A DNA stretch of 64,000 bases from Paenibacillus amylolyticus (GTDB taxonomy: Bacteria; Bacillota; Bacilli; Paenibacillales; Paenibacillaceae), in assembly GCF_029689945.1 (NCBI RefSeq), contig NZ_CP121451.1, positions 4,340,001 to 4,404,000 of the forward strand, given 5' to 3'. Below the pieces are notes generated by a model. It saw only the letters and a list, made by a program, of their open reading frames with translations, had not been told where the DNA came from and made no database searches. The translations under genes were made by a program, and so were the position numbers. Within the stretch, counting starts at the first letter, position 1, and each line of letters opens with the position of its first letter. Of this stretch, positions 1 through 64,000 are shown piece after piece.

Positions 1-31
1 ATAGCGACTTCAATGGAAATACTTTTATCCT

Positions 32-472
32 TTATGACATTTCCAGATGCAATAGCGGGAACGGATTCCCAGAGCCATCGAATTCGGAGCGTCCGATCTG
101 AACAAACCCCATTTTGCTATAGAATTGCGCAGCTCCAGGGTTCTGTTCGTTGACATCCACCTTTAGATGGTGTCCTTTGATCTTGATGGTATGTTCAATT
201 AGCAGACGCCCAACTCCCTGTCCATGCTGACTTGGATCGACGAACAACATCTCAATAAAGTTATCCTGCAACCCGATAAAACCGACAGGCTGATGTTCTT
301 TATCTAGAGTTTCCCACACCTCGACTTGCCGTTCCTGTAATACCTTGCCTACCACATCCCGATAGAATTGAATGTGTTGCTCCTCCAAAAAGGTATGTGT
401 TGCTCGAACAGCTCTCTCCCAAATCTGAACCAGTCGTTCCTGATCTTGTTCCCGGTATGACACGATATGCAT
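32..472 (-). CDS. GNAT family N-acetyltransferase
   Basis: This 146-residue protein is a single GNAT domain, a fold that moves the acetyl group of acetyl-CoA to an amine. The acetyl-CoA pyrophosphate loop is visible as QHGQGVGRLL around residue 82, followed by the usual NPGAAQFYSKMGF motif near the C-terminus. Its length is normal for a stand-alone GNAT. The substrate cannot be read from sequence. It is transcribed leftward toward the window edge, and a MITE-like element begins about 20 bases upstream of its start, so that element may carry or disturb its promoter. Confidence 0.85.
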   Translation of the reverse strand: MHIVSYREQDQERLVQIWERAVRATHTFLEEQHIQFYRDVVGKVLQERQVEVWETLDKEHQPVGFIGLQDNFIEMLFVDPSQHGQGVGRLLIEHTIKIKGHHLKVDVNEQNPGAAQFYSKMGFVQIGRSEFDGSGNPFPLLHLEMS

Positions 473-494
473 CCCATTCTCTCCATTCTCTCTT

Positions 495-656
495 TAGGGC
501 GTGTCTCAAAACTCGCTGAAGTGCATCTTTCACCCCCTTTCGCCCCCGCTGCGTCACTTTCCCTTGACGTGCCCCGGCACGCCTGCAGAAAACTTTCTTG
601 CTTGGAACGAAAATTCGGCAAAATCTGCTCCCTTCGGAGTTTTCAGACACGCCCTA
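495..656. mobile_element. MITE-like element, copy 1
   Basis: This non-coding element of about 162 bp has terminal inverted repeats. The left end reads TAGGGCGTGTCTCAAAACTC, and the right end is its complement with one mismatch. A second copy with very similar sequence lies at 31865-32027 in the same orientation. Both copies are bounded by TA, which fits TA target duplication as in IS630/Tc1-type MITEs; that family assignment is inference. The interior contains a perfect small hairpin, CGTGCC-CC-GGCACG. Short reading frames inside it are not credible genes. Confidence 0.7.
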
Positions 657-667
657 ATTAACTTGAA

Positions 668-1036
668 TCACTGTTTCTGGCTTAGCTTTTCAATAGCCAG
701 TTTTTCCTCTGTTACGAAGAATATATCGTTCCCATTGTTGCTTTCATAGATAAAATCTCGAAGACTTTTGCTGGTATAACCGGAAAAATCACCGATGATC
801 GCAATTTTGGTCTGGTAATTGATGAACTTTTGCAACACTTCACCTGCCAACCGTGTTTTCAGATCAAAAAATACTTCACTGACAGCAGATTTGTTAACTA
901 TAATCCGATGACAATCGGCCTCATATCGAACCGTAGCCATAAGATCGATAGCGGATTGAACATCGGTAATTAATTGTTCATCAATCGTAACGTAAGCAAT
1001 AGATACTCCATTTTCGTTTATTTTTCTGATATTCAT
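668..1036 (-). CDS. DUF4180 domain-containing protein
   Basis: This 122-residue protein resembles the DUF4180 family, whose function is unknown. The family pattern is visible in the N-terminal beta strand with VSIAYV, the central FFDLKTRLAGE and the later IAIIGDFSGY and DFIYESNNG segments. I chose the ATG at 1036 because a GAGGGAG ribosome binding site sits correctly before it; the longer upstream extension has no family resemblance and runs into the neighbouring acetyltransferase. It lies 13 bases after that gene and may be cotranscribed with it. No catalytic residues can be named. Confidence 0.75.
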   Translation of the reverse strand: MNIRKINENGVSIAYVTIDEQLITDVQSAIDLMATVRYEADCHRIIVNKSAVSEVFFDLKTRLAGEVLQKFINYQTKIAIIGDFSGYTSKSLRDFIYESNNGNDIFFVTEEKLAIEKLSQKQ

Positions 1037-1049
1037 GTCTTTTTCTCCC

Positions 1050-1471
1050 TCATTCCTTATATTGTAGAACCCAATATCTTGATCCAGGCTCACCTTCTTC
1101 GACGACAGCCTTCCAACCTTGCTTTTTATAAAATGTGAGTGCTTTATCATTATCAGAGACACATTTTAATGTGACTGGCGTTCCCAATACGGCCACGGAT
1201 TGCTGGAGTAACTGTTTTCCCACCCCTTTGCCGGCAGCACTCGGGTGCACAAACAGATTATGAATAAAGCGGTCAGGTACATATAGTGACGCAAATCCAA
1301 GCACTTGATTGTTTTCCTCTGCCAAAAGAATCTGTTCTTCCGATGTATCCCGGTCAAAATCGTCTAGTCTCATCTCATCGGCATCGGCCCAGTGAAAGCT
1401 CTCCGCCGGGAATCCAGATAAATATGTCTTAATTGTGGATAGTCTGCAATACTCGCTTCTCTAATGATCAT
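1050..1471 (-). pseudogene. GNAT family N-acetyltransferase, frameshifted
   Basis: The C-terminal 107 residues form a clear GNAT domain with the acetyl-CoA loop AAGKGVGKQL and the late NDKALTFYKKQGW motif. The missing N-terminus lies just upstream in another frame, starting MIIREASIADYPQLRHIYLDS from an ATG at 1471 with a GGGG box before it. The frames meet near 1402-1410, where one extra G in the CGGCGG run would restore SRRESFHWADADEM. A one-base deletion, real or from sequencing error, therefore breaks an otherwise normal gene of about 140 residues. The substrate is unknown. Confidence 0.7.
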
Positions 1472-1510
1472 CCGATCAATCCCCGTTTCTCTGTTTCATC
1501 CATGTCGTTG

Positions 1511-2092
1511 TTATCTGGAGCCGACCTTTACCATTTGTTTGGCCTGCACACGACCTGCCTGTAACAAGTCATCACTGAACTTCGCATCACTAACTGCCCG
1601 TGCCAGTGCAACGGTACCTACCATACTGCTTACCAACGCATAACCATCAGCTGTATTCATGCCAGCCATCGTTGTAATAAACGCGATAAAACGTTGCAAC
1701 TCCTGCGTGTAAGCTTGTCGAATATCCTCCGATAGTTGGGAGATCTCTCCCGATAAAGCGGGTAAGATACAACCGACTTCCGTCTGATCTCGATGCAGGG
1801 AACTTAAATAAAAATCAATGACAGCTTCAATCGAGGTCTGCTCTTCCTCTTTGTTTTTGTCTGCAATTTTCTGCAGCATTTCAATGGTGTCACTAATGGC
1901 GAAATGACAGGTCTCCATCACAAGCTGATCCTTATTATCAAAATGGGAGTAAAATCCCCCATGTGTCAGTCCAGCACCTTTCATAATATGTGGGAGACTA
2001 ATACTCCGCACGCCGTGGGTTCGAAATGCTTTGGCTGCGCTGGTAATAATATGGTTCCGAACTTTGAGTTTGTGCCCTTTCGGATAAGGCAT
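1511..2092 (-). CDS. TetR/AcrR family transcriptional regulator
   Basis: This 193-residue regulator has an N-terminal TetR helix-turn-helix (AKAFRTHGVRSIS..HIMKGAGLTHGGFYSHFDNKDQL, residues about 20-60) and a helical ligand domain with a cysteine at EVGCILPAL. The ATG at 2092 has AAAGGGGAG at good spacing; the GTG nine bases upstream touches that site and is unlikely to be used. It is divergent from the flavoprotein at 2290. Near-identical AT-rich sites occur in both promoters, so it probably represses itself and its neighbour. The inducer is unknown. Confidence 0.85.
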   Translation of the reverse strand: MPYPKGHKLKVRNHIITSAAKAFRTHGVRSISLPHIMKGAGLTHGGFYSHFDNKDQLVMETCHFAISDTIEMLQKIADKNKEEEQTSIEAVIDFYLSSLHRDQTEVGCILPALSGEISQLSEDIRQAYTQELQRFIAFITTMAGMNTADGYALVSSMVGTVALARAVSDAKFSDDLLQAGRVQAKQMVKVGSR

Positions 2093-2137
2093 CCTGCTCA
2101 CTCCCCTTTGTAAAGGTCTGTAGTTAATGTTTTTTAA

Positions 2138-2158
2138 AATATTATAGTTATCATATTA
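2138..2158 (-). promoter_or_regulatory. Putative TetR operator upstream of the tetR gene
   Basis: Read on the minus strand this site is ATATGATAACTATAATAT. It matches the left part of the site at 2231-2253 on the plus strand except for one base. It lies upstream of the TetR gene at 2092. Two matching sites in one divergent intergenic region point to autoregulation; this is inference. Confidence 0.55.
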
Positions 2159-2230
2159 TTTAATGTCAATTCATACTATCCGTATCCTCAGCAAAGGTGG
2201 AGTGACTAGAAATGGAGTATTGACCCCTTT

Positions 2231-2270
2231 AAAATATGATGACTATAATATATTATGATCATCATATTTT
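2231..2270 (+). promoter_or_regulatory. Putative TetR operator and promoter of the divergent flavoprotein
   Basis: A perfect 12-bp inverted repeat, AAAATATGATGA and TCATCATATTTT, flanks an AT-rich centre with a TATAAT-like sequence. It ends 19 bases before the start codon at 2290 and contains the same core as the site in front of the TetR gene. A bound repressor here would block the promoter. Confidence 0.6.
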
Positions 2271-2289
2271 AAATTTGGAGGTACCCATC

Positions 2290-3674
2290 ATGTATTCATT
2301 AGAAGTCGTAGACACGCTGGTCATTGGATCAGGGCCAGGCGGTTATGTCGCCGCTTTACGTTCGTCACAACTGGGCATGACAACAGCCATTGTGGAGCGC
2401 CAACAGATCGGAGGTGTCTGTACGCATGTAGGCTGTATTCCTTCCAAAGCGCTCATTGCTGAAGCAGAGCGTCTTCATATGCGCAGACAATGGGGAACTG
2501 TTGACGGCGCTTCTTCTTTCAGGAGGCCCAGGTGTTCAAGCAGGCTGTGGTGGATAAGCAGTCTGGAGGTGTTCGGTTTTTGCTTAAAACGGCGGGTGTG
2601 ACTGTTATTGAAGGAGAAGCAAGCTTGATTGATGCACATATCGCTGAAATATATCACGCTGAACAGAATACGCGTCGAATAGGCTTTAAGCATCTCATCC
2701 TGGCAACCGGTTCCCGTCCGATTGAAATAAACTCTCTTCCTTACGGCGGACGGATTCTCTCTTCCACTGAGGCGCTATCGCTGCCCGACATTCCAAAGAG
2801 TCTCGTTGTGGTTGGCGGCGGTTATATTGGCGTGGAACTGGGTCAGATGTTTGCGAGATTTGGAACTAACGTTACGATGCTCGAGGGCGGTGAACAGATT
2901 TTGCCCGGATTCGAAGCAGAGCTTGTTGCACCTGTCGTTCGTCAACTGAAAAAGGACGGGATAACCATCTTAACCGAAGCTAAGGTTACAGGAGCAGAAC
3001 AAAATACGAGTCATATCGATCTCCACTATATGCGTCAGCATGAACACCATGTTGTTCAAGCTGAATATGCATTAATTACGGTAGGCAGAAAACCGAACAC
3101 AGATGGAGCCTTGGGTCTTGAACATATAGGTCTGTCCCCTACTCCACAAGGCTTGATTGAGATTGACGAACAGTGCAGAACATCCATCCCGCATATCTAT
3201 GCCATTGGAGATATTGTTCAAGGCCCTGCTTTGGCTCATAAAGCTTCCTATGAAGCAAAAATTGCAGCAGAAGCGATCGCAGGCAAACCCTCTGTCATCG
3301 ACTACAAAGCTATTCCGCTCGTTGTGTTCTCTCACCCGGAGATTACGAGCGTTGGGCTTAGCGAAACGGCATGTAAGCAAAAATCAATTCCTGTTGTCGT
3401 TGGCAAATCTGTTTTCTCTATTAACGGCCGTGCACTGGCTCTGAAGGAAACCGAAGGATATGTCAAAATCGTTGCTCACGCTGAGTCTGGCCTTGTACTG
3501 GGTGCACAGATTGTCGGGACTGAAGCATCTACTCTTATATCTGAGCTTTCCCTTGCGATTGAGATGGGAGCAACAGTAGAAGATATAGCCATGACCATTC
3601 ATCCGCATCCAACGCTAGGCGAAATCATCATGGAGGCTGCAGAACAGGCCCATCAGAGAATGGAAAAAAAGTAA
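2290..3674 (+). pseudogene. Dihydrolipoyl dehydrogenase-like FAD disulfide oxidoreductase, frameshifted
   Basis: When repaired, this encodes about 461 residues of a class I pyridine-nucleotide disulfide oxidoreductase. The FAD-binding [10 protein letters not shown] is at the N-terminus, the redox disulfide is [13 protein letters not shown], a second nucleotide fold VVVGGGYIGVELG lies mid-protein, and the C-terminal HPHPTLGE carries the catalytic His and Glu. These features fit dihydrolipoamide dehydrogenase. No 2-oxoacid dehydrogenase genes are nearby, so the partner is unknown. Two frames meet near 2511-2520; one added T gives [14 protein letters not shown]. The start is supported by GGAGG at 2277-2281. 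Confidence 0.75.
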
Positions 3675-3759
3675 CCGGAGGTCGTTTGATTACGTTTGGA
3701 AAGTTGTATGTGAACGAATTCATATCATAAAGAGAGTAATAAGATAGGGAGAGATTATC

Positions 3760-3981
3760 TTGAAGTCTAAATGGAGACTATATATCGTCATAACTTTGAT
3801 CATTATTTTGGCAGGCGGTTTGTTGATCACGAAGGGTACAGACGCCGTGAGTCAGGCCAATCTGCGTATGACGCGGGAAAAAGGCCAATCAGATCTAAGT
3901 ATGTTTCTGATCCGGATCTCTATTCCAACAAGCACAGATTTGCTTCCGGGAATGACTGCGGAGGTGCAGCTCGGATTTTAA
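3760..3981 (+). pseudogene. Remnant of an HlyD-type membrane-fusion protein
   Basis: This short frame starts with TTG after AGGGAGAG and encodes 73 residues. It has one N-terminal membrane segment (LYIVITLIIILAGGLL) and a C-terminal ISIPTSTDLLPGMTAEVQLGF that resembles the end of HlyD/RND adaptor proteins. The biotinyl-lipoyl and hairpin parts expected between them are absent, so it looks like an internally deleted relic. Its 3' end overlaps the broken end of the convergent dehydratase fragment, marking a deletion scar. A genuine small membrane protein is possible but less likely. Confidence 0.5.
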
Positions 3982-4129
3982 AACTCTTTGCTCGTTGGAA
4001 GGACTCCAGTTTGAAAAAGTATCTTCTATTCAAGTCTCCTAGATAGAACGACTCTTCAAGTGGTGTTTTCTGCAAATGATTCTTGATTCGCTCGTATGCG
4101 TGTAACACATGTTTATAGCTAAGAGTCAT
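3976..4129 (-). pseudogene. N-terminal fragment of a threonine-dehydratase-like (EutB-like) enzyme
   Basis: From the ATG at 4129, with GAGGG before it, about 50 residues match the start of PLP-dependent serine/threonine dehydratases: AYERIKNHLQKTPLEESFYL, then FFKLESFQRAKSFKIR, which contains the PLP-binding lysine. Similarity stops right after SFKIR, where the HlyD-like relic begins. The gene follows the ornithine-cyclodeaminase-like gene by 13 bases, matching the EutC-EutB pairing often annotated in ectoine use. The enzyme must be inactive because nearly all of the catalytic domain is gone. Confidence 0.65.
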
Positions 4130-4142
4130 TTCATTTTTTCCC

Positions 4143-5147
4143 TCAGAAGTTAATTTTAACGCCGAGATTTCGTTGCTCCGCCATCTGTAACGCCAATTTC
4201 GCTGCATATATATCCAGAATCGCCATACCTGTTGCATCAAAAATGGTAATTTCTTCGTTAGAGGTTCTTCCCTCAATCTTCCCTACAATTAAATCGCCGA
4301 TCTCGCCGCATATATGGCTTTCTGTAATCTTGCCTTCTTTGAGTGGTATCTCAATCTCGCCGACTTGAATACAGTGCTCCCGATCATCTACATATAGGCG
4401 GGCTTGTGACATCACGTTGGAATCAATCTCCTGTTTCCCTGCCATATCTGCACCTATGCAAGATAGGTGTGTTCCTGGTTTTACCCATTCTTTCTTAATG
4501 ATTGGCGTTCTTGATGATGTTACGGTGATGATTATATCACTGCTTTTTACGGCTTCTTCTAGCGATTTCGCTGCTTCAAACTTGACGTTCTCTACGTTCA
4601 TCCCAAATTCAGATTGAAGTCTCTGTGGTAGTGAGTTAACCAAAGATCTCAGCTTCTCCTGGTCCCTGGCGGCGACACAAACCGTTTTCAAGTTCGAAAG
4701 CGCAGATAAGGCGCAGGCAATCTGAAAGATCGCCTGGTTTCCAGATCCTACGACAAGCAGAGTTTCAGAATCCTGTCTCGCCAGATATTTTGCTCCAATC
4801 GCTCCCGAAGCGCCTGTACGTATGCCTGTAATGTAGGATGCCTCGGTGATTCCCATTGGTCTGCCTGTTTCAGCATCGAATACGGTTATGAGTCCCGTTA
4901 AAGTGGGTAGTTGCTTCGCTTCATTCTCCGCAAACCATGTGATCGTTTTATGCCCAAATACCTTATCGCGTTTCAGATACCCTGATTTAATGTCCATATC
5001 TGCCTTGCCTGGAACAAAATCATAAAAGATGGTTGGCCAAATCTCTGTATTATTTTCACTTTTGGCTGTATACACCGTTTCAACGAGATGTATAACTTTT
5101 GCAACATTCAACCCTTGTCTGATATCGTTATTACTTAAAAATCGCAT
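4143..5147 (-). CDS. Ornithine cyclodeaminase / mu-crystallin family protein (EutC-like)
   Basis: This 334-residue enzyme belongs to the ornithine cyclodeaminase/alanine dehydrogenase family. Its NAD(P)-binding fold begins at LLVVGSGNQAIFQI, and ASYITGIRTGASGAIGAKYLA is the family signature before it. The start at 5147 is set by a strong GGAGGAGG site. A truncated threonine-dehydratase gene follows at once, so the original pair may have served hydroxyectoine or another amino-acid-like compound; activities in this family range from ornithine to imino acids and cannot be fixed here. A terminator-like hairpin sits in its leader. Confidence 0.8.
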   Translation of the reverse strand: MRFLSNNDIRQGLNVAKVIHLVETVYTAKSENNTEIWPTIFYDFVPGKADMDIKSGYLKRDKVFGHKTITWFAENEAKQLPTLTGLITVFDAETGRPMGITEASYITGIRTGASGAIGAKYLARQDSETLLVVGSGNQAIFQIACALSALSNLKTVCVAARDQEKLRSLVNSLPQRLQSEFGMNVENVKFEAAKSLEEAVKSSDIIITVTSSRTPIIKKEWVKPGTHLSCIGADMAGKQEIDSNVMSQARLYVDDREHCIQVGEIEIPLKEGKITESHICGEIGDLIVGKIEGRTSNEEITIFDATGMAILDIYAAKLALQMAEQRNLGVKINF

Positions 5148-5169
5148 CGGATATACCTCCTCCATCATC

Positions 5170-5235
5170 AAAAAAGCATTGAATCTCATCCCTCCTACAT
5201 GACGTAGGCCCTAGTGGGGAGTGAGACTCAATGCT
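5170..5235 (-). terminator. Terminator-like hairpin in the leader of the cyclodeaminase gene
   Basis: On the minus strand a long imperfect hairpin is visible, with arms at 5216-5235 and 5175-5195 and an inner CCTAC/GTAGG stem. Six Ts follow it. It ends only about 20 bases before the start codon at 5147, which leaves no room for a promoter after it. It may end transcripts from the LysR gene, or act as an attenuator for the cyclodeaminase gene. A second small hairpin, GTTTTTA-TAAAAAC, lies upstream at about 5242-5263. I do not recognise a riboswitch class. Confidence 0.5.
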
Positions 5236-5399
5236 TTAATCGTTTTTACCCGGGGATAAAAACAAGCATGATATCAAATTTGTATTTTATTTTAGCTGAA
5301 TTTGGTTGGGAATACAATGTAAATCTCCAGCTTCAAGAATGTTCCCACTTCATTAGGCATTAGATGATCTATTCATATCAATAAAAGGCTCACGCTGGA

Positions 5400-6314
5400 T
5401 TAATTCAACGAAGAACCTTTTGGATTTTGCACGAGGTTAGCCAGCTTGGTTGTAAACTCTTCGACCATGTTAGAGAGCGGTTCATCTGTTCGTGTGATTC
5501 TTCCCAAGATGGCTTTCTCAGAGCTGAATTGTTGCAAAGGAACTGTTGCTAATTGTTCACGATAGGTGGAAGACAACGCATTTAATATAAAATCTGGAGC
5601 AATCGTTATGGCATTGCCATGAACAATCATTTGGCACAATGCATCCATATTATTCGTGATCAAGGCAATACGGTTGGTATGATTAGTGGACATTAACGTA
5701 TGAGCGATATTTTCAATATGTTCATCTTTGTATAGGACAAATACTTCATTATGCAAGTCTTCAGGCGAGATTGTTTTGAAAAATCGTAATGACGAACGGT
5801 TGTTCATGATCAACACTGCGCTGCCTTTGACGATGGGAACCCATTCGTACAAATCGTCCTGTTGGCTTTTATTATATGAGAGCAGTCCCATGTGTGCATA
5901 ACCTTCTTGAACATGTTTCATCACCGTTAGCGTATCTCCTTCAATCATCTGAACTTTGAGTGTGGGATATGTATCCATCAGCTCCAGCATGGTCTGCACC
6001 ACTTGAGGAACAAAACCAGGAATGGTGGAGATCGTGATGTACTCTAAGGATTCGTCCTTGAAATTGAGCAATGCACTCTGCATATTTTCAATATTTTTGA
6101 GGACGGCTGCCGCATGTTGCAGAACAAGCTCTCCTTCTGCTGTGGGTACGACTCCCTTTTTGGTACGGTAAAAAATAACGGTATCCATCTCTTCTTCCAA
6201 TTGTTTAATGGACTGACTGATCGTTGGCACGGTGAGATGATGCGCGCTCGCGGCCTTCGTGAATGATCCCCACTGCGCAGCAGATAATAAATATTGCAAC
6301 TGTGAAATATTCAT
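5400..6314 (-). CDS. LysR family transcriptional regulator
   Basis: This 304-residue protein has the LysR winged helix-turn-helix at residues 1-60 (QLQYLLSAAQWGSFTKAASAHHLTVPTISQSIKQLE) and a substrate-binding domain from about residue 90. Its length is typical. It reads leftward toward the cyclodeaminase gene and is divergent from the esterase at 6413, so either could be a target. AGAGGG precedes the ATG. The AT-rich 6315-6412 region contains ATATTTAAATAT, a possible binding palindrome. The effector is unknown. Confidence 0.88.
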   Translation of the reverse strand: MNISQLQYLLSAAQWGSFTKAASAHHLTVPTISQSIKQLEEEMDTVIFYRTKKGVVPTAEGELVLQHAAAVLKNIENMQSALLNFKDESLEYITISTIPGFVPQVVQTMLELMDTYPTLKVQMIEGDTLTVMKHVQEGYAHMGLLSYNKSQQDDLYEWVPIVKGSAVLIMNNRSSLRFFKTISPEDLHNEVFVLYKDEHIENIAHTLMSTNHTNRIALITNNMDALCQMIVHGNAITIAPDFILNALSSTYREQLATVPLQQFSSEKAILGRITRTDEPLSNMVEEFTTKLANLVQNPKGSSLN

Positions 6315-6412
6315 CTCATCCCTCTTATTCTTAAAATAATATTTATGATACTAAATTATATTTAAATATATTTTATGTTTGTATTCAAGTATTCTTTATA
6401 TAGGAGGTTGAT

Positions 6413-7306
6413 ATGATGCGGAGTATACGAAGTTTCTTAGTCGAATTGTTGCTGAGAATGACCAAACAGAAGCTTGATGTGAATGAGTTTATGGAGAAAC
6501 GCGGAAAGAGTAACAGCTTGCCCTATGAAATACCTGCCAAACTTAAGCAGAAGTATAATATCACCAAAGAACACAGTCTCCCCGTAGACACATATATGCT
6601 AAAATCCAAATTTCGTTCGGGCGAACGAATTGTTCTGTATTTGCCCGGTGGAGGATATGTTGAGCAACCGCTAACATGGCACTGGCATTTTTTACACAAC
6701 TTAACGGAACAACTACATTGCACGGTGTATGCGCCAATCTACCCGAAAGCACCGAATTATCAGTACATGGATGCCATTGAGAGTGTTCGTAGGGTATATG
6801 AGCATGTATTAAAAATAACTGAACCGGAAAATATCGTCATTATGGGCGATTCTGCTGGCGGTGGTCTTTCATTGGCTTTTGCGCAATATTTATTAGAACA
6901 AGGATTGCCACAGCCCAAGGACATTATTCTGTTATCTCCATGGCTGGATATTACATTAAGCAACCCGGAAGTAATCACCATGATCGATCAAGAACCGATG
7001 TTGAACTGGGACATGCTGGTTGAGTCTGGGAAAAGGTATGCAGGTGAAACCCCGCGCTCACACTACTTGCTCAGCCCGATTCATGGGGAAATTAAAAGCT
7101 TGGGTAAAATTTCACTGTTTATAGGAACACATGAATTATTCCTTCCGGATGCCCGGAAATTCAAAGAAAAAGCGATCCGGCAATCGGTTGATATTAACTA
7201 TTTCGAGTATCCCAAAATGAATCATGTCTTCCCCGTATTTCCTATACCCGAAGCCAAAAAGGCGCTTAAACAGATTGTGGATATTATCCAGAGTCAAGAT
7301 AAATAG
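6413..7306 (+). CDS. Alpha/beta hydrolase, hormone-sensitive-lipase-type esterase
   Basis: About 297 residues of an alpha/beta-hydrolase esterase. LPGGGYV provides the oxyanion-hole motif of the HSL group, GDSAGGG holds the nucleophilic serine, and the C-terminal NHVFP supplies the histidine; the acid is probably the aspartate or glutamate in the preceding GTHELFLPDA region. It should hydrolyse short acyl esters in the cytoplasm. AGGAGG lies 5 bases before the ATG at 6413 and 8 before a second ATG at 6416, so the second may be the true start. It is divergent from LysR and ends at a bidirectional terminator. Confidence 0.85.
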   Translation: MMRSIRSFLVELLLRMTKQKLDVNEFMEKRGKSNSLPYEIPAKLKQKYNITKEHSLPVDTYMLKSKFRSGERIVLYLPGGGYVEQPLTWHWHFLHNLTEQLHCTVYAPIYPKAPNYQYMDAIESVRRVYEHVLKITEPENIVIMGDSAGGGLSLAFAQYLLEQGLPQPKDIILLSPWLDITLSNPEVITMIDQEPMLNWDMLVESGKRYAGETPRSHYLLSPIHGEIKSLGKISLFIGTHELFLPDARKFKEKAIRQSVDINYFEYPKMNHVFPVFPIPEAKKALKQIVDIIQSQDK

Positions 7307-7394
7307 GAGCGATAGCGTAAGAAGTGTATTGTAGATATCAGTAAACTGCAACTGAATAATACAAACTAAAAGACATAGATATAAAGAACACAGA

Positions 7395-7418
7395 AAAAGC
7401 CGCATTACAGCGGCTTTT
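7395..7418. terminator. Bidirectional intrinsic terminator
   Basis: The stem AAAAGCCGC pairs with GCGGCTTTT across a six-base loop, with A and T runs on either side. It lies between the esterase on the plus strand and the glucanase on the minus strand and can serve both. Confidence 0.8.
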
Positions 7419-7471
7419 CTTGAAGTTCAGTGGTGCATTGACAAAATCCGCCTTAACGGCATGAATAAACT

Positions 7472-10400
7472 CTATTGAATAATCAAATTAAATCCATTTT
7501 GAATCTGATGCACGTTGGGGTTGGCAATATTGCTCGTTGTCAGATGGTTAAACGTTGCTGAACCATTGCCGGTATATGTGTATATCGCTGCTCCCTTATG
7601 TGGCGTTGTGAAGCGTGATGTCTCAATTCCATCCAGACCCGTACCATTAATATTGATATTGTTAAACACAATGTTCTCGAAACCACCGCCGTAGCCGAAT
7701 TGAATGGCACTCCGCTGTGTATTGAGAATATCGATGTTTGTAAAGGTTATATTCTTAATGGCATCATTGGAAGCTTCCAGATCAATCGCTCCGCGTTCCC
7801 CGTTATACAGATCCTTGCTGGTACCACTATTAATAATTGTGGTATCCGAGAACAGAATGCCCGTGTTGTTTTGGAAATGGTACCCGGGGAAGACAGTATT
7901 CATTCGGATTGCTGAACCGCCAACCGTATCCACAATCAGATTGTTGGTGGCCTTATGTCCGCTACCTCCAAAAAAGGCGATCCCAGCCGCACGCCAATTG
8001 TTCTCAATGGTGTTAAACGAGAAGGTGTTGTTCACCCCTGCCGGTGCACCATTCACGTTGCTGGTCCAAACGGCCAGACCGTCATCACCGTTGTTGCGAA
8101 CACTGCTGTTACGTACCGTCGAATTGCTCGTGCCTTGGGCAAAGTTGACTCCATCAGCAAGGTTATTCCGAATACGACTGTTCTCAATGACCAAGCCATC
8201 GGCGATGATCGCTGGTGTGTGTGCATAATCCCCACCCAGAACCCGCATTCAAAATGCTCAACCCATACATTGCTGACTTTTGAGTTTTTACCGAAATTGT
8301 CCATAAATCCCTTGTAGACTGCATTCTCACTGTATCTTGAGCGCAGCATGGAGTTCATATAGACATTGCTGAAGTCGAGTTTGCCTTGCACTCGGAAAGA
8401 AATACCACCCGATGCTGCATTCGGGTTGGTGAATTGAATATTCGTGTGCCAAATGCCTGCACCAACAACAGTAAGGTTATTAATCATGTTAGTTGGCGTT
8501 CCAATCTTCCACATGTTGCCCAGATGGAATGTACCTTCTGGGATGTATAACGTTTTGCCTGTAGAAACGGCGGATTGAACGGCTGCTTCAAATGCGGCAA
8601 GATCATCCTTACCATCGTTAGCCACCGCACCAAAATCGGTTACAGAAACAGCGTTGGCCGGACGCGAGATTGCAGCAGGTACAGATTCAATTTCAAGAAA
8701 ATCAACGCCATATTCCAGGTTATCTCCATTAGTCTTCTGAATACGAATCGTGTCTCCAGGTTTCAGAGGTGTATCCATTTTCCAGTGAACTTCGTCAAAA
8801 CGGAACAATGGACGTCCTGCACTTGGCGCATCTCCCGGATGATCACTAGAGAAATACTGCCAGTTGTAATAAGAGGTCAGTGGAACAGTTTTGACCTTGC
8901 TGCCATTTACATACACGTCCAGCGATCCATCCAGCCCCATACCGTCTGCCGAATCCGGCATCGTAAATCGCATGGTAACTCCGGCGCCGCCTTCGCCTGG
9001 TCTGACCGTCCATTGTGCATAGGCACCATTGGATGGCAGGGCAATATACTTCTGCCCCGAGGCTTCCGACGCCGTTAATGCTTGATCAAAAGTCGGTGCT
9101 GACTTCAGTGTTGCACTACCTCCACGAGTTGCATCATCCGTATCGTACCTTGTGTACGGCATGCTTGCTCCGCGGGCAGAATATACAGTCAGCGCGGTTG
9201 CCGATACGTTGTTCGATTGTTTTACCGGGGCTTCATTACTATCAGCGGCAACGGTCGTTGTCACAGTATAGTTACCGTTTGCAGCTGTCCAGCTGCCCAC
9301 ATTGACATTGACGGATGCACCCGGAGCCAACACACCGTTATACGAACCAGAGTAAGTCTGAATCGTTGCTCCGGCAGCATTTTTGAGTACAACCGTAACA
9401 CCGTGCGCACCACCTGCTGAAGCCTGATTTCCCTGATTTTTCAGATTAACAGTAAACGCTATCGTACTGTTTACCGTAGGATTGTTCGGACTCCAGGAGA
9501 CCGTTCCTACCAGATCCGAGCTTGTGATTGGTGCAATGATCAGAGCAGATGAATGCGTATAATGGTTGTTACTTTCATTCTCTTCGATGATCTGATTTTT
9601 CTCATCCACCTTCGCGCTTAGCGTATATGATGCGGCGAACCGGCTGCCAGCGTTAAGCGCTACCGTTGTTGAAGCCCCGGCCTGCAGAGCATTTACAGAT
9701 GCAGAACCAGCCAGCTCATTATTCAGATAAAAGTTGACGGTAGATGCCGGAGATGCAGCAGAGCCCATGTTCTTAACTATGGCGTTCAGTGTGATTGGAC
9801 TGTTCTCTACAGGTGAAGAAGGCGTCCAGGACATGCCTGTAATCGTTAAGTCGGGGTTGGGTGCAGGGTTGCCAAATACCTGAAATTCAGCAATTTGCCC
9901 TGCCGGAGCGCCCGAGTTTGCTGTAATGCTGAGCTGCAGACGTTTAACCGTCGCTGTTACAGGTATCGTCACGTTGTTACCTGAAGCCGGATTGAACGTG
10001 TACGATTGGGCAGACACCAGATTACTGAATGTGGTTGTATCCTGGTTATGTCCAAGCACTTGAATCGTCTGCGTTCGCGTACTCCAAATCGGATCCGGGT
10101 TTAGTCTCAGTACAATGGCTGTAATCTGATGATTGGAACCGAGGTCCAGCGTCAGCGTGCTCGGATTGCTGCCTCCCTCCCAGTACGTATTGATCTTATT
10201 ATCGTTTGCATTCGCAGCGACATAAGACTGACTGCTGGAAGATGCCGTGATTGCTTTGCCAATCGCAATATTCGTTCCTTCCACAGGCGCTCCGGGTTCA
10301 GTCGGGTCAGGATTCGGTCCCTGCGAAGACGGACCGTAAATTTCAAATTCAGACAATTGCGCAGCGGGCCATTCGGTATTTCCGGTCACCATGAGACGAA

Positions 10401-10842
10401 CATACCGTGTTTCTTTTGCTTCAAAATTAATCGTAGTCGTATTCTCTGCCACGGATGGATCAAATATATAGTCCTTGGAAGCAACGATGTCTGTGAACGT
10501 TGAACCGTTACTGCTCCCTTGAATGGTGATAGTCTGTGAGCGAGTTTCCCAGGCTGAAGGCAGCTTTAAGTTGATTTGTTCAATAGTCGTATTTGCTCCA
10601 AGATCCACTTGAATCCATTGCGGAAATGCGTTGTTTGCACTCTCCCAGTAGGTCGTCTGATTACTGTCAATCACATGGGTAGGGCTATACGTTTGGTTGT
10701 AGCTGCTTGCGGTAACCTGTTTGCCCAGTGCCAGATTCGCTCCACCAGCAGCTGAGACTTTGGCAGGAGATCCTACATTCAGGAATACGTTCGAGACCAG
10801 CATTGTTAATACGAGTGACCATAACATGTATTTGCTGCGCAT
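7472..10842 (-). pseudogene. Secreted GH87 alpha-1,3-glucanase-like enzyme, frameshifted
   Basis: When repaired, this is a secreted protein of about 1123 residues. It has a signal peptide (1-31), two discoidin/F5-8-type carbohydrate-binding domains (about 34-170 and 188-324), two CARDB-like domains (about 330-555), a beta-sandwich region, and a right-handed beta-helix from about 720. The helix contains ADGVNF and, 23 residues on, GDDG. That three-aspartate spacing matches the catalytic residues reported for GH87 alpha-1,3-glucanases, as I recall them for Paenibacillus AglFH1. One G is missing in the run at 8230-8233 (minus strand), which splits the catalytic domain. GAGGAGG precedes the ATG. 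It is last in the sugar transport operon. Confidence 0.75.
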
Positions 10843-10860
10843 TTAATTCCTCCTCAGGAT

Positions 10861-10909
10861 GCTATATAAACCGCTACTTTCGCATGGATGTTTCTGCGGG
10901 TTATATAGC
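10861..10909. other. Hairpin between the solute-binding protein and glucanase genes
   Basis: A 14-bp inverted repeat with one mismatch, GCTATATAAACCGC at 10861-10874 and GCGGGTTATATAGC at 10896-10909, fills the gap between two minus-strand genes. On that strand no T-run follows it, so it is more likely an mRNA-stabilising or processing structure than a full terminator. On the plus strand it is followed by seven Ts, but no plus-strand gene ends here. Confidence 0.55.
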
Positions 10910-10946
10910 ATAATTTTTTTCAAAAAAAGGTGAACTAAATTTCAAA

Positions 10947-12560
10947 TTATTTAACGTTCATATAACGCTCGTAAGCATCATTCCGGATGGTCACCAATTG
11001 CTCAAGACCCATGTCATTCAGCTTTTTGACATAAGCATCCCACCCCTCTTCAATGCCGCCTTTCGTTACCCATTGGGCACGCATCGTTGCCACATAACCA
11101 TCAATATCCGTTGTCAGCGTTGGCAGCTCCTGAAACTCTTCTGCATTGTACATGACCTTCGGATAAGGCGTTGTTACATCCGCGCTGCCCAACTGATCGA
11201 TTTGCAGCTTGAGTCCGTCACCAGCCTGCGGATTGAGTTTTATTTTCTCCTCAAAGGAAGGGCTTACATATTTGGGTCCAAAATCACGCAGGGATTGATC
11301 CCAATACCAGGCATCTGCACTGGTGCCTGCCGGCGGATCCATCAGTGTGTATGTGCCATCATCATTTTTCTCGATGACCGTTCCGATCGCACCCCAGAAA
11401 TTCTGAATGCTTGCTTCGCTGGTATAGAATTGATCGGCCCAGCGTGCCGCTACTTCCGGAACTGTGCATGAACTTGTAATGAGCAGTTCATTACGGGCCA
11501 GATTCATGCCGCCAGGGTCACCTGGCTGATAACGTTTGCCATCAGGTCCGGCAATAGGTGCAATCGCCTCGTATTGGTCGCTCCACTTGCCAAACACCGC
11601 ATCAGGGGTCCATTGGTTACTGAAACCGACAATGGGAATGTCTGCATTTTGCCATTTCGCTGATGTCATGGTGTTGTCTTGGGTGAATAATTCCTGATCA
11701 ATCAGACCTTCTGAATATAATTTGTGTGTGTAAATAAGCCCCTCTTTATAAGCGTCCGTTGTCGGATAATAGACCGGTTTTCCATCCTGCACGATCATGC
11801 TGCTGGCATTAATATCGGTGATCCCGAACGGATTCAGAAAGTCCATATTCAGACCCGTTTCCGTGTATGGAATTTCATCCGGTTTTCCGTTTCCGTTTGG
11901 ATCTTTCTCCTTAAACGCTTTCAATACCTGATACAGTTCCTCTGTGGTTGTAGGTGCCTTCAATCCCAGTTTATCGAGCCATGCCTTGTTGATTACAGGT
12001 TGATTCCTGCTCTTCGGACGGGAAGGTAATCGGGTAGGCATGGAGTAAATTTTGCCGTCAGGAAATGTGCTTATTTTCTTCATGTCAGGTGTCTCTTCCA
12101 TCGCTGCCTTCAAGTTAGGCATATACGAATCGATGTATTCATCCAGCGGACGGAAATAGCTCAGGTTATTGACAATGTCCGAATCGCTGAACACCTGATC
12201 CCCTAGAATAATGTCCGGCAGTGTACCGCTGGCAAGCATGATCGATTTCTGCTCACCCCAGTCATTGGAGGACATGACCTGCCACTCAATTTTTACGTTG
12301 GTCTCCTTCTCCAAATCCTTGAGCCATTGGTTCTGGGTGAAGGTGTCACCCATGTTCCCCCAGCGAACCGTTAGTACTTTGAGTGTTACCGGATTATTGA
12401 CGATTGGCAGCCCCTCTTTGTTAAAATCGCTTGAGATCGAAGTCTCGGGGACCTCGCCGCTATTTTCGCTGCTACAACCCACCACGCTTACCAGCATGGC
12501 TGTGACAATAAGCAAGCTATTCATTTTGGTAAAAAACTTCTTGCCTATCTTCTTCCCCAT
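10947..12560 (-). CDS. Extracellular solute-binding lipoprotein of a sugar ABC transporter (LplA-like)
   Basis: This 537-residue lipoprotein has a signal peptide ending in the lipobox VSVVGC and is expected on the outer face of the membrane. Its length and the domain from about residue 55 fit the large LplA/YtcQ-type sugar-binding proteins. AAGGAGGG sits before the ATG. It lies downstream of two permeases and upstream of the secreted GH87 enzyme, so it probably captures oligosaccharides released from alpha-glucan; that substrate is inference. No ATPase gene is present, as usual for this type, which shares a housekeeping MsmX-like ATPase. Confidence 0.88.
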   Translation of the reverse strand: MGKKIGKKFFTKMNSLLIVTAMLVSVVGCSSENSGEVPETSISSDFNKEGLPIVNNPVTLKVLTVRWGNMGDTFTQNQWLKDLEKETNVKIEWQVMSSNDWGEQKSIMLASGTLPDIILGDQVFSDSDIVNNLSYFRPLDEYIDSYMPNLKAAMEETPDMKKISTFPDGKIYSMPTRLPSRPKSRNQPVINKAWLDKLGLKAPTTTEELYQVLKAFKEKDPNGNGKPDEIPYTETGLNMDFLNPFGITDINASSMIVQDGKPVYYPTTDAYKEGLIYTHKLYSEGLIDQELFTQDNTMTSAKWQNADIPIVGFSNQWTPDAVFGKWSDQYEAIAPIAGPDGKRYQPGDPGGMNLARNELLITSSCTVPEVAARWADQFYTSEASIQNFWGAIGTVIEKNDDGTYTLMDPPAGTSADAWYWDQSLRDFGPKYVSPSFEEKIKLNPQAGDGLKLQIDQLGSADVTTPYPKVMYNAEEFQELPTLTTDIDGYVATMRAQWVTKGGIEEGWDAYVKKLNDMGLEQLVTIRNDAYERYMNVK

Positions 12561-12599
12561 ATGGCGCCCTCCTTAATTCGTAATGAATGACTGTCTGCC

Positions 12600-13519
12600 T
12601 TATTCCTTTACTGCGCCGATCATCACCCCCTGATTAAAATACTTTTGGATGAACGGATAGACACACATGATCGGAATTGTGGCGATTATAATCACGGAAT
12701 ATCTCATTAGATTTGCAAGACGCAAGGCGACTTGTGCAGCCTCCCGGTTCCCATGCCCGACTGCATCTGATTCGTAATGAGAATGTTACGCAGGATCAAT
12801 TGAAGCGGATACAGGTTAGGATCTTTCAGATAGATGAGGGCATTAAAATATGAATTCCAATATCCTACGGCAATCCATAACCCCAAAACCGCGATGATTG
12901 CTTTGGACAACGGCAGTACAACCAGCACAAAATACCGCAGATTGCCGCAACCATCGATCTGGGCTGCCTCCCATAGATCCCCTGGAATGCTGGTCTGAAA
13001 GAATGTCCGCGCGACGATCATATCGAACACCACTACGGAGAATGGTAGCACCATGACGAGAAATGTGTTGTAGAGATGAAAATCACGAATGGTCAGAAAG
13101 GTTGGAATCAATCCGCCGCTAAAGAACATCGTAAAAATAAAAAACAAAGAGAAAAATTTTCGTCCTACCAAATCTTTTCTTGATAAGGCATAAGCCGCCG
13201 AAATATTAACAACAAGTCCGATCAGCGTTCCTACCACCGTGTATAGAATGGTATTGCGATATCCAATCCAAATATTTTCGTGCCTCAGCAGTTCCTTGTA
13301 CCCTTCAAGCGTAAAACCTTTGGGAAAGACCCATACCTGTCCGTTAGCCACAGAAGAGGGATCACTGAAGGAGGCAATGACTATAAAATAGATCGGGTAT
13401 ATAATCGCAATCAGAAAAAGAATAGCAAAAGCATACATTATAGCTTCTGCCACAGTCAGGCGTGATTGTCGTTTAACACGGGGAGTTCTGGTGGTTGCTG
13501 TCGTCTCCATAACGCTCAT
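12600..13519 (-). pseudogene. Sugar ABC transporter permease (YtcP/LplC-like), frameshifted
   Basis: When repaired this is a 306-residue membrane permease. The ABC-contact EAA loop is EAAQIDGCGNLRYFVLVVLPLSKAI. The C-terminus typical of the family (YPFIQKYFNQGVMIGAVKE) is present but in another frame; one G missing from the GGG run at 12750-12752 ends the first frame early. The ATG at 13519 has AGAGGGGAG before it. It lies 16 bases downstream of the first permease and 39 bases upstream of the solute-binding protein gene, clearly in one operon. Confidence 0.8.
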
Positions 13520-13535
13520 TTGGTTTGTCTCCCCT

Positions 13536-14459
13536 CTACCATAGGCTGTTCTCACTGTATTTCTTGGACAACTGATTGACCAGAATGAGCAGAATGAAAT
13601 TAATCACCGTATTAAACAGGTTAATTGCCGAGGAGAAGCTGTATTGACTGCTCAGCAGACCGATTTTGTATACATACGTAGACAGAATCTCACTGGAAAG
13701 GATGTTCAAGTCGTTCTGCATAAGATAGACCTTCTCAAATCCTACACCAAGCAATCCGCCCATCCTTAGAATGAGCAGCGTGATCGCCGTCGGCAAAAGC
13801 ATCGGGATATCAATATAACGAATCTTGTGCCACCTGCTTGCCCCATCGACCGTTGCCGCTTCATAGAGGCTTGGATCTACGGCAGACAACGCGGCAATAT
13901 AGATGATGCTGTCCCAACCGACGTGCTGCCACACATCAGACCATACATACACACTGCTGAACAGAGCCGATGAGCCCATTAAGTCCGGTGCTTGTGCTCC
14001 AAAGAGCTGATACATATTGCCAACCAATCCAGTGCTGGGCGAGAACAGAATTAGCATTAATCCGACCATGACTACCGTTGAAATAAAGTGGGGCATATAG
14101 GAGACCGTCTGGAAAAAGCGCTTGAACCTCCCTGCCCTCATCTGGTTCACCATTAATGCAAGCATAATCGGAAGCGGAAATGTAGCCAAACTGTACAGGC
14201 TGATTATAAGTGTGTTACGTATCGTATTCGTAAATTGATAGGAATGAAAAAACTTCTCAAAATACTTGAACCCTGCCCATGGACTGCCCCCGATTCCCGA
14301 GGCCGGACTATAATCCTTGAATGCGATAATAACGCCGTACATTGGCTTATAAGCAAAAAGTAGTGTTAACACAAAAGCCGGAAAAAGTAAAACGTAAAGC
14401 CCCCAATTGCGCCTGATTCTTTCCATTGTCTTTCCAAAGAATAGTGGGTAAGTCCGCAC
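13536..14459 (-). CDS. Sugar ABC transporter permease (LplB-like)
   Basis: This permease has about 307 residues and six predicted membrane segments. The EAA loop is YEAATVDGASRWHKIRYIDIPML. It pairs with the downstream permease to form the membrane channel. The start is uncertain: a GTG at 14459 has GGAGGG eleven bases upstream, and an ATG at 14426 begins closer to the usual family start. It is the first gene of the transport and glucanase operon, divergent from the sensor kinase. Confidence 0.85.
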   Translation of the reverse strand: MRTYPLFFGKTMERIRRNWGLYVLLFPAFVLTLLFAYKPMYGVIIAFKDYSPASGIGGSPWAGFKYFEKFFHSYQFTNTIRNTLIISLYSLATFPLPIMLALMVNQMRAGRFKRFFQTVSYMPHFISTVVMVGLMLILFSPSTGLVGNMYQLFGAQAPDLMGSSALFSSVYVWSDVWQHVGWDSIIYIAALSAVDPSLYEAATVDGASRWHKIRYIDIPMLLPTAITLLILRMGGLLGVGFEKVYLMQNDLNILSSEILSTYVYKIGLLSSQYSFSSAINLFNTVINFILLILVNQLSKKYSENSLW

Positions 14460-14793
14460 AGTTCTTTCTTCCCTCCTTCCCATGTACTGATGCTGTTTTC
14501 CCGTTTGAATCTTTCGTCTCGGGACTAACCTCAGTATAAACGGTTGACCACGCTCTTTATCGGACCCCTTCGGACGGTATTCGGACTTCTGATATTCTTT
14601 TCTGGTTTTGCCTGCGGTTAACCTCAATCATGCGAAAGAAGACATATTGCAATCCAGACCTTCCTAGGTGTATTCCGGACTTTTGAACTCCAAAAAAGCA
14701 AATCTTTATGTTTTTTTCAAGCAAAGGTTTTATACTATTTCTAAGATATTAAAGCGCATACATTATGAAGCATTCTAGAAAGGGTGTATTGTT

Positions 14794-16545
14794 CTGGCAA
14801 ACCTGAGCGCCATTAAACCCTATCCGATTCGGCATTATATTCGTATGATGTTCGTTATTTCATTTATCGTGTTCGTTCTGGATCTGATCATCAGCGTCGC
14901 TTCCATCTCCTTGGTCAGGCAACAATCCGCCCAATACTTGCAGGACACCACGGATATGTATATGAATCGCATTAATCATGACTTTGCCTACATTAATCAT
15001 TTCATGGGATGGACACTGGCCAACGACGAGAATTTGGAAACGATGAACACATATGGTGTGAACAGCATTCCATTTCTAAAATCCAACGAGAAACTACATA
15101 AACTATTTGCTGAATTACAGCGAAACTATGGACAGTCGTACAATTTCTTTTATTACTTAGAGAACAGTGAATACTTCCTCAACTGTGCGCCAATAAGCAT
15201 CTCATATTCGGATTATTCGGAAGTAAAAAGACAAATTATTTCCCTAACTCGTGACAAAGGTGTATATGAGAAGTTCTATTCCCATTGGACGCCCATCCAC
15301 GTGAATGGCACTTCTTATCTGGTCAATATTGTACCGTACTACAATCGCTATCTTATTGCGTTGATATCCGCAGATGATCTGATCGCTCCGCTACAGCAAA
15401 TCAATCTGGGCGCGAGCGGATACGCCTCACTGGTGGATGAGAATGGCATCCAGCTTTCTGGACCTGGCAAAGGAGAAAACACCTTGGAACCGATGCCTTC
15501 CTTCCTTGATGTGCTCAGGTCACACAGCGTTGTCAGCAGCGACTTTTCCAACGCGGATTTTAGTGCACGCATGGTTATCAAATTCGGTGCATTTGAGAAA
15601 ATCATGGTGGCTCAGCTGCTCATCATGCTGCTTTTTTTGATTGTAACCTCATCATTAAGCGCAATCCTTATGTTTTTCAGAAAGAATCTGCTTGTTCCCA
15701 TTCAGCGTTTTTCCAAAAATCTTGCTCGAATTAATGAGGGTGATGAGGCGACAGATCATAAGAGCAGCCGGATTATGGAACTGGAACAGGTTAATGCACA
15801 ATTCAAGGAACTGGTGGGCCAGATTAAGCGTTTCAAGATTGATCGCTATGAGCAGGAATTGGAGAAACAGAAAATACGTTTGGATTATATGAAATTACAG
15901 ATCAAACCTCACTTTTTTCTTAATTGTCTGACAAGCATGTACAGTATGGCACAGATGCAAATGTTTGAGGAGATTGAAAGCATGGCTCTCGCTACGTCCA
16001 GGTATTTCCGTTATATCTTTCAAAGTGGAGATAATTTCGTTCTGCTGGAGGATGAAATTGAACATGTGAGAACGTATCTGGACATCCAGAAATCACGTTA
16101 CCGGGATGCTTTCTCCTATCGAATTGCAACGTCCGAAACGATCACTGGTATCGCTATTCCACCACTGGTTATACAAACCTTCATCGAAAATGCTGTCAAA
16201 TACGGAGTTTCACGGGAACGGGAATTATGTATTACGTTATCCGTAGATGTAGAACAACAGGAAAATGGTGATCGTCTGCTGATCCATATCTCTGATACGG
16301 GACCCGGATTCAAGCCGGAAATTCTTGAAGCGCTCATCCGTGGAGAAGCACTGGAGCAAACAGGAGGCAACCGGATAGGCATTATGAATACCATTCAACG
16401 TTTGGAGCTGCTATACCGGCATGAAGCTGCAATTACGTTTGCGAGCGATACCATTGGTGCTCGAATCACGCTATCCTTGCCTAAATTGATATTGAATTCA
16501 GAACGTTCTGGAGAGGTGATAGATGATGAATGTATTGCTGGTTGA
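14794..16545 (+). CDS. YesM-type sensor histidine kinase
   Basis: This kinase has two membrane segments enclosing an extracellular sensor domain of about 240 residues, a HAMP-like linker (LVPIQRFSKNLARINEGDE), a His_kinase domain with the phosphorylated histidine in QIKPHFFLNCLTSMYSMA, and a HATPase domain with ENAVKYG and DTGPGF. The first ATG is at 14845 but has no ribosome binding site. In-frame coding continues upstream (ANLSAIKPYPIRHYIR) to a CTG at 14794, which has AGAAAGGG at ideal spacing, so a CTG start or a sequence error is likely. It overlaps the regulator gene by 23 bases. Confidence 0.88.
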   Translation: MANLSAIKPYPIRHYIRMMFVISFIVFVLDLIISVASISLVRQQSAQYLQDTTDMYMNRINHDFAYINHFMGWTLANDENLETMNTYGVNSIPFLKSNEKLHKLFAELQRNYGQSYNFFYYLENSEYFLNCAPISISYSDYSEVKRQIISLTRDKGVYEKFYSHWTPIHVNGTSYLVNIVPYYNRYLIALISADDLIAPLQQINLGASGYASLVDENGIQLSGPGKGENTLEPMPSFLDVLRSHSVVSSDFSNADFSARMVIKFGAFEKIMVAQLLIMLLFLIVTSSLSAILMFFRKNLLVPIQRFSKNLARINEGDEATDHKSSRIMELEQVNAQFKELVGQIKRFKIDRYEQELEKQKIRLDYMKLQIKPHFFLNCLTSMYSMAQMQMFEEIESMALATSRYFRYIFQSGDNFVLLEDEIEHVRTYLDIQKSRYRDAFSYRIATSETITGIAIPPLVIQTFIENAVKYGVSRERELCITLSVDVEQQENGDRLLIHISDTGPGFKPEILEALIRGEALEQTGGNRIGIMNTIQRLELLYRHEAAITFASDTIGARITLSLPKLILNSERSGEVIDDECIAG

Positions 16546-18139
16546 TGATGATTACTTTGTTGTCATGGCATTGGAGAATAAAATTGACTGGGGAGCCTTG
16601 GGAATCAATACAATCTTCACGGCCTACAATATTGCGCAAGCCAAAGAGGTACTGCAAAATCATCCGGTTCAGATTCTTGTTTGTGATATTGAGATGCCGC
16701 AGGGAAGCGGACTCGAGCTGCTCGCCTGGGTCCGTGATGAATCGTATAACGTACAAACGATCTTTCTTACCAATTATGCCGATTTCAACTATGCGCAAAA
16801 AGCCATCGAGCTGCAAAGCTTTGATTATTTTCTAAAGCCCATCGAAATCGACAAGTTGACTCTGATTATTCAGAAGGCTGTTGCCAAAGCCCGGGATCAG
16901 CAGTTTATTCAGAAGGCCATTTATGAAGGTGAACTTTGGCAGAAAAATAGAAGCAAGCTTATTGAGGACAGCTGGCGCAGGCTCATCTCCAGTAAAGTCT
17001 ATCTGTCCAGCTCCGCTGATGTTTCTGCATTTTTATCTGAGCAGCATCTGCCGTATGAGCCAACCGATCTATTTCTTCCTATGTTGGTTAATCTGTTTCC
17101 GTATGAGGGTACGCTGGGCAAAACCGACAAAAATCTGTTTGATTACGCTTGTTTGAACGTGATGGTTGAACGATTTCAAGACCGTTTGTTCTCTATTGAA
17201 GCGATATCCGAGATCAAGGATCATAACTGGATGGTTATTATAAAATGGAACAGGTTACCGGATGTACAACTTATCGAATCGATGTGCACCGCCTTCATTC
17301 CGGAGGTAAACAACTACCTGAAATCGGATGCCTGCTGTACGATCGGCTTCTCCCTGCCGCTTGGGCAAATCCGTCATACGGTGAATGAGCTATTGTTGAT
17401 GAATGAAGAGCGAATCAAACACCGCAACCAGATCTTTTTGCTGGAGAACTATACAAGGCCCGAATTAGATTATATACCGCCTGATCTGGGCTTGCTGGAG
17501 CAATTGCTGAATGAGAATCGTTTCCAATCCTTTCTGGATGAAACCTGTCGTTATATGCATCAACTTGTCCATGAAGGCAATGTAGGTACCGCTGTTCTGA
17601 GTCTGCTGCGTCTTGATCTGGTGCAGCTGGTTTATGCCCAATTGAAAAGTAAGGGAATTGAAGTCCACAAGCTTTATATGGGCAGTACGAATGATCAATT
17701 GTTCATCCAGTCTCTGCATTCGATTGAAGATATGCAATCGTACATTGCCTATTTGGTCAATACGAGCTCGGAATATTTGAATGTTTCCGAGCAGCCGACG
17801 TCGGTTGTCCACGAGATTTCCCAATATATACGCACCCACTATGGAGAAGACCTGACAAGAAATAGCCTTGGAGACAGAGTCTATATGAACCCTGATTATC
17901 TCGCAAGACTGTTCAAGAAAGAGATGGGCATATCTCTCGGCAATTATGTTATTCACATCCGCCTTGTAGCTGCAAGGCATCTCTTAGAGACCACCACACA
18001 ATCGATTCATTCCATTGCCGGACATGTGGGGTATACCAACTACTCACACTTTACCAAACTGTTCAAACAGGAAATCGGATGCAGCCCTAATGAATATCGC
18101 AAAAAGCATAGAGAACGTTCAAAAGTTCTCACGAAGTAG
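16523..18139 (+). CDS. YesN-type response regulator with AraC DNA-binding domain
   Basis: This 538-residue regulator has an N-terminal receiver (VLLVDDDY at the start, phospho-acceptor Asp in LVCDIEMPQGSG, Lys in FLKPIE), a long middle region and a C-terminal AraC domain with two helix-turn-helices (NPDYLARLFKKEMGISLGNYV and SIHSIAGHVGYTNYSHFTKLFKQEIG). GGAGAGGTGATAG precedes the ATG, inside the kinase gene. It probably activates the divergent transport and glucanase operon when the kinase senses glucan products. Confidence 0.9.
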   Translation: MMNVLLVDDDYFVVMALENKIDWGALGINTIFTAYNIAQAKEVLQNHPVQILVCDIEMPQGSGLELLAWVRDESYNVQTIFLTNYADFNYAQKAIELQSFDYFLKPIEIDKLTLIIQKAVAKARDQQFIQKAIYEGELWQKNRSKLIEDSWRRLISSKVYLSSSADVSAFLSEQHLPYEPTDLFLPMLVNLFPYEGTLGKTDKNLFDYACLNVMVERFQDRLFSIEAISEIKDHNWMVIIKWNRLPDVQLIESMCTAFIPEVNNYLKSDACCTIGFSLPLGQIRHTVNELLLMNEERIKHRNQIFLLENYTRPELDYIPPDLGLLEQLLNENRFQSFLDETCRYMHQLVHEGNVGTAVLSLLRLDLVQLVYAQLKSKGIEVHKLYMGSTNDQLFIQSLHSIEDMQSYIAYLVNTSSEYLNVSEQPTSVVHEISQYIRTHYGEDLTRNSLGDRVYMNPDYLARLFKKEMGISLGNYVIHIRLVAARHLLETTTQSIHSIAGHVGYTNYSHFTKLFKQEIGCSPNEYRKKHRERSKVLTK

Positions 18140-18155
18140 GATAACTACGAATCCA

Positions 18156-18184
18156 GAGGCATCCTTGAATAGGATGCCTCTTTT
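18156..18184 (+). terminator. Intrinsic terminator of the two-component operon
   Basis: GAGGCATCC pairs perfectly with GGATGCCTC over a seven-base loop, followed by TTTT. It lies 17 bases after the response regulator stop codon. Confidence 0.85.
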
Positions 18185-18630
18185 CATCGGTCTATCGGAT
18201 ATTCCCATAGTCCCAGTTTTCCCTTTACTGGAATAGGGGACTCCAGCAGACGGAAACCCGATATTTCCCACGCAAAATAACCTGGACTGTAATCGCCTAA
18301 CAGCAAGTCCTCACCCGACACAAGCTTCCCACAATCCAGAATGGCTGACGTATGATTAGCGTCGATGACTTGATAACAATTTGTAAGCTCGCAAGTTGCA
18401 AGGATAACCCCCGTAGGGAGGTTATGTTCCGTAAAGCCATTCTTGGCGAGTAACGAACGTATGGGTTCATATTTGCAGGCCTGCTTATCCACTTTCTGGC
18501 TTGCATGAATAGCCAAAGGACCGCGATACCGGGTCCTCCAGGATCTTGTTTCATATAGCGTCTCGCCTTGCACAAGCAGAGTCGCCCATGGTTGTTTCAT
18601 GGATAATACTTTCATTCCTCTACGCTCCAT
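18184..18630 (-). CDS. ASCH domain-containing protein
   Basis: This 148-residue protein matches the ASCH domain, a PUA-like fold thought to bind RNA. Family features are KVLSMKQPWATLLVQGETLYETRSWRTRYRGPLAIHAS at the N-terminus and the ATCEL strand in the middle. The start is uncertain: the ATG at 18630 lacks a good ribosome binding site, and the family usually begins at the methionine at 18615. It is convergent with the response regulator and stands alone. Confidence 0.75.
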   Translation of the reverse strand: MERRGMKVLSMKQPWATLLVQGETLYETRSWRTRYRGPLAIHASQKVDKQACKYEPIRSLLAKNGFTEHNLPTGVILATCELTNCYQVIDANHTSAILDCGKLVSGEDLLLGDYSPGYFAWEISGFRLLESPIPVKGKLGLWEYPIDR

Positions 18631-18914
18631 TACAGTTCATATGAATTGTTATTGCCCATACATTCTCAAGATTTTTCGTACCCGAACGGAATAAGAGTGC
18701 CCAGATTCAATGTATAGCTTCCCCAGAAGCACTCATTATACGCTGCCGGCTTGCTCGACCTGTTCGTTCATCGCATCAAATAGTTCCGAAAGGTATCATC
18801 CAAGGTTACGCCTCTCGTCATTCGCATACCAATTTAACTAAGAACGGATGATTTTCCAATCAGATGCTCATAATAAAGCTCAATTGAAAAATCCATGAGG
18901 ATAATGGTGATTAC
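18631..18914. other. Intergenic region without a clear gene
   Basis: No intact reading frame is credible here. On the minus strand, fragments such as TRGVTLDDTF and FDAMNEQVEQAGSV look protein-like but fall in different frames, so a decayed gene is possible. The promoter of the GerA-family gene should also lie here. Confidence 0.3.
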
Positions 18915-20358
18915 ATGTTGAAATCTTCCGAAATAAATGCCAATCCGTTAACCCTTGAAGCTATACAAACGATGCTTGCCGGCATATCAGAAGCCAGTAT
19001 CACTGAACGCTGCTCTACTTCCGGGAATCCGATTTGGATTATATATCTCAATACGCTAGTCGATGAGGAACGCATCAATGAATCTATCCTGAAGCCATTG
19101 CTTACTATAAACGACAGTCCGGTTCCGGAGCGTATTCTAAACTGTAAATTTACAGAGATCCATACACTTAAAGATGCAGAACAACAACTGATGCGGGCAG
19201 CCGTGATCGTACATGAGCCTGCGTCAAATCAATGGTGGACTACTCTTCTGCCGATTAGCATCGGTCGTCCTGTAGGAAAATCAGAAACGGAAACCATTAT
19301 TTATGGTCCGCAGGATAGTTTTACAGAGCAGATTGATCAGAATTTAACTTTGATTCGCCGGCGGCTTCCTTTAAGTACATTGAAGTCGGAACAATTCACA
19401 GCCGGTTCGCTTAGTTCTACTTCAATCTCTCTGCTATACATTGAGGGTCTAACCAATACTAACCTGATCGCTATCACTAAAGAGAAGTTAGTTGCCTTGA
19501 ATTATGATGTATTCCTTGATTCTGGCCAGATCGGAGTTTTTATCGAAGATCACAGCAACAGCCTCTTTCCGCAACTGCAGCAAACAGATCGACCCGATCA
19601 ATGCGCCTATTCGCTGGCTATGGGCAAGCTCGTCATCCTGGTAGACAACTCTCCATTTGCTTTGATCGGACCTATAACATTTTTTCATCTTTTCCAATCG
19701 CCCGAAGACTATATCCACCGCTGGATCGTCGCCAGTTTTGCGTTTACTCCGGTTCTTTAGCTTTTTCTGTCGCTGATACTTATTCCGGTATATGTTGCCT
19801 TAACGGCCCATCACTACCAGATGATCCCCCTGCCTCTCCTGTTTGTCCTGAATGAATCCCGCAGCAAGCTTCCATTCACCCCATTTGGGAGGGTTTGGTC
19901 ATGCTCGTAATCTTGGAAATTATTAAAGAGGCAAGTTTAAGGATGCCTAACAAAACGAGCCAAACTTTAGGCGTCGTAGGAGGTATCGTTATTGGACAGG
20001 CAGCGGTTGAGGCCGGTTTTGCAAGTAAAGTGCTGATCGTTCTTCTAGGTGTATCGGGGATCGCCTCTTTCTGTCGCCGAATTACCAGATATCCAAGGCA
20101 AACACAGTCATTCAGCTGACTTTTCTCTGTTTAGCCGCTTATTTTGGCATATTTGGAATCATATTAGGTTTAGTCGCTCTACTGGCGCATTTGAACGGAT
20201 TAACATCACTGAAAGAGCCCTATTTGGCTCCTCTGACTCCCCTTTATTTTAAGGACTGGAAAGATTTTTTAATCAGAGTAAATCTTCATTGGATGAAAAC
20301 ACGACCTTCCTATTTAAAACCTTTGAATAAATGGCGATACAGCCGCAGGAGACGATGA
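18915..20358 (+). pseudogene. GerA-family spore germination protein (A subunit), multiply frameshifted
   Basis: The first 275 residues are the soluble N-terminal part of a GerAA/GerKA-type germinant receptor subunit (PISIGRPVGKSETETIIYGPQDSF..RRRLPLSTLKSEQF). The membrane part follows in shifted frames: FLSLILIPVYVALTAHHYQMIPLPLLFVLNESR, then EASLRMPNKTSQTLGVVGGIVIGQAAVEAG, then QLTFLCLAAYFGIFGIILGLVALLAHL to the C-terminal RYSRRR. Indels fall near 19736-19739, 19762-19766, 19887-19889 and 20069-20073. The B and C partner genes do not follow, unlike a normal ger operon. The receptor would sit in the inner spore membrane. Confidence 0.75.
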
Positions 20359-20469
20359 CATGTCCGCATTCACGTTGTTCGGTAAAAAGGAAACGCTTGG
20401 CAACTTGTATCCCGGGCTGCTCATGAACAGACTTCAAATGCTTTATTATTTTCTCATCATGCCTATGTA

Positions 20470-20664
20470 CTTGGTCCACTTCTACGTTCCGGACAAGCTC
20501 CAGTCATTCACTACATGCCGTATATGTACGAGTTGGTTACGTCTGGCAAAGTGGACCCTGGCGACATCGTTACACACGTCATTCCCCTCAGCGATGCCAA
20601 GCGTGGCTATGAAGTGTTCGATACAAAAACGGACAATTGCATTAAAGTCATCTTAAAGCCTTAA
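20470..20664 (+). pseudogene. C-terminal remnant of a zinc-type alcohol dehydrogenase
   Basis: A 64-residue frame with no start codon of its own, LGPLLRSGQAPVIHYMPYM..ELVTSGKVDPGDIVTHVIPLSDAKRGYEVFDTKTDNCIKVILKP, resembles the C-terminal end of zinc-dependent, formaldehyde-dehydrogenase-like alcohol dehydrogenases. All of the catalytic and zinc-binding N-terminal region is missing. It sits between the broken GerA-type gene and two coat genes, so a deletion probably removed the rest. Confidence 0.6.
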
Positions 20665-20695
20665 ATATGGATAGATACATGGGAGGACAATTCGA

Positions 20696-20895
20696 ATGAA
20701 TTCCAAATACGCATTGCATGAGGTACTCGAGGTACATGAAATTGCTGCGTTCAAGACGGTTTGCATGACTAAATCCAAGACCATGCAAGCTTTGGTAACC
20801 GACCCGGAGCTCAAGCAAATTTCAACAAGATGCGATATTATCACAACAGCAGACTTCAGGAGCTTGGTGGAGTGCTGACTAAAGCGACTGTATAG
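20696..20895 (+). pseudogene. Small spore coat protein (CotF-like), frameshifted
   Basis: The first 43 residues (MNSKYALHEVLEVHEIAAFK, then TKSKTMQALVTDPELKQI) and a last segment LQELGGVLTKATV in another frame are typical of the short coat proteins encoded beside CotF-family genes. Removing one base near 20820-20822 and one near 20862 gives a 65-residue protein. GGGAGG precedes the ATG. It lies 11 bases upstream of the intact CotF-family gene. Confidence 0.6.
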
Positions 20896-20906
20896 GAGAT
20901 AACCCA

Positions 20907-21203
20907 ATGAACCCAATATTAGAACATATGTCAGGACTTCATACGCTAACGGATGATGTGATCGCAATGGATCTATTGATAAACGCCAAGAGTGGAGTCA
21001 GAAATTACGCCATGGCTGTGACCGAATGTGCCACTCCCGAAATCAAGCAAATTCTGATGAAACAGCTCGATGAAGCCATTGATTCTCATGAAAAGATATC
21101 AAATTATATGGTACAGCATGGCTTATACCATCCTTACCATCTTCCAGAGCAAATTCAGCTCGACCTGACAAACATTCAAACCGCAATGAACATTCCGTCC
21201 TGA
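20907..21203 (+). CDS. CotF-family spore coat protein
   Basis: This 98-residue helical protein matches the Coat F family (AMDLLINAKSGVRNYAMAVTECATPEIKQILMKQLDEAI, then EKISNYMVQHGLYHPY). Such proteins are deposited on the spore coat. TAGGAGATAACCC precedes the ATG. It is the one intact gene in the decayed 18.9-21.2 kb block and forms a two-gene unit with the short coat gene upstream. Confidence 0.85.
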   Translation: MNPILEHMSGLHTLTDDVIAMDLLINAKSGVRNYAMAVTECATPEIKQILMKQLDEAIDSHEKISNYMVQHGLYHPYHLPEQIQLDLTNIQTAMNIPS

Positions 21204-21233
21204 AACCGTTTAACCATTGCCGAAGACCTCAGA

Positions 21234-21266
21234 CTATAAAAAAAGGGTGAACCGTTGTTCACCCTT
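21234..21266 (-). terminator. Terminator of the beta-glucoside operon
   Basis: AAGGGTGAAC and GTTCACCCTT form a ten-base perfect stem. On the minus strand it is followed by a run of Ts, just after the phospho-beta-glucosidase stop codon. It may also serve the convergent coat genes, though the plus-strand T-run is poor. Confidence 0.8.
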
Positions 21267-21279
21267 CCACTCTTCCTAT

Positions 21280-22743
<1,464 letters not shown>

Positions 22744-23583
22744 TTAATCCGTTCTGTCCATCACACGGCTGATGTGAATAATGAGGTATAATCTCTCCTC
22801 CTTGGACATAAACCGTTCGAATTTGGCACCAATATAGTTGTTGATCTTCGACACACAGTTACTTTCCTCCGGATATTTGGTTGAAATTCGTTCCAGCAAT
22901 TCATCATCCTTGGATTCAAGCATCGTGTTCTCCAGTAATCGCTGAACAAAAAACTGCAGATGAGTCAAAAAACGAGAATAGTTGATACTTAGCGTGTCCA
23001 TCTCAATTCCGTATTGAATACGAATGATATTCAAAATATCCTTCACGGTGCTGGTCATAATCATAACCTGACTCATGTTCTGTTCCGTTTGCTGTGCATT
23101 GACCAGATGGAAGGCAATATTGGCTGCCTCCTCTTCCGGCAAATCCAGTTCAAGTTTATCTTTAATAAACTTTAATGCCTGCTTCCCAATGAGAAATTCT
23201 TGCGGGTAAAATTTCTGAACTTCCCATAACATTCGATTTTGTATCGTAATATTGGATTTGAATCGTTTGGCAGCCATATGAAGGTGATCTGTCAATGAAA
23301 AATATAGATTTTCGCTGAGATCCTTTGATAATACTTGTTTTGCATAGGATATGATTTCGTCTGCCAAGATTAAATACTCCTTTGGCGTCTCTTTCATCAG
23401 AGCTGTCATATCCGAGGACATGCCTTCATTCTCAACGACATATACCTTTTCGATCTCATTTTCGTTAATGATATCTCCAGGTTTGCTTCTGAATCCGATT
23501 CCCTTGCCCATCGCAATAACCTCTTTCTTGTCATTACGTTTGGCCAAAACAATACTTGTATTGAGAACCTTAACTACTCTCAT
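22744..23583 (-). CDS. licT: BglG/LicT family transcription antiterminator
   Basis: This 279-residue regulator has an N-terminal CAT RNA-binding domain (RVVKVLNTSIVLAKRNDKKEV) and two PRD domains with histidines at DHLHMAAKRF, AFHLVNAQ, LTHLQFF and IIHISRVM, targets of PTS phosphorylation. It binds the RAT hairpin at 25605-25633 and prevents termination when beta-glucosides are transported. The ATG at 23583 is better spaced from AGAGGAG than the one at 23589. The symbol is given by family; bglG would serve equally. Confidence 0.9.
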   Translation of the reverse strand: MRVVKVLNTSIVLAKRNDKKEVIAMGKGIGFRSKPGDIINENEIEKVYVVENEGMSSDMTALMKETPKEYLILADEIISYAKQVLSKDLSENLYFSLTDHLHMAAKRFKSNITIQNRMLWEVQKFYPQEFLIGKQALKFIKDKLELDLPEEEAANIAFHLVNAQQTEQNMSQVMIMTSTVKDILNIIRIQYGIEMDTLSINYSRFLTHLQFFVQRLLENTMLESKDDELLERISTKYPEESNCVSKINNYIGAKFERFMSKEERLYLIIHISRVMDRTD

Positions 23584-23627
23584 ATCCATGCTCCTCTATG
23601 TTCAGGGTGAATTTCACCCTACTAATA

Positions 23628-25524
23628 TTACAAAATGGTTATAAGTGGTGTCTCAGGCCCTATTTTTCCGACTTGCTCATGTCCAAGGATTTCAAGATAA
23701 TCACCACTGTTTGTTACAATAACCGGTGTTGTTGTATCGTAGCCTGCTTTTTCAATAGCTTCCATATCAAATTCAATCATCAATTGGCCATGTTTCACCG
23801 TGTCGCCCTCTTGAACAACCACATTAAAATGCTGTCCCTTTAATTTTACAGTATCAATTCCGATGTGAATCAGAAGTTCAATGCCTTCTACCGATCTCAA
23901 ACCGATCGAGTGTTTGGTGCGAAACACAGTTTGAACTGTTCCATCAAATGGAGCTACGACTTGACCTTTGGAAGGTTTAATCGCCATGCCTTTCCCCATC
24001 GCTTCTTGGGAGAATGCTTCATCGTTCACAGCTTTTAACGGAATCGCCTCGCCTTCAATCGGGGAGAAAACAACCAGGCGTGATTGCAATTTCTCTTTCT
24101 TCGGAGCTGCTGGAGTTGTTGCTACTTGAGCGGATTCTCCTGATGAAGCTTGTGCATTAGCTTCTGCTCCTGGATCATTGAAACCGATGAAATAAACGGC
24201 AATTGGCGTAACAATGATAGAAATAGCCGCTGTAATCAAGGCATAGGTGAAGTTATTTTCAGCCCCGATAAACATGGGTAAAGAAGCAAGACCCGGTCCG
24301 ACTGCAGCATAAGCCTTCAGGTTGACAATTCCTGCAAAGAGTCCTGCTGAGCCTGCTCCAATCATACAAGCTACCAAAGTACGCTTCAGCCGCAGATGCA
24401 CCCGTAAAGTGCTGGTTCGGTAATACCAAATAATCCCGATATACCGGCTGGTAACGCAACTTGCTTCAATTTCTTGTCCTTAGCCAAGAACCAGACCGCA
24501 AGCGCCCCAGCGCCTTGTGCCATGTTAGAAGAAAGCATCGCACTATGAATTAACGTTTCATACCCTGGTGATACCATTGCTGCGAAAATAACCGGATAAA
24601 ACACCTTGTGCATTCCGAACATGACGATAAACGGAAGGAATACAGCCAATATGACAACGGTTAACCAACCAATCTTGCCTTGGATCCAGAATAAACCGTC
24701 AGATAAACCTACACCCAGATAGTTACCAATTGGTCCGAGAATGGTAAGAGCCAAAGGTGCCATGACAAGAATAACAATTAAAGGTTTAAGGAAGATCTTC
24801 ACTGGTCCCGGTGAGACCTTATCTGCGAATTTCTCGACATAAGACATAAGCCATACAGTCAGAATAATGGGTAAAACGCTGGACGCATAACTGATGTTAG
24901 GCACAGGAATACCCGCAATCTGCACGGGAACTTCTCCTGCAAGCAAGGCAATCATTTTAGGATGCAGTAATGCTCCGGCAAGTGTAGCTGCAATATAAGG
25001 ATTCGTTTTAAATTTCTGTGCACTAGAGTATGCCAGCAATACTGGCAGAAAATAAAAAGCTGCATCAGCGATATTTAGCAATAACGCGTAAATTTGACTT
25101 TCTTTCGATAATATACCAAGTGATGTACACAATAAAAGCAATGCTTTAAACATCCCTGCTGCTGCAATTGCCGGAATGATTGGCTGGAAGATGCCTGTAA
25201 TTAAACCGGCAAAACTCTCAAACAAACCTTTGAAGCTTAGATCTCTTTTCTTGTTTGGCTCAGGACTTTCATCTGTATTTATACTTACCATTTTTTTAAG
25301 TTCATTATATACATAACTAACATCGTTACCGATAATAACTTGATACTGTCCCCGCTGTATACGGCTCCCATGACGCCATCCATGGCTTTGATTTCTTCCG
25401 TTTTTGCTATGGTCGGGTCCTTCAAATTCATTCTTAAACGGGTGGAACAATGCAGAAAATCATTGATATTTTCTTGTCCGCCTACATTTTCAAGAATAAC
25501 CTTTGCGGTTTCTTTGTAATTCAT
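23628..25524 (-). pseudogene. bglP: Beta-glucoside PTS transporter EIIBCA, frameshifted
   Basis: When repaired this is a 632-residue PTS permease with domains in the order IIB, IIC, IIA. IIB carries the phosphorylated cysteine in FLHCSTRLR, IIC has about ten membrane segments, and IIA carries the histidine in LLIHIGIDTVKL. It imports and phosphorylates beta-glucosides. Two one-base losses from G runs of the coding strand break it: at 25350-25353, where one added G gives YSGGQYQVIIG, and at 24401-24403, where one added G gives YGVHLRLKRTL. It is the first gene of the operon, behind a LicT-type leader. Confidence 0.9.
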
Positions 25525-25552
25525 ACCACACCTCACCCCTAAAATTGTGCAT

Positions 25553-25611
25553 AAAAAAAGGCCTAAATAGGGCGGGTACACTTCATGTACAAACCACCCA
25601 ATTTAGGCCTT
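25553..25611 (-). terminator. Leader terminator of the beta-glucoside operon
   Basis: On the minus strand AAGGCCTAAAT pairs with ATTTAGGCCTT and is followed by seven Ts, 29 bases before the bglP start codon. Its 5' arm overlaps the RAT sequence, the classic antitermination layout. Confidence 0.88.
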
Positions 25612-25633
25612 GCCTGCCGAACAGTAACACGCC
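25605..25633 (-). promoter_or_regulatory. RAT ribonucleic antiterminator for the BglG/LicT-type regulator
   Basis: The minus strand contains GTGTTACTGTTCGGCAGGC followed by AAGGCC, which closely follows the known RAT consensus of LicT/BglG targets. It overlaps the upstream arm of the leader terminator, so RAT and terminator folding exclude each other. Confidence 0.85.
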
Positions 25634-25667
25634 AAATTGAATCATATATGATATTGTTTAGGTCTTA

Positions 25668-25681
25668 AATAAACGTTTACA
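25668..25681 (-). promoter_or_regulatory. Possible CcpA catabolite-responsive element
   Basis: TGTAAACGTTTATT on the minus strand matches most of the cre consensus (TGTAANCGNTNNCA), differing at the last two bases. Its position upstream of the RAT leader of a beta-glucoside operon is where catabolite repression is expected. This is inference. Confidence 0.45.
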
Positions 25682-25836
25682 TCGCTAATATATCATGCAC
25701 TTCGACAAAAAGCAACAAATTGTATATGAATCTCAGTGTTGTACAAACTTCATAAATTCCTTCGTTTTTGTACCACTCCTTCTTCATTTGCGTCCTGTAG
25801 TATGACTTACATCGGGATAATGAAGGAGCAGAACGA

Positions 25837-26730
25837 ATGAAGAAAACGATGATGTTAAGCTTACTCATAGTCATTACAGCAGGATTGATCTGGTGCAACT
25901 GGGGGCTTGTTAGGACAGGTCAGAATCAGCCGGACTCTATAGCTGGTACAAGCAGCTGGCAGGAAAACAGGCTTATTGCACATGCATTTGGTGGAGTTGA
26001 CGGTGCCAGCTACACCAATTCTTATGAGGCGTTTATAACCAATTACAATCGAGGGTATCGTTTGTTCGAGGTTGATCTTGTGCAGACGACGGACGGGAAG
26101 CTTGTAGCCAGACATGATTGGTCGCAGAAGCTACAGCCGGATTTGGCCGCTCATCGCGGACGAAACGTAACCAAGCTTCAGTTTGCAGACTCGCTTATTA
26201 TGGGCAGATTCCACCCTCTTACCCTGCCGGACATACTGCAGCTGATGCAGCAATATCCTGATTTCGACTTAATTGTGGACACGAAAGCAGGCAGCAAAAA
26301 GCAAATTCAGCAGCAGTTTACGCATCTGGTCAATGAGGCACGCCGTACGGACCCTGCCCTGCTTAACCGGGTTATACCTGAGATCTTCAGCCCGGAAATG
26401 TATGCTACCGTTATGGGAATCCACCCCTTTCCCAACAAAATATATTCACTTTACAAAACTGGCGCCTCCGCTGAAAGTATTGTAGAATTCGTAAGGGACA
26501 AACAACTGACAGCGGTTGCCATGCCTGTATACCGGGTGTATCTCAACCCCAATTTAGTTCCAGCACTGAATAAGTTTGGGGTAAAAAGTTATGTTCACAC
26601 CGTCAACAGCAGACCGGTTATGCAGATGCTGTCCCGGTTTGGGGTGCATGGGTTTTATACGGATGAGGAAGAAACACCAGAGAAGCTGATGCTTGCACAC
26701 GCTCCCCCGGCCATGTTCCGGAATACATGA
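25837..26730 (+). CDS. Glycerophosphodiester phosphodiesterase family protein
   Basis: This 297-residue protein has an N-terminal membrane anchor or signal segment and a GDPD/PI-PLC-like TIM barrel. The core motifs are IAHAFGGVDG, FEVDLVQTTDGKLVARHD and DLIVDTK, with HTVNS and GFYTDE late in the barrel. The motifs place the metal-binding and catalytic residues normally, although the first His-Arg pair is replaced by His-Ala. It probably cleaves glycerophosphodiesters outside the membrane. AAGGAGCAG precedes the ATG. The two-component genes follow in the same direction. Confidence 0.82.
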   Translation: MKKTMMLSLLIVITAGLIWCNWGLVRTGQNQPDSIAGTSSWQENRLIAHAFGGVDGASYTNSYEAFITNYNRGYRLFEVDLVQTTDGKLVARHDWSQKLQPDLAAHRGRNVTKLQFADSLIMGRFHPLTLPDILQLMQQYPDFDLIVDTKAGSKKQIQQQFTHLVNEARRTDPALLNRVIPEIFSPEMYATVMGIHPFPNKIYSLYKTGASAESIVEFVRDKQLTAVAMPVYRVYLNPNLVPALNKFGVKSYVHTVNSRPVMQMLSRFGVHGFYTDEEETPEKLMLAHAPPAMFRNT

Positions 26731-26778
26731 GTTCCGGATTAGCAAGTTTAAGAAATATCGTGATGAAGGTGAGAAATA

Positions 26779-27478
26779 ATGGCTATCAATAACATTCTTG
26801 TTGTAGATGATGAACGGGAAATTCGAGAAGCGCTCGTTATTTATTTGAAAAGCGAAGATGTGTATGTATTCACTGCCTCTAACGGATTGGAGGCGCTGGA
26901 GATTCTTGAACAAGAAACCATTCATCTTATTATCATGGACAACATGATGCCGCAGCTGGATGGAATTAAAACAACATTTAAAATTCGTGAAAACAAAAAT
27001 ATACCGATCATTATGCTTTCCGCCAAGTCAGAAGATAGCGACAAGATTTTGGGACTCAACGTGGGCGCTGATGATTATATTACGAAGCCATTCAATCCTC
27101 TTGAGTTAATCGCCAGAGTCCGATCTCAGCTGCGCCGCTTTACGAATTTGGGTTCCTTCCAGTCAAACGGGGATGAGCTCATTCAAGTAAGAGGACTCGT
27201 GCTGAACAAAAGCTCGAAGACTGTTGAGATAGATGGTGAGGATGTCAGACTAACCCCAAAGGAATACAAAATTTTGGAAGCTGCTGATGGAGAACAAAGG
27301 CAGAGTTTTCTCCATCGAAGAGATTTATGAGCGCGTGTGGAATGAACTGATCTTCACTTCAGAGAATACGGTTGCCGTACACGTGAGAAACATTCGTGAA
27401 AAAATTGAAATCAATCCTAAAGACCCGAAATATTTAAAGGTGGTATGGGGAATTGGATACAAAATCGAGAAAAAATAA
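26779..27478 (+). pseudogene. OmpR-family response regulator (VanR-like), frameshifted
   Basis: The receiver has ILVVDDE, the phospho-acceptor in LIIMDNMMPQLDG and the lysine in YITKPF. The winged-helix effector (VRLTPKEYKILE, then NKGRVFSIEEIYERVW and NTVAVHVRNIREKIE) is split at 27278-27279 by one extra A; removing it gives KILELLMENKGRVF and a normal 232-residue regulator. It overlaps the downstream kinase start and forms a two-component operon with it, perhaps including the GDPD upstream. The symbol is not certain. Confidence 0.82.
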
Positions 27479-28768
27479 AGCTGATCGGAAGGTTCCAATC
27501 GACCTTATTGTCATCATTGTCGCCGCGATCTTATGGATCCTTTTACTCATAAACTCGTATTCATACACGGGGCTGAGTATTAGCTACTCAACTTCAAGTT
27601 ACATCCAGACGCTGCTTGCCTTCATTATTCTTTGCTTACTGGCAAGCAGACTGTTTCTTTATTTTAAGGCACCTCAAGCTGGACGTTCCTTCTGGCATGG
27701 CAGTCTGCTGATGGATTACTTTCATAGCTGGAGAACTGGTCTCAGAGCCAGTTTGCAGAACTGGAGAATAACGTTTGGCATCATCAGGATGTTTCTGCTA
27801 ATCCCGATAGCGGGCATTTGTATTTGGCAGGCAGCCACATATTACGGTGTATACGAACAGGACTTGCTCATACTTTATGTGTTGCTGTATATGCTGTTTC
27901 TGGTTCCGTATATCCTTTCCAAGCTTGGACGCTTCATCGCCATCATCAACGGGAGCAAAGAAATTGCCGAAGGGAATATTCAGAATACGATTCAGGTAAC
28001 CGGCAAGGATGGCCTATCCAAGCTTGCTGGCTATATTAACAATATGAAAGCCGGGTATCAAAGCGCGCTGGAGAATCAAATGAAGAGCGAACGGTTAAAA
28101 ACAGAGCTGATTACCAACGTATCACATGATTTGAAGACCCCGCTTACTTCTATTATCAACTATGTTGATTTGTTAAAAAAGAAGATCTGTCTACGGAGAC
28201 TACCCGAGCCTATATTGAAACCCTGGACCGGAAGTCGCTACGGTTGAAGCTGCTGATTGAAGACCTGTTCGAAATCTCAAAGATCGCCAGCGGTACAGTA
28301 GAGCTGGATATGGAGTACGTCGATGTCGCAACCTTGCTGACACAGGCGATTGCCGAGTCCAATACGAGTATGGGACAAACGTCGCCTGAGATTCGGGAGA
28401 GGATTGCAAAATTCCCCATTCATGCCCATTTGGACGGCAATAAAATTTGGCGTGTATTCGAAAATTTGATTGGCAACGCGCAGAAATATTCGCTTCCAGG
28501 AACCAGAATCTATATTTATCTGGACGAGTCTGATGATCAGGTACTATTTAAAATTCAAAATACTGCTGCGTATGAGATTGATTTTGCTGCGGAAGAGTTG
28601 TTCGAACGTTTCAAAAGGGCAGATGAATCCCGTCAGACTGAAGGCTCCGGCCTGGGGCTGTCCATTGTGAAAAGCATCGTTGAGCTGCACGGCGGGGAGA
28701 TTAACATCGAAATTCACGGCGATCAATTCAACGTTATTCTGCATTTGCCCAAGCAGCGCTTAATCTAA
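27453..28768 (+). pseudogene. Sensor histidine kinase (VanS-like), frameshifted
   Basis: When repaired this is a 438-residue kinase with four predicted membrane segments, a HAMP-like stretch, the phosphorylated histidine in NVSHDLKTPLTSI, and an ATP domain with NLIGNAQKYS and GSGLGLSIVKSIVELHGG. One A missing from the run at 28175-28180 stops the first frame; restoring it gives LLKKEDLSTETTRAYIETL. The start is a TTG at 27453 inside the regulator gene. The N-box is NLIGNAQK rather than the common NLLxNAxK. The signal is unknown, but cell-wall stress fits this subfamily. Confidence 0.82.
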
Positions 28769-28780
28769 AGGCCAAAACGA

Positions 28781-28828
28781 AGTTAACCCTCAATGCTCCT
28801 TTTCAGGATGGTTGAGGGTTAACTTTTT
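28781..28828. terminator. Intrinsic terminator between convergent genes
   Basis: AGTTAACCCTCAA and TTGAGGGTTAACT make a 13-base perfect stem followed by TTTTT. It lies between the kinase gene and the convergent lipoprotein gene. Confidence 0.85.
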
Positions 28829-28837
28829 CATTTTATT

Positions 28838-29542
28838 CTAGTCCAGAAGACTGTAGATCTGAATGCTCTCGACCTTGGCATCCTTGATATGGAATGACAT
28901 CACATCCACATAATTGGATGGTTCATAACGGAAGTCATCCTCCTCATCCGGAGCTCCATCACCAACGAGTTTCCCCTCAGGGTAAGCGTTTTTGAGTGTG
29001 TCCAGACTGTCTCCTGCTTTAATGTTTCGAACTGTGGTGTACTTGGGATCTGTGATTTCAATATGAAAGATCGAGTCTTGTTTCCCCTCTGGTATACTGA
29101 TTGTTTTAATCTCCAGACCAGGATACGTGTACACTTTTTCTGTAAAACCGATTAACGTGTCCATGTTGGTTCCATCATCGGCAGTGTACGTATGAGATTT
29201 CAGGTTATCCGGTTTGCCGAGCATCTGCTCCATCTTATCTTCGTTCGCTGTATCCGAAATCGCGATGGTGTGCTCATTATAGACAAAAGCAAGCTCCTTC
29301 AGCACCACATTGCCTTCCTTCTCCATCGAACCTTCTTTAATCGCTTCAGTGCCCTTTTCTTCCGAATTTTCGGCAGCAGGTGTATTGGTATTGGTTGCTC
29401 CTTCGCCTTTGCTTTGTTCATTCGTTGTGTTCTGTCCGTTTGCCGGAGATGTAGCATCACTGGACTGACAGCCCGTTAATGCCCCCGTTAGTAAAGCACC
29501 TAATACGATAAAACCTGCAGCTTTCGTAGTTAATTTCATCAT
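28838..29542 (-). CDS. Putative lipoprotein of unknown function
   Basis: This 234-residue protein has a signal peptide with lipobox LTGC, then a low-complexity Asn/Thr/Glu/Gly linker to about residue 75 and a compact C-terminal domain (AISDTANEDKMEQMLGKPD to the end). I do not recognise a named family. GGAGGG lies before tandem ATG codons. It follows the two-component genes at 29668-31796 on the same strand and could be their target or an accessory sensor, which is inference only. Confidence 0.7.
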   Translation of the reverse strand: MMKLTTKAAGFIVLGALLTGALTGCQSSDATSPANGQNTTNEQSKGEGATNTNTPAAENSEEKGTEAIKEGSMEKEGNVVLKELAFVYNEHTIAISDTANEDKMEQMLGKPDNLKSHTYTADDGTNMDTLIGFTEKVYTYPGLEIKTISIPEGKQDSIFHIEITDPKYTTVRNIKAGDSLDTLKNAYPEGKLVGDGAPDEEDDFRYEPSNYVDVMSFHIKDAKVESIQIYSLLD

Positions 29543-29667
29543 GATCCCTCCATAAATGTGTGTTTTGTTCTTATGAAGTGATTATAAATAAAACATTTGT
29601 TATTCTTATAACAGAAATGTACCAATCTTGTAACGTTACTTATTTGGGCTTGGGTTTAGATGCAGGT

Positions 29668-31047
29668 CTACGCACGAGGCAAAACAATCGTAATGGTCGT
29701 GCCTTCCCCGATTTGACTTTCCATGTCGATATATCCATTAAATCGCTCGACAATCTCTTTGCAAATGGAAAGTCCAAGACCTGAGCCGTTCGCTGTGCTT
29801 GCATTTTTCGCTCGGTAAAAGCGTTCCTGCACTCGCTCCAGCTCATCACCCGCGATGCCTATCCCTTGATCACGTACCCTTATAACGACCTCACTCGGTG
29901 TATGTTCCATCTCTATTTTAATCTGGGAGTGATTGCCTGAGTATTTGATAGCATTGTCCACTAGGTTGGCGATGGCATGGGACATCAACATGGGATTGAC
30001 GTTGGCGTAGACTCTTGTCAGACCTCTATCATTCGGTTCTCCCTCCGCTGTACTAACTTTGATCTCGATCCCTTTATCCTGAGCTTTCGCTTCCATATGC
30101 ATTGCAACTTGCTGAATCAGTTCGTTCAATTCTGTCTTCTCGACTTCCAGTTCGTTAGAACCAGCCTTATCGAATCGGGAGAGCAATAACAGTTCATTAA
30201 TCAAACGTGTCAGCCGATCCGATTCCTGCAACAGATGAGCATAGATTTTTGCAGCTCCTTGTTCTCGTTCTCCCCTTCATATAAGTATTGAGAGAAACCA
30301 CGTATGGCTGCCAGTGGTGTTTTAACTCGTGAGATACGTTGGAGACAAATTGTTTCTGGTACTGAATGTAATCATGAAGCTGGCGCCCATGGAATCCAGC
30401 CCTTCTGCCAGCATGCCCAGCTCATCCTTCCGGTTCAGTTGAACCCTCCGAAACTCCTGCCTGGAGAAGCTTTGTGCAGCGCCAAGCAGCACCTTGATCG
30501 GCTTGGTTGTATTTCGGGCAATCCACAGACTGGCTAACGTAATCAGTACAATGAAACCGCCTGCACCTGCAAACAGGATATAACGGATTTGGTCCATGAT
30601 CGCATAAAAGTACGAAATGTCGTCCACGAACTCATACACATAAGCGTTCTCGTAAAATTGATTCTGAATGGGGGTCGCAAAGTAAAGCCGATGATCTTCC
30701 GTTACGGTGTAGGCATAACTGCCGCTTAGAGCTTTCTCAATATTTTGGTCAAAAATAAGCGGTTTGCCATCATTAATGATGATGCCATCCACAGCCAAAC
30801 CCAGCAATTGCTTGGAGCTGTCATAGATACGTACTTCCTTGCCTGAAGCTTTCAGCTTCTCCAGAGCAAGTCTGACGATTTCCTCCGTCTGCGGCTCTCC
30901 TGAGGATGACCTATGCTGGGCTAACACCTCTCGAAAGGACAGCTCGGACAGATCCGCCTTCTCCATCATTTGTTTCTCAATCGTAATGAAGCTGTAGTAA
31001 TCAATGGCTTTATTCACCGCAAATATGATGATGCCAAAAGAAAGCAC
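29668..31047 (-). pseudogene. Sensor histidine kinase, multiply frameshifted
   Basis: When repaired this kinase has about 460 residues, with two membrane segments around an extracellular sensor, a HAMP region (IARNTTKPIKVLLGAAQSFSR), the histidine box FVSNVSHELKTPLAAIRG and an ATP domain with NLVDNAIKYS, DQGIGI and GSGLGLSICKEI. Three one-base losses are needed to explain the frames: near 30382 (G of the plus strand), 30320-30323 and 30255-30268. The first start in frame is a GTG at 31047, but coding seems to continue upstream toward the regulator stop codon. It pairs with the regulator at 31089. Confidence 0.82.
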
Positions 31048-31088
31048 GGAGAAAAATAAATAATTCAGCAGTAACCGGGTTGCATACT

Positions 31089-31796
31089 TCAGGCCTCGCC
31101 ACCTCCAAGCTGATAGCCAAATCCATAGATCGTCCTGATGTATTTCGGTTCGTCCGCGTTATCCTCCAGCTTCTTCCTTAATCGCATGATGGTCATATCC
31201 ACACTGCGACTGTCTCCCATGAAGTCATACCCCCATCCAATCTCCAGCAGCTCATCCCGGGTAAAGATTTTGTCTGGTCTTTTGAGTAGCGTTTCCAGAA
31301 TTTTAAACTCTTTGGCCGTTAAAGACACGGGTACATCGTTTTTCAGCACTCTTCGGCTCTCCAGATCAAATGTCAGCTCTTCATGAATGATGCGTGTAGA
31401 TTTCACTTCTGTTCCTTCACTGGATTCCTCCTTGCTCTCGTTCCTTCTCAGAATCACCTTGATTCGAGCGAGTAATTCCCGATTGTCAAAGGGTTTGGTC
31501 ATGTAATCTTCCGCGCCCAGTTCAAGTCCGAGCACCTTGTCGATCACCTCATTTTTGGCAGAGAGCATGATCACAGGAACGGCACGTTTCCCGGTAATTT
31601 CCTTGCACAGGTCATATCCGGAGCAGTCAGGCAGCATCAAGTCGAGCACCACTAAGTCGGGTTGAAAAGATTCAAGCAAATGCAGCCCCGTTTTGCCGTC
31701 CTCTGCGGTCTGCACGTTGTAATTTTCTCGCCGTAGCACCAGCTCAATTAAATCTCGAATGGCGATTTCATCGTCAATCACTAGAATTTTCTTCAA
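31089..31796 (-). CDS. OmpR-family response regulator
   Basis: This 235-residue regulator has a receiver with ILVIDDE, the phospho-acceptor in LVVLDLMLPDCSG and YMTKPF, and a winged-helix effector (VSLTAKEFKILETLL, RSVDMTIMRLRKKLE, IRTIYGFGYQL). The start is a TTG at 31796, preceded by AGGGGTG. The kinase follows at once, so they form one operon. Targets are unknown; the lipoprotein gene downstream is a candidate. Confidence 0.9.
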   Translation of the reverse strand: MKKILVIDDEIAIRDLIELVLRRENYNVQTAEDGKTGLHLLESFQPDLVVLDLMLPDCSGYDLCKEITGKRAVPVIMLSAKNEVIDKVLGLELGAEDYMTKPFDNRELLARIKVILRRNESKEESSEGTEVKSTRIIHEELTFDLESRRVLKNDVPVSLTAKEFKILETLLKRPDKIFTRDELLEIGWGYDFMGDSRSVDMTIMRLRKKLEDNADEPKYIRTIYGFGYQLGGGEA

Positions 31797-31864
31797 TGTA
31801 CACCCCTATCCAGCCTTGTTCTCCAGCTTTAATTATATTTAACCCAATCTTAGCACAGACACTT

Positions 31865-32027
31865 TAGGACGTGTCTCAAAACTCACTGAAGTGCATCTTT
31901 TACCGCCTTTTCGCCCCTGCTGCGTCACTTTCCCTTGACGTGCCCCGGCACGCCTGCGGAAAATCTCCTTGCTTGGAACGAAAATTCGGCAAAATCTGCG
32001 TCCTTCGGAGTTTTCAGACACGCCCTA
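31865..32027. mobile_element. MITE-like element, copy 2
   Basis: This is a second copy of the element at 495-656, in the same orientation and with the same terminal inverted repeats (left end TAGGACGTGTCTCAAAACTC). The two copies differ at about a dozen positions, so they are not recent duplicates. TA borders both ends. It lies 68 bases upstream of the response regulator start and 84 bases upstream of the GlsB-like gene, so it sits in a divergent promoter region. Confidence 0.7.
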
Positions 32028-32110
32028 GATTCCTCCAGAAAAACAAGATGAGGTATATTCCAACGAACCCAACATAACTTGTAATAAACCCGAAGAAAGG
32101 AGAACAATCC

Positions 32111-32368
32111 ATGGATCTGCTCTGGGTACTCATTGTTGGTGGACTTATTGGCTGGTTAAGCGGCAACCTGATTGGACGGGACGTACCGGGCGGTGTACTT
32201 GGGAACGTTATTGCGGGTTTTATTGGTTCCTGGTTAGGAACGGAATTGTTGGGACCAAGAGGGCCGGTGATTGGCGGATTTCATATTATTCCAGCGATCG
32301 TTGGCTCGATTATTGCCCTGCTCATCTTCTTCGCTCTGGCACGCGGCGGAGCTTTCCGAAGACGTTAA
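32111..32368 (+). CDS. GlsB/YeaQ/YmgE family stress response membrane protein
   Basis: This 85-residue protein has three hydrophobic segments and the family pattern GGLIGWLSGNLIGRDVPGGVLGNVIAGFIGSWLG, ending in a basic RRR tail. The family is sometimes called transglycosylase-associated, without proven enzyme activity, and is linked to envelope stress. GAAAGGAG precedes the ATG. It is monocistronic and ends at a strong terminator. Confidence 0.9.
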   Translation: MDLLWVLIVGGLIGWLSGNLIGRDVPGGVLGNVIAGFIGSWLGTELLGPRGPVIGGFHIIPAIVGSIIALLIFFALARGGAFRRR

Positions 32369-32404
32369 TAAAGAGAGATGGAAACGGATATCGTCTATTA
32401 GATA

Positions 32405-32457
32405 AAAGGACGAAAAGCATTCTTCCAGAAAGATGAATGCTTTCCGTCCTTTTTTTG
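32405..32457 (+). terminator. Intrinsic terminator after the GlsB-like gene
   Basis: The two-part stem AAAGGACG + AAAGCATTC pairs with GAATGCTTT + CGTCCTTT, and a run of eight Ts ends the structure. Confidence 0.85.
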
Positions 32458-32511
32458 TTTGAGCAGGATCTCCCTTAAGATGAACGGGTTCCGTGTTAAT
32501 TCCCGCAGATT

Positions 32512-33735
32512 TTAATTTAGATTTGGTTTGTTTCGACCACCCACGACTCGATTTTTTGCTGCTCCAATACCGACTATAAAGAGTAAGATCGATGCGCCAA
32601 GCAGAATGAAAAGTGGCAGGTTCCAACTATTTGTGGCGTCATGCAGATATCCGATAAGGGCAGGACCGATGGCGGCAAGAAGATATCCAATCGATTGCGC
32701 CATGCCAGACAGTTCCGCTGCTTGATGCGCATTTTCGGTACGTAACCCGAAAAACATCATTGCCAAACTAAAGGCGAAACCTCCACCAATTCCAAGTATG
32801 ATGATCCACAACAGAATGACATTGGAGCTTCCGTATAGAAGTCCGAGCGTACCCGTTGATAGCAAACCAGTTGTGATGATTACTAATAAACGTTGGCTAT
32901 TCATGCGTCCAGCAATAACAGGCACGATAAAGGTAAATGGAAGCATAGCTAACTGCATGATCGAAAGGTACCATCCGGATTGATTGGACTCCATTCCCTG
33001 CTGTTTTAAAATTTCAGGCAACCATGCGATCAACACGTAGAATACCATGGACTGTATACCCATAAACAAGGTTACTTGCCAGGCAAGCGGGGATTTCCAT
33101 ACATTCACATCGTTGCGGGCGACTTGTTGACTCGTTGTGGCTGTTGGTTTCGTTTGACTTCTTAATTGGGGTAACCAACAGAGGATCGATACAAAGCTTA
33201 GAATTCCCCATATCCCCAGTGCGCCCTGCCACTTTAGCCCTGCATTCATGGCTAGCGGTACACTTATTCCCGATGCGATAGCTCCACATAAATTCATTGA
33301 AATGGAGTAAACTCCTGTCATGGAGCCTATTTTATTGGGGAAATCCCGTTTGATGATACTGGGCAATAATACATTACATACGGCAATGGCGAACCCAAGA
33401 ATTACTGTCCCTATAAACAGATTAACTGCGCCGGATAAAGATCGTATTAGAATACCTGCAGTCAGCAACATGAGGGCAATCCATATGATACGTTCAACCC
33501 CATATCTTCGTCCTAGTTTGGGTACCAGAGGCGACAGTAAAGCAAAGGCAAGCAAGGGTACCGTTGTGATCAGGCCTGCTAATGTATTGGAAATATGAAC
33601 GTCATCCCTGATCAGGCTCACTAAAGGACCAACTGAGGTTAAGGGAGTACGTAAATTGGCTGCAATAACAATAATGCCGAGAATCATAAATCCTATAGAG
33701 GATGCTGCGGCTTTTTTATTTTGCTTGTTCGGCAT
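32512..33735 (-). CDS. MFS transporter of the CynX/NimT family
   Basis: This 407-residue protein has about twelve membrane segments. AANLRTPLTSVGPLVSLI near the N-terminus is characteristic of the CynX/NimT (cyanate and nitroimidazole) subgroup. The loop LGRRYGVERI matches the MFS A-motif position. The substrate is unknown. GGAGAATTGAAG precedes the ATG. The gene downstream of it is convergent, and the XRE-cupin gene lies upstream in the same direction. Confidence 0.85.
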   Translation of the reverse strand: MPNKQNKKAAASSIGFMILGIIVIAANLRTPLTSVGPLVSLIRDDVHISNTLAGLITTVPLLAFALLSPLVPKLGRRYGVERIIWIALMLLTAGILIRSLSGAVNLFIGTVILGFAIAVCNVLLPSIIKRDFPNKIGSMTGVYSISMNLCGAIASGISVPLAMNAGLKWQGALGIWGILSFVSILCWLPQLRSQTKPTATTSQQVARNDVNVWKSPLAWQVTLFMGIQSMVFYVLIAWLPEILKQQGMESNQSGWYLSIMQLAMLPFTFIVPVIAGRMNSQRLLVIITTGLLSTGTLGLLYGSSNVILLWIIILGIGGGFAFSLAMMFFGLRTENAHQAAELSGMAQSIGYLLAAIGPALIGYLHDATNSWNLPLFILLGASILLFIVGIGAAKNRVVGGRNKPNLN

Positions 33736-33848
33736 TCTTCAATTCTCCTTTTTGAATTCATATCCGCGCGGACAACAAAAGTATATTATAGTATATTATT
33801 ATTTACAATAAGTATTTTATGATATATTTAAATTGTACAGAACAAAAA

Positions 33849-33889
33849 ATAAAACTCCAAATTCCACGATGGGAAATTCAGAGTTTTAT
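33849..33889 (-). terminator. Terminator after the XRE-cupin gene
   Basis: ATAAAACTC and GAGTTTTAT are the outer arms of an imperfect hairpin, followed on the minus strand by a TTTTTT run. It lies downstream of the XRE-cupin stop codon. Confidence 0.7.
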
Positions 33890-33911
33890 GATAAGTCGCA
33901 TGTCTGGTTTT

Positions 33912-34472
33912 TTAGAAACCATACTTTAAGGAAATATGAAGCACTGTTTCGCTATTCGTATGATTGGTGTAAGAGTGAGGACAATCTGCACGAAAACTGA
34001 TCGTATCATATTGATTCAATATGTACACTTCTTCGTTCACTTGAATTTCAATGGAACCCGTCATTACTGTCGCAATTTCCGTTGTATTCACATGATGACC
34101 TTCAGGGTGATACGAGCTATGGGGCTGCAAGTAAGCCCGACACATTTCAATACCGTTGCTTTTATAGACGGGTTCAATGATCCAATTTTGTTGATCATTA
34201 GAAAATTGTAACCCTTCGCCTGCTCGATACAAACTAACGTGGTCTTCTGATTGGAACAAAGCCAATAGCGGTAAAGATATGCCTTTTGAAATTTTCCATA
34301 TTATCGCCAAAGTTGGATTTGTTTCGCCACGTTCGATATTGCCCAGAGTCAGTTTGCTTACGCCCGTTAATTCTGCCAAGTCATCTAAGCTCATGTTGTT
34401 TTCTTTTCTGTACTTTTTTAAGGCAGTGCCCATCTGTAAAACGATTTGTTTTGATTCATTGATTTCATCCAT
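33912..34472 (-). CDS. XRE-family regulator with C-terminal cupin domain
   Basis: This 186-residue regulator has a helix-turn-helix at about residues 15-70 (LKKYRKENNMSLDDLAELTGVSKLTLGNIERGETNPTLAIIWKIS) and a cupin from about residue 105 (HPEGHHVNTTEIATVMTGSIEIQVNEEVYIL). This architecture senses a small metabolite. It is divergent from the 2-hydroxyacid dehydrogenase at 34671, its most likely target. The start is supported by AGGTGAATATGAA. Confidence 0.88.
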   Translation of the reverse strand: MDEINESKQIVLQMGTALKKYRKENNMSLDDLAELTGVSKLTLGNIERGETNPTLAIIWKISKGISLPLLALFQSEDHVSLYRAGEGLQFSNDQQNWIIEPVYKSNGIEMCRAYLQPHSSYHPEGHHVNTTEIATVMTGSIEIQVNEEVYILNQYDTISFRADCPHSYTNHTNSETVLHISLKYGF

Positions 34473-34670
34473 TTCATATTCACCTCAACCATAAACTGTT
34501 ATAGCTAGTATATTGTTAATCTACGATCTTTTCCACACGATTGGCATTCGAGTTTTACAACAGCATACTTAAACGTATAAAATTATGTTCAATTAAGACA
34601 AGGGGTCACATGTTTGTACACTGTAGAGTCGTATCTTAAAATAGTATCGATTATGGAAGGTGGCATAGAT

Positions 34671-35618
34671 ATGAAGATTCTCATTGTTGGTCATTTTAAT
34701 GAAACTGCAAAATCAAATATTACAGGGTATTTTCCGCAAGACTGGAACGTGGTCATTGTCCCGCCCGGACAAGAAATGCTGCATCATATTATAGATTGCC
34801 AGGTACTCATTCCTGAACATATTCAAGTGGATCACACCCTGCTTGCCAACGCCAAACAATTAAAATTGGTTCAGACGGGTGCCGGATTTGATAATGTCGA
34901 TATTCCTGCCTGTACAGAACTCGGGATATGGGTGGCCAATGCAGCGGGAGTGAATGCACAGGCAGTGGCAGAGCACGTAATGGCTTTGATATTGTCCTAT
35001 TATAAAAACATCCCCTTTCTTGACAACTTCATGAAAAACAAGAAAGATGAACATCAATTGGACTATACAGGGAGTGAGTTAAAGGGGAAAACGATTGGCA
35101 TTATCGGTTTGGGTGCGATCGGACAAAAAGTGGCTGCATTTTGCAGGGTTTTTGATATGAATGTGCAGGCTTATGCAAGAAAAGCTGTTGTGCAATCTGA
35201 CGACTTGGTGAAAATGACCGACTTCGATACGCTAATAAGCACATCGGACATCGTCAGTGTACATATTCCCTTGAATCCGCAAACCAAACAGCTCATCAAC
35301 AAAGCGGCATTCAAGAAAATGAAGAACACAACTCTGTTTATCAATACAGCCCGCGGTGGGATTGTTAACGAAAGAGACTTGATTGATGCACTACAAAACG
35401 GGGATATTTCAGGCGCATGCCTGGATGTATATGAAACTGAACCGCTTCCGATGGACAGTGAGCTCCGGAATCTGGCTAATGTGATACTTACGCCTCATAC
35501 AGCAGGACTGCCTGATGGTCGGAAATTTCATAAAATCAGATATGATTTCTTTATAAATAATATTAAACGTGTCGATAATGGCGAAGAACCTGCAAGCAAA
35601 CTCAATCAGTTAATTTAG
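34671..35618 (+). CDS. D-isomer-specific 2-hydroxyacid dehydrogenase
   Basis: This 315-residue NAD-dependent enzyme has the nucleotide motif GIIGLGAIGQKVAAF, the substrate arginine in NTARGGIVNE, the glutamate in DVYETEPLP and the catalytic histidine in LTPHTAGLP. It reduces a 2-keto acid or oxidises a D-2-hydroxy acid; which one cannot be read from sequence. I chose the ATG at 34671 because GGAAGGTGG lies before it and the family begins MKILIVG. The divergent XRE-cupin protein probably regulates it. Confidence 0.88.
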   Translation: MKILIVGHFNETAKSNITGYFPQDWNVVIVPPGQEMLHHIIDCQVLIPEHIQVDHTLLANAKQLKLVQTGAGFDNVDIPACTELGIWVANAAGVNAQAVAEHVMALILSYYKNIPFLDNFMKNKKDEHQLDYTGSELKGKTIGIIGLGAIGQKVAAFCRVFDMNVQAYARKAVVQSDDLVKMTDFDTLISTSDIVSVHIPLNPQTKQLINKAAFKKMKNTTLFINTARGGIVNERDLIDALQNGDISGACLDVYETEPLPMDSELRNLANVILTPHTAGLPDGRKFHKIRYDFFINNIKRVDNGEEPASKLNQLI

Positions 35619-35623
35619 TTTTG

Positions 35624-35660
35624 GTACAAAAAGCCTCCCTCGAACGGGGGCTTTTTGTAC
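35624..35660. terminator. Bidirectional terminator
   Basis: GTACAAAAAGCC-type arms with a CGAA loop and A and T runs on both sides lie between the convergent dehydrogenase and fbp genes. Confidence 0.85.
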
Positions 35661-35675
35661 GTATAACATTTGCTC

Positions 35676-37605
35676 TCATTTCATGTAGCGATAGTCTAGA
35701 AGATCCTTCAAGTTTGAGATTTTCTGCAGCAGCTTCTCCCCCACATTGGTTTCCTTCACCAGTTTCCGTTCCAGTTCTTTATCCACCAGTCTTTTTACAG
35801 ACAATACATCCGTTCCGTTGCATAACACATCCTCTTTTGAGTTGAATTTCTGATGGGCGACGAGCTGCATGCCAAAAGAGTTGTACAGCAAGGTATATCC
35901 GGCAATGCCTGTAGTGGATTGATAAGCTTTGGAAAAACCGCCGTCGATTACGATCATTTTTCCGTTTGCTTTCACAGGACTCTCTCCACTGATTTCTTTG
36001 ACCGGCGTGTGGCCGTTAATGACATGTCCATGATCCGGATTCAAATCAAATTCCTGCAAGATTCTTCGACAGATCTCTTCATTTTCACGTAAATGGTAGT
36101 AAGGATTTTTTTTCTCTTTATGTGCTTCTTTGTCTTGAATAAAATAACGTTCAAAAGTGGTCATTTCTCTCTTGCCAAAGAGTGAGGAACATTCTCCTGT
36201 CCAGATGTACCATACCATATCCGTCGCAAGATCTTCTGTCTCTTCCGGATGTGCAAAGGCGTAACGTAAATAATCTTCAAAAACATCAAGTAATTGACGG
36301 CCCGCATAGGTTCGGTCTTCAATCTTCATTTCTTCCATATTTCCTTCTTCATCCAAAGGAATACAGCCGTGGATTAACAAATTTCCGTTGTATTTTAAAT
36401 AAAGGCTTCCCTTTTTCATGAGGAAATTCATATGTCTGGCCAGCTTTTCGGAATGCTGAACGGAGAACAGCAGTTTTTCCATCACCTGGCGTTCTTCCTC
36501 CAGCAATTGTTCAGGCTGCTGTGGATTAACGGTTGTAAAGCAGGTGTTTTCAAGCGGATACGTTTTTCCGCAGATATTGATTTCATTTTTGTCGTAATCA
36601 ATCTGCTCCAGCAAAAGTCTTTCAGACATATTAAAGTACGGGCGTCTTTTGATAATCGGGCTTTCAAGTTTAAACTGGATCATCGCAATGGCCTGGTGAA
36701 TTTTGGTGATCTGCAGAATTTCCTGCTCGGATACATTATGGCCAGCCTGTAGCTTAGGTCTGAAGGATGGATTGTCTTCATAGTATTTTTCCGCCAAGTT
36801 CAGCAGTGGGCGCAGATTGATTCCATATACATCTTCAATGATGTCCAGGTTGTCGTATCTGGCACAGATCCGGATAATATTCGCAAGGCAGACCAGAGAA
36901 CCTGCGTAGGCACCGATCCAGAGGACATCATGATTCCCCCACTGAATGTCTACAGAGTGGTAGTTGATTAACGTATCCATAATTTTATCGGGGTCCGGTC
37001 CCGGTCATAGATATCTCCAACCACATGAAGATGGTCAACCACTAGGCGCTGGGTCGTATAAGCAAGACCGATAATGAGCTTGTCCGCTTGGCCCAGAGAT
37101 ATAATCTGCCGATATATTTCCTCATAATAAGGATCTTATTGTTGGTCGAATCCGTCTTGTATAGAAGCTCCTCTACAATATATACATACTGCTCCGGCAG
37201 AGCTTTACGCAATTTGGAGCGCGTATACTTGGAAGAAGCATAAGCAATGAGCTTAAGCATGTGTTCGATGGTTTGTCTATACCACTGGTTCAAAGCGTGT
37301 TTATTGCTCAGTTCCCCTATAACCAGCTGTATTTTATCTTCCGGATAATAAACCAACGCTGCAAAATCATTGATTTCCTGCTCCGTCCATACCTCCCGGA
37401 ATAATTCTTTAATTTTCTCTTTGACGGTACCTGAACCGTTTCGGAGTACATGCTGAAAAGCCTGAAACTCCCCATGCAAATCACTGACGAAATGCTCGGT
37501 TCCTTTGGGGAGATTGGAGATCGCTTCAAGGTTGATGATCTCTGTGATGATTTTCTCTTCCGTATCATATTTCTGGGCCAGTAAATCTAGAAACTGCTCA
37601 TCCAA
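35676..37605 (-). pseudogene. fbp: Fructose-1,6-bisphosphatase class III, frameshifted
   Basis: When repaired this is a 643-residue enzyme, the normal length for class III Fbp. Metal-binding motifs of the phosphoesterase fold are HFVSDLHGE at the N-terminus, GDIYDRGPDPD and [10 protein letters not shown]. It removes the 1-phosphate in gluconeogenesis. Two one-base losses break it, near 37135 (a C of the plus strand) and at 37000-37002 (one C missing from CCCC); restoring them gives [15 protein letters not shown] and [13 protein letters not shown]. The start is a TTG at 37605 with GGAGGGGG before it. As a central metabolic gene it is unlikely to be truly dead. Confidence 0.9.
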
Positions 37606-37982
37606 AACAGATGTCCCCCTCCAAAGAAGTTATGTGGTATTGATACTAAGTAAGTTTACAAGGGACTTTAACTTATATGGTGATTATCAGCATTGTCCTC
37701 CCTAATCATACTCCAGTTCATCAACTATGAACAAATGTCATTGGATGCCTTTTGATTGAAATAAGGTTCTTTGGTTGTTTTTAGAAATATGAACTGTGTT
37801 CAATCTGTTCAAAACAAATCCGGTTGGCGACATTCTGTCTAACGAAAAAACCAATGCGAACGACATCATGTCGGTACGCATTGGTTCTATTAAATGCAAG
37901 GCTTATTTATCCGCCTCAGTGTCTTATCTTCCGCTGATGGATGAACTAGCGTTCATGATCGGTTCGTTTTACTTTAATCTTA
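37606..37982. other. Intergenic region holding the fbp promoter and the cotH terminator
   Basis: This gap lies between the start of fbp and the stop of the CotH-like gene, both on the minus strand. Apart from the hairpin at 37845-37886 I see no gene; a plus-strand open frame running into cotH looks like an antisense artefact. Confidence 0.5.
37845..37886 (-). terminator. Terminator after the CotH-like gene
   Basis: AACCAATGCG and CGCATTGGTT form a ten-base stem. On the minus strand a TTTTTT run follows. Confidence 0.8.
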
Positions 37983-39623
37983 TTATTTTGCTTCCTGAGA
38001 CGGATCCCCTTCTGCAGCTCTACGGCCGCCACCACCCATACCTCCTCGAGTATTATTCTCACCCAGTTTGGACAGATCAATGGAAGAAGCATCAATCAGT
38101 GAATCAGCGTTTTCTTTTTGTTTCTCGGTCGTGGAAGGGATATCTCCGTCCAATTGCCCTTGTATACTTTCCGCACGCAGCGTCCCGAGTTTGGTCAATT
38201 CTGTAACAGCTGTCTCGTACTTATCATACGTAACAAAGGCCGTAGGATCCTGCTTCACATATTCCGCGATCATGTCGTTTAGACTTTGTACTTTTTCTTC
38301 AAACTTTCCGTCTGCGAAGTATCCATCTACGATCTCCTGTAAATATTCATGATACTTGGCCTTATACTCAGGCACTTCAAGGAGCTTGCCCAAAATAGGG
38401 CGTTCCTCCAGAGTGACCCCTGATAGAGGCGTATCAATCGCCAGATTCACGACATCGGATGCAGTACCCGCTTGGAACCCACCGAAGGCCATGTTGTAAT
38501 CCCAAGGCAACATGCTGATCTGACCGTCGTTCTCATACAGATAATAGTTATGCCCCATGTTGGACGTGTAACTGTCCATATTAACAACCACCGTGTGGGC
38601 CGCAAAATACTTCAGTACTTCGTCCACATCCACATATTTCTCCAGATCGGTGCCTGTGCTCAGGTTTTTGAGTGCTTCAATGACACGCTGATGATCTTCC
38701 TCGGTTGTTTTGGTCTCGGCATTGTCGAAAATGGCAGAGTAGCTGGACGTTTCATCATCGGTGTACACCAATGAAACACCATTGCCGCTTCCGTCCATAC
38801 CACCTGGACCACGATTGCCTCTACCGTCAGCTTCAGCTTGTGTGTTGGTCCCCTCTTCCTCTGTTCCGCCATTCATATCCGGTGGGCTTGCTCCATCCGG
38901 TGGTGCCATTCCTTCTTTGGGAGCCTGTATATCTCCTCCCATACCTCCTGCTCCCATGTTGTCATCATTGTTTGGCTTGTACAGCTCACCCTCATCATTC
39001 TTGGCACGAGCAAGATATCCGCTGTCTATATCCTCAACAGCCAGGTATAAGCCCCAAGTCTCTCCATTGACACTAATATTGGAAAATGCAAATAGAGGTG
39101 CGTCCACGCCAATGTAACTCATAATGTCATAACTTAAATATTCCTTCATATAGCTACTGTCACTAATCATGTTGTTAACGACAAGCTTGTCCAATCCCAT
39201 CCACGTCTGATCCTTAACATATTCATCAAACTTGATTTTGAAACTATATCGATCCGTTGTATCGTCACTAGCAACCTGCCGAAGGCTGGAGTTACCCTTT
39301 GGACGGATTCCGACGTTCTCAATTGTCGTTCCGTTAATGGTAATGTTCGCTGAGATGTACTGCTCCTCAATTGCATTATCCAGCATTTCTTTCCATGCCT
39401 CTTCGTCCACATCAATCGAAATGGACATAACCTCTGTTTTGTCAATTTGGTCAGCATATGCTGCTGTTTCCGTATTACTCTGATTATCCGTATTCGTTTG
39501 TTCCGTTTCAGCCGTATTGTTATCTGAGTCCACATTTCCTTGATTCGTCGAGCTACAAGCTGTGAGAATCGCAGTACATAGCACCGCCACACCCATAAAT
39601 TTAGTCCATTTGTATATACTCAT
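37983..39623 (-). CDS. CotH kinase family lipoprotein
   Basis: This 546-residue secreted lipoprotein has a lipobox LTAC and a Ser/Thr/Asn/Glu-rich linker. Its CotH kinase domain includes GIRPKGNSS, SFKIKFDEY, GLYLAVEDID and MLPWDYNMAFGG, the last carrying metal-binding Asp and Asn. CotH proteins phosphorylate spore coat proteins, but extracellular lipoprotein forms like this one may act on other surface proteins. A Gly/Met/Pro-rich insertion lies at about residues 225-285. The start at 39623 has GAGGTG before it. Confidence 0.88.
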   Translation of the reverse strand: MSIYKWTKFMGVAVLCTAILTACSSTNQGNVDSDNNTAETEQTNTDNQSNTETAAYADQIDKTEVMSISIDVDEEAWKEMLDNAIEEQYISANITINGTTIENVGIRPKGNSSLRQVASDDTTDRYSFKIKFDEYVKDQTWMGLDKLVVNNMISDSSYMKEYLSYDIMSYIGVDAPLFAFSNISVNGETWGLYLAVEDIDSGYLARAKNDEGELYKPNNDDNMGAGGMGGDIQAPKEGMAPPDGASPPDMNGGTEEEGTNTQAEADGRGNRGPGGMDGSGNGVSLVYTDDETSSYSAIFDNAETKTTEEDHQRVIEALKNLSTGTDLEKYVDVDEVLKYFAAHTVVVNMDSYTSNMGHNYYLYENDGQISMLPWDYNMAFGGFQAGTASDVVNLAIDTPLSGVTLEERPILGKLLEVPEYKAKYHEYLQEIVDGYFADGKFEEKVQSLNDMIAEYVKQDPTAFVTYDKYETAVTELTKLGTLRAESIQGQLDGDIPSTTEKQKENADSLIDASSIDLSKLGENNTRGGMGGGGRRAAEGDPSQEAK

Positions 39624-39843
39624 TGATATCACACCTCATTATTGTTGTTGTTATTGTATGTAAACATCATAGAGAGCAATCCTTAAATAAATCTGAATGA
39701 GATACATCGCAAATATCAGACCGCGGCACTTCCATATAATTAAAAAATCAAAAATGGGTATTGAGCAGGACGTTGCGTCACAGCTTACAATAAAAACACG
39801 GTGATTATAAGTCTAAAACAGTAATATAGCTGGAGGTGATTAG

Positions 39844-40590
39844 GTGGAATTTACAGTGGGGAAATTCGCTAGCATGGTGAATACAACGGTAAGGACTCTT
39901 AGGTATTATGAGAAAATCGGGCTTCTTGTGCCCAAAAATAAAAATGATCTCAATCAGAAAGTTTACGTTCGAGATGAACTCCAGAAATTTTATAATATAC
40001 AGTTGCTGAAGAGCATGGGCTGGCCTTTAAACGAAATCAAACAAATGCTAGAAGAGACGGAGTATTCTTTTAGAGACATGTTAGAAATGCAAGAAGCTGT
40101 TCTTCTCGATCATAGAAATAAAATAAACCTGTCCCTGGACATGATGAAACGAATGAAGAAGGTAATGAATGAAACGGGTGATATCAATAACGAAGATCTG
40201 ATGTTGCTCATGAATACTATACGTCTAGAGGAAGATCAAAGGACGATTCTAGAACAGCATTTCTCTCTAAACACAGTAGGGAAAATCATGCCCATAAATA
40301 AAAATCAACAAATCACATTGGATCTATTAAACAGGAGATTATTATCTTTTTTTCAAACGACAATTCATCGTGAACTTCGACCCGATAGCCCAGAAGTACA
40401 ACGAGAATTAACAGAACTGTTAGCCATGGTTCCTGAATCTATTCAAGAGTTTACTGAGTCTGATTTGGGCATGGTCAAACAATTGGAGGTCTTTAAAGCT
40501 TTGTTGCCTGTTGGTATGGTCGAATTGATCGGGGAAGCGATTCAAGTGTTATATCAAGACCAGTGCGAAGAAAACGGAGAACAAGTATGA
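39844..40590 (+). CDS. MerR family transcriptional regulator
   Basis: This 248-residue regulator has the N-terminal MerR winged helix (TVGKFASMVNTTVRTLRYYEKIGLLVP, residues 3-30), a long dimerisation helix and a C-terminal helical effector domain. The start is a GTG at 39844 after CTGGAGGTGATTAG. Its stop codon overlaps the ATG of the CPBP protease gene, so the two are translationally coupled. The divergent neighbour is the CotH-like gene. The effector is unknown. Confidence 0.88.
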   Translation: MEFTVGKFASMVNTTVRTLRYYEKIGLLVPKNKNDLNQKVYVRDELQKFYNIQLLKSMGWPLNEIKQMLEETEYSFRDMLEMQEAVLLDHRNKINLSLDMMKRMKKVMNETGDINNEDLMLLMNTIRLEEDQRTILEQHFSLNTVGKIMPINKNQQITLDLLNRRLLSFFQTTIHRELRPDSPEVQRELTELLAMVPESIQEFTESDLGMVKQLEVFKALLPVGMVELIGEAIQVLYQDQCEENGEQV

Positions 40591-41198
40591 GAGAATTAAG
40601 TGCTCGACAGCATAATAGATTATTGCTTCAAATGACATTGAGCTTAATGCCGTTCTTATTTTTAGGTTTAGCGCTTATTGCAATTTTTAAGTGGGGTAAA
40701 ATAATCCCCTATATCCGTTCATTGTTTCTTCCCAATGAGATGTCTTTTCTTGATGTGACCAAACTCGGTTTCATAGTGGGTGCGATTGTGGCATTTGTTT
40801 CTATTGCTCTTATTATAAAAACAAAAACAAAGCTTCCTCAAACGAAAGGTGGAGAATTAATTCTTCATATCATGAAAACTCCAAGTGGTATAGCCGTCAG
40901 TTCACTAGGGGGGAGTTTTTTTGAAGAGTTTTTCTTCAGGGGAGTACTAATAGGATTATTTCTAGGTTATAACCATTATGTAGATGGAATGGTGATCTGC
41001 TTGAGCACGTTTTTGTTTTGGCTTATACACATACCGCAGTATAAGGGGGTATATTTAGCCTACGGATTAGTATTTATTAATGGATTAATACTTGCTCTGT
41101 TGTTTTATTATACTAATTCCTTAATTGCTTCCATGATTGCTCATGCTATTTATAATCTGGGCATCGGGATTTATTTTATTAAAGACAGCTTGGAGTAA
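40587..41198 (+). CDS. CPBP family intramembrane metalloprotease
   Basis: This 203-residue membrane protein carries the three CPBP motifs: SFFEEFFFRGVL with the catalytic glutamate pair, the histidine in LIHIPQY, and HAIYNLGIG. Bacterial members process membrane proteins or give bacteriocin immunity. The ATG overlaps the MerR stop codon as ATGA, with GGAGAAC upstream inside the MerR gene. This coupling suggests that regulator and protease act on the same stress. Confidence 0.88.
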   Translation: MRELSARQHNRLLLQMTLSLMPFLFLGLALIAIFKWGKIIPYIRSLFLPNEMSFLDVTKLGFIVGAIVAFVSIALIIKTKTKLPQTKGGELILHIMKTPSGIAVSSLGGSFFEEFFFRGVLIGLFLGYNHYVDGMVICLSTFLFWLIHIPQYKGVYLAYGLVFINGLILALLFYYTNSLIASMIAHAIYNLGIGIYFIKDSLE

Positions 41199-41246
41199 AT
41201 AAAACAAACCGGCGGGTGTTTCAATACTCGGTGGTTTGTTTTATTT
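41197..41246 (+). terminator. Intrinsic terminator after the CPBP gene
   Basis: AAATAAAACAAACC pairs with GGTTTGTTTTATTT, a 14-base perfect stem that begins at the stop codon. Confidence 0.8.
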
Positions 41247-41335
41247 AATCAACAGCGGCTTTCCGAAATATTACAAGTTACACGAGTACATACTAAGGAA
41301 AAGTTGGATGAAGCTTACATAACGGAGGTCTCTTC

Positions 41336-42892
41336 ATGGTATTTACAATCACAATTATCATCGTAGCACTATTTGCAATTTGGGGTGCTGTCGCTCCCGA
41401 TCAGCTGGCTGATGTGGCGAACGTTGCCTACAATTTCTCTATTCAGAATTTTGGCTGGTTTTATCTGTTAGCTACATTGTTCTTCCTGATCTTTGCTTTT
41501 TATCTGGCGTTCAGCCGATTTGGTAATATCAGACTCGGGGACGATGATGATGAACCCGAATATTCTACAGTCTCCTGGCTGTCCATGCTGTTCAGTGCTG
41601 GTATGGGTATTGGACTGGTTTTCTGGGGAGTCGCTGAGCCGTTGTCTCACTATTTATCTGCGCCGGAGGGAGCAGAACCAGGAACAACCCAAGCAGCAAG
41701 ACTTTCAATGCGTTATTCCTTTTTCCACTGGGGACTGCATCCTTGGGCGATCTATACCGTCATCGGCTTAGCTCTTGCTTATTTCCAGTTCCGGAAAGGT
41801 TACAAAGGATTGATTAGTTCCACCTTTATTCCATTGATTGGTGAGCGGCTTGCTGCAGGATGGCTCGGGAAGGCCATTGATATTCTGGCGGTCATCTCCA
41901 CCATTTTCGGTGTTGCGACCTCGCTTGGATTGGGTGCACTTCAGATCGGTGGCGGGCTGAATCACTTATTCGGTATCCCTAACTCGACGATCGTCCAAGT
42001 TATCATTATCACCGTTGTGACCGTACTATTTTTAATCTCGGCAACTTCCGGTTTGGACAGAGGGATTAAGATTTTAAGTAACACCAACCTTGTTATCGCT
42101 GTGCTATTAATGCTGTTTGTATTGGTAACTGGACCGACTACGTTCATATTTGACACATTTACAACAACCTTGGGCAGTTACATGCAAAACATCATTAATA
42201 TGAGTTTGAGATTGACACCATTCTCAAAAGAAACCTGGATTGGGGCATGGACATTATTTTACTGGGCATGGTGGATCGCGTGGGCTCCCTTTGTCGGTAC
42301 TTTTATCGCCAGGGTATCCAAAGGTAGAACCATTAAGGAATTTGTAATTTACGTCTTGCTTATTCCGAGCCTTTTCGGATTTGTCTGGTTCTCCGTCTTT
42401 GGTGGTACAGGAATTTATATGGAATTGTTCAATGGCTCCCATCTGGCGGAAGCTGTCCAGGCAGATACGACAACGGCCCTATTCCTTATGCTGGAGCAGC
42501 TGCCTTTGGGTACGATCGTAGCTTCCATCGCCACTCTTCTGATCATGATTTTCTTTATTACGTCGGCTGATTCGGCTACCTTTGTACTGGGCATGCTGAC
42601 TTCGGATGGCACTTTGAATCCGAGTGCAAGAGTGAAATTGACCTGGGGAATCATGCAGTCCGCCATCGCTGTTGTCCTGTTAATCAGTGGCGGGTTGAAC
42701 GGCCTTCAAACGGCCTCTATTGTAGCTGCACTGCCATTCGCTGTTGTCCTTATTGGGATGTGTGTTTCCCTACTCAAGGCTTTGCAGGCTGAAGACCGAG
42801 AACGGCGTCAGAAGGAAAAACGACAACGTCAGAAGCTGAAACGATTACTGGAGGAACAAGAAACCGCGCAGAATGAAATTCCCATAAGGTAA
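41336..42892 (+). CDS. opuD: BCCT family betaine/carnitine/choline transporter
   Basis: This 518-residue transporter has about twelve membrane segments and the family signature FYWAWWIAWAPFVGTFIARVSKGRTIKEF, plus SAGMGIGLVFWGVAEP with the conserved Gly-rich substrate segment. The C-terminus is highly charged (Arg/Lys/Glu), as in osmosensing members. It imports glycine betaine or a relative for osmoprotection. ACGGAGGTCTC precedes the ATG. The symbol follows the Bacillus homologue and is likely, not certain. Confidence 0.88.
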   Translation: MVFTITIIIVALFAIWGAVAPDQLADVANVAYNFSIQNFGWFYLLATLFFLIFAFYLAFSRFGNIRLGDDDDEPEYSTVSWLSMLFSAGMGIGLVFWGVAEPLSHYLSAPEGAEPGTTQAARLSMRYSFFHWGLHPWAIYTVIGLALAYFQFRKGYKGLISSTFIPLIGERLAAGWLGKAIDILAVISTIFGVATSLGLGALQIGGGLNHLFGIPNSTIVQVIIITVVTVLFLISATSGLDRGIKILSNTNLVIAVLLMLFVLVTGPTTFIFDTFTTTLGSYMQNIINMSLRLTPFSKETWIGAWTLFYWAWWIAWAPFVGTFIARVSKGRTIKEFVIYVLLIPSLFGFVWFSVFGGTGIYMELFNGSHLAEAVQADTTTALFLMLEQLPLGTIVASIATLLIMIFFITSADSATFVLGMLTSDGTLNPSARVKLTWGIMQSAIAVVLLISGGLNGLQTASIVAALPFAVVLIGMCVSLLKALQAEDRERRQKEKRQRQKLKRLLEEQETAQNEIPIR

Positions 42893-42916
42893 TGTATACT
42901 CGGCCTCTATAATAAA

Positions 42917-42946
42917 GGGCACCTGTCTTTAGACGGGTGCCTTTTT
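42917..42946 (+). terminator. Intrinsic terminator after the BCCT gene
   Basis: GGGCACCTGTCT pairs with AGACGGGTGCC, followed by TTTTT. Confidence 0.85.
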
Positions 42947-43035
42947 CTATAGACTGTGAAGAATTGTCTCAACTCCCCCATTCACGCCAAAGAACGTGGT
43001 ACTCCGGATAAAAAACGCTCCTTCAGGGTTGTTCA

Positions 43036-43215
43036 TTAAAGGATAAGGGTATTACTCCATTCACTTACCTCACATTGCCGGCATTTATTATCGCCCACGG
43101 CTTTCACTTTTCCGTCGGATTGAAGAGCAACAGTATGGCGACGACCTGCAGCTATGGTATCGTTACGGAGCCGTCTCGTATCCAACAACGTTTTCTTCGG
43201 TAAATCGTAGTCCAT
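43036..43215 (-). pseudogene. RCC1-repeat protein, N-terminal remnant
   Basis: The 59 residues DYDLPKKTLLDTRR, then IAAGRRHTVALQSDGKVKAVGDN, match the start of bacterial RCC1-like beta-propeller proteins and contain only the first blade. A full protein should carry several more repeats. The start is supported by GGAGGAAAG. The coding match ends at SEWSN near 43050, so the gene was probably cut by a deletion. No function can be expected. Confidence 0.55.
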
Positions 43216-43237
43216 ATCTTTCCTCCATAGCAATGGT

Positions 43238-43271
43238 AAAAAACCTCAGATGAGATAGCCATTCTGAGGTT
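43238..43271 (-). terminator. Terminator downstream of the small secreted peptide gene
   Basis: AACCTCAGA pairs with TCTGAGGTT, followed on the minus strand by TTTTTT. Confidence 0.75.
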
Positions 43272-43350
43272 CATCATTATGCTGTTTTTCTTCTGTCATT
43301 TGAGAGATTTCTGAGCGTTTTTTGAGATACATGATTCATCTTACGATCAC

Positions 43351-43512
43351 TCAGTTGTTTTCAATACCTTTAATAACTTCAACCTTTTTATCCCCTGCTG
43401 TCTTTGCTACCTCTGTCGTGGTACTGCCTTGGATAGCAACGATCAAGCCAGAAGCCAGCATAGAAACGATCAAAGTTGCGCTGAGAGCCTTGGAAATGTT
43501 CTTCTTGAGCAT
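43351..43512 (-). CDS. Small secreted peptide with signal sequence
   Basis: This 53-residue gene starts at 43512 after a perfect GGGAGG. It encodes a basic N-terminus (MLKKNISKA), a hydrophobic segment (LSATLIVSMLASGLIVAI) and a polar tail TTTEVAKTAGDKKVEVIKGIENN. It has its own promoter and terminator, so it is a deliberate single-gene unit. The layout resembles pre-pro signalling peptides of the Phr type or other short secreted peptides, but no Rap-type partner gene lies nearby. I do not recognise the family. Confidence 0.65.
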   Translation of the reverse strand: MLKKNISKALSATLIVSMLASGLIVAIQGSTTTEVAKTAGDKKVEVIKGIENN

Positions 43513-43631
43513 AAAATAGACCTCCCATAGTTCATGATATTGTTTTCGTAAACCAATATGAGTTATGATTCAGCTTTACGGGCGAATTACAATATTTCAC
43601 TTTTTTGTGGGTTAATCCACCTGGTGATTGT

Positions 43632-43659
43632 ATTATAGCGTATTGACAATGATTGTAAA
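43632..43659 (-). promoter_or_regulatory. SigA-type promoter of the small peptide gene
   Basis: On the minus strand TTTACA (43659-43654) and TATAAT (43637-43632) are 16 bases apart. This leaves a 5' leader of about 115 bases before the peptide start codon. Confidence 0.6.
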
Positions 43660-43677
43660 AGGCTTTTTGCTGAGAGA

Positions 43678-44261
43678 CTAACTTTTTCGGTAAGCAACCT
43701 TATGAAAGTCTTCAATATAACGAAAAAGTTTCTCACCCTCATCAGACACCTTCGTGCTTCCATCCAGTGGCAACATCATGGCCTGATAAGGTTCAGGAAC
43801 CACTCGATACTGATGAACATAGGAGGTTAGAACAAACCCGTTGTGTTGCCAAAACTGAATACGTTCCTGATGGGCCTCTGTTGTCCCGGACTCCGCCTCG
43901 ATGATGATGCCTTTGATCCCATGTTCCCTTAATGCCCAATCTCTGAGTTGCTTCAGCATCCATGTACCGATACCCGACCGCGCAGCGTCTGTTCAACCGC
44001 AAGGTAATCGATAATCAGGATGCGGTCTGTCCCCTTCCCCACGAGTCCAGTAACAGCCATCGCGACCACTTCTCCATGATGCACGCCTGTGTGTAAATAA
44101 CCAATGCGCCGATCCAGCATACTGCGAAGAATTGCTTTTGTCTTGGCTCCGCTTGGAAAAGCTTCATGATAGATCCGCTCCATCCGCGCCCATAATGCTT
44201 CATCCCAAGCTTCTAATGTCGTAAACTCTAATTCCAGCAATTGTTTCACCCCTAGATCCAT
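43678..44261 (-). pseudogene. GNAT family N-acetyltransferase, frameshifted
   Basis: When repaired this is a 194-residue GNAT. The first part (EAWDEALWARMERIYHEAFPSGAKT..IIDYLAVEQTLRG) and the second (MLKQLRDWALREHGIKGIIIEAE) join across one missing G at 43973-43975; restoring it gives LRGRGIGTWMLKQL, the acetyl-CoA loop. GAGGGAG precedes the ATG. It lies just downstream of the ABC exporter genes. The substrate is unknown. Confidence 0.78.
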
Positions 44262-44279
44262 ATGCTCCCTCTCATTTTA

Positions 44280-45909
44280 TTATTTTACTCTGAAATTGCT
44301 TGGAGCATATTTGCTTACAAGCGGTACAGCACTGAACAGATATCCTAAAGTCAACACCATGAAGACAACAGTGAGGACCCACAGTGCAGGGCCAACAAAC
44401 ATTGCCATAACAAATCCTAATGAAATTAGACTGTTCACGAATGTGAAACGAGGATTGTTGGTGGCCAACGATGTTGTGTAGGGCTGGAACACATAATATA
44501 GCAATAGATGATGTACTGAGAAAAATACAGACAGTGCCATCGTCATAACCCAGATGAGAAGCAATGTACGGATATCCCTTCCTTCTGACAAAACAAGTAA
44601 AGGTACACTTTAGTACAGTTGCTAAACACACGCCCAATTTTAGATTCAAGAATAACAAACTTCTAAATCTCAAACGAAAATGTTGCTTCGCATGCTTGCG
44701 ATAAAATGAATAGTGCATGAGTTGCATATCACAATGGAGAAATAGCCCCTTACAAACCTCTCTTCCGATTGTCAGACTAAGCATAACCATGATAAGTATA
44801 GGTGAATATTGTTCCACTGCGTTTAGAGAGACATGATCTCTGACAATGAATGCCGAGAGAGATAGTACTATTCCGATGATTACAATAGCCACTAAACGTC
44901 TGCGGAACGGCACCTGGGTGAGATGTCGGTACCTGCTAAGCAGGAGGTTATGCATTTGTTCGTATCCCTGTTCACCTAATGAAGTTTGCCTGCGAGCATG
45001 TAGGTTGGACGAGGTATATTGCGCAGCATCATTATCTGTTGCCTGCATCATTTGTTGTTGGATATTAGCCATCATAATTTCCCTATTCAACAATGGGTCA
45101 GCTTGGTTCGTTACTGCGCGTACGGCTGCTGTGAAATCCGTATGTTTGAATAAAATATATCCGGCAACAGTCCCAGATAACGATATGAGTGTGACAAGCC
45201 ACCATTGCTCCAAGATTACGGCTCCGAAAAGAGGAATGCTCAGTGATGTTAACGGTAGATACGCAGCTGCCAGTGTGAGTAACATGACCAAACCCATAAC
45301 CCCTGTTTTCTGCACAAGGATCGTTCCTTTCCATCGGAAAACGGCCAAATGTATCCATTCGCTCAGCACGCGCCAAATCGTCATGACTCCAACAGCCAGA
45401 AGCGCATGAAAAATGGAGAAATCAAACAACAATGAAACCAACGTCAAGGCAATTCCTTGATACAAAAAGAATGTAGTATACCGATAAAACAGCTCAGCTC
45501 GCATAAATCGGGTAGGAGCTATTCGCATCAGTCGGACAGCAGTATACTTCATCTTGTTTGATTCCAATACTTTTGCACTCGTCATTCCGGCCATTACTCC
45601 ACTAATGCAAAAATACATGTGAAGAAAAAGAGCGAACTGCTCTGTAGTGTTATAACCCTCTGTCCATAAGAGTATGGGCAATGCAAGCATTCCCCCGAGA
45701 TAGAGCAGAATTTCCAACAAGCCACCGACAAGCATCAAAACGACTGCGATTGCACCAATTATGCGTTTCGTCCGAAAAGCAGCATAGGTCTGTTCACTGA
45801 AGAAACGGCCAACATAGATTATCTTTTGCATGAGATAGATGATACGGTTCACAAGCATGATAACCTGCAGCTGCCGCATGCGAGAAATCGCATTAAATAT
45901 TCCCTGCAT
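44280..45909 (-). pseudogene. ABC exporter permease, frameshifted
   Basis: When repaired this is a 542-residue membrane protein with about eight to ten hydrophobic segments in two groups, consistent with the permease of an ABC-2-like exporter. One extra A of the coding strand near 44609-44611 shifts the last 105 residues; removing it gives ATVLSVPLLVLSEGRDIR. The ATG at 45909 lies inside the end of the ATPase gene with AAGGAG before it, so the two are coupled. I do not recognise a named family for the permease, and its substrate is unknown. Confidence 0.7.
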
Positions 45910-46639
45910 CGGCATTCTCCTTCTGAGCATCCTGTTCGCTATCATCTTGTAATAACGCAATAATCTTCTCTTCAAAATCGGGTTGTGTAACAATTTCTGG
46001 CGAAATCTGTGTCAAACGGCCGCCATTCAGAATAATTAATTCATCACACAGATCTGTCGCCAATTGTAATATATGAGTTGAGAAAATGAGTACATGATCC
46101 TTTTTCATATCCCGTAACCATTGTTTCATCTCACTTGCAACGATAACATCAAACGAGGTTAGAGGTTCGTCCAGTAAGATCACTGTAGGTTTAGTGAGTA
46201 TAAACAACAGCATTTGCACTTTATTTTTCATCCCGTGTGAATAATGCTTAATGAGTTTATGACGGTCCTCCTGTGTAATGTGCATCATGTCAAAAAGGGC
46301 GTCCATATCGTCTCCTCGCCCTTCAATCACTTCGGAATTAACATCGATGAAAAAACGTATAAACTCATACCCCGTCAGGAATTCCGGTAACATTGGCAAG
46401 GAATAAACATATCCAACGTCATCCATCTCCATGTTACGGGATGTGGATTCGTCCACCAGTTTCATTGTGCCGTTATCCGCCTGAATCTCGCCACCCAAAC
46501 AATTGAATAATGTTGTTTTACCAGCACCATTTCGTCCAAGAAGGCCATAAATCTTTCCCTTTTCAAATTGAAAATTCAGATCTGTTAATACTTGCTGATT
46601 ACCAAAACTCTTCCTTAAATTCTGAAGTACCAATTTCAT
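45893..46639 (-). CDS. ABC exporter ATP-binding protein
   Basis: This 248-residue ATPase has Walker A GRNGAGKTT, a degenerate signature YSHGMKNKV, Walker B VILLDEP and the switch histidine in FSTHIL. The SHGMK signature is typical of exporters of the CcmA/BcrA group. GGAGGAG precedes the ATG. It overlaps the permease gene by 17 bases. A short open frame (46599-46700) overlaps its start. Confidence 0.88.
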   Translation of the reverse strand: MKLVLQNLRKSFGNQQVLTDLNFQFEKGKIYGLLGRNGAGKTTLFNCLGGEIQADNGTMKLVDESTSRNMEMDDVGYVYSLPMLPEFLTGYEFIRFFIDVNSEVIEGRGDDMDALFDMMHITQEDRHKLIKHYSHGMKNKVQMLLFILTKPTVILLDEPLTSFDVIVASEMKQWLRDMKKDHVLIFSTHILQLATDLCDELIILNGGRLTQISPEIVTQPDFEEKIIALLQDDSEQDAQKENADAGNI

Positions 46640-46700
46640 TTATATTCTCCTCCATGTAGTTCCCGTTTTCAAACCTATTTAAAAGTTGTTTAGTTTTCAT
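46599..46700 (-). CDS. Candidate small peptide overlapping the ATPase start
   Basis: A 33-residue frame starts at the ATG at 46700 with GAAAGGAATG before it and runs into the first codons of the ATPase gene in another frame. The product is acidic and hydrophilic (KTKQLLNRFENGNY, then EENINEIGTSEFKEEF). It may be a translated leader that couples to the ATPase, a small peptide handled by the exporter, or chance. There is no family match I can name. Confidence 0.3.
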   Translation of the reverse strand: MKTKQLLNRFENGNYMEENINEIGTSEFKEEFW

Positions 46701-46940
46701 ACAGATCATTCCTTTCGGCATTTTGAGAATCGTCTTTGTTGGTCAATCTAACTAATGTGGGTAAATTAGACAATTCCTCTTAATAAGTATTCTATTTTGA
46801 AGGATATAATCCTTTTCTTTGGCTTTTTCTCCGCGCTGGTATGTAACCTATTCAGGACAAGAACGTGTGCCGATCAAATAAAAAAAGCCGCTATTAGCGA
46901 CTTAAATGGAACTATGTTCTTGCCCCTCGATATGTGGTTT
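46640..46940. other. Intergenic region upstream of the ABC exporter
   Basis: This gap holds the exporter promoter, the small peptide candidate and the terminator of the pentapeptide gene. I see no other gene. The plus-strand frame beginning near 46797 is antisense and lacks a ribosome binding site. Confidence 0.5.
46881..46903 (-). terminator. Terminator after the pentapeptide-repeat gene
   Basis: AAGCCGCT pairs with AGCGACTT with one mismatch, followed on the minus strand by a run of Ts. Confidence 0.65.
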
Positions 46941-47702
46941 TTACGCTGTGGTACATTCCAGACTACTGAAGAATTGTTCAACAAAAACATCCCCATATAT
47001 TTTCTTCATATGATTCATGTTAAAAATATATTGTTCCATATGCTCAAGCTTGCGCAGACTGCGTACCAGCATTTTTCGATCCTCATCTGATAGATTGGGG
47101 TCTGCTTCAATCTTCGTCAAAGCATTTTTCACACGTGCGGATACCTGATCAACATATAGATGGTTTTTGGTTTTTGGCGGGACACATTGCGTCAGGTCAC
47201 AGCCGACAAAACGAACACCGTCAAGAATGCAGTTTTCAAAATTGGCGATCAGCTTTTGTTTGCCTTGTCCCTCAAATGTTATATCCACCAGCTTGCCGGT
47301 AAAGGAACAATTGACGATATTCTCCGCTTGTAATGTCCGGTCATTGAATCTACATTTAACAAAATTGCAGTCGATAAAGGTAGCATTCTCCAGTGTCATG
47401 CCTCTCATATCGCACGAGGAAAATTCGCAATTGGTGAAAACAGCTTCGTCTTTGGCGATACCTACTGAGCGTAAGTCGGAACGAATAAATGTACAATGAT
47501 CAATCGTACTACCGGCAAAAAATCTCGCATTCGAAAGATCGCAGGTATCAAATACAAGCTGATGCAGGTTGCAGTTCCAAAATATAGGTGAGCCCACATT
47601 CGAGTTGGTTATGGTCGTTCCATGTATCGTTTCGTGCTCGTACCTGACAATATCAGAAAATAATTGGTTGTCTACGGACATATCAGACTCAAGTCTTCTC
47701 AT
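46941..47702 (-). CDS. Pentapeptide repeat protein
   Basis: This 253-residue protein contains a run of A(D/N)LXX-type repeats from about residue 28 to 165, visible as CDLSNARFFAGSTIDHCTF, SDLRSVGIAKDEAVFTNCEF and CDMRGMTLENATFIDCNF, which fold as a right-handed square helix. The C-terminal 70 residues are charged and helical. Some members protect DNA gyrase from quinolones, but nothing here proves that. CAGGAGGATTGGG precedes the ATG. It is near the ABC exporter but has its own terminator. Confidence 0.85.
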   Translation of the reverse strand: MRRLESDMSVDNQLFSDIVRYEHETIHGTTITNSNVGSPIFWNCNLHQLVFDTCDLSNARFFAGSTIDHCTFIRSDLRSVGIAKDEAVFTNCEFSSCDMRGMTLENATFIDCNFVKCRFNDRTLQAENIVNCSFTGKLVDITFEGQGKQKLIANFENCILDGVRFVGCDLTQCVPPKTKNHLYVDQVSARVKNALTKIEADPNLSDEDRKMLVRSLRKLEHMEQYIFNMNHMKKIYGDVFVEQFFSSLECTTA

Positions 47703-47741
47703 CCCAATCCTCCTGTCATCTTATCAGAATATGTAATCTGC

Positions 47742-48383
47742 CTAGAGGCGATTCTTTGAATGTGCATAAGCGCTAAGAAAAACACGCACGCCCTCTGCGA
47801 TGATACGTTTGGTTTGTTCCGCATCCATACTCTCTGTCCTTCTAGGCTGATTAAATACCAATAGAATTGTTAATGCAGCGAAGTGTTTGGTAGCCATTTT
47901 AGGATCGGGCACATCAATTAATCCCTCTTGACCAAATTCTGTAAACCGCCTCATGATCCCCTCTTCTGTTGCGTTATCCAGCCTTTCAAAAAACGAGTCT
48001 GGCAGGTTGGCTTCTTCCACCATGACCAACCGGATCAATGCCTTGTAGTCGGCCGAACCGTTCGCGGAAGCTACAATCTGTTCGCAGAATAAGATGAGTG
48101 CCTGCTGCAGATCCTCGAATTCCAAGAGATGATCTGCAATCCCTTGCTCAATCATCTCCAGAACGGCCATACTGGATTCTTCCACAACAGCAAGCAGTAG
48201 GTTCTGTTTGTCACCATAGTAATCATACACTGTCCGTTTGGAGACTCCCGCTTTGGCTGCGACCGCATCCATGCTGGACCGATCAAATCCTTCTGAAAGA
48301 AACAGGTCTCGTGCTGCCACTATTATTTTGGCTCGTTTGTCAGCAGAGCCTTTGCGGATTGTCTTTTTTTCCGTCATATCCAT
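47742..48383 (-). CDS. TetR/AcrR family transcriptional regulator
   Basis: This 213-residue regulator has an N-terminal helix-turn-helix (KIIVAARDLFLSEGFDRSSMDAVAAKAGVSKRTVYDYYGDKQNLL) and a TetR C-terminal domain of the type seen in AefR-like regulators. The ATG at 48383 is best spaced from GGGAGG; a GTG at 48401 overlaps that site. It is divergent from a FAD monooxygenase, with a clear palindrome between them, so it probably represses the monooxygenase and itself. Confidence 0.88.
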   Translation of the reverse strand: MDMTEKKTIRKGSADKRAKIIVAARDLFLSEGFDRSSMDAVAAKAGVSKRTVYDYYGDKQNLLLAVVEESSMAVLEMIEQGIADHLLEFEDLQQALILFCEQIVASANGSADYKALIRLVMVEEANLPDSFFERLDNATEEGIMRRFTEFGQEGLIDVPDPKMATKHFAALTILLVFNQPRRTESMDAEQTKRIIAEGVRVFLSAYAHSKNRL

Positions 48384-48445
48384 TTTTATTTTGCCTCCCA
48401 CAGGTTTACGTCTGAAATGAATTAGAGTTAAAGCTTTGTTTACAA

Positions 48446-48465
48446 ACTACACTGCACGGTGTAGT
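48446..48465. promoter_or_regulatory. TetR operator palindrome
   Basis: ACTACAC-6 bases-GTGTAGT is a perfect inverted repeat in the 128-bp gap between the TetR gene and the monooxygenase. It lies 47 bases before the monooxygenase start codon, where a bound repressor would cover the promoter. Confidence 0.7.
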
Positions 48466-48511
48466 ATAGCAAATGTAACACATTAAATCAATGAACAAGG
48501 AGGTTTCTACC

Positions 48512-50076
48512 ATGAATACCAAGCAGTCTTTTGTTGATGTTCTCATTGTCGGGGCCGGACCTACAGGGCTTACACTTGCCTGCGATCTTGCCCGTCGAAA
48601 CGTTGACCATCGCATTATTGAACGAAGCTCCGTATATCACGTTGCCTCTCGCGCCAAAGGAATCCAGCCTCGCTCGCTTGAAGTCGTCGATGATTTGGAT
48701 GCCGTTCACTACATCACTGACACTGGTGTTGTAGATTTGCCTGTTCGTTATTATACCGCAGATGGCAAAAGTGTGGGAAAGCCGACGATTACGGTTGCAG
48801 CCAGCGCCGAACTGGAAACGCCCTATCGTGATCCGGTCTGGATTGCTCAATTTGATGTGGAAAAAGCACTGCGTGATCGATATGCAGAGCTTGGCGGTCA
48901 AGTTGAGTTAGGCATGGAAGCTGTGGGGCTGGTTCAGGATGTGGATGGTGTAACGGTAACCGTGAATTCACCACAGGGAGAAGAACACATTCGCGCTCGT
49001 TATGTCGTCGGCTCAGACGGGGAAAAAGCAATATCCGTAAATTTATACACCTACCGCTGGTTGGGGAAACACATAATCATGAGCGCTGGTATCTAGGTGA
49101 TGTACGATTGGAAGGGTTGGATCGTGACCATATCCATATCTGGACATCTTCAGAGGGCATGGTCGGTGTGACACCGCTGCCGAAATCCGATATTTGGCAA
49201 CTGCAGGCTACAATTCCGGAAGACATTGAAGAACCAGAGCAGCCGTCGCTGGAAGCCTATCAAGCCATGTTTGACCGCCGGGCCGGGGCCGGACGTGTTC
49301 GGCTCACGGATGCTTCCTGGCTCTCCATCTACCGGGTCAACATTCGGATGGTTGAACGTTACCGCAATGACCGGGTATTCCTTGCCGGCGATGCTGCTCA
49401 TGTTCATTCGCCAGCCGGCGGACAAGGCATGAACACGGGGATGCAGGATGCATACAACCTCGGCTGGAAGCTGGCTGCTGTACTACGGGGAGCGGACACC
49501 ACTTTACTCGACACGTACGATGAGGAACGTCGCCCAGTAGCTCAAGCGGTGCTGGAAGACAGCACGAAGAAGATGGGCGTGGTCATAGGAACGGCGACTG
49601 AAGGCGGTGGATTGTCCCAAACTTTGAGCACCATATCCGATGATCTGACGAGCGGGCTTCTCATATCCTATCGGTCAAGTTCTCTAATCCGTCCGTCTGC
49701 TCTTACACATGCTACCTGTTTATGTCCTGGCGATCGTGCTCCTAATGCTACAGGCCTGCAAGGCACCGGGTTTAAAGGAAGCATCTTCGACCTGTTGCGT
49801 GGCGCACACTGGACGCTCTTGGTTTTTGCAAACGCCATCCATCCTTCACTGAATATCTTCCCTAACGAAGAACTGCATGTGCATTATATCCTGCCATCCA
49901 ACGTAGTGGGAGCGGAAGGCATAACAGACACAGCAGGCAATGCCTATCGAATTTACGATGTAGCAAGCGAAGAACTCATATTGATTCGTCCCGACGGTTA
50001 CATCGCACTGCGTACATCCGTGGATGAACCCGCAGCAATTTTGAATTACTTGAATTCCATCTATCGCGGAAACTGA
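48512..50076 (+). pseudogene. FAD-dependent aromatic monooxygenase, frameshifted
   Basis: When repaired this is a 521-residue class A flavoprotein hydroxylase. It has the FAD fold VLIVGAGPTGLTLACDLARR, the DG motif in VGSDGGKSNIR and the second FAD motif FLAGDAAHVHSPAGGQGMNTGMQDAYNLGWKL, plus a C-terminal thioredoxin-like domain. One G missing from the run at 49019-49022 splits it. It probably hydroxylates an aromatic compound or drug with NAD(P)H and oxygen, a role often associated with antibiotic inactivation. AGGAGG sets the start. Confidence 0.85.
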
Positions 50077-50086
50077 TTTGTACAAT

Positions 50087-50131
50087 CGGAATATGGGTCT
50101 TGTCTGCGGTTGGGGACAAGACCATATTCCG
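50087..50131 (+). terminator. Large hairpin after the monooxygenase
   Basis: CGGAATATGGGTCTTGTC pairs with GACAAGACCATATTCCG over about ten bases. No clear T-run follows, so it may be a terminator or an mRNA 3' stabiliser. Confidence 0.55.
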
Positions 50132-50186
50132 ATCAGATGCACAAATCGACAGCTCCAATTTTAATTCTGGTACCAGTCTATAACGT

Positions 50187-50363
50187 TCACTTTATTCGAT
50201 CAGAAGAAATATCGTTATGATAGATATCTTCATCATAGTAATGTTTAAATGTTCTATTCATTTTATTAGCTATGAGATGGGTTCGGCGGGAACGAACAAT
50301 GACCCTAATGACAAAAAACAGAGCTAACAATGTAGCTAAAGCATATATGATTGTCATAGTCAT
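50187..50363 (-). CDS. Small single-pass membrane protein
   Basis: This 58-residue frame starts at 50363 after AGAAAGGAG, a good site. It has one N-terminal membrane helix (IIYALATLLALFFVIRVIV), then a basic patch RSRRTHL and an acidic, tyrosine-rich tail. It lies downstream of the acetyltransferase gene on the same strand, 37 bases away. I do not recognise the family, so its role is unknown. Confidence 0.5.
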   Translation of the reverse strand: MTMTIIYALATLLALFFVIRVIVRSRRTHLIANKMNRTFKHYYDEDIYHNDISSDRIK

Positions 50364-50400
50364 AGACAGACTCCTTTCTAGAAGGTAAAAGTCATTTCTT

Positions 50401-51030
50401 TTACCATTCAACCTGATCAAAACGCATGTCTTTATAGTAAAACTCTCGATCCTGTTCCGTAATCTCACGAAGAACTCTGCATGGATTGCCAACAGCGATT
50501 ACGTTTGCAGGCACATCCTTGGTTACGACACTGCCAGCACCAATGACACTGCCCTCGCCAATCGTGACTCCTGGTAGAATAATCGCTCCGCTCCCAATCC
50601 ACGCTCCATCTTCAATCACGACTGGTAATGCAAACATTCCGCCTTCTTTCCGCTTCTCAGGATGTACAGGATGACTCGTTACAGCAATCGTTACATTTGG
50701 GCCAAACATGACATCATTCCCAATGGTTACTTTATAGTCATCCACCACGGTTAGATTGAAATTGATATATACATTATTTCCGACGGTCGTATTTGCTCCG
50801 TATGACATACGGAGCGGAGGTTCCATCCATACATTATCGCCTATGCTGCCAAAAAGCTGATTCATTAAGGCTTTGCGCTTCTCCACCTCATCTGGATGCA
50901 AATTATTGATTTCATAGCATAGTGCCTTACCTCGCTGACGTGCTTTGGCTAACGCCTCAGCTTCTTTCGGATAATTCGCATCGTCATCTGTAAACAATTG
51001 TTTGCTTGCCATTCGTTCTTGGATATTCAT
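50401..51030 (-). CDS. maa: Maltose O-acetyltransferase-like sugar acetyltransferase
   Basis: This 209-residue protein has the N-terminal Mac domain (SKQLFTDDDANYPKEAEALAKARQRGKALCYEINNLHPDE) and left-handed beta-helix hexapeptide repeats (IGSGAIILPGVTIGEGSVIGAGSVVTKDVP). The catalytic histidine is in VTSHPVHPEKR. It acetylates a sugar such as maltose, glucose or galactoside from acetyl-CoA. AAAGGAGAAG precedes the ATG, which lies 13 bases after the MATE stop codon. Confidence 0.9.
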   Translation of the reverse strand: MNIQERMASKQLFTDDDANYPKEAEALAKARQRGKALCYEINNLHPDEVEKRKALMNQLFGSIGDNVWMEPPLRMSYGANTTVGNNVYINFNLTVVDDYKVTIGNDVMFGPNVTIAVTSHPVHPEKRKEGGMFALPVVIEDGAWIGSGAIILPGVTIGEGSVIGAGSVVTKDVPANVIAVGNPCRVLREITEQDREFYYKDMRFDQVEW

Positions 51031-51043
51031 ATACTCTTCTCCT

Positions 51044-52429
51044 TTATCCCTGGTTAAGATCAGGTTTTTTAAAGTTTCTAGTTAAGTTGTTTAGCCACTT
51101 ATATTGACGGTATCGCGCCAAAGCAATAGGCAGTTTGATTAACTCGTCCAAGCTGATGATCACGTACAAGAAAATGGGAGATACCTGCCAAACAAAAGCG
51201 CAGAGATAACTAAGTGGAAGAATAACAAACCACATGACAATCATGTCGCACCATAATCCGAACTTCGCATCTCCACCAGCTGGGAATATACCTGCTATCG
51301 TTGTGGAGTTAAGCGACTTCGCAATACAATAATACGCACTAATATATAACATGCCATCCAGATAGCTTTGAGCGGTTGGACTCAGATTGACGATGGAGTA
51401 AACTAAAGGTTTAATAAGCAAAATGGTACAGCCTGCAATGGCTCCAAAAATGAAAGCATAATAACACATGTGGTTACCCGCATACTTTGCTTTCTCCATT
51501 TCACCCTGCCCCATATACTTTCCAACCAGCACAGAGCCCCGGTAGCTATCCCGCCACAGAGAACAACCGCCAGGTTCTTAACTACAGATGCGATAGAGTT
51601 CGCCGCTACCATATCAGTGTTCACATGGCCTATAATGGCGAGCCGTAGCGGTAAGTGCTCCTCCCCATACGATATAATTTCCCTGCACAGGCAGGGTGTA
51701 TCGCAAGAAATCCTTCAATAAACTACGCTGAATACCGTCACGTACAGGTAAACGAAAGCGAATGGTTCCTTTGGTTAAGGAGTGAAGCACACAACATGCC
51801 AGTTCAATTGTACGTGCTAACACCGTGGCAACAGCTACAGCCGCAATCGCAAGTTCCGGATTGGATGGGAATAAGACAAAGATGCAAATGGCATTAAACA
51901 AAATGTTTAAGACCAAGCATAAAGAACTGATCCACGCACTGAGTTTTGCATTTTCCATACTTCGAATCACACTCAGATACATCTGCGATAATCCCATGAC
52001 GAGGTACGAAAAGGAATTAAACTGTAAGAACCTTGAACCATATTGAATCAATTCAGGATCATTGGTGAACAAGTGCATCAGTGCTTCGGGAATCAGGAAG
52101 GAAGACAAGAAAAACAGGATCGATATGCATAAAGAGCATACACAGGCGATACTTAGAATGCGCTGTATGGTTAGTGTATCCTTCTTTCCCCAGTATTGAG
52201 CAGTGAGGATACTCGCCCCGGCTGATAATCCCATATAAAATAATGTTAATGTAAAGGTGACTTGTCCTGCGAGTGATACAGCCGCCATTGCAGATTGACT
52301 CATCATGCCCAGCATAATAACATCAACAGATATCACCGTTGCTGATATTAGATTTTGTAGCGCGATGGGGATCACAAGCGATATTAACTCTCGATTGAAT
52401 TCACGTTTGCCGAAACCTTGAAGTTGCAT
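51044..52429 (-). pseudogene. MATE family efflux transporter, frameshifted
   Basis: When repaired this is a 461-residue, twelve-segment MATE exporter. It has the N-terminal IPIALQNLISATVISVDVIMLGMMSQ segment and the matching second-half NTDMVAANSIASVVKNLAVVLCGGIA. One extra base near 51638-51641 and one missing G at 51537-51540 break it; repair gives TATAAIIGHVN and IATGGSVLVGKYMG. The AraC gene at 52565 is divergent and probably controls it. The substrate may be a cationic drug or toxin. Confidence 0.85.
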
Positions 52430-52564
52430 GCGTTTTCTCACCTCTATCTATCCTCTCCGTTGTTTTCGATAATATAAGAATAGGATACGTTGATTGTTGT
52501 TTCCATCAATATTGGCTATACTTTTATTAATATCGTATACATTAGTGTAAAGAAGGGAATTTCA

Positions 52565-53461
52565 ATGACAGATTTAGAGGTGTTCTCTGATTTATCAGAA
52601 CGGTTGGATTATAATCTTCCTGATTTACCCCTTTATGTCCGTAAAGGAAGCCTTCATCAATTTAGTAATCATGCAGCAGTTGCACATTGGCATGTGGATC
52701 TGGAGTTTATCTATATATTAAAAGGATCGATGAACTTTTCTGTTAATGGAGTTATCACTCGATTGCATCAGGGTGATGGACTTTTTGTGAATAGCCAACG
52801 TTTGCATTATGGTTACGCTGTTGCGAATCACAACGATTGTTCGTTCCTGGTGGTTGTTATCCATCCTTCTATCCTTGGTGAGCAAAATTCGTATCTTCAG
52901 GCGTACTGGGAGGAGAAATTTAGTTCCAGCATGAGTGATTTTGTTGTGCTCACGGAGCAGATTACCTGGCAACAAGACATCGTACAGTCCATTCAGGAAC
53001 TTTATCGGGAAATGCATAGGGAACATACGCCTCCCAATCCATTTCGTTTGGTATCTCAAGCGTTATCATTGTGTGCTACAATTGGCGATCAGTTAAAGCC
53101 TGTTTCCGGTCAGCCTGGCATATTAACGCATGTTCAGGAAATGACTCAATTCATTCACCAGAACTATGATCAGAAGATAACGCTTGAGGAGATCGCATCT
53201 GCCGGAGCTGTTTGCAGAAGCCGTTGTTGTAAATTGTTTAACAAATATGTAGGCCAATCGCCGAATAACTATGTTACACAGTATCGAGTTCAGAAAAGCT
53301 GTGAAATGTTAAAAGAAACACGGAGATCCGTAAGTGAAATTGCACTTGCCTGTGGTTTTCAAAGCTCTAGTTATTTCACCTCCATTTTCCGTAAACAGAT
53401 GGGTGTGGTTCCACAACATTATCGCAAACAAGTTACGAGCAACGAATCGGACTCCAAGTAA
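52565..53461 (+). CDS. AraC family transcriptional regulator with cupin domain
   Basis: This 298-residue regulator has an N-terminal cupin (HWHVDLEFIYILKGSMNFSVNG, residues about 40-65) and a C-terminal AraC domain with two helix-turn-helices (KITLEEIASAGAVCRSRCCKLFNKYVGQSP and SVSEIALACGFQSSSYFTSIFRKQMG). The start at 52565 is set by AGAAGGGAATTTC; frames further upstream are not family-like. It is divergent from the MATE pump. The ligand is unknown. Confidence 0.88.
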   Translation: MTDLEVFSDLSERLDYNLPDLPLYVRKGSLHQFSNHAAVAHWHVDLEFIYILKGSMNFSVNGVITRLHQGDGLFVNSQRLHYGYAVANHNDCSFLVVVIHPSILGEQNSYLQAYWEEKFSSSMSDFVVLTEQITWQQDIVQSIQELYREMHREHTPPNPFRLVSQALSLCATIGDQLKPVSGQPGILTHVQEMTQFIHQNYDQKITLEEIASAGAVCRSRCCKLFNKYVGQSPNNYVTQYRVQKSCEMLKETRRSVSEIALACGFQSSSYFTSIFRKQMGVVPQHYRKQVTSNESDSK

Positions 53462-53480
53462 CATGTTTTATCCAATGAAA

Positions 53481-53506
53481 AGAGGGCAATCCTATGATCG
53501 CCCTCT
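53481..53506. terminator. Terminator between AraC and HAD genes
   Basis: AGAGGGC pairs with GCCCTCT. On the minus strand it is followed by TTTT, so it mainly serves the HAD gene. Confidence 0.55.
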
Positions 53507-54336
53507 CGATTTGAACATGCAACATCTGTTGTCAGACAAGTATTACTGCAAATCCAGGATTTTTTGAACCGTTAGAAGAACACCATTCTCTTCGTTGGAT
53601 TTCGTGATGAAGTTTGCTGCTTTTTCGTATTATCACAAGCATTACTTACTGCAAAGCTATATTTGGCGATGGCCATGAGCTCTACATCATTCTCACCGTC
53701 ACCAAATGACATCGTCTCCTCATAAGTGACACCCAACATGTCTTGCAGTTTTTTAACCGTCTCTCCTTTATGTGTGTGCAATGCCGTAATATCCAGCCAT
53801 TTAGCCTCGGAGTCAACAATGTAAATCTGTCCCATCATTGTACGCTCCACATGTGCTCTTAATGCTGTACTTCGTCCTTCCGTATCAAAAACCGTAATTT
53901 TGATAAAACGAGTTTCGATCGTTTCAAAGGAATCTGTTTTTATTACACGTTCATAGGAGCTCTTAACCACCTTGTACATCTCCTCTGAAATGGAAGAATG
54001 AACGTAAGCAGCATCACTTGCACATACAATAAGAGTCATCGTTTTGTCGAAGTCCTGGATTCGATCAATCGCCTTCAAGGCGAGCTCCTTGTCCATGCTG
54101 AACTCTTTGACAACTTCACCATCTCTTTTAATTCGAGCAGCACTATCACCCAGAATCCAAACCCCTTTACCGTGCTCATCAAATAGTTTCTCTACCCGCT
54201 CACATTGTTTCCCGGTACATGCGACAAAGGTGACTCCTTTTTGCTGCATCTCTGGTATTATCCCCTCAAGGTAGACAGTGAAAAAGAGATCATGTTAAAA
54301 TGAACTCAACACTGAAAACCGGAGGGGATTTTTGTT

Positions 54337-54675
54337 ATGACAGCGAAAAAAGGCCAAACTTTTAATCAATATAGTGAAGAAACGAAGAAAGAAGCTGTTC
54401 GTCTGCGATTGGAAGAGGGTTGGACTTACAGTCGGATCATGGAGAAGTTTGGTATTAAAAGTGAGAGCCAGATTATTACTTGGGTACGGAAAAGCCAAAA
54501 TGGAGAGAGTTTTGAGGATTACCGGGGACGTTGGACGAAGAAGCATTTTAACAGTGCAGAAGAAGAAAATGCTTATCTGAAAGCGCAGGTAGAATATCTA
54601 AAAAAGCTCAATCCGAATTTGCACGGAGAGGGAAGCTGGATTTCGAAGCCCGGTGCCAGTCCGTTCGAGAAATAA
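54337..54675 (+). CDS. IS3-family transposase OrfA
   Basis: This 112-residue protein has an N-terminal helix-turn-helix (YSEETKKEAVRLRLEEGWTYSRIMEKFGIKSESQIITWVRK) and a leucine-zipper-like stretch (EEENAYLKAQVEYLKKL). GGAGGGG precedes the ATG. An AAAAAAG slippery site lies at 54600-54606, near the end of the coding region; a -1 shift there continues into the orfB frame as KAQSEFARRGKLDFEAR, giving the OrfAB transposase. Confidence 0.9.
   Translation: MTAKKGQTFNQYSEETKKEAVRLRLEEGWTYSRIMEKFGIKSESQIITWVRKSQNGESFEDYRGRWTKKHFNSAEEENAYLKAQVEYLKKLNPNLHGEGSWISKPGASPFEK
54600..54606 (+). other. Programmed -1 frameshift site of the IS3-family element
   Basis: The slippery heptamer A AAA AAG lies in orfA in the zero frame. 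The -1 frame from here stays open into orfB, the normal way IS3 elements make the OrfAB fusion. This frameshift is functional and differs from the indels elsewhere in the window. Confidence 0.7.
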
Positions 54676-54689
54676 GTAAGTGGGCACCT

Positions 54690-55487
54690 GTGGTTTGGTT
54701 GTGTAAAATTGCTGAAATTTCTCGTGCGGGTTACTACAAATGGAAGAAGAATATCGTCCTCAGAGAGAAACGAGCAGATCGGGATGCGGATCTAAAAGCA
54801 CATATTTTAGGCATTCATCGGCTTCGTCCTTATTTCGGTTACAAACGTATGCGAACCGCGTTAGGAAAAGAAGGCCTCGTGGTGAATCACAAAAAGGTAC
54901 GCCGCTTAATGAGAGAACTCCAGATTCGTTCCGTGATTCGCAAGAAACGTCCATTTGCTGGCCGGAAACCGTCCGTTCTATTCCGTAATGTCTTAAATCG
55001 GGAATTCTCGGCGGCAGCTCCTGTGCAGAAACTCGTGACGGATATTACGTATGTCCGGATCGGGCATGATTTTGCTTATCTCTCGGTTGTGATGGATCTA
55101 TATAACAACGAGATTGTAGCTTGGGAACTCTCCGAGCGTAATGACTTAAAACTCGTTATGGAAACGGTGAAGAAACTGAAATGTGGACCTGCCTTAATCC
55201 ATTCCGACCAGGGGTTCCAGTACACAACACACAGCTATGCGAAGTTGCTTGAAGAGAAAAAGCTAACAGGAAGCCATTCTCGGCGTGGGAACTGCTATGA
55301 CAATGCATGTATTGAATCGTTCTTCTCTCACTTAAAGACGGAGAAGTTATATTTGGAGAAGCCTCAGAATCTGGAGCAAGCAAGGAACCAAATTACAGAG
55401 TATATTTTGTTTTACAACAAGGATCGTTTCCAAAACAAACTCGGCGACCTCTCCCCGATTGAATTCCGGGAAAAAGTCGCCGCTTAA
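54690..55487 (+). CDS. IS3-family transposase OrfB (DDE integrase domain)
   Basis: This 265-residue frame carries the helical HTH_21 part (HRLRPYFGYKRMRTALGKEGLVVNHKKVRRLMREL) and an rve catalytic domain. The DDE triad is Asp in VTDITYV, Asp in LIHSDQGFQYT and Glu in CIESFFSHLK, with the spacing of 35 residues typical for IS3. It is probably made only as part of an OrfAB fusion by the upstream frameshift; the GTG start at 54690 is not well supported. The protein looks intact, so the IS may be active. Confidence 0.92.
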   Translation: MVWLCKIAEISRAGYYKWKKNIVLREKRADRDADLKAHILGIHRLRPYFGYKRMRTALGKEGLVVNHKKVRRLMRELQIRSVIRKKRPFAGRKPSVLFRNVLNREFSAAAPVQKLVTDITYVRIGHDFAYLSVVMDLYNNEIVAWELSERNDLKLVMETVKKLKCGPALIHSDQGFQYTTHSYAKLLEEKKLTGSHSRRGNCYDNACIESFFSHLKTEKLYLEKPQNLEQARNQITEYILFYNKDRFQNKLGDLSPIEFREKVAA

Positions 55488-55639
55488 TGGAATTTCTCTT
55501 TTTTATTGTCTACTTGACGGGGCTATGACCATCTCTGCGTATACTTTTTTGAAGAGTTCGACATCGTACGAACCTTTGTTGTTGAGGAACGTTCCGTCCA
55601 AATCAGTAACTACCAGTTTAATCATCGTTATGACCTCCA

Positions 55640-55876
55640 TATTTTAGTATGTCCTGTTTGTCTTTTCGGATTGAGATCACCATCTTTATTTATACACTTT
55701 ATAATGTATATTTAGTAAGTGTTTAAAAAAGAGATCCATCGTGAGTTGCCTGTAAGATTGTGTGATCTCTCTCTATAAAGCAAGATTAAAATATGTAACT
55801 GGTTTCATGTCAACTCTTATTTTGAATTTGATATGAACATCCTCGCCGCCGCAAAAGCTGGTTACAGCCTATCCGC
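55640..55876. other. Intergenic region with the HAD promoter
   Basis: This AT-rich gap lies upstream of the HAD gene start. I see no reading frame worth calling. An AATATACATTATAAAG stretch on the minus strand is a possible promoter for the HAD gene. Confidence 0.35.
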
Positions 55877-56374
55877 TCATTCTAGAACGATTGAATGGGT
55901 CATAATACGTTGCAAAAAATCATCCAAATCATCTGCGACTTTGGTGATTTCTTCAAATTCAGGTTCTTCTCCATACACAATTGAACCGATCTCGTTAAAC
56001 AGATCAATCGCGTAGAAGGAATATCCTCCATGAACAGAGATGACGATTGGCAGATAATGATCCCACCATGTCTTAATCTCGGATGACCATTGATCATCTC
56101 CAGCTGCTGCTTCCAAGCTGAGTAATTCAAATTCATTCCATCGAAACGCCGTATCTTCGGTATGATTATATTCATCTTCACACAGGAACCATGTCTGCTC
56201 AGTAGATGAAATACATTGTTTTACAACACGTAACACATCTAAATATTGATCAGGAATGTTGTTATATCTGATCCTCACATCCAGATCCAGATTCAAATCA
56301 TGATCTGTTGTGGAGCTGATCGTCCAACCATTGGTTTCAGCCCACGTTAGAAATTCATGGATTGTACTCTTCAC
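55877..56374 (-). CDS. SMI1/KNR4 (SUKH)-like protein
   Basis: This 165-residue protein has a SUKH-like pattern: a central FRWNEFELLSLEAA, WWDHYLPIVISVHGGYSFYAIDLFNEIGSIVYGEEPEFEEITKVADDLDDFLQRI. SUKH proteins often act as immunity factors against contact-dependent or secreted toxins, but no toxin gene is visible next to it. The start is taken as a GTG at 56374 after GAAGGTG. It lies between two IS3-type ends in opposite orientation. Confidence 0.65.
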   Translation of the reverse strand: MKSTIHEFLTWAETNGWTISSTTDHDLNLDLDVRIRYNNIPDQYLDVLRVVKQCISSTEQTWFLCEDEYNHTEDTAFRWNEFELLSLEAAAGDDQWSSEIKTWWDHYLPIVISVHGGYSFYAIDLFNEIGSIVYGEEPEFEEITKVADDLDDFLQRIMTHSIVLE

Positions 56375-56420
56375 GGTGCACCTTCTTTCTCCAAATATTG
56401 TACAAGTTTTGGAAGACATA

Positions 56421-56515
56421 GTCATAGCCCCGTCCATTATACATTAAAAAAGAGTTTTCTATTAAGCGGCGACTTTTTCCCAAAAATCGATTAGGGGAAA
56501 AGTCGCCGAGTTTTA
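56421..56515 (-). mobile_element. Solo end of an IS3-family element, inverted relative to the full copy
   Basis: About 95 bases match the reverse complement of the right end of the element at 54253-55531, including GTCATAGCCCCGTC and TTAAGCGGCGACTTTTTCCC. Read on the minus strand it ends with the OrfB C-terminus as LGDFSPNRFLGKVAA. Mismatches show it is an older, related element. The rest of the element is missing. Confidence 0.8.
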
Positions 56516-56538
56516 AGTTATGTGATATGGTTTGTTAC

Positions 56539-57870
56539 CTATTCGTTTAAATAAGTTGTGACCCTATTTTGGATCAGCTTGGCTACTTCCTCTGCCGTTT
56601 TCTGTCCGCCAAAGAATGCCATGGACTCTTCTCCGACTATATTTAACACTTTAACATCAAGATCTACATATTGAGCCGAGGATGTAATAATTTGTTTAAA
56701 CACGGTGAATTGTTCATCCGGTACTTTTGCCATCTCCCCATTTGGAAGCTTATATTCGCCATTTTTAACTTTTTCCTGAAGATCGTCAATGTTCTTTTCA
56801 TTCACGGATTTAAGCATCGAGAATCCTTCTCGATCTTGTAGCATTTGCACTTCTTCCGACAATAAAAAGCTGATGAACTTCCAGGCTTCATCCTTTACGG
56901 GCGATTTCGCATGGATTGCGAAATGTTTTATAGTAGATACTCGCGAGCCTTTTCGATCTCCGGTTTCTCCCGCCTGCGGTGATTGCAGCAGCTTGGGTTC
57001 ATCAAAAAGCATGTAGGGCCCTTCGATAAAATCAATTGGTGACGTAATTGACGTGGAATTAAACATTTGATTGCCCGGCTTGGCTTCTTCCGATGTCACA
57101 ATCTTCTCCTCGTACAGATGTTTAACCTGCTCGAACAGATTCACAAATTCGGGAGAATCGAATGTTGCCTTTTTGGCCGAAGTATCGACAAATGAAGCGT
57201 AGTTCTCAACAAGCATCTCCTGAAAAAGGAGTTCGGGCGGGTAGGACGCTAACGCATAAAGCTCATCGGTACCGCTTTTCTTTTGAATTACTTCCTTCGA
57301 AACCTTCTCAAACTCCTTCCAGCTCCAGGTCTTATCATCAAACTTAATATTAACGTTGTCCAACATCTCCCCGTCTCCTACGAATACGCGTAACATGTAC
57401 CCCAAAGGTATCGTATATATTCCATCATTCAGCTTCAAACCGTCCAAAAAATTCATTTGCAAATCGTCTTTATCCAATGTCTTATCTTGCTCCAGCAAGT
57501 CATTCATATTAAGAAGAAACTCTTTGCTCACATATTCTTTGAGTGGCAGTTCATCAACTTCAATGATATCCAAGCTTTTTCCCGATAACATGGCTGTATT
57601 CATCGAATTCCGATACTTCTCGTATTCCCCTGATCCCCATTGTTCTCCCGTCTTATATGCATTGATCTGCAGATCGATCTCCGGGTATTTCTCTTCGAAT
57701 TTTTTCTCCACCGTTTGATAGAATGGGCTCGACTCCGTCACAGACAGGGTAAGCACTGTTTTTCCATCTTTCGTTGTCACTTTATCGGCTGTACTACTTT
57801 CCCCGGAACTGCATGCGGTTAAACTCGTGATCATAGCCCCCATAGAAAGGAGCAAAAGCCACTTTTTCAT
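56539..57870 (-). CDS. Family 1 extracellular solute-binding lipoprotein
   Basis: This 443-residue lipoprotein has the lipobox LTAC and the fold of sugar-binding proteins of CUT1 ABC transporters (VTESSPFYQTVEKKFEEKYPEIDLQINAY at the start of the mature part, then LDIIEVDELPLKEYV). AGGAGGAATTTAAA precedes the ATG. It is the last gene of an operon with two permeases and a membrane-fusion-like protein. The sugar is unknown. Confidence 0.88.
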   Translation of the reverse strand: MKKWLLLLSMGAMITSLTACSSGESSTADKVTTKDGKTVLTLSVTESSPFYQTVEKKFEEKYPEIDLQINAYKTGEQWGSGEYEKYRNSMNTAMLSGKSLDIIEVDELPLKEYVSKEFLLNMNDLLEQDKTLDKDDLQMNFLDGLKLNDGIYTIPLGYMLRVFVGDGEMLDNVNIKFDDKTWSWKEFEKVSKEVIQKKSGTDELYALASYPPELLFQEMLVENYASFVDTSAKKATFDSPEFVNLFEQVKHLYEEKIVTSEEAKPGNQMFNSTSITSPIDFIEGPYMLFDEPKLLQSPQAGETGDRKGSRVSTIKHFAIHAKSPVKDEAWKFISFLLSEEVQMLQDREGFSMLKSVNEKNIDDLQEKVKNGEYKLPNGEMAKVPDEQFTVFKQIITSSAQYVDLDVKVLNIVGEESMAFFGGQKTAEEVAKLIQNRVTTYLNE

Positions 57871-57906
57871 TTTAAATTCCTCCTGATCAATTTCTATTTT
57901 ACGTCT

Positions 57907-59070
57907 CTATTCCAAACGAATACGGTCACCATCCTGCAGAGGCTCGCTGCTGTTTAGAATGATTTTATCCTCTGGATAGATCCTGTCGGTTAGGATCTTC
58001 GTTTCTTTGTCATTCTTCTCGCTGGACTCAATGTCGACTTTGCGGACAACAAATACATTACCAAGTGCTCCAGGCCTCTGATCCACTACAAAAACATAAG
58101 TGCCTTCCCGGTCCTGATGGATCGCTTCATTGGAAACAAGCAGACCTTGATCGAGAGAAGTTGTCTCGATTTTAACCCGAGCCTGCTCACCTCCTTTCAG
58201 TTTGGCATCGAGGAGTTTAATGCGGAGAATCTTTTGAGGCATGGTTACCACCCCCACTCCTTCATCAGAGTCAGATGTGCCCTCTATGAGTGGCTTCTCA
58301 TTATTGATTTCTTCAATGGTGCCATCCATGCTCCAGGCTTGCTGCTCTTGATCTGAATCTACCTCTACTTGGATCTGTTCTCCGATGGATATGCCTAAGG
58401 TTGACAGACGCTTTGCATCCGCTCTAATCTCGAGCCTGTACCCTTGGCTGCTTTTCGTGACAATGATATCCGGCTCGCCAGCGGAAGCCAGTCCTTCTAC
58501 CGCGTTCACCTTCGTAATAATACCGTTGAACGGAGCGGTAAGTACCTGATCTTTGGACAGTTGTTCTCTCATTAGGTTGATCTTGCGCTCCTGCGCAGCA
58601 ATATCCAGTTTCCCTTTTTCAATATCACGTTGTGCACTGCGCCGCTTGAGTTCATCTTCTTCATAAGACGCCAGGATATACTGGTCCTGAAAACTCTGCT
58701 GGTCGATCTTCTGCTTTTCCAGATTTGTTAGTTCAACTTCAATATCTTGTTCTGCCGGTTTACTGTCATAGGTGATAAGCTTCTGTCCTTTTTTTACACG
58801 TTCGCCTTCTTTCACATGAACTTGCTGAGTCTTCCAGGTGGTTGAACCAAATAACCTGGCTTCAGCAATCGGCTGAAGAATTCCACTACCTTCTATAACT
58901 AACGGAATGCCTCCCTTTTGCGGCTGCTCCGTAGTCACTTTCGGTAAGGTCAGCGATTGCAGTGTGTTGCTGAACAATGTAAATAGCAACAGCAATCCCA
59001 TAAAACTGATGAACATGACTAGAATGATTCGCTTTCGTCTTTGTTCTGCAGGTCCTGTAGCTAACGCCAT
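57907..59070 (-). CDS. HlyD/RND-adaptor-like membrane fusion protein
   Basis: This 387-residue protein has one N-terminal membrane helix (IILVMFISFMGLLLLFTLF), then a lipoyl-like half (GSGILQPIAEARLFGSTTWKTQQVHVKEGERVKKGQKLITYD), a coiled coil of about residues 128-180, the second lipoyl half (LTAPFNGIITKVNAVEGLASAG) and a beta-barrel. Such proteins normally serve exporters. Here the gene lies between the two permeases and the solute-binding protein gene of a sugar importer, which is unusual. The start at 59070 has GAAAGG close before it. Confidence 0.85.
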   Translation of the reverse strand: MALATGPAEQRRKRIILVMFISFMGLLLLFTLFSNTLQSLTLPKVTTEQPQKGGIPLVIEGSGILQPIAEARLFGSTTWKTQQVHVKEGERVKKGQKLITYDSKPAEQDIEVELTNLEKQKIDQQSFQDQYILASYEEDELKRRSAQRDIEKGKLDIAAQERKINLMREQLSKDQVLTAPFNGIITKVNAVEGLASAGEPDIIVTKSSQGYRLEIRADAKRLSTLGISIGEQIQVEVDSDQEQQAWSMDGTIEEINNEKPLIEGTSDSDEGVGVVTMPQKILRIKLLDAKLKGGEQARVKIETTSLDQGLLVSNEAIHQDREGTYVFVVDQRPGALGNVFVVRKVDIESSEKNDKETKILTDRIYPEDKIILNSSEPLQDGDRIRLE

Positions 59071-59106
59071 ATCCTTTCTTCTCCTCCTCAAACCCGCACT
59101 GAAAAG

Positions 59107-59985
59107 TTAACCTTTAACTCCGGATAATTGAATTCCTTCAATGAAATACGATTCCGCATACAGAAATACCATCACCATCGGTGCCATATAGAGCATGGAT
59201 GCAGCAAAAGCAATCCCCTGGTCGCTTTGATTAATCGCAGATAAAAAGACGGACAGCGGCTGCTTGAACGGGTCATCCAAAAAAATAAGAGGCTGTTCCA
59301 CCATGTTCCAATAATCAACGAAGAGCAAGATCACAAGTGCGGCTAATCCTGGCTTGATCATCGGAACAATCATCGTTACAAATATCCTTAAATGTCCTGC
59401 TCCGTCCATTTTGGCAGCCTCAATGTAGGCGTAAGGAATGTCCAGCATGAATTGTCTGAGCATAAACACGCCAAAAGCTGCGAAGATGCCAGGAACAATG
59501 ATGGCACTCGTACTATTCAGCATCCCAAGCATATCGACCATAATATAATTGGGTACCAGCGTGACTTGGAATGGCATGAGCATCGTCATGACATATACCA
59601 AAAACATAGAGTCTCGGCCACGAAATTTTAACTTGGAGAATGCATAGGCAGCCAGAGCTGCAACAAGAGTCTGACCTACAATAATCGGTACTACCATGAA
59701 TATGGAATTCCAGAACATCATGAGATATTTCGGGTTATCAATAAATATCTTCCAATACTGTGCAAAGGACACCTTATCCGGAATTAGTTTCAGGTTTGCA
59801 AATGCACCATTCGTACCAACTCCTGCTTCATTCATTTGCCCGATAAGACTGTAATTGAGTCCAATTTCCTGTTCTGTCATCATCGAATTTGTGAATATAA
59901 TCACAATTGGAGATATTAAGATCATGGCAATAACACTCAGGCCGAATGTTAATACACCATTTTTCAATATGTAGACTATTCGCAC
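59107..59985 (-). CDS. Carbohydrate ABC transporter permease (MalG-type)
   Basis: This 292-residue permease has six membrane segments and the ABC-contact loop YIEAAKMDGAGHLRIFVTMIVPMIKPG. The extracellular loop after the first segment is about 60 residues long, larger than usual (QEIGLNYSLIGQMNEAGVG..FANLKLIPDKVSFAQY). The start is a GTG at 59985 with AGGAGG upstream. It is 17 bases downstream of the partner permease. Confidence 0.9.
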   Translation of the reverse strand: MRIVYILKNGVLTFGLSVIAMILISPIVIIFTNSMMTEQEIGLNYSLIGQMNEAGVGTNGAFANLKLIPDKVSFAQYWKIFIDNPKYLMMFWNSIFMVVPIIVGQTLVAALAAYAFSKLKFRGRDSMFLVYVMTMLMPFQVTLVPNYIMVDMLGMLNSTSAIIVPGIFAAFGVFMLRQFMLDIPYAYIEAAKMDGAGHLRIFVTMIVPMIKPGLAALVILLFVDYWNMVEQPLIFLDDPFKQPLSVFLSAINQSDQGIAFAASMLYMAPMVMVFLYAESYFIEGIQLSGVKG

Positions 59986-60002
59986 AGACTTCGCTTCACC
60001 TC

Positions 60003-60869
60003 CTATTCCATGTACTGCCGATGGCGACGCTCCATTGCAAACAGTACCAGAACGATCAGCAGTATACTGACAAACATCAAGGATGCCGCGGCTGTTAGTT
60101 TCTGAATGTCGAGTGATATGAACATATTGTTCATATAGTGCTGCATCATGTAAATACTGTCATGGGGGTAATCCCCTGCAATCAGATACGTTTCCCTAAA
60201 TACTTTAAATGAGTTGATAATGGACATAATCACTACAAAAAACATCGTTGAATTCAGATACACCCATGTAACACTCCGGAATTGCCGTAAACGACCAGCA
60301 CCCTCAATTCGAGCTGTCTCATAGTAATCCTTTGGAATCTGCTGCAGCCCGGCAAGGAATAAAATGACGTTGTAGCCTATGTTCTTCCATATATACACGA
60401 TCATCACGACTATCGGTGCCGATTCGGATTTCATCCAATCTACTCGTCCATATCCGAAACTGTCCAGCCATGCGTTCAGGGATCCGTTCCAATCAAAAAG
60501 TATTTTCCATATCATGATGATCGAAGCGGTGGGCACAACAAGTGGCATTACATAAGCTGTTCGAAGCCATTTTTGGATATAGGCATTTTTATGCAAAAGC
60601 ATCGCTAACCCCAATGACAACATAACCATAAGTGGAACACTGATCGTGCTGAAGTATAACGTGTTCGAAGCTGCATTGAGGAAAGAAGCACTTCCGAGTA
60701 GCTCGCGATAATTATTGAAGCCCACAAAATGACCGTCTACCGAATGGCTCATAAACGAATAATACACGCCCATAGCAAATGGAATAAGGTAAAAGAGTGC
60801 GAATCCGATGCCGCTTGGCATAAGGAATAACATGGCCGCCGAAGCATCCTTACGGAGCCATTTTTTCAT
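60003..60869 (-). CDS. Carbohydrate ABC transporter permease (MalF-type)
   Basis: This 288-residue permease has six membrane segments and the loop YYETARIEGAGRLRQFRSVTWVYLNST in place of the usual EAA motif, a pattern normal for this family. It forms the channel with the MalG-type partner. It is the first gene of the operon. GAAAGGATGAATC lies before the ATG. No ATPase gene is present, so a shared MsmX-type ATPase must be assumed. Confidence 0.9.
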   Translation of the reverse strand: MKKWLRKDASAAMLFLMPSGIGFALFYLIPFAMGVYYSFMSHSVDGHFVGFNNYRELLGSASFLNAASNTLYFSTISVPLMVMLSLGLAMLLHKNAYIQKWLRTAYVMPLVVPTASIIMIWKILFDWNGSLNAWLDSFGYGRVDWMKSESAPIVVMIVYIWKNIGYNVILFLAGLQQIPKDYYETARIEGAGRLRQFRSVTWVYLNSTMFFVVIMSIINSFKVFRETYLIAGDYPHDSIYMMQHYMNNMFISLDIQKLTAAASLMFVSILLIVLVLFAMERRHRQYME

Positions 60870-61169
60870 GGTTTTCTAGATTCATCCTTTCACAGTTAAG
60901 TTTAGTCTTTCATTCTGGTTCCTGTTTCGCCTCCCTTTAAAGTTATTTTAGAAAAGATTGCTTAAGAAAATAGTGGTAAAATATTAAAAAATTATAAAGT
61001 TTCTTACTGAGATCACATTGCTCCTCTTGCACAAATTCGAGCAAAATGAATGATTATATACAATAATTCCTCGTTCGATAAGGAGATCTTAAAATCTGGG
61101 CTCCCACCCATTCCCCTGTTCAATTGCCTACATACAATACATTAGACTAATGAACAGGAGTGATGTGAT
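60870..61169. other. Divergent promoter region
   Basis: This gap separates the sugar ABC operon (minus strand) from the glycine-rich gene (plus strand). It must contain both promoters. I see no further gene, and an AT-rich stretch at 60958-61000 may hold the minus-strand promoter. Confidence 0.4.
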
Positions 61170-61565
61170 ATGACATTTTTACCTCCTTTTGGACCTGGTG
61201 GAGGATTCGGCGGACCGGGTGGTCCCGGAGGACCTGGAGGCCCCGGAGGCCCCGGTGGATTTCCTGGTCCGCCATCCTTCCCTGGCGGTGGAGGTGGCGG
61301 ACCACAAGGCGTTCAGCAACCTCCCGGTCCGCCACCATCATTCACTCCACAGCAACCCGCTGCTACTTTGTATGCGGTAGATCCAAGAGCCATATCCGGC
61401 TGTCTGTTTCGGTACACCTATATCTGGCCGGATCGTGGTCCCGGCTTCTGGATGTACCCGGTATTTGTAGGTAGAAATTCGGTGGCTGGCTTCCGTTGGA
61501 ATGGTTTCTTCTGGCTATACACCGGCATCGATCTGCAGCGAATCAGTTCGTTTAGCTGTTTCTAG
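61170..61565 (+). CDS. Gly/Pro-rich protein with a conserved C-terminal domain
   Basis: This 131-residue protein has an N-terminal GGP/GPG repeat tract (residues 7-58) and a C-terminal domain rich in aromatic residues (DPRAISGCLFRYTYIWPDRGPGFWMYPVFVGRNSVAGFRW, ending SSFSCF). Two cysteines near its ends could form a disulfide. Similar Gly-rich proteins occur in Bacillus and Paenibacillus, perhaps at the spore or cell surface, but the function is not established. AGGAGTGATGTG precedes the ATG, and there is no signal peptide. Confidence 0.78.
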   Translation: MTFLPPFGPGGGFGGPGGPGGPGGPGGPGGFPGPPSFPGGGGGGPQGVQQPPGPPPSFTPQQPAATLYAVDPRAISGCLFRYTYIWPDRGPGFWMYPVFVGRNSVAGFRWNGFFWLYTGIDLQRISSFSCF

Positions 61566-61571
61566 AAGAAA

Positions 61572-61605
61572 TCCCCTGTATACGGATCAATCCGTATACA
61601 GGGGA
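61572..61605 (+). terminator. Perfect terminator hairpin after the Gly/Pro-rich gene
   Basis: TCCCCTGTATACGGAT pairs perfectly with ATCCGTATACAGGGGA over a two-base loop, followed by CTTTAATTTTTG. It lies between convergent genes and may serve both. Confidence 0.8.
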
Positions 61606-61639
61606 CTTTAATTTTTGTATTTGGACTAGTTCAGCTTGT

Positions 61640-63378
61640 CTAAAGCAACTTAATCAGCTTTTCCAGTTCATCAACCAATCTTTTTGCAAGTTCAAAATTA
61701 GTATCTTTTAAAGCCAATTCGATTTTCATTTCAACAGACTTTTTCTGTTGTTCCGTTTCCAGATAGTTTTCATCGAAATGACTCGTATATATCATCTCTC
61801 TAAATTCTTCTATACTCATTTTAGTGATCGTTTTGTCCTCAATAATCAAAACATAATCCATACCATTTACAACCGAATAGAAATCATGAGAAATCATGAG
61901 AATTGCACCTTTGTAGTCCTCAATAGCTTTTTCCAATGCGATTTGCGAGTAGATGTCTAAATGGCTTGTCGGTTCATCCAGAAGCAACACGTTTGCTTGA
62001 CTGGCAGCAACTTTGGCCAGTTGAAGCATATTTTTTTCGCCACCAGATAAAGATTCTATCTTCTGATCAAGGATTTCCCCTTCGAAGCCATAGTCTGTAA
62101 GATGAGATCTAATCTCATCATACGTTTGGAACCCGGCATCAATAAAGTCGTTTAGTATCGTATTCGAATCCTTGAGCATTTCGCCTTGGAACTGAGATAA
62201 ATAAGCCATCGTGGCATCAGCATGTATTTCAATGGAATCCTGATTATTTTGGGAGATTTCTCGAAGTAACGTCGTCTTCCCGGTACCGTTTGGACCAATC
62301 AAGGCTACTTTGTCCGTTGATCTGATCTGAAAGTTCACATTTTTCAAAAGTAACTCGTCAAAGGAAACGCCATAATTATGGACGTTAACCACAACGGTGT
62401 CTTCGATTTCGTTATCCATACCGAAACGGATATTTGGCTGCTTGATATCAACAAAGGGCTCTTTAATTCGACGTGCTTCCAATCGCTCTTGAAACCTGAC
62501 TCTGGCTTTTAACGCTCTGCCTCTGGAGGCTTCCGAGTTATACGTGGCGATCTCTCTGAGATTGTCGATGATGTGGTCGTATCTCTCAATCTCTTCAGCT
62601 TCAGCAACCGCGATTTCTTGCAGCTCGATCTTCGTCTGAAGCAGCGAGAAGTTGTAATCGATGTAGCGCCCGTCAAACTCTTGGAGCTCCGTGTTTTCAA
62701 GATGTATTATTTTATTGAAACAATGATTCAACAGATAGCGGTTGTGCGTAACAACGAGCAGCATTCCTTTGTGGGAATTAATCAATTTTTTAAGTGCATT
62801 CAGGTTTTCGAAGTCTAAAAAACATCGGGTTCGTCCATGATCATGAAGTCTGGACGATTCAGCATTTCCTTCATCACTTGAATAAGTTTGAATTCCCCGC
62901 CGCTTAATTCGGATACATCCAGATCCTTTAGCTTCATGAGGTTGGCCAGGTTGAGCTGCTTATTAATGGTGTTTTCGTAATGATCCCCATCCATTGCCTC
63001 GAAGGCATCCAAAGCCAATTGAACTTTATCCATCAGCGAATCCATATCGGATGTCGTTGCCATTTCCGCATAAAGGGCTGTGATTTCGTCTTGTATCTTG
63101 ATGAATTCTTCTCCGATGAATTCAAAAACGGTCATTTCTTTCGTGCGGTCAACTTGCGAGAACTGACTCACATACCCGATTTTGCAATCCGGGTCTATCT
63201 CCAATTTACCATCAAACAAATATCTTTCCGGATCCATCAGTATATCAATCAGTGTACTTTTCCCACTGCCACTTGTTCCGATAAAAGCGCAATGTTGCGC
63301 TTCTTCAAGCGTGAACGAAATATGGTTATACAGTTCTTTTTGTGGAAACGAGAAGGATAAGTTATCAATTTTTATCAT
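61640..63378 (-). pseudogene. ABC-F type ATPase, frameshifted
   Basis: When repaired this is a 579-residue protein with two ABC domains and no membrane segments. The first domain has Walker A GTSGSGKST and signature LSGGEFK, the second has GPNGTGKTT, LSGGEKN and LLLDEPTSHLD. A short inter-domain linker (about residues 260-310) matches the ABC-F layout. These proteins work on the ribosome, and several give antibiotic resistance. One T missing from the run at 62817-62822 breaks it; restoring it gives DEPDVFLDFEN. The start at 63378 has AGAAAGG. A short leader frame and hairpin precede it. Confidence 0.85.
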
Positions 63379-63500
63379 AGTGTTACCTTTCTTTATAACT
63401 AAAATGGTGAGTATGATTTTGAATAATTTGTCGAACACAGACTTTTAGAGTAACACTGTTTACCACCAAGTACAATCCATTTGTAGCTCTTCCCCTCACT
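63379..63500 (-). promoter_or_regulatory. Possible leader-peptide attenuator of the ABC-F gene
   Basis: Upstream of the ABC-F start a six-codon frame (MDCTWW, 63460-63480) follows GAGGGG. Two bases after its stop codon, AGTGTTAC (63457-63450) can pair with GTAACACT (63386-63379), which touches the ABC-F ribosome binding site and spacer. Stalling on the short frame could expose or hide that site, as in antibiotic-inducible genes. This is inference from layout only. Confidence 0.4.
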
Positions 63501-63657
63501 CAAAAATTAGAAAATTACCTTTAGCAAGTTCCTTCCAGAATATATGTATATACAAATTTAGAATTAGTCTTCATTTCCCCCTTCATTGTTACGATAAATA
63601 GTATGGGGTTATACAAATAAACCCTATTGCTTTATTACATCCAAGGGGGAGCAGAAC

Positions 63658-64000
63658 GTGAGACAGACTCGCAAAAAAAAGATGGATTTAAGGTTCAAAC
63701 TGTATTTGATCATTCTGGTTCCATTACTGGCCATGGGCGGCCTCATCATGTGGACCACTATCGATTCCAGTAAAAATGCGTCACTTATGACCATGCAGCA
63801 TAACAATCAGCAATTGGCAGTAAATACTGCCTCTCAACTAGGCAAGGAATCTGAATTAATCAAGACATTATCCTCTACTGCTTCAGAGGAGAGCAGCGAA
63901 TACAAACGTCTTAGAGACGAACTTGTTAAAGTTAGGCTTCAATCGGGAGCCTTATATGTTTATATGTATGAAAAAACTTCGGACGGGTGGATCTACACGG
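63658..64000 (+). CDS. Methyl-accepting chemotaxis protein, N-terminal part
   Basis: A frame opens at a GTG at 63658 after GGGGGAG and runs off the window end. It encodes a basic start (RQTRKKKMDLRFK), a membrane segment (LYLIILVPLLAMGGLIMW) and the start of an extracellular sensor domain (TTIDSSKNASLMTMQHNNQQLAVNTASQLG, then LQSGALYVYMYEKTSDGWIY). This layout is typical of chemoreceptors, but the HAMP and signalling domains lie outside the window, so a histidine kinase or diguanylate cyclase sensor cannot be excluded. Confidence 0.65.
   Translation, partial: MRQTRKKKMDLRFKLYLIILVPLLAMGGLIMWTTIDSSKNASLMTMQHNNQQLAVNTASQLGKESELIKTLSSTASEESSEYKRLRDELVKVRLQSGALYVYMYEKTSDGWIYT

Follow-up and report, generated by a model that had tools for sequence, protein, structure and literature searches.

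In bacterial assemblies built from nanopore reads only, systematic homopolymer indels outlast polishing and inflate the number of pseudogenes, as set out in the Homopolish paper, in which the errors are corrected by comparison with relatives (PMC8011154). The Kastor paper (PMC12007338) describes an error profile dominated by false deletions, mostly after runs of 2-8 bases with a peak at 4-5, and a bacterial draft in which 1,101 frameshift-only pseudogenes were annotated; it also cites homopolymer indels as the main error class of PacBio reads. Set beside these papers, the Paenibacillus genome studied here resembles the PMC8011154 genomes in that homopolymer indels break its genes, with the difference that the truth was known there, and it resembles the genomes of both papers in that most of its breaks look like false deletions in homopolymers. 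Unlike the nanopore genome of PMC12007338, for which A/T runs were the commonest error class, it fares worse in G/C when counted per run. Its pattern is shared with the PacBio homopolymer indels cited there, and PacBio and nanopore are indistinguishable from sequence.

The assembly comprises 3 contigs and 6.83 Mb, the few contigs expected of long-read consensus error, and its completeness is 95.84, compared with 99-100 in seven same-genus relatives. The window is the whole stretch of 64,000 nucleotides that was analysed; with it we compared an rpoB-ribosomal region and two further loci, L252 and L238, in the focal genome and in up to 15 genomes of the same genus. For the counts, ORFs of at least 100 aa were taken from the relatives, the longest being retained among overlapping ones, and alignments had at least 75% identity, with a single aligned piece covering 60% of the ORF; gaps 12 columns or fewer from an end, and pairs of gaps cancelling within 45 columns, were discarded. 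A strict frame break is one supported by at least three relatives and by at least 75% of the relatives covering the site. This rule replaced a looser one (two relatives) because relatives too yield loose calls, partly at spurious or intergenic ORFs: 2 to 4 per genome in the window region (six relatives), and 7 to 11 per relative in the rpoB-ribosomal region (four relatives) versus 25 in the focal genome. Under the loose rule the window held 42 break clusters, 22 of them with at least two relatives in support.

In the window 36,128 coding bases were comparable, and by the strict rule they contain 18 breaks, spread over 13 genes (15 one-base losses, 2 one-base gains and 1 two-base gain). When each of 15 relatives took the place of the focal genome, the same region gave 13 breaks in 244,068 bases, about one tenth of the window's rate (p about 4e-9). 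A nineteenth break, near 8233 in an alpha-1,3-glucanase-like gene, is supported by all four relatives covering the site (G001, G003, G040 and G044) and brings the genes to 14; a HAD hydrolase gene, with one break seen against two relatives plus an inserted element, would be the fifteenth. The window-wide series of frame breaks proposed in the first-pass annotation is thus confirmed by comparison with relatives at the same loci, and its figure of about seventeen genes was fair but slightly high. The affected genes and the inserted element, with the relatives supporting each break, are:

1050..1500, minus strand: GNAT acetyltransferase, break near 1402 (4/4), PF00583 in a relative's intact copy
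2236..3674, plus strand: pyridine nucleotide-disulphide oxidoreductase (dihydrolipoyl dehydrogenase-like), break near 2519 (4/4), PF07992/PF02852
7472..10842, minus strand: alpha-1,3-glucanase-like, ORFs 7472-8248 and 8053-10842, break near 8233
12600..13555, minus strand: ABC-type permease (BPD_transp_1), break near 12745 (4/4), PF00528
23628..25581, minus strand: beta-glucoside PTS IIABC (bglP-like), breaks near 24403 and 25351 (4/4 each)
25837..26792, plus strand: glycerophosphodiester phosphodiesterase-like, break near 26704 (3/3), PF03009
26779..27478, plus strand: response regulator, break near 27278 (4/4), PF00072/PF00486
27453..28768, plus strand: histidine kinase, break near 28175 (4/4), PF00512/PF02518
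29668..31047, minus strand: HAMP histidine kinase, breaks near 30250, 30323 and 30388 (14/14 each), PF00672/PF00512/PF02518
35680..37635, minus strand: Firmicute fructose-1,6-bisphosphatase (fbp), breaks near 36998 and 37134 (12/12 each), PF06874
43678..44260, minus strand: GNAT acetyltransferase, break near 43979 (4/4), PF13508/PF00583
48491..50076, plus strand: FAD-dependent monooxygenase (FAD_binding_3), break near 49024 (7/7), PF01494
51053..52441, minus strand: MATE family transporter, two breaks, frame whole in the 4/4 relatives covering each, PF01554
53543..54254, minus strand: HAD hydrolase (Hydrolase_3), cut near its start by an insertion sequence and with an extra break near 53624, PF08282
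54255..55529, plus strand: insertion sequence with rve/HTH_21 transposase, PF00665, PF13276
61640..63473, minus strand: ABC-F ATPase, one break near 62821, frame whole in 9/9 relatives, ABC_tran PF00005

Most of the broken window genes lie on the minus strand. Eight sites had been singled out beforehand, and at every one a frame break against the relatives falls inside the interval proposed or within about 5 bases of it: near 8233, 12745, 24403, 25351 and 28175 (4/4 relatives each), 36998 (12/12), 49024 (7/7) and 62821 (9/9). The permease break near 12745 was found again in a separate run (3/3 relatives), and the break near 2519 is the sole two-base break of the strict set. The catalytic domains D2 and D1 of the alpha-1,3-glucanase-like protein sit on its two ORFs, and the bglP-like fragments each match another part of TIGR01995. 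The dihydrolipoyl dehydrogenase-like fragment scores slightly below the TIGR01350 cut-off, and for the two ABC-F fragments the NCBIfam ABC-F models stay below theirs. An Rfam search of the window at gathering thresholds gave no match.

The breaks extend beyond the window. Over all regions, 103,962 coding bases of the focal genome were comparable and yielded 34 strict breaks (28 one-base losses, 5 one-base gains and 1 two-base gain), compared with 19 in 461,652 bases in the relatives, 13 of these in the window region (p about 3e-13). They occur in three of the four regions compared (the window, the rpoB-ribosomal region and L252) and in mutS. Per 10 kb, strict breaks number 5.0 in the window, 3.0 in the rpoB-ribosomal region, 1.7 in L252 and none in L238, where only 7,262 bases were comparable; the window and the rpoB-ribosomal region do not differ significantly (p 0.21), nor does L252 from its own controls (p 0.18). 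The rpoB-ribosomal region accounts for 13 of the strict breaks, and at four of these the relatives show nothing but antisense or unnamed ORFs. These four sites, the strict breaks of the relatives, the unequal regional rates and the departure from the A/T-dominated errors of PMC12007338 count against reading the breaks as errors. ORF length, tried on 20 spread stretches, also speaks against it in giving no more than a weak deficit (mean 247 aa versus 254 and 267) and proved too weak a measure of the error rate.

Among the genes broken outside the window, rpoB, present in a sole copy, is split into frames of 853 and 401 aa, compared with 1188 aa in all four relatives searched; gltX is broken in the only full-type copy of the assembly, and rplA, tuf, rplR, ispH and ispD (the last with two breaks) are also frame-broken. 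All seven are essential genes. From the inclusion of central genes such as fbp, the first-pass annotation had argued for assembly error over decay, and the damage to rpoB and these further essential genes bears that argument out.

The indels had been described as lying mostly in homopolymers, which holds for 22 of the 28 losses (runs of at least 3), with four at lone bases and two at doublets. The probability of loss climbs with homopolymer length and is higher in G/C than in A/T runs: G/C runs are one base short in 5/164 cases at length 4, 5/29 at length 5 and 4/4 at length 6, and A/T runs in 5/190 at length 5, 6/66 at length 6, 2/15 at length 7 and 0/3 at length 8. At lengths 5-6 taken together, 9/33 G/C runs are short versus 11/256 A/T runs (p about 8e-5). 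The dominance of G/C runs suggested earlier is therefore strong per run but modest by count, with G or C making up 9/15 of the strict window losses and 16/28 across all regions. In the control genome G027, none of 121 G/C runs of at least 4 and none of 188 A/T runs of at least 5 is short, and its 8 one-base losses all fall in short runs. G/C runs of at least 6 occur in the focal genome at half or less of their frequency in three relatives, and none of at least 7 was seen in 460 kb. The share of long runs that are short is similar between regions (window 7/118, rpoB-ribosomal 15/281, L252 5/72), with no clear difference between coding (20/392) and non-coding DNA (7/79; p 0.19). On the plus strand of the window the lost bases are nearly all C and T; this apparent strand bias was dropped because the lost bases of all regions, on the assembly strand, are C 11, A 7, T 5 and G 5, and because of the minus-strand majority among the broken window genes.

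Judged from the sequence, these breaks are almost certainly errors of consensus base-calling, most likely left by single-molecule long reads that were incompletely corrected. The length of homopolymers would be under-called, G/C runs of 4 to 6 and A/T runs of 5 to 7 dropping one base, and every such loss would shift the reading frame and make a whole gene resemble a pseudogene. That the loss rate tracks run length and base class, that such losses are absent from the long runs of G027, that coding and non-coding runs are hit about equally and that essential genes are broken, supports this reading; we infer that the cause lies in the reads or the consensus rather than in living DNA, and the class of platform is likewise inferred.

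Of the other explanations, the one that survives best, and is nevertheless very improbable, is real gene decay, in which the lineage would be shedding genes through slippage mutations. One gene has truly been cut: the insertion sequence in the HAD gene is flanked by an 8-bp direct repeat, its empty site is present in G046, where a single 271-aa ORF spans it, and it is a real lesion and no assembly error. A further frame break is seen in this gene against G046 (near 53624) and G044 (near 53620). The HAD gene is not a clean member of the series because the inserted element is the chief cause of its breakage. The warning that pseudogene annotation would be wrong for most of these genes is right for most sites, with the element-split HAD gene as the exception. 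A few window breaks may also be real, and the four supported by two relatives only may be real or spurious. Against decay, rpoB and gltX are broken in their only copies and rplA is broken too, so essential genes are not spared; the broken rpoB by itself already contradicts decay at most sites, and 22 of the 28 losses sit in runs of at least 3. Nor do the 13 broken genes show, by dN/dS, the relaxed selection expected of real pseudogenes: their median is 0.100, compared with 0.108 in 29 others (p 0.76), with 0.099 for the HAMP histidine kinase and 0.048 for fbp. These 13 genes carry no extra nonsense codons, having at most one stop per gene in aligned codons, which was counted as the natural stop.

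Slightly less probable again is a mismatch-repair mutant in which homopolymers would truly slip. Slippage increasing with run length is expected of such a mutant, and a rise of this kind was observed; in addition, the assembled mutS runs across two frames, and the open frames of the two other MutS-like matches fall short of those in 4/4 relatives. However, mutS has lost one base in the manner of the other broken genes, a break missing in 4/4 relatives, and about 0.9 breaks are expected in a gene of that size at 3.3 per 10 kb. In one 18-kb region, the transition/transversion ratio of private substitutions is 2.17, within the 1.41-2.94 of four relatives and so not showing the raised share of transitions expected of a hypermutator. 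The same region holds 8 private one-base indels in the focal genome; its three closest relatives have 0-5, and G040, which is more distant, has 11. Losses outnumber gains by 28 to 5, and the breaks in essential genes also argue against a hypermutator. A mixture, in which a true mismatch-repair mutant forms a mixed population with real slippage in dispensable genes while the living cells have intact essential genes that the consensus mis-calls, has as slim a chance as the plain mutant. That the breaks are functional, through programmed frameshifting, phase variation or tolerated transcriptional slippage, is the least credible of all: many sites are homopolymers, but the relatives read through these sites in a single unbroken frame, and therefore have no conserved recoding site, and the runs are short (7 at most) and lie within unrelated genes including rpoB.

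All in all, what we describe is an ordinary artefact and no biological feature, and its relevance is to data quality only, as a warning. The 34 strict breaks amount to 3.3 per 10 kb of the coding sequence compared; if this density were even across the 6.8 Mb, about 2,000 frames would be broken genome-wide. This genome represents its species in the genome collection searched, and with some 2,000 frames possibly miscalled, counts of gene loss, pseudogenes or core genome that use it would be wrong. For genomes of this kind, the sole copy of rpoB offers a fast check.

The first-pass annotation described a window-wide series of one-base indels, mostly in homopolymers, and comparison of the same loci in relatives confirms it. 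The assembly (Paenibacillus amylolyticus GCF_029689945.1, here G000) comprises 6,832,320 bases in 3 contigs, with the window at G000:C1:4340001-4404000, and for one protein of the window the nearest named matches belong to Paenibacillus. We searched 60 genomes of the genus, G000 among them, with window positions 1-16000 and 15 of the others with the rest of the window, retrieving longer stretches of several; window genes are 83.5 to 97.7% identical to the best of the seven relatives used here. Relatives' ORFs of at least 100 aa were aligned to the window and frame-shifting gaps were tallied. A loose rule gave 42 clusters of such gaps, 22 of them supported by at least 2 relatives. A strict rule, demanding agreement of 3 or more relatives that make up no less than 75% of all relatives covering the site, gave 18 breaks in 36,128 comparable coding bases, each agreed by every relative covering the respective site. 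The alpha-1,3-glucanase gene supplies a 19th (4/4 relatives, after more stretches were added), and the 19 are spread over 14 named genes. When each of the 15 relatives was instead taken as the focal genome, the count came to 13 breaks in 244,068 bases altogether, with none in 7 of the 15. The window's densest strict-break cluster, three breaks inside 140 bases of a histidine kinase gene (29668-31047), may mark a stretch that few reads supported well.

Two of three other regions compared in the assembly have such breaks too. The rpoB-ribosomal region has 13 strict breaks in 43,098 G000 bases, versus none in 119,973 bases of four relatives; seven lie in named essential genes (ispD, twice, gltX, rplA, rpoB, tuf and rplR), two in other sense-strand genes, and four at places where nothing but antisense frames or an unnamed 91-aa ORF is present in the relatives. 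In a second region, L252, G000 shows 3 breaks over 17,474 bases, one of them in ispH, versus 6 in 86,991 bases of five relatives, these being an apparently identical three in G040 and G003, with zero in G027, G015 and G020. A third, L238, has none in 7,262 G000 bases and none in its controls. With all regions pooled, G000 carries 34 breaks in 103,962 bases and the relatives 19 in 461,652. At G000:C1:1894840-1895049, a weak match to the rplA model falls within a 318-aa frame that measures 491-503 aa in four relatives, and may perhaps mark a further broken gene.

The one-base losses concentrate in homopolymers, with 22 of 28 in runs of at least 3, which hold about 17% of bases in two relatives. 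The loss rate per G/C run in G000 is 3 in 10,000 at single bases, 5/164 at length 4, 5/29 at length 5 and 4/4 at length 6; for A/T runs it is 5/190, 6/66, 2/15 and 0/3 at lengths 5, 6, 7 and 8. In the control relative G027, short runs number 0/121 among G/C runs of at least 4 and 0/188 among A/T runs of at least 5, its 8 losses all lying in runs below those lengths. The short share of long runs is similar by region (window 7/118, rpoB-ribosomal 15/281, L252 5/72) and shows no clear difference between coding and non-coding sequence (20/392 versus 7/79, p 0.19); 2 non-coding long runs were longer rather than short. G/C runs of at least 6 occur at 3.5 per 100 kb in G000 versus 7.4-10 in three relatives, about half or less.

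Loss of mismatch repair could account for such indels as real slippage, if a break in mutS is taken at face value. The gene is frame-broken in the G000 assembly, and the frames of both other MutS-like matches are shorter than their counterparts in relatives.

MutS-like genes of G000 with broken or shortened frames
G000:C1:3849683-3852087, mutS
G000:C1:5927719-5928762, MutS-like gene
G000:C1:2718089-2718799, MutS-like gene

However, the mutS break is a one-base break like the others and is absent in 4/4 relatives, a comparison made for the mutS break alone, and a gene of this size would be expected to carry about 0.9 breaks at 3.3 per 10 kb. Losses also exceed gains (28 vs 5), private substitutions have an ordinary transition/transversion ratio in the one 18-kb region compared, and essential genes are broken equally. 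The genes rpoB, gltX and rplA are indispensable to a living bacterial cell. The sole rpoB of G000 is split into two frames of 853 and 401 aa, and is a single 1188-aa frame in G003, G020, G027 and G040; gltX lies in two adjoining halves, the only other match found being weak (about 64 bits) and common to all five genomes searched; and the start of rplA is not in frame.

The broken genes show no sign of decay. Median dN/dS is 0.100 in 13 broken genes (strict set) versus 0.108 in 29 others (p 0.76), with the glucanase placed among the 29 though broken by the later count, and 0.099 in the three-break histidine kinase. The aligned codons of each of the 13 include no more than one stop. Two of the 29 have three each; from the coordinates we take this to reflect an ORF that was read in the relative from a point upstream of the window's own. 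Run-length-dependent losses, broken essential genes and unchanged dN/dS together support the earlier reading of the series as assembly error rather than decay.

A lesion of another kind is real. An insertion sequence of 1,275 bases, with a direct repeat of 8 bases, interrupts the HAD hydrolase gene (window 53543-54254).

Insertion sequence in the HAD hydrolase gene
Window 54255-55529, insertion sequence with rve + HTH_21 transposase and 8-base flanking repeat

The relative G046 has an empty site and a whole hydrolase in a single 271-aa ORF. The gene carries an additional one-base break near 53624, scored against two relatives.

The window also holds two copies (494-656 and 31864-32027) of an interspersed element of ~163 bases, too short to encode a transposase, with inverted-repeat ends (GGGCGTGTCT...AGACACGCCC in copy 494-656). 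Many of the searched Paenibacillus genomes carry similar copies, for the most part 84-98% identical, at numerous loci; the site at 31864-32027 is empty in both G003 and G001, and its junction is compatible with a TA target duplication. The element appears to be of the miniature inverted-repeat type, and a literature search for this type in Paenibacillus gave no paper with a term of the search in its title or abstract.

The Homopolish (PMC8011154) and Kastor (PMC12007338) papers report that long-read bacterial assemblies retain homopolymer indels, and that these lead to hundreds to thousands of false pseudogenes. G000 fits the errors described there with one departure, its G/C runs being worse than A/T runs of equal length. 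The frame breaks in G000 are a data-quality artefact.
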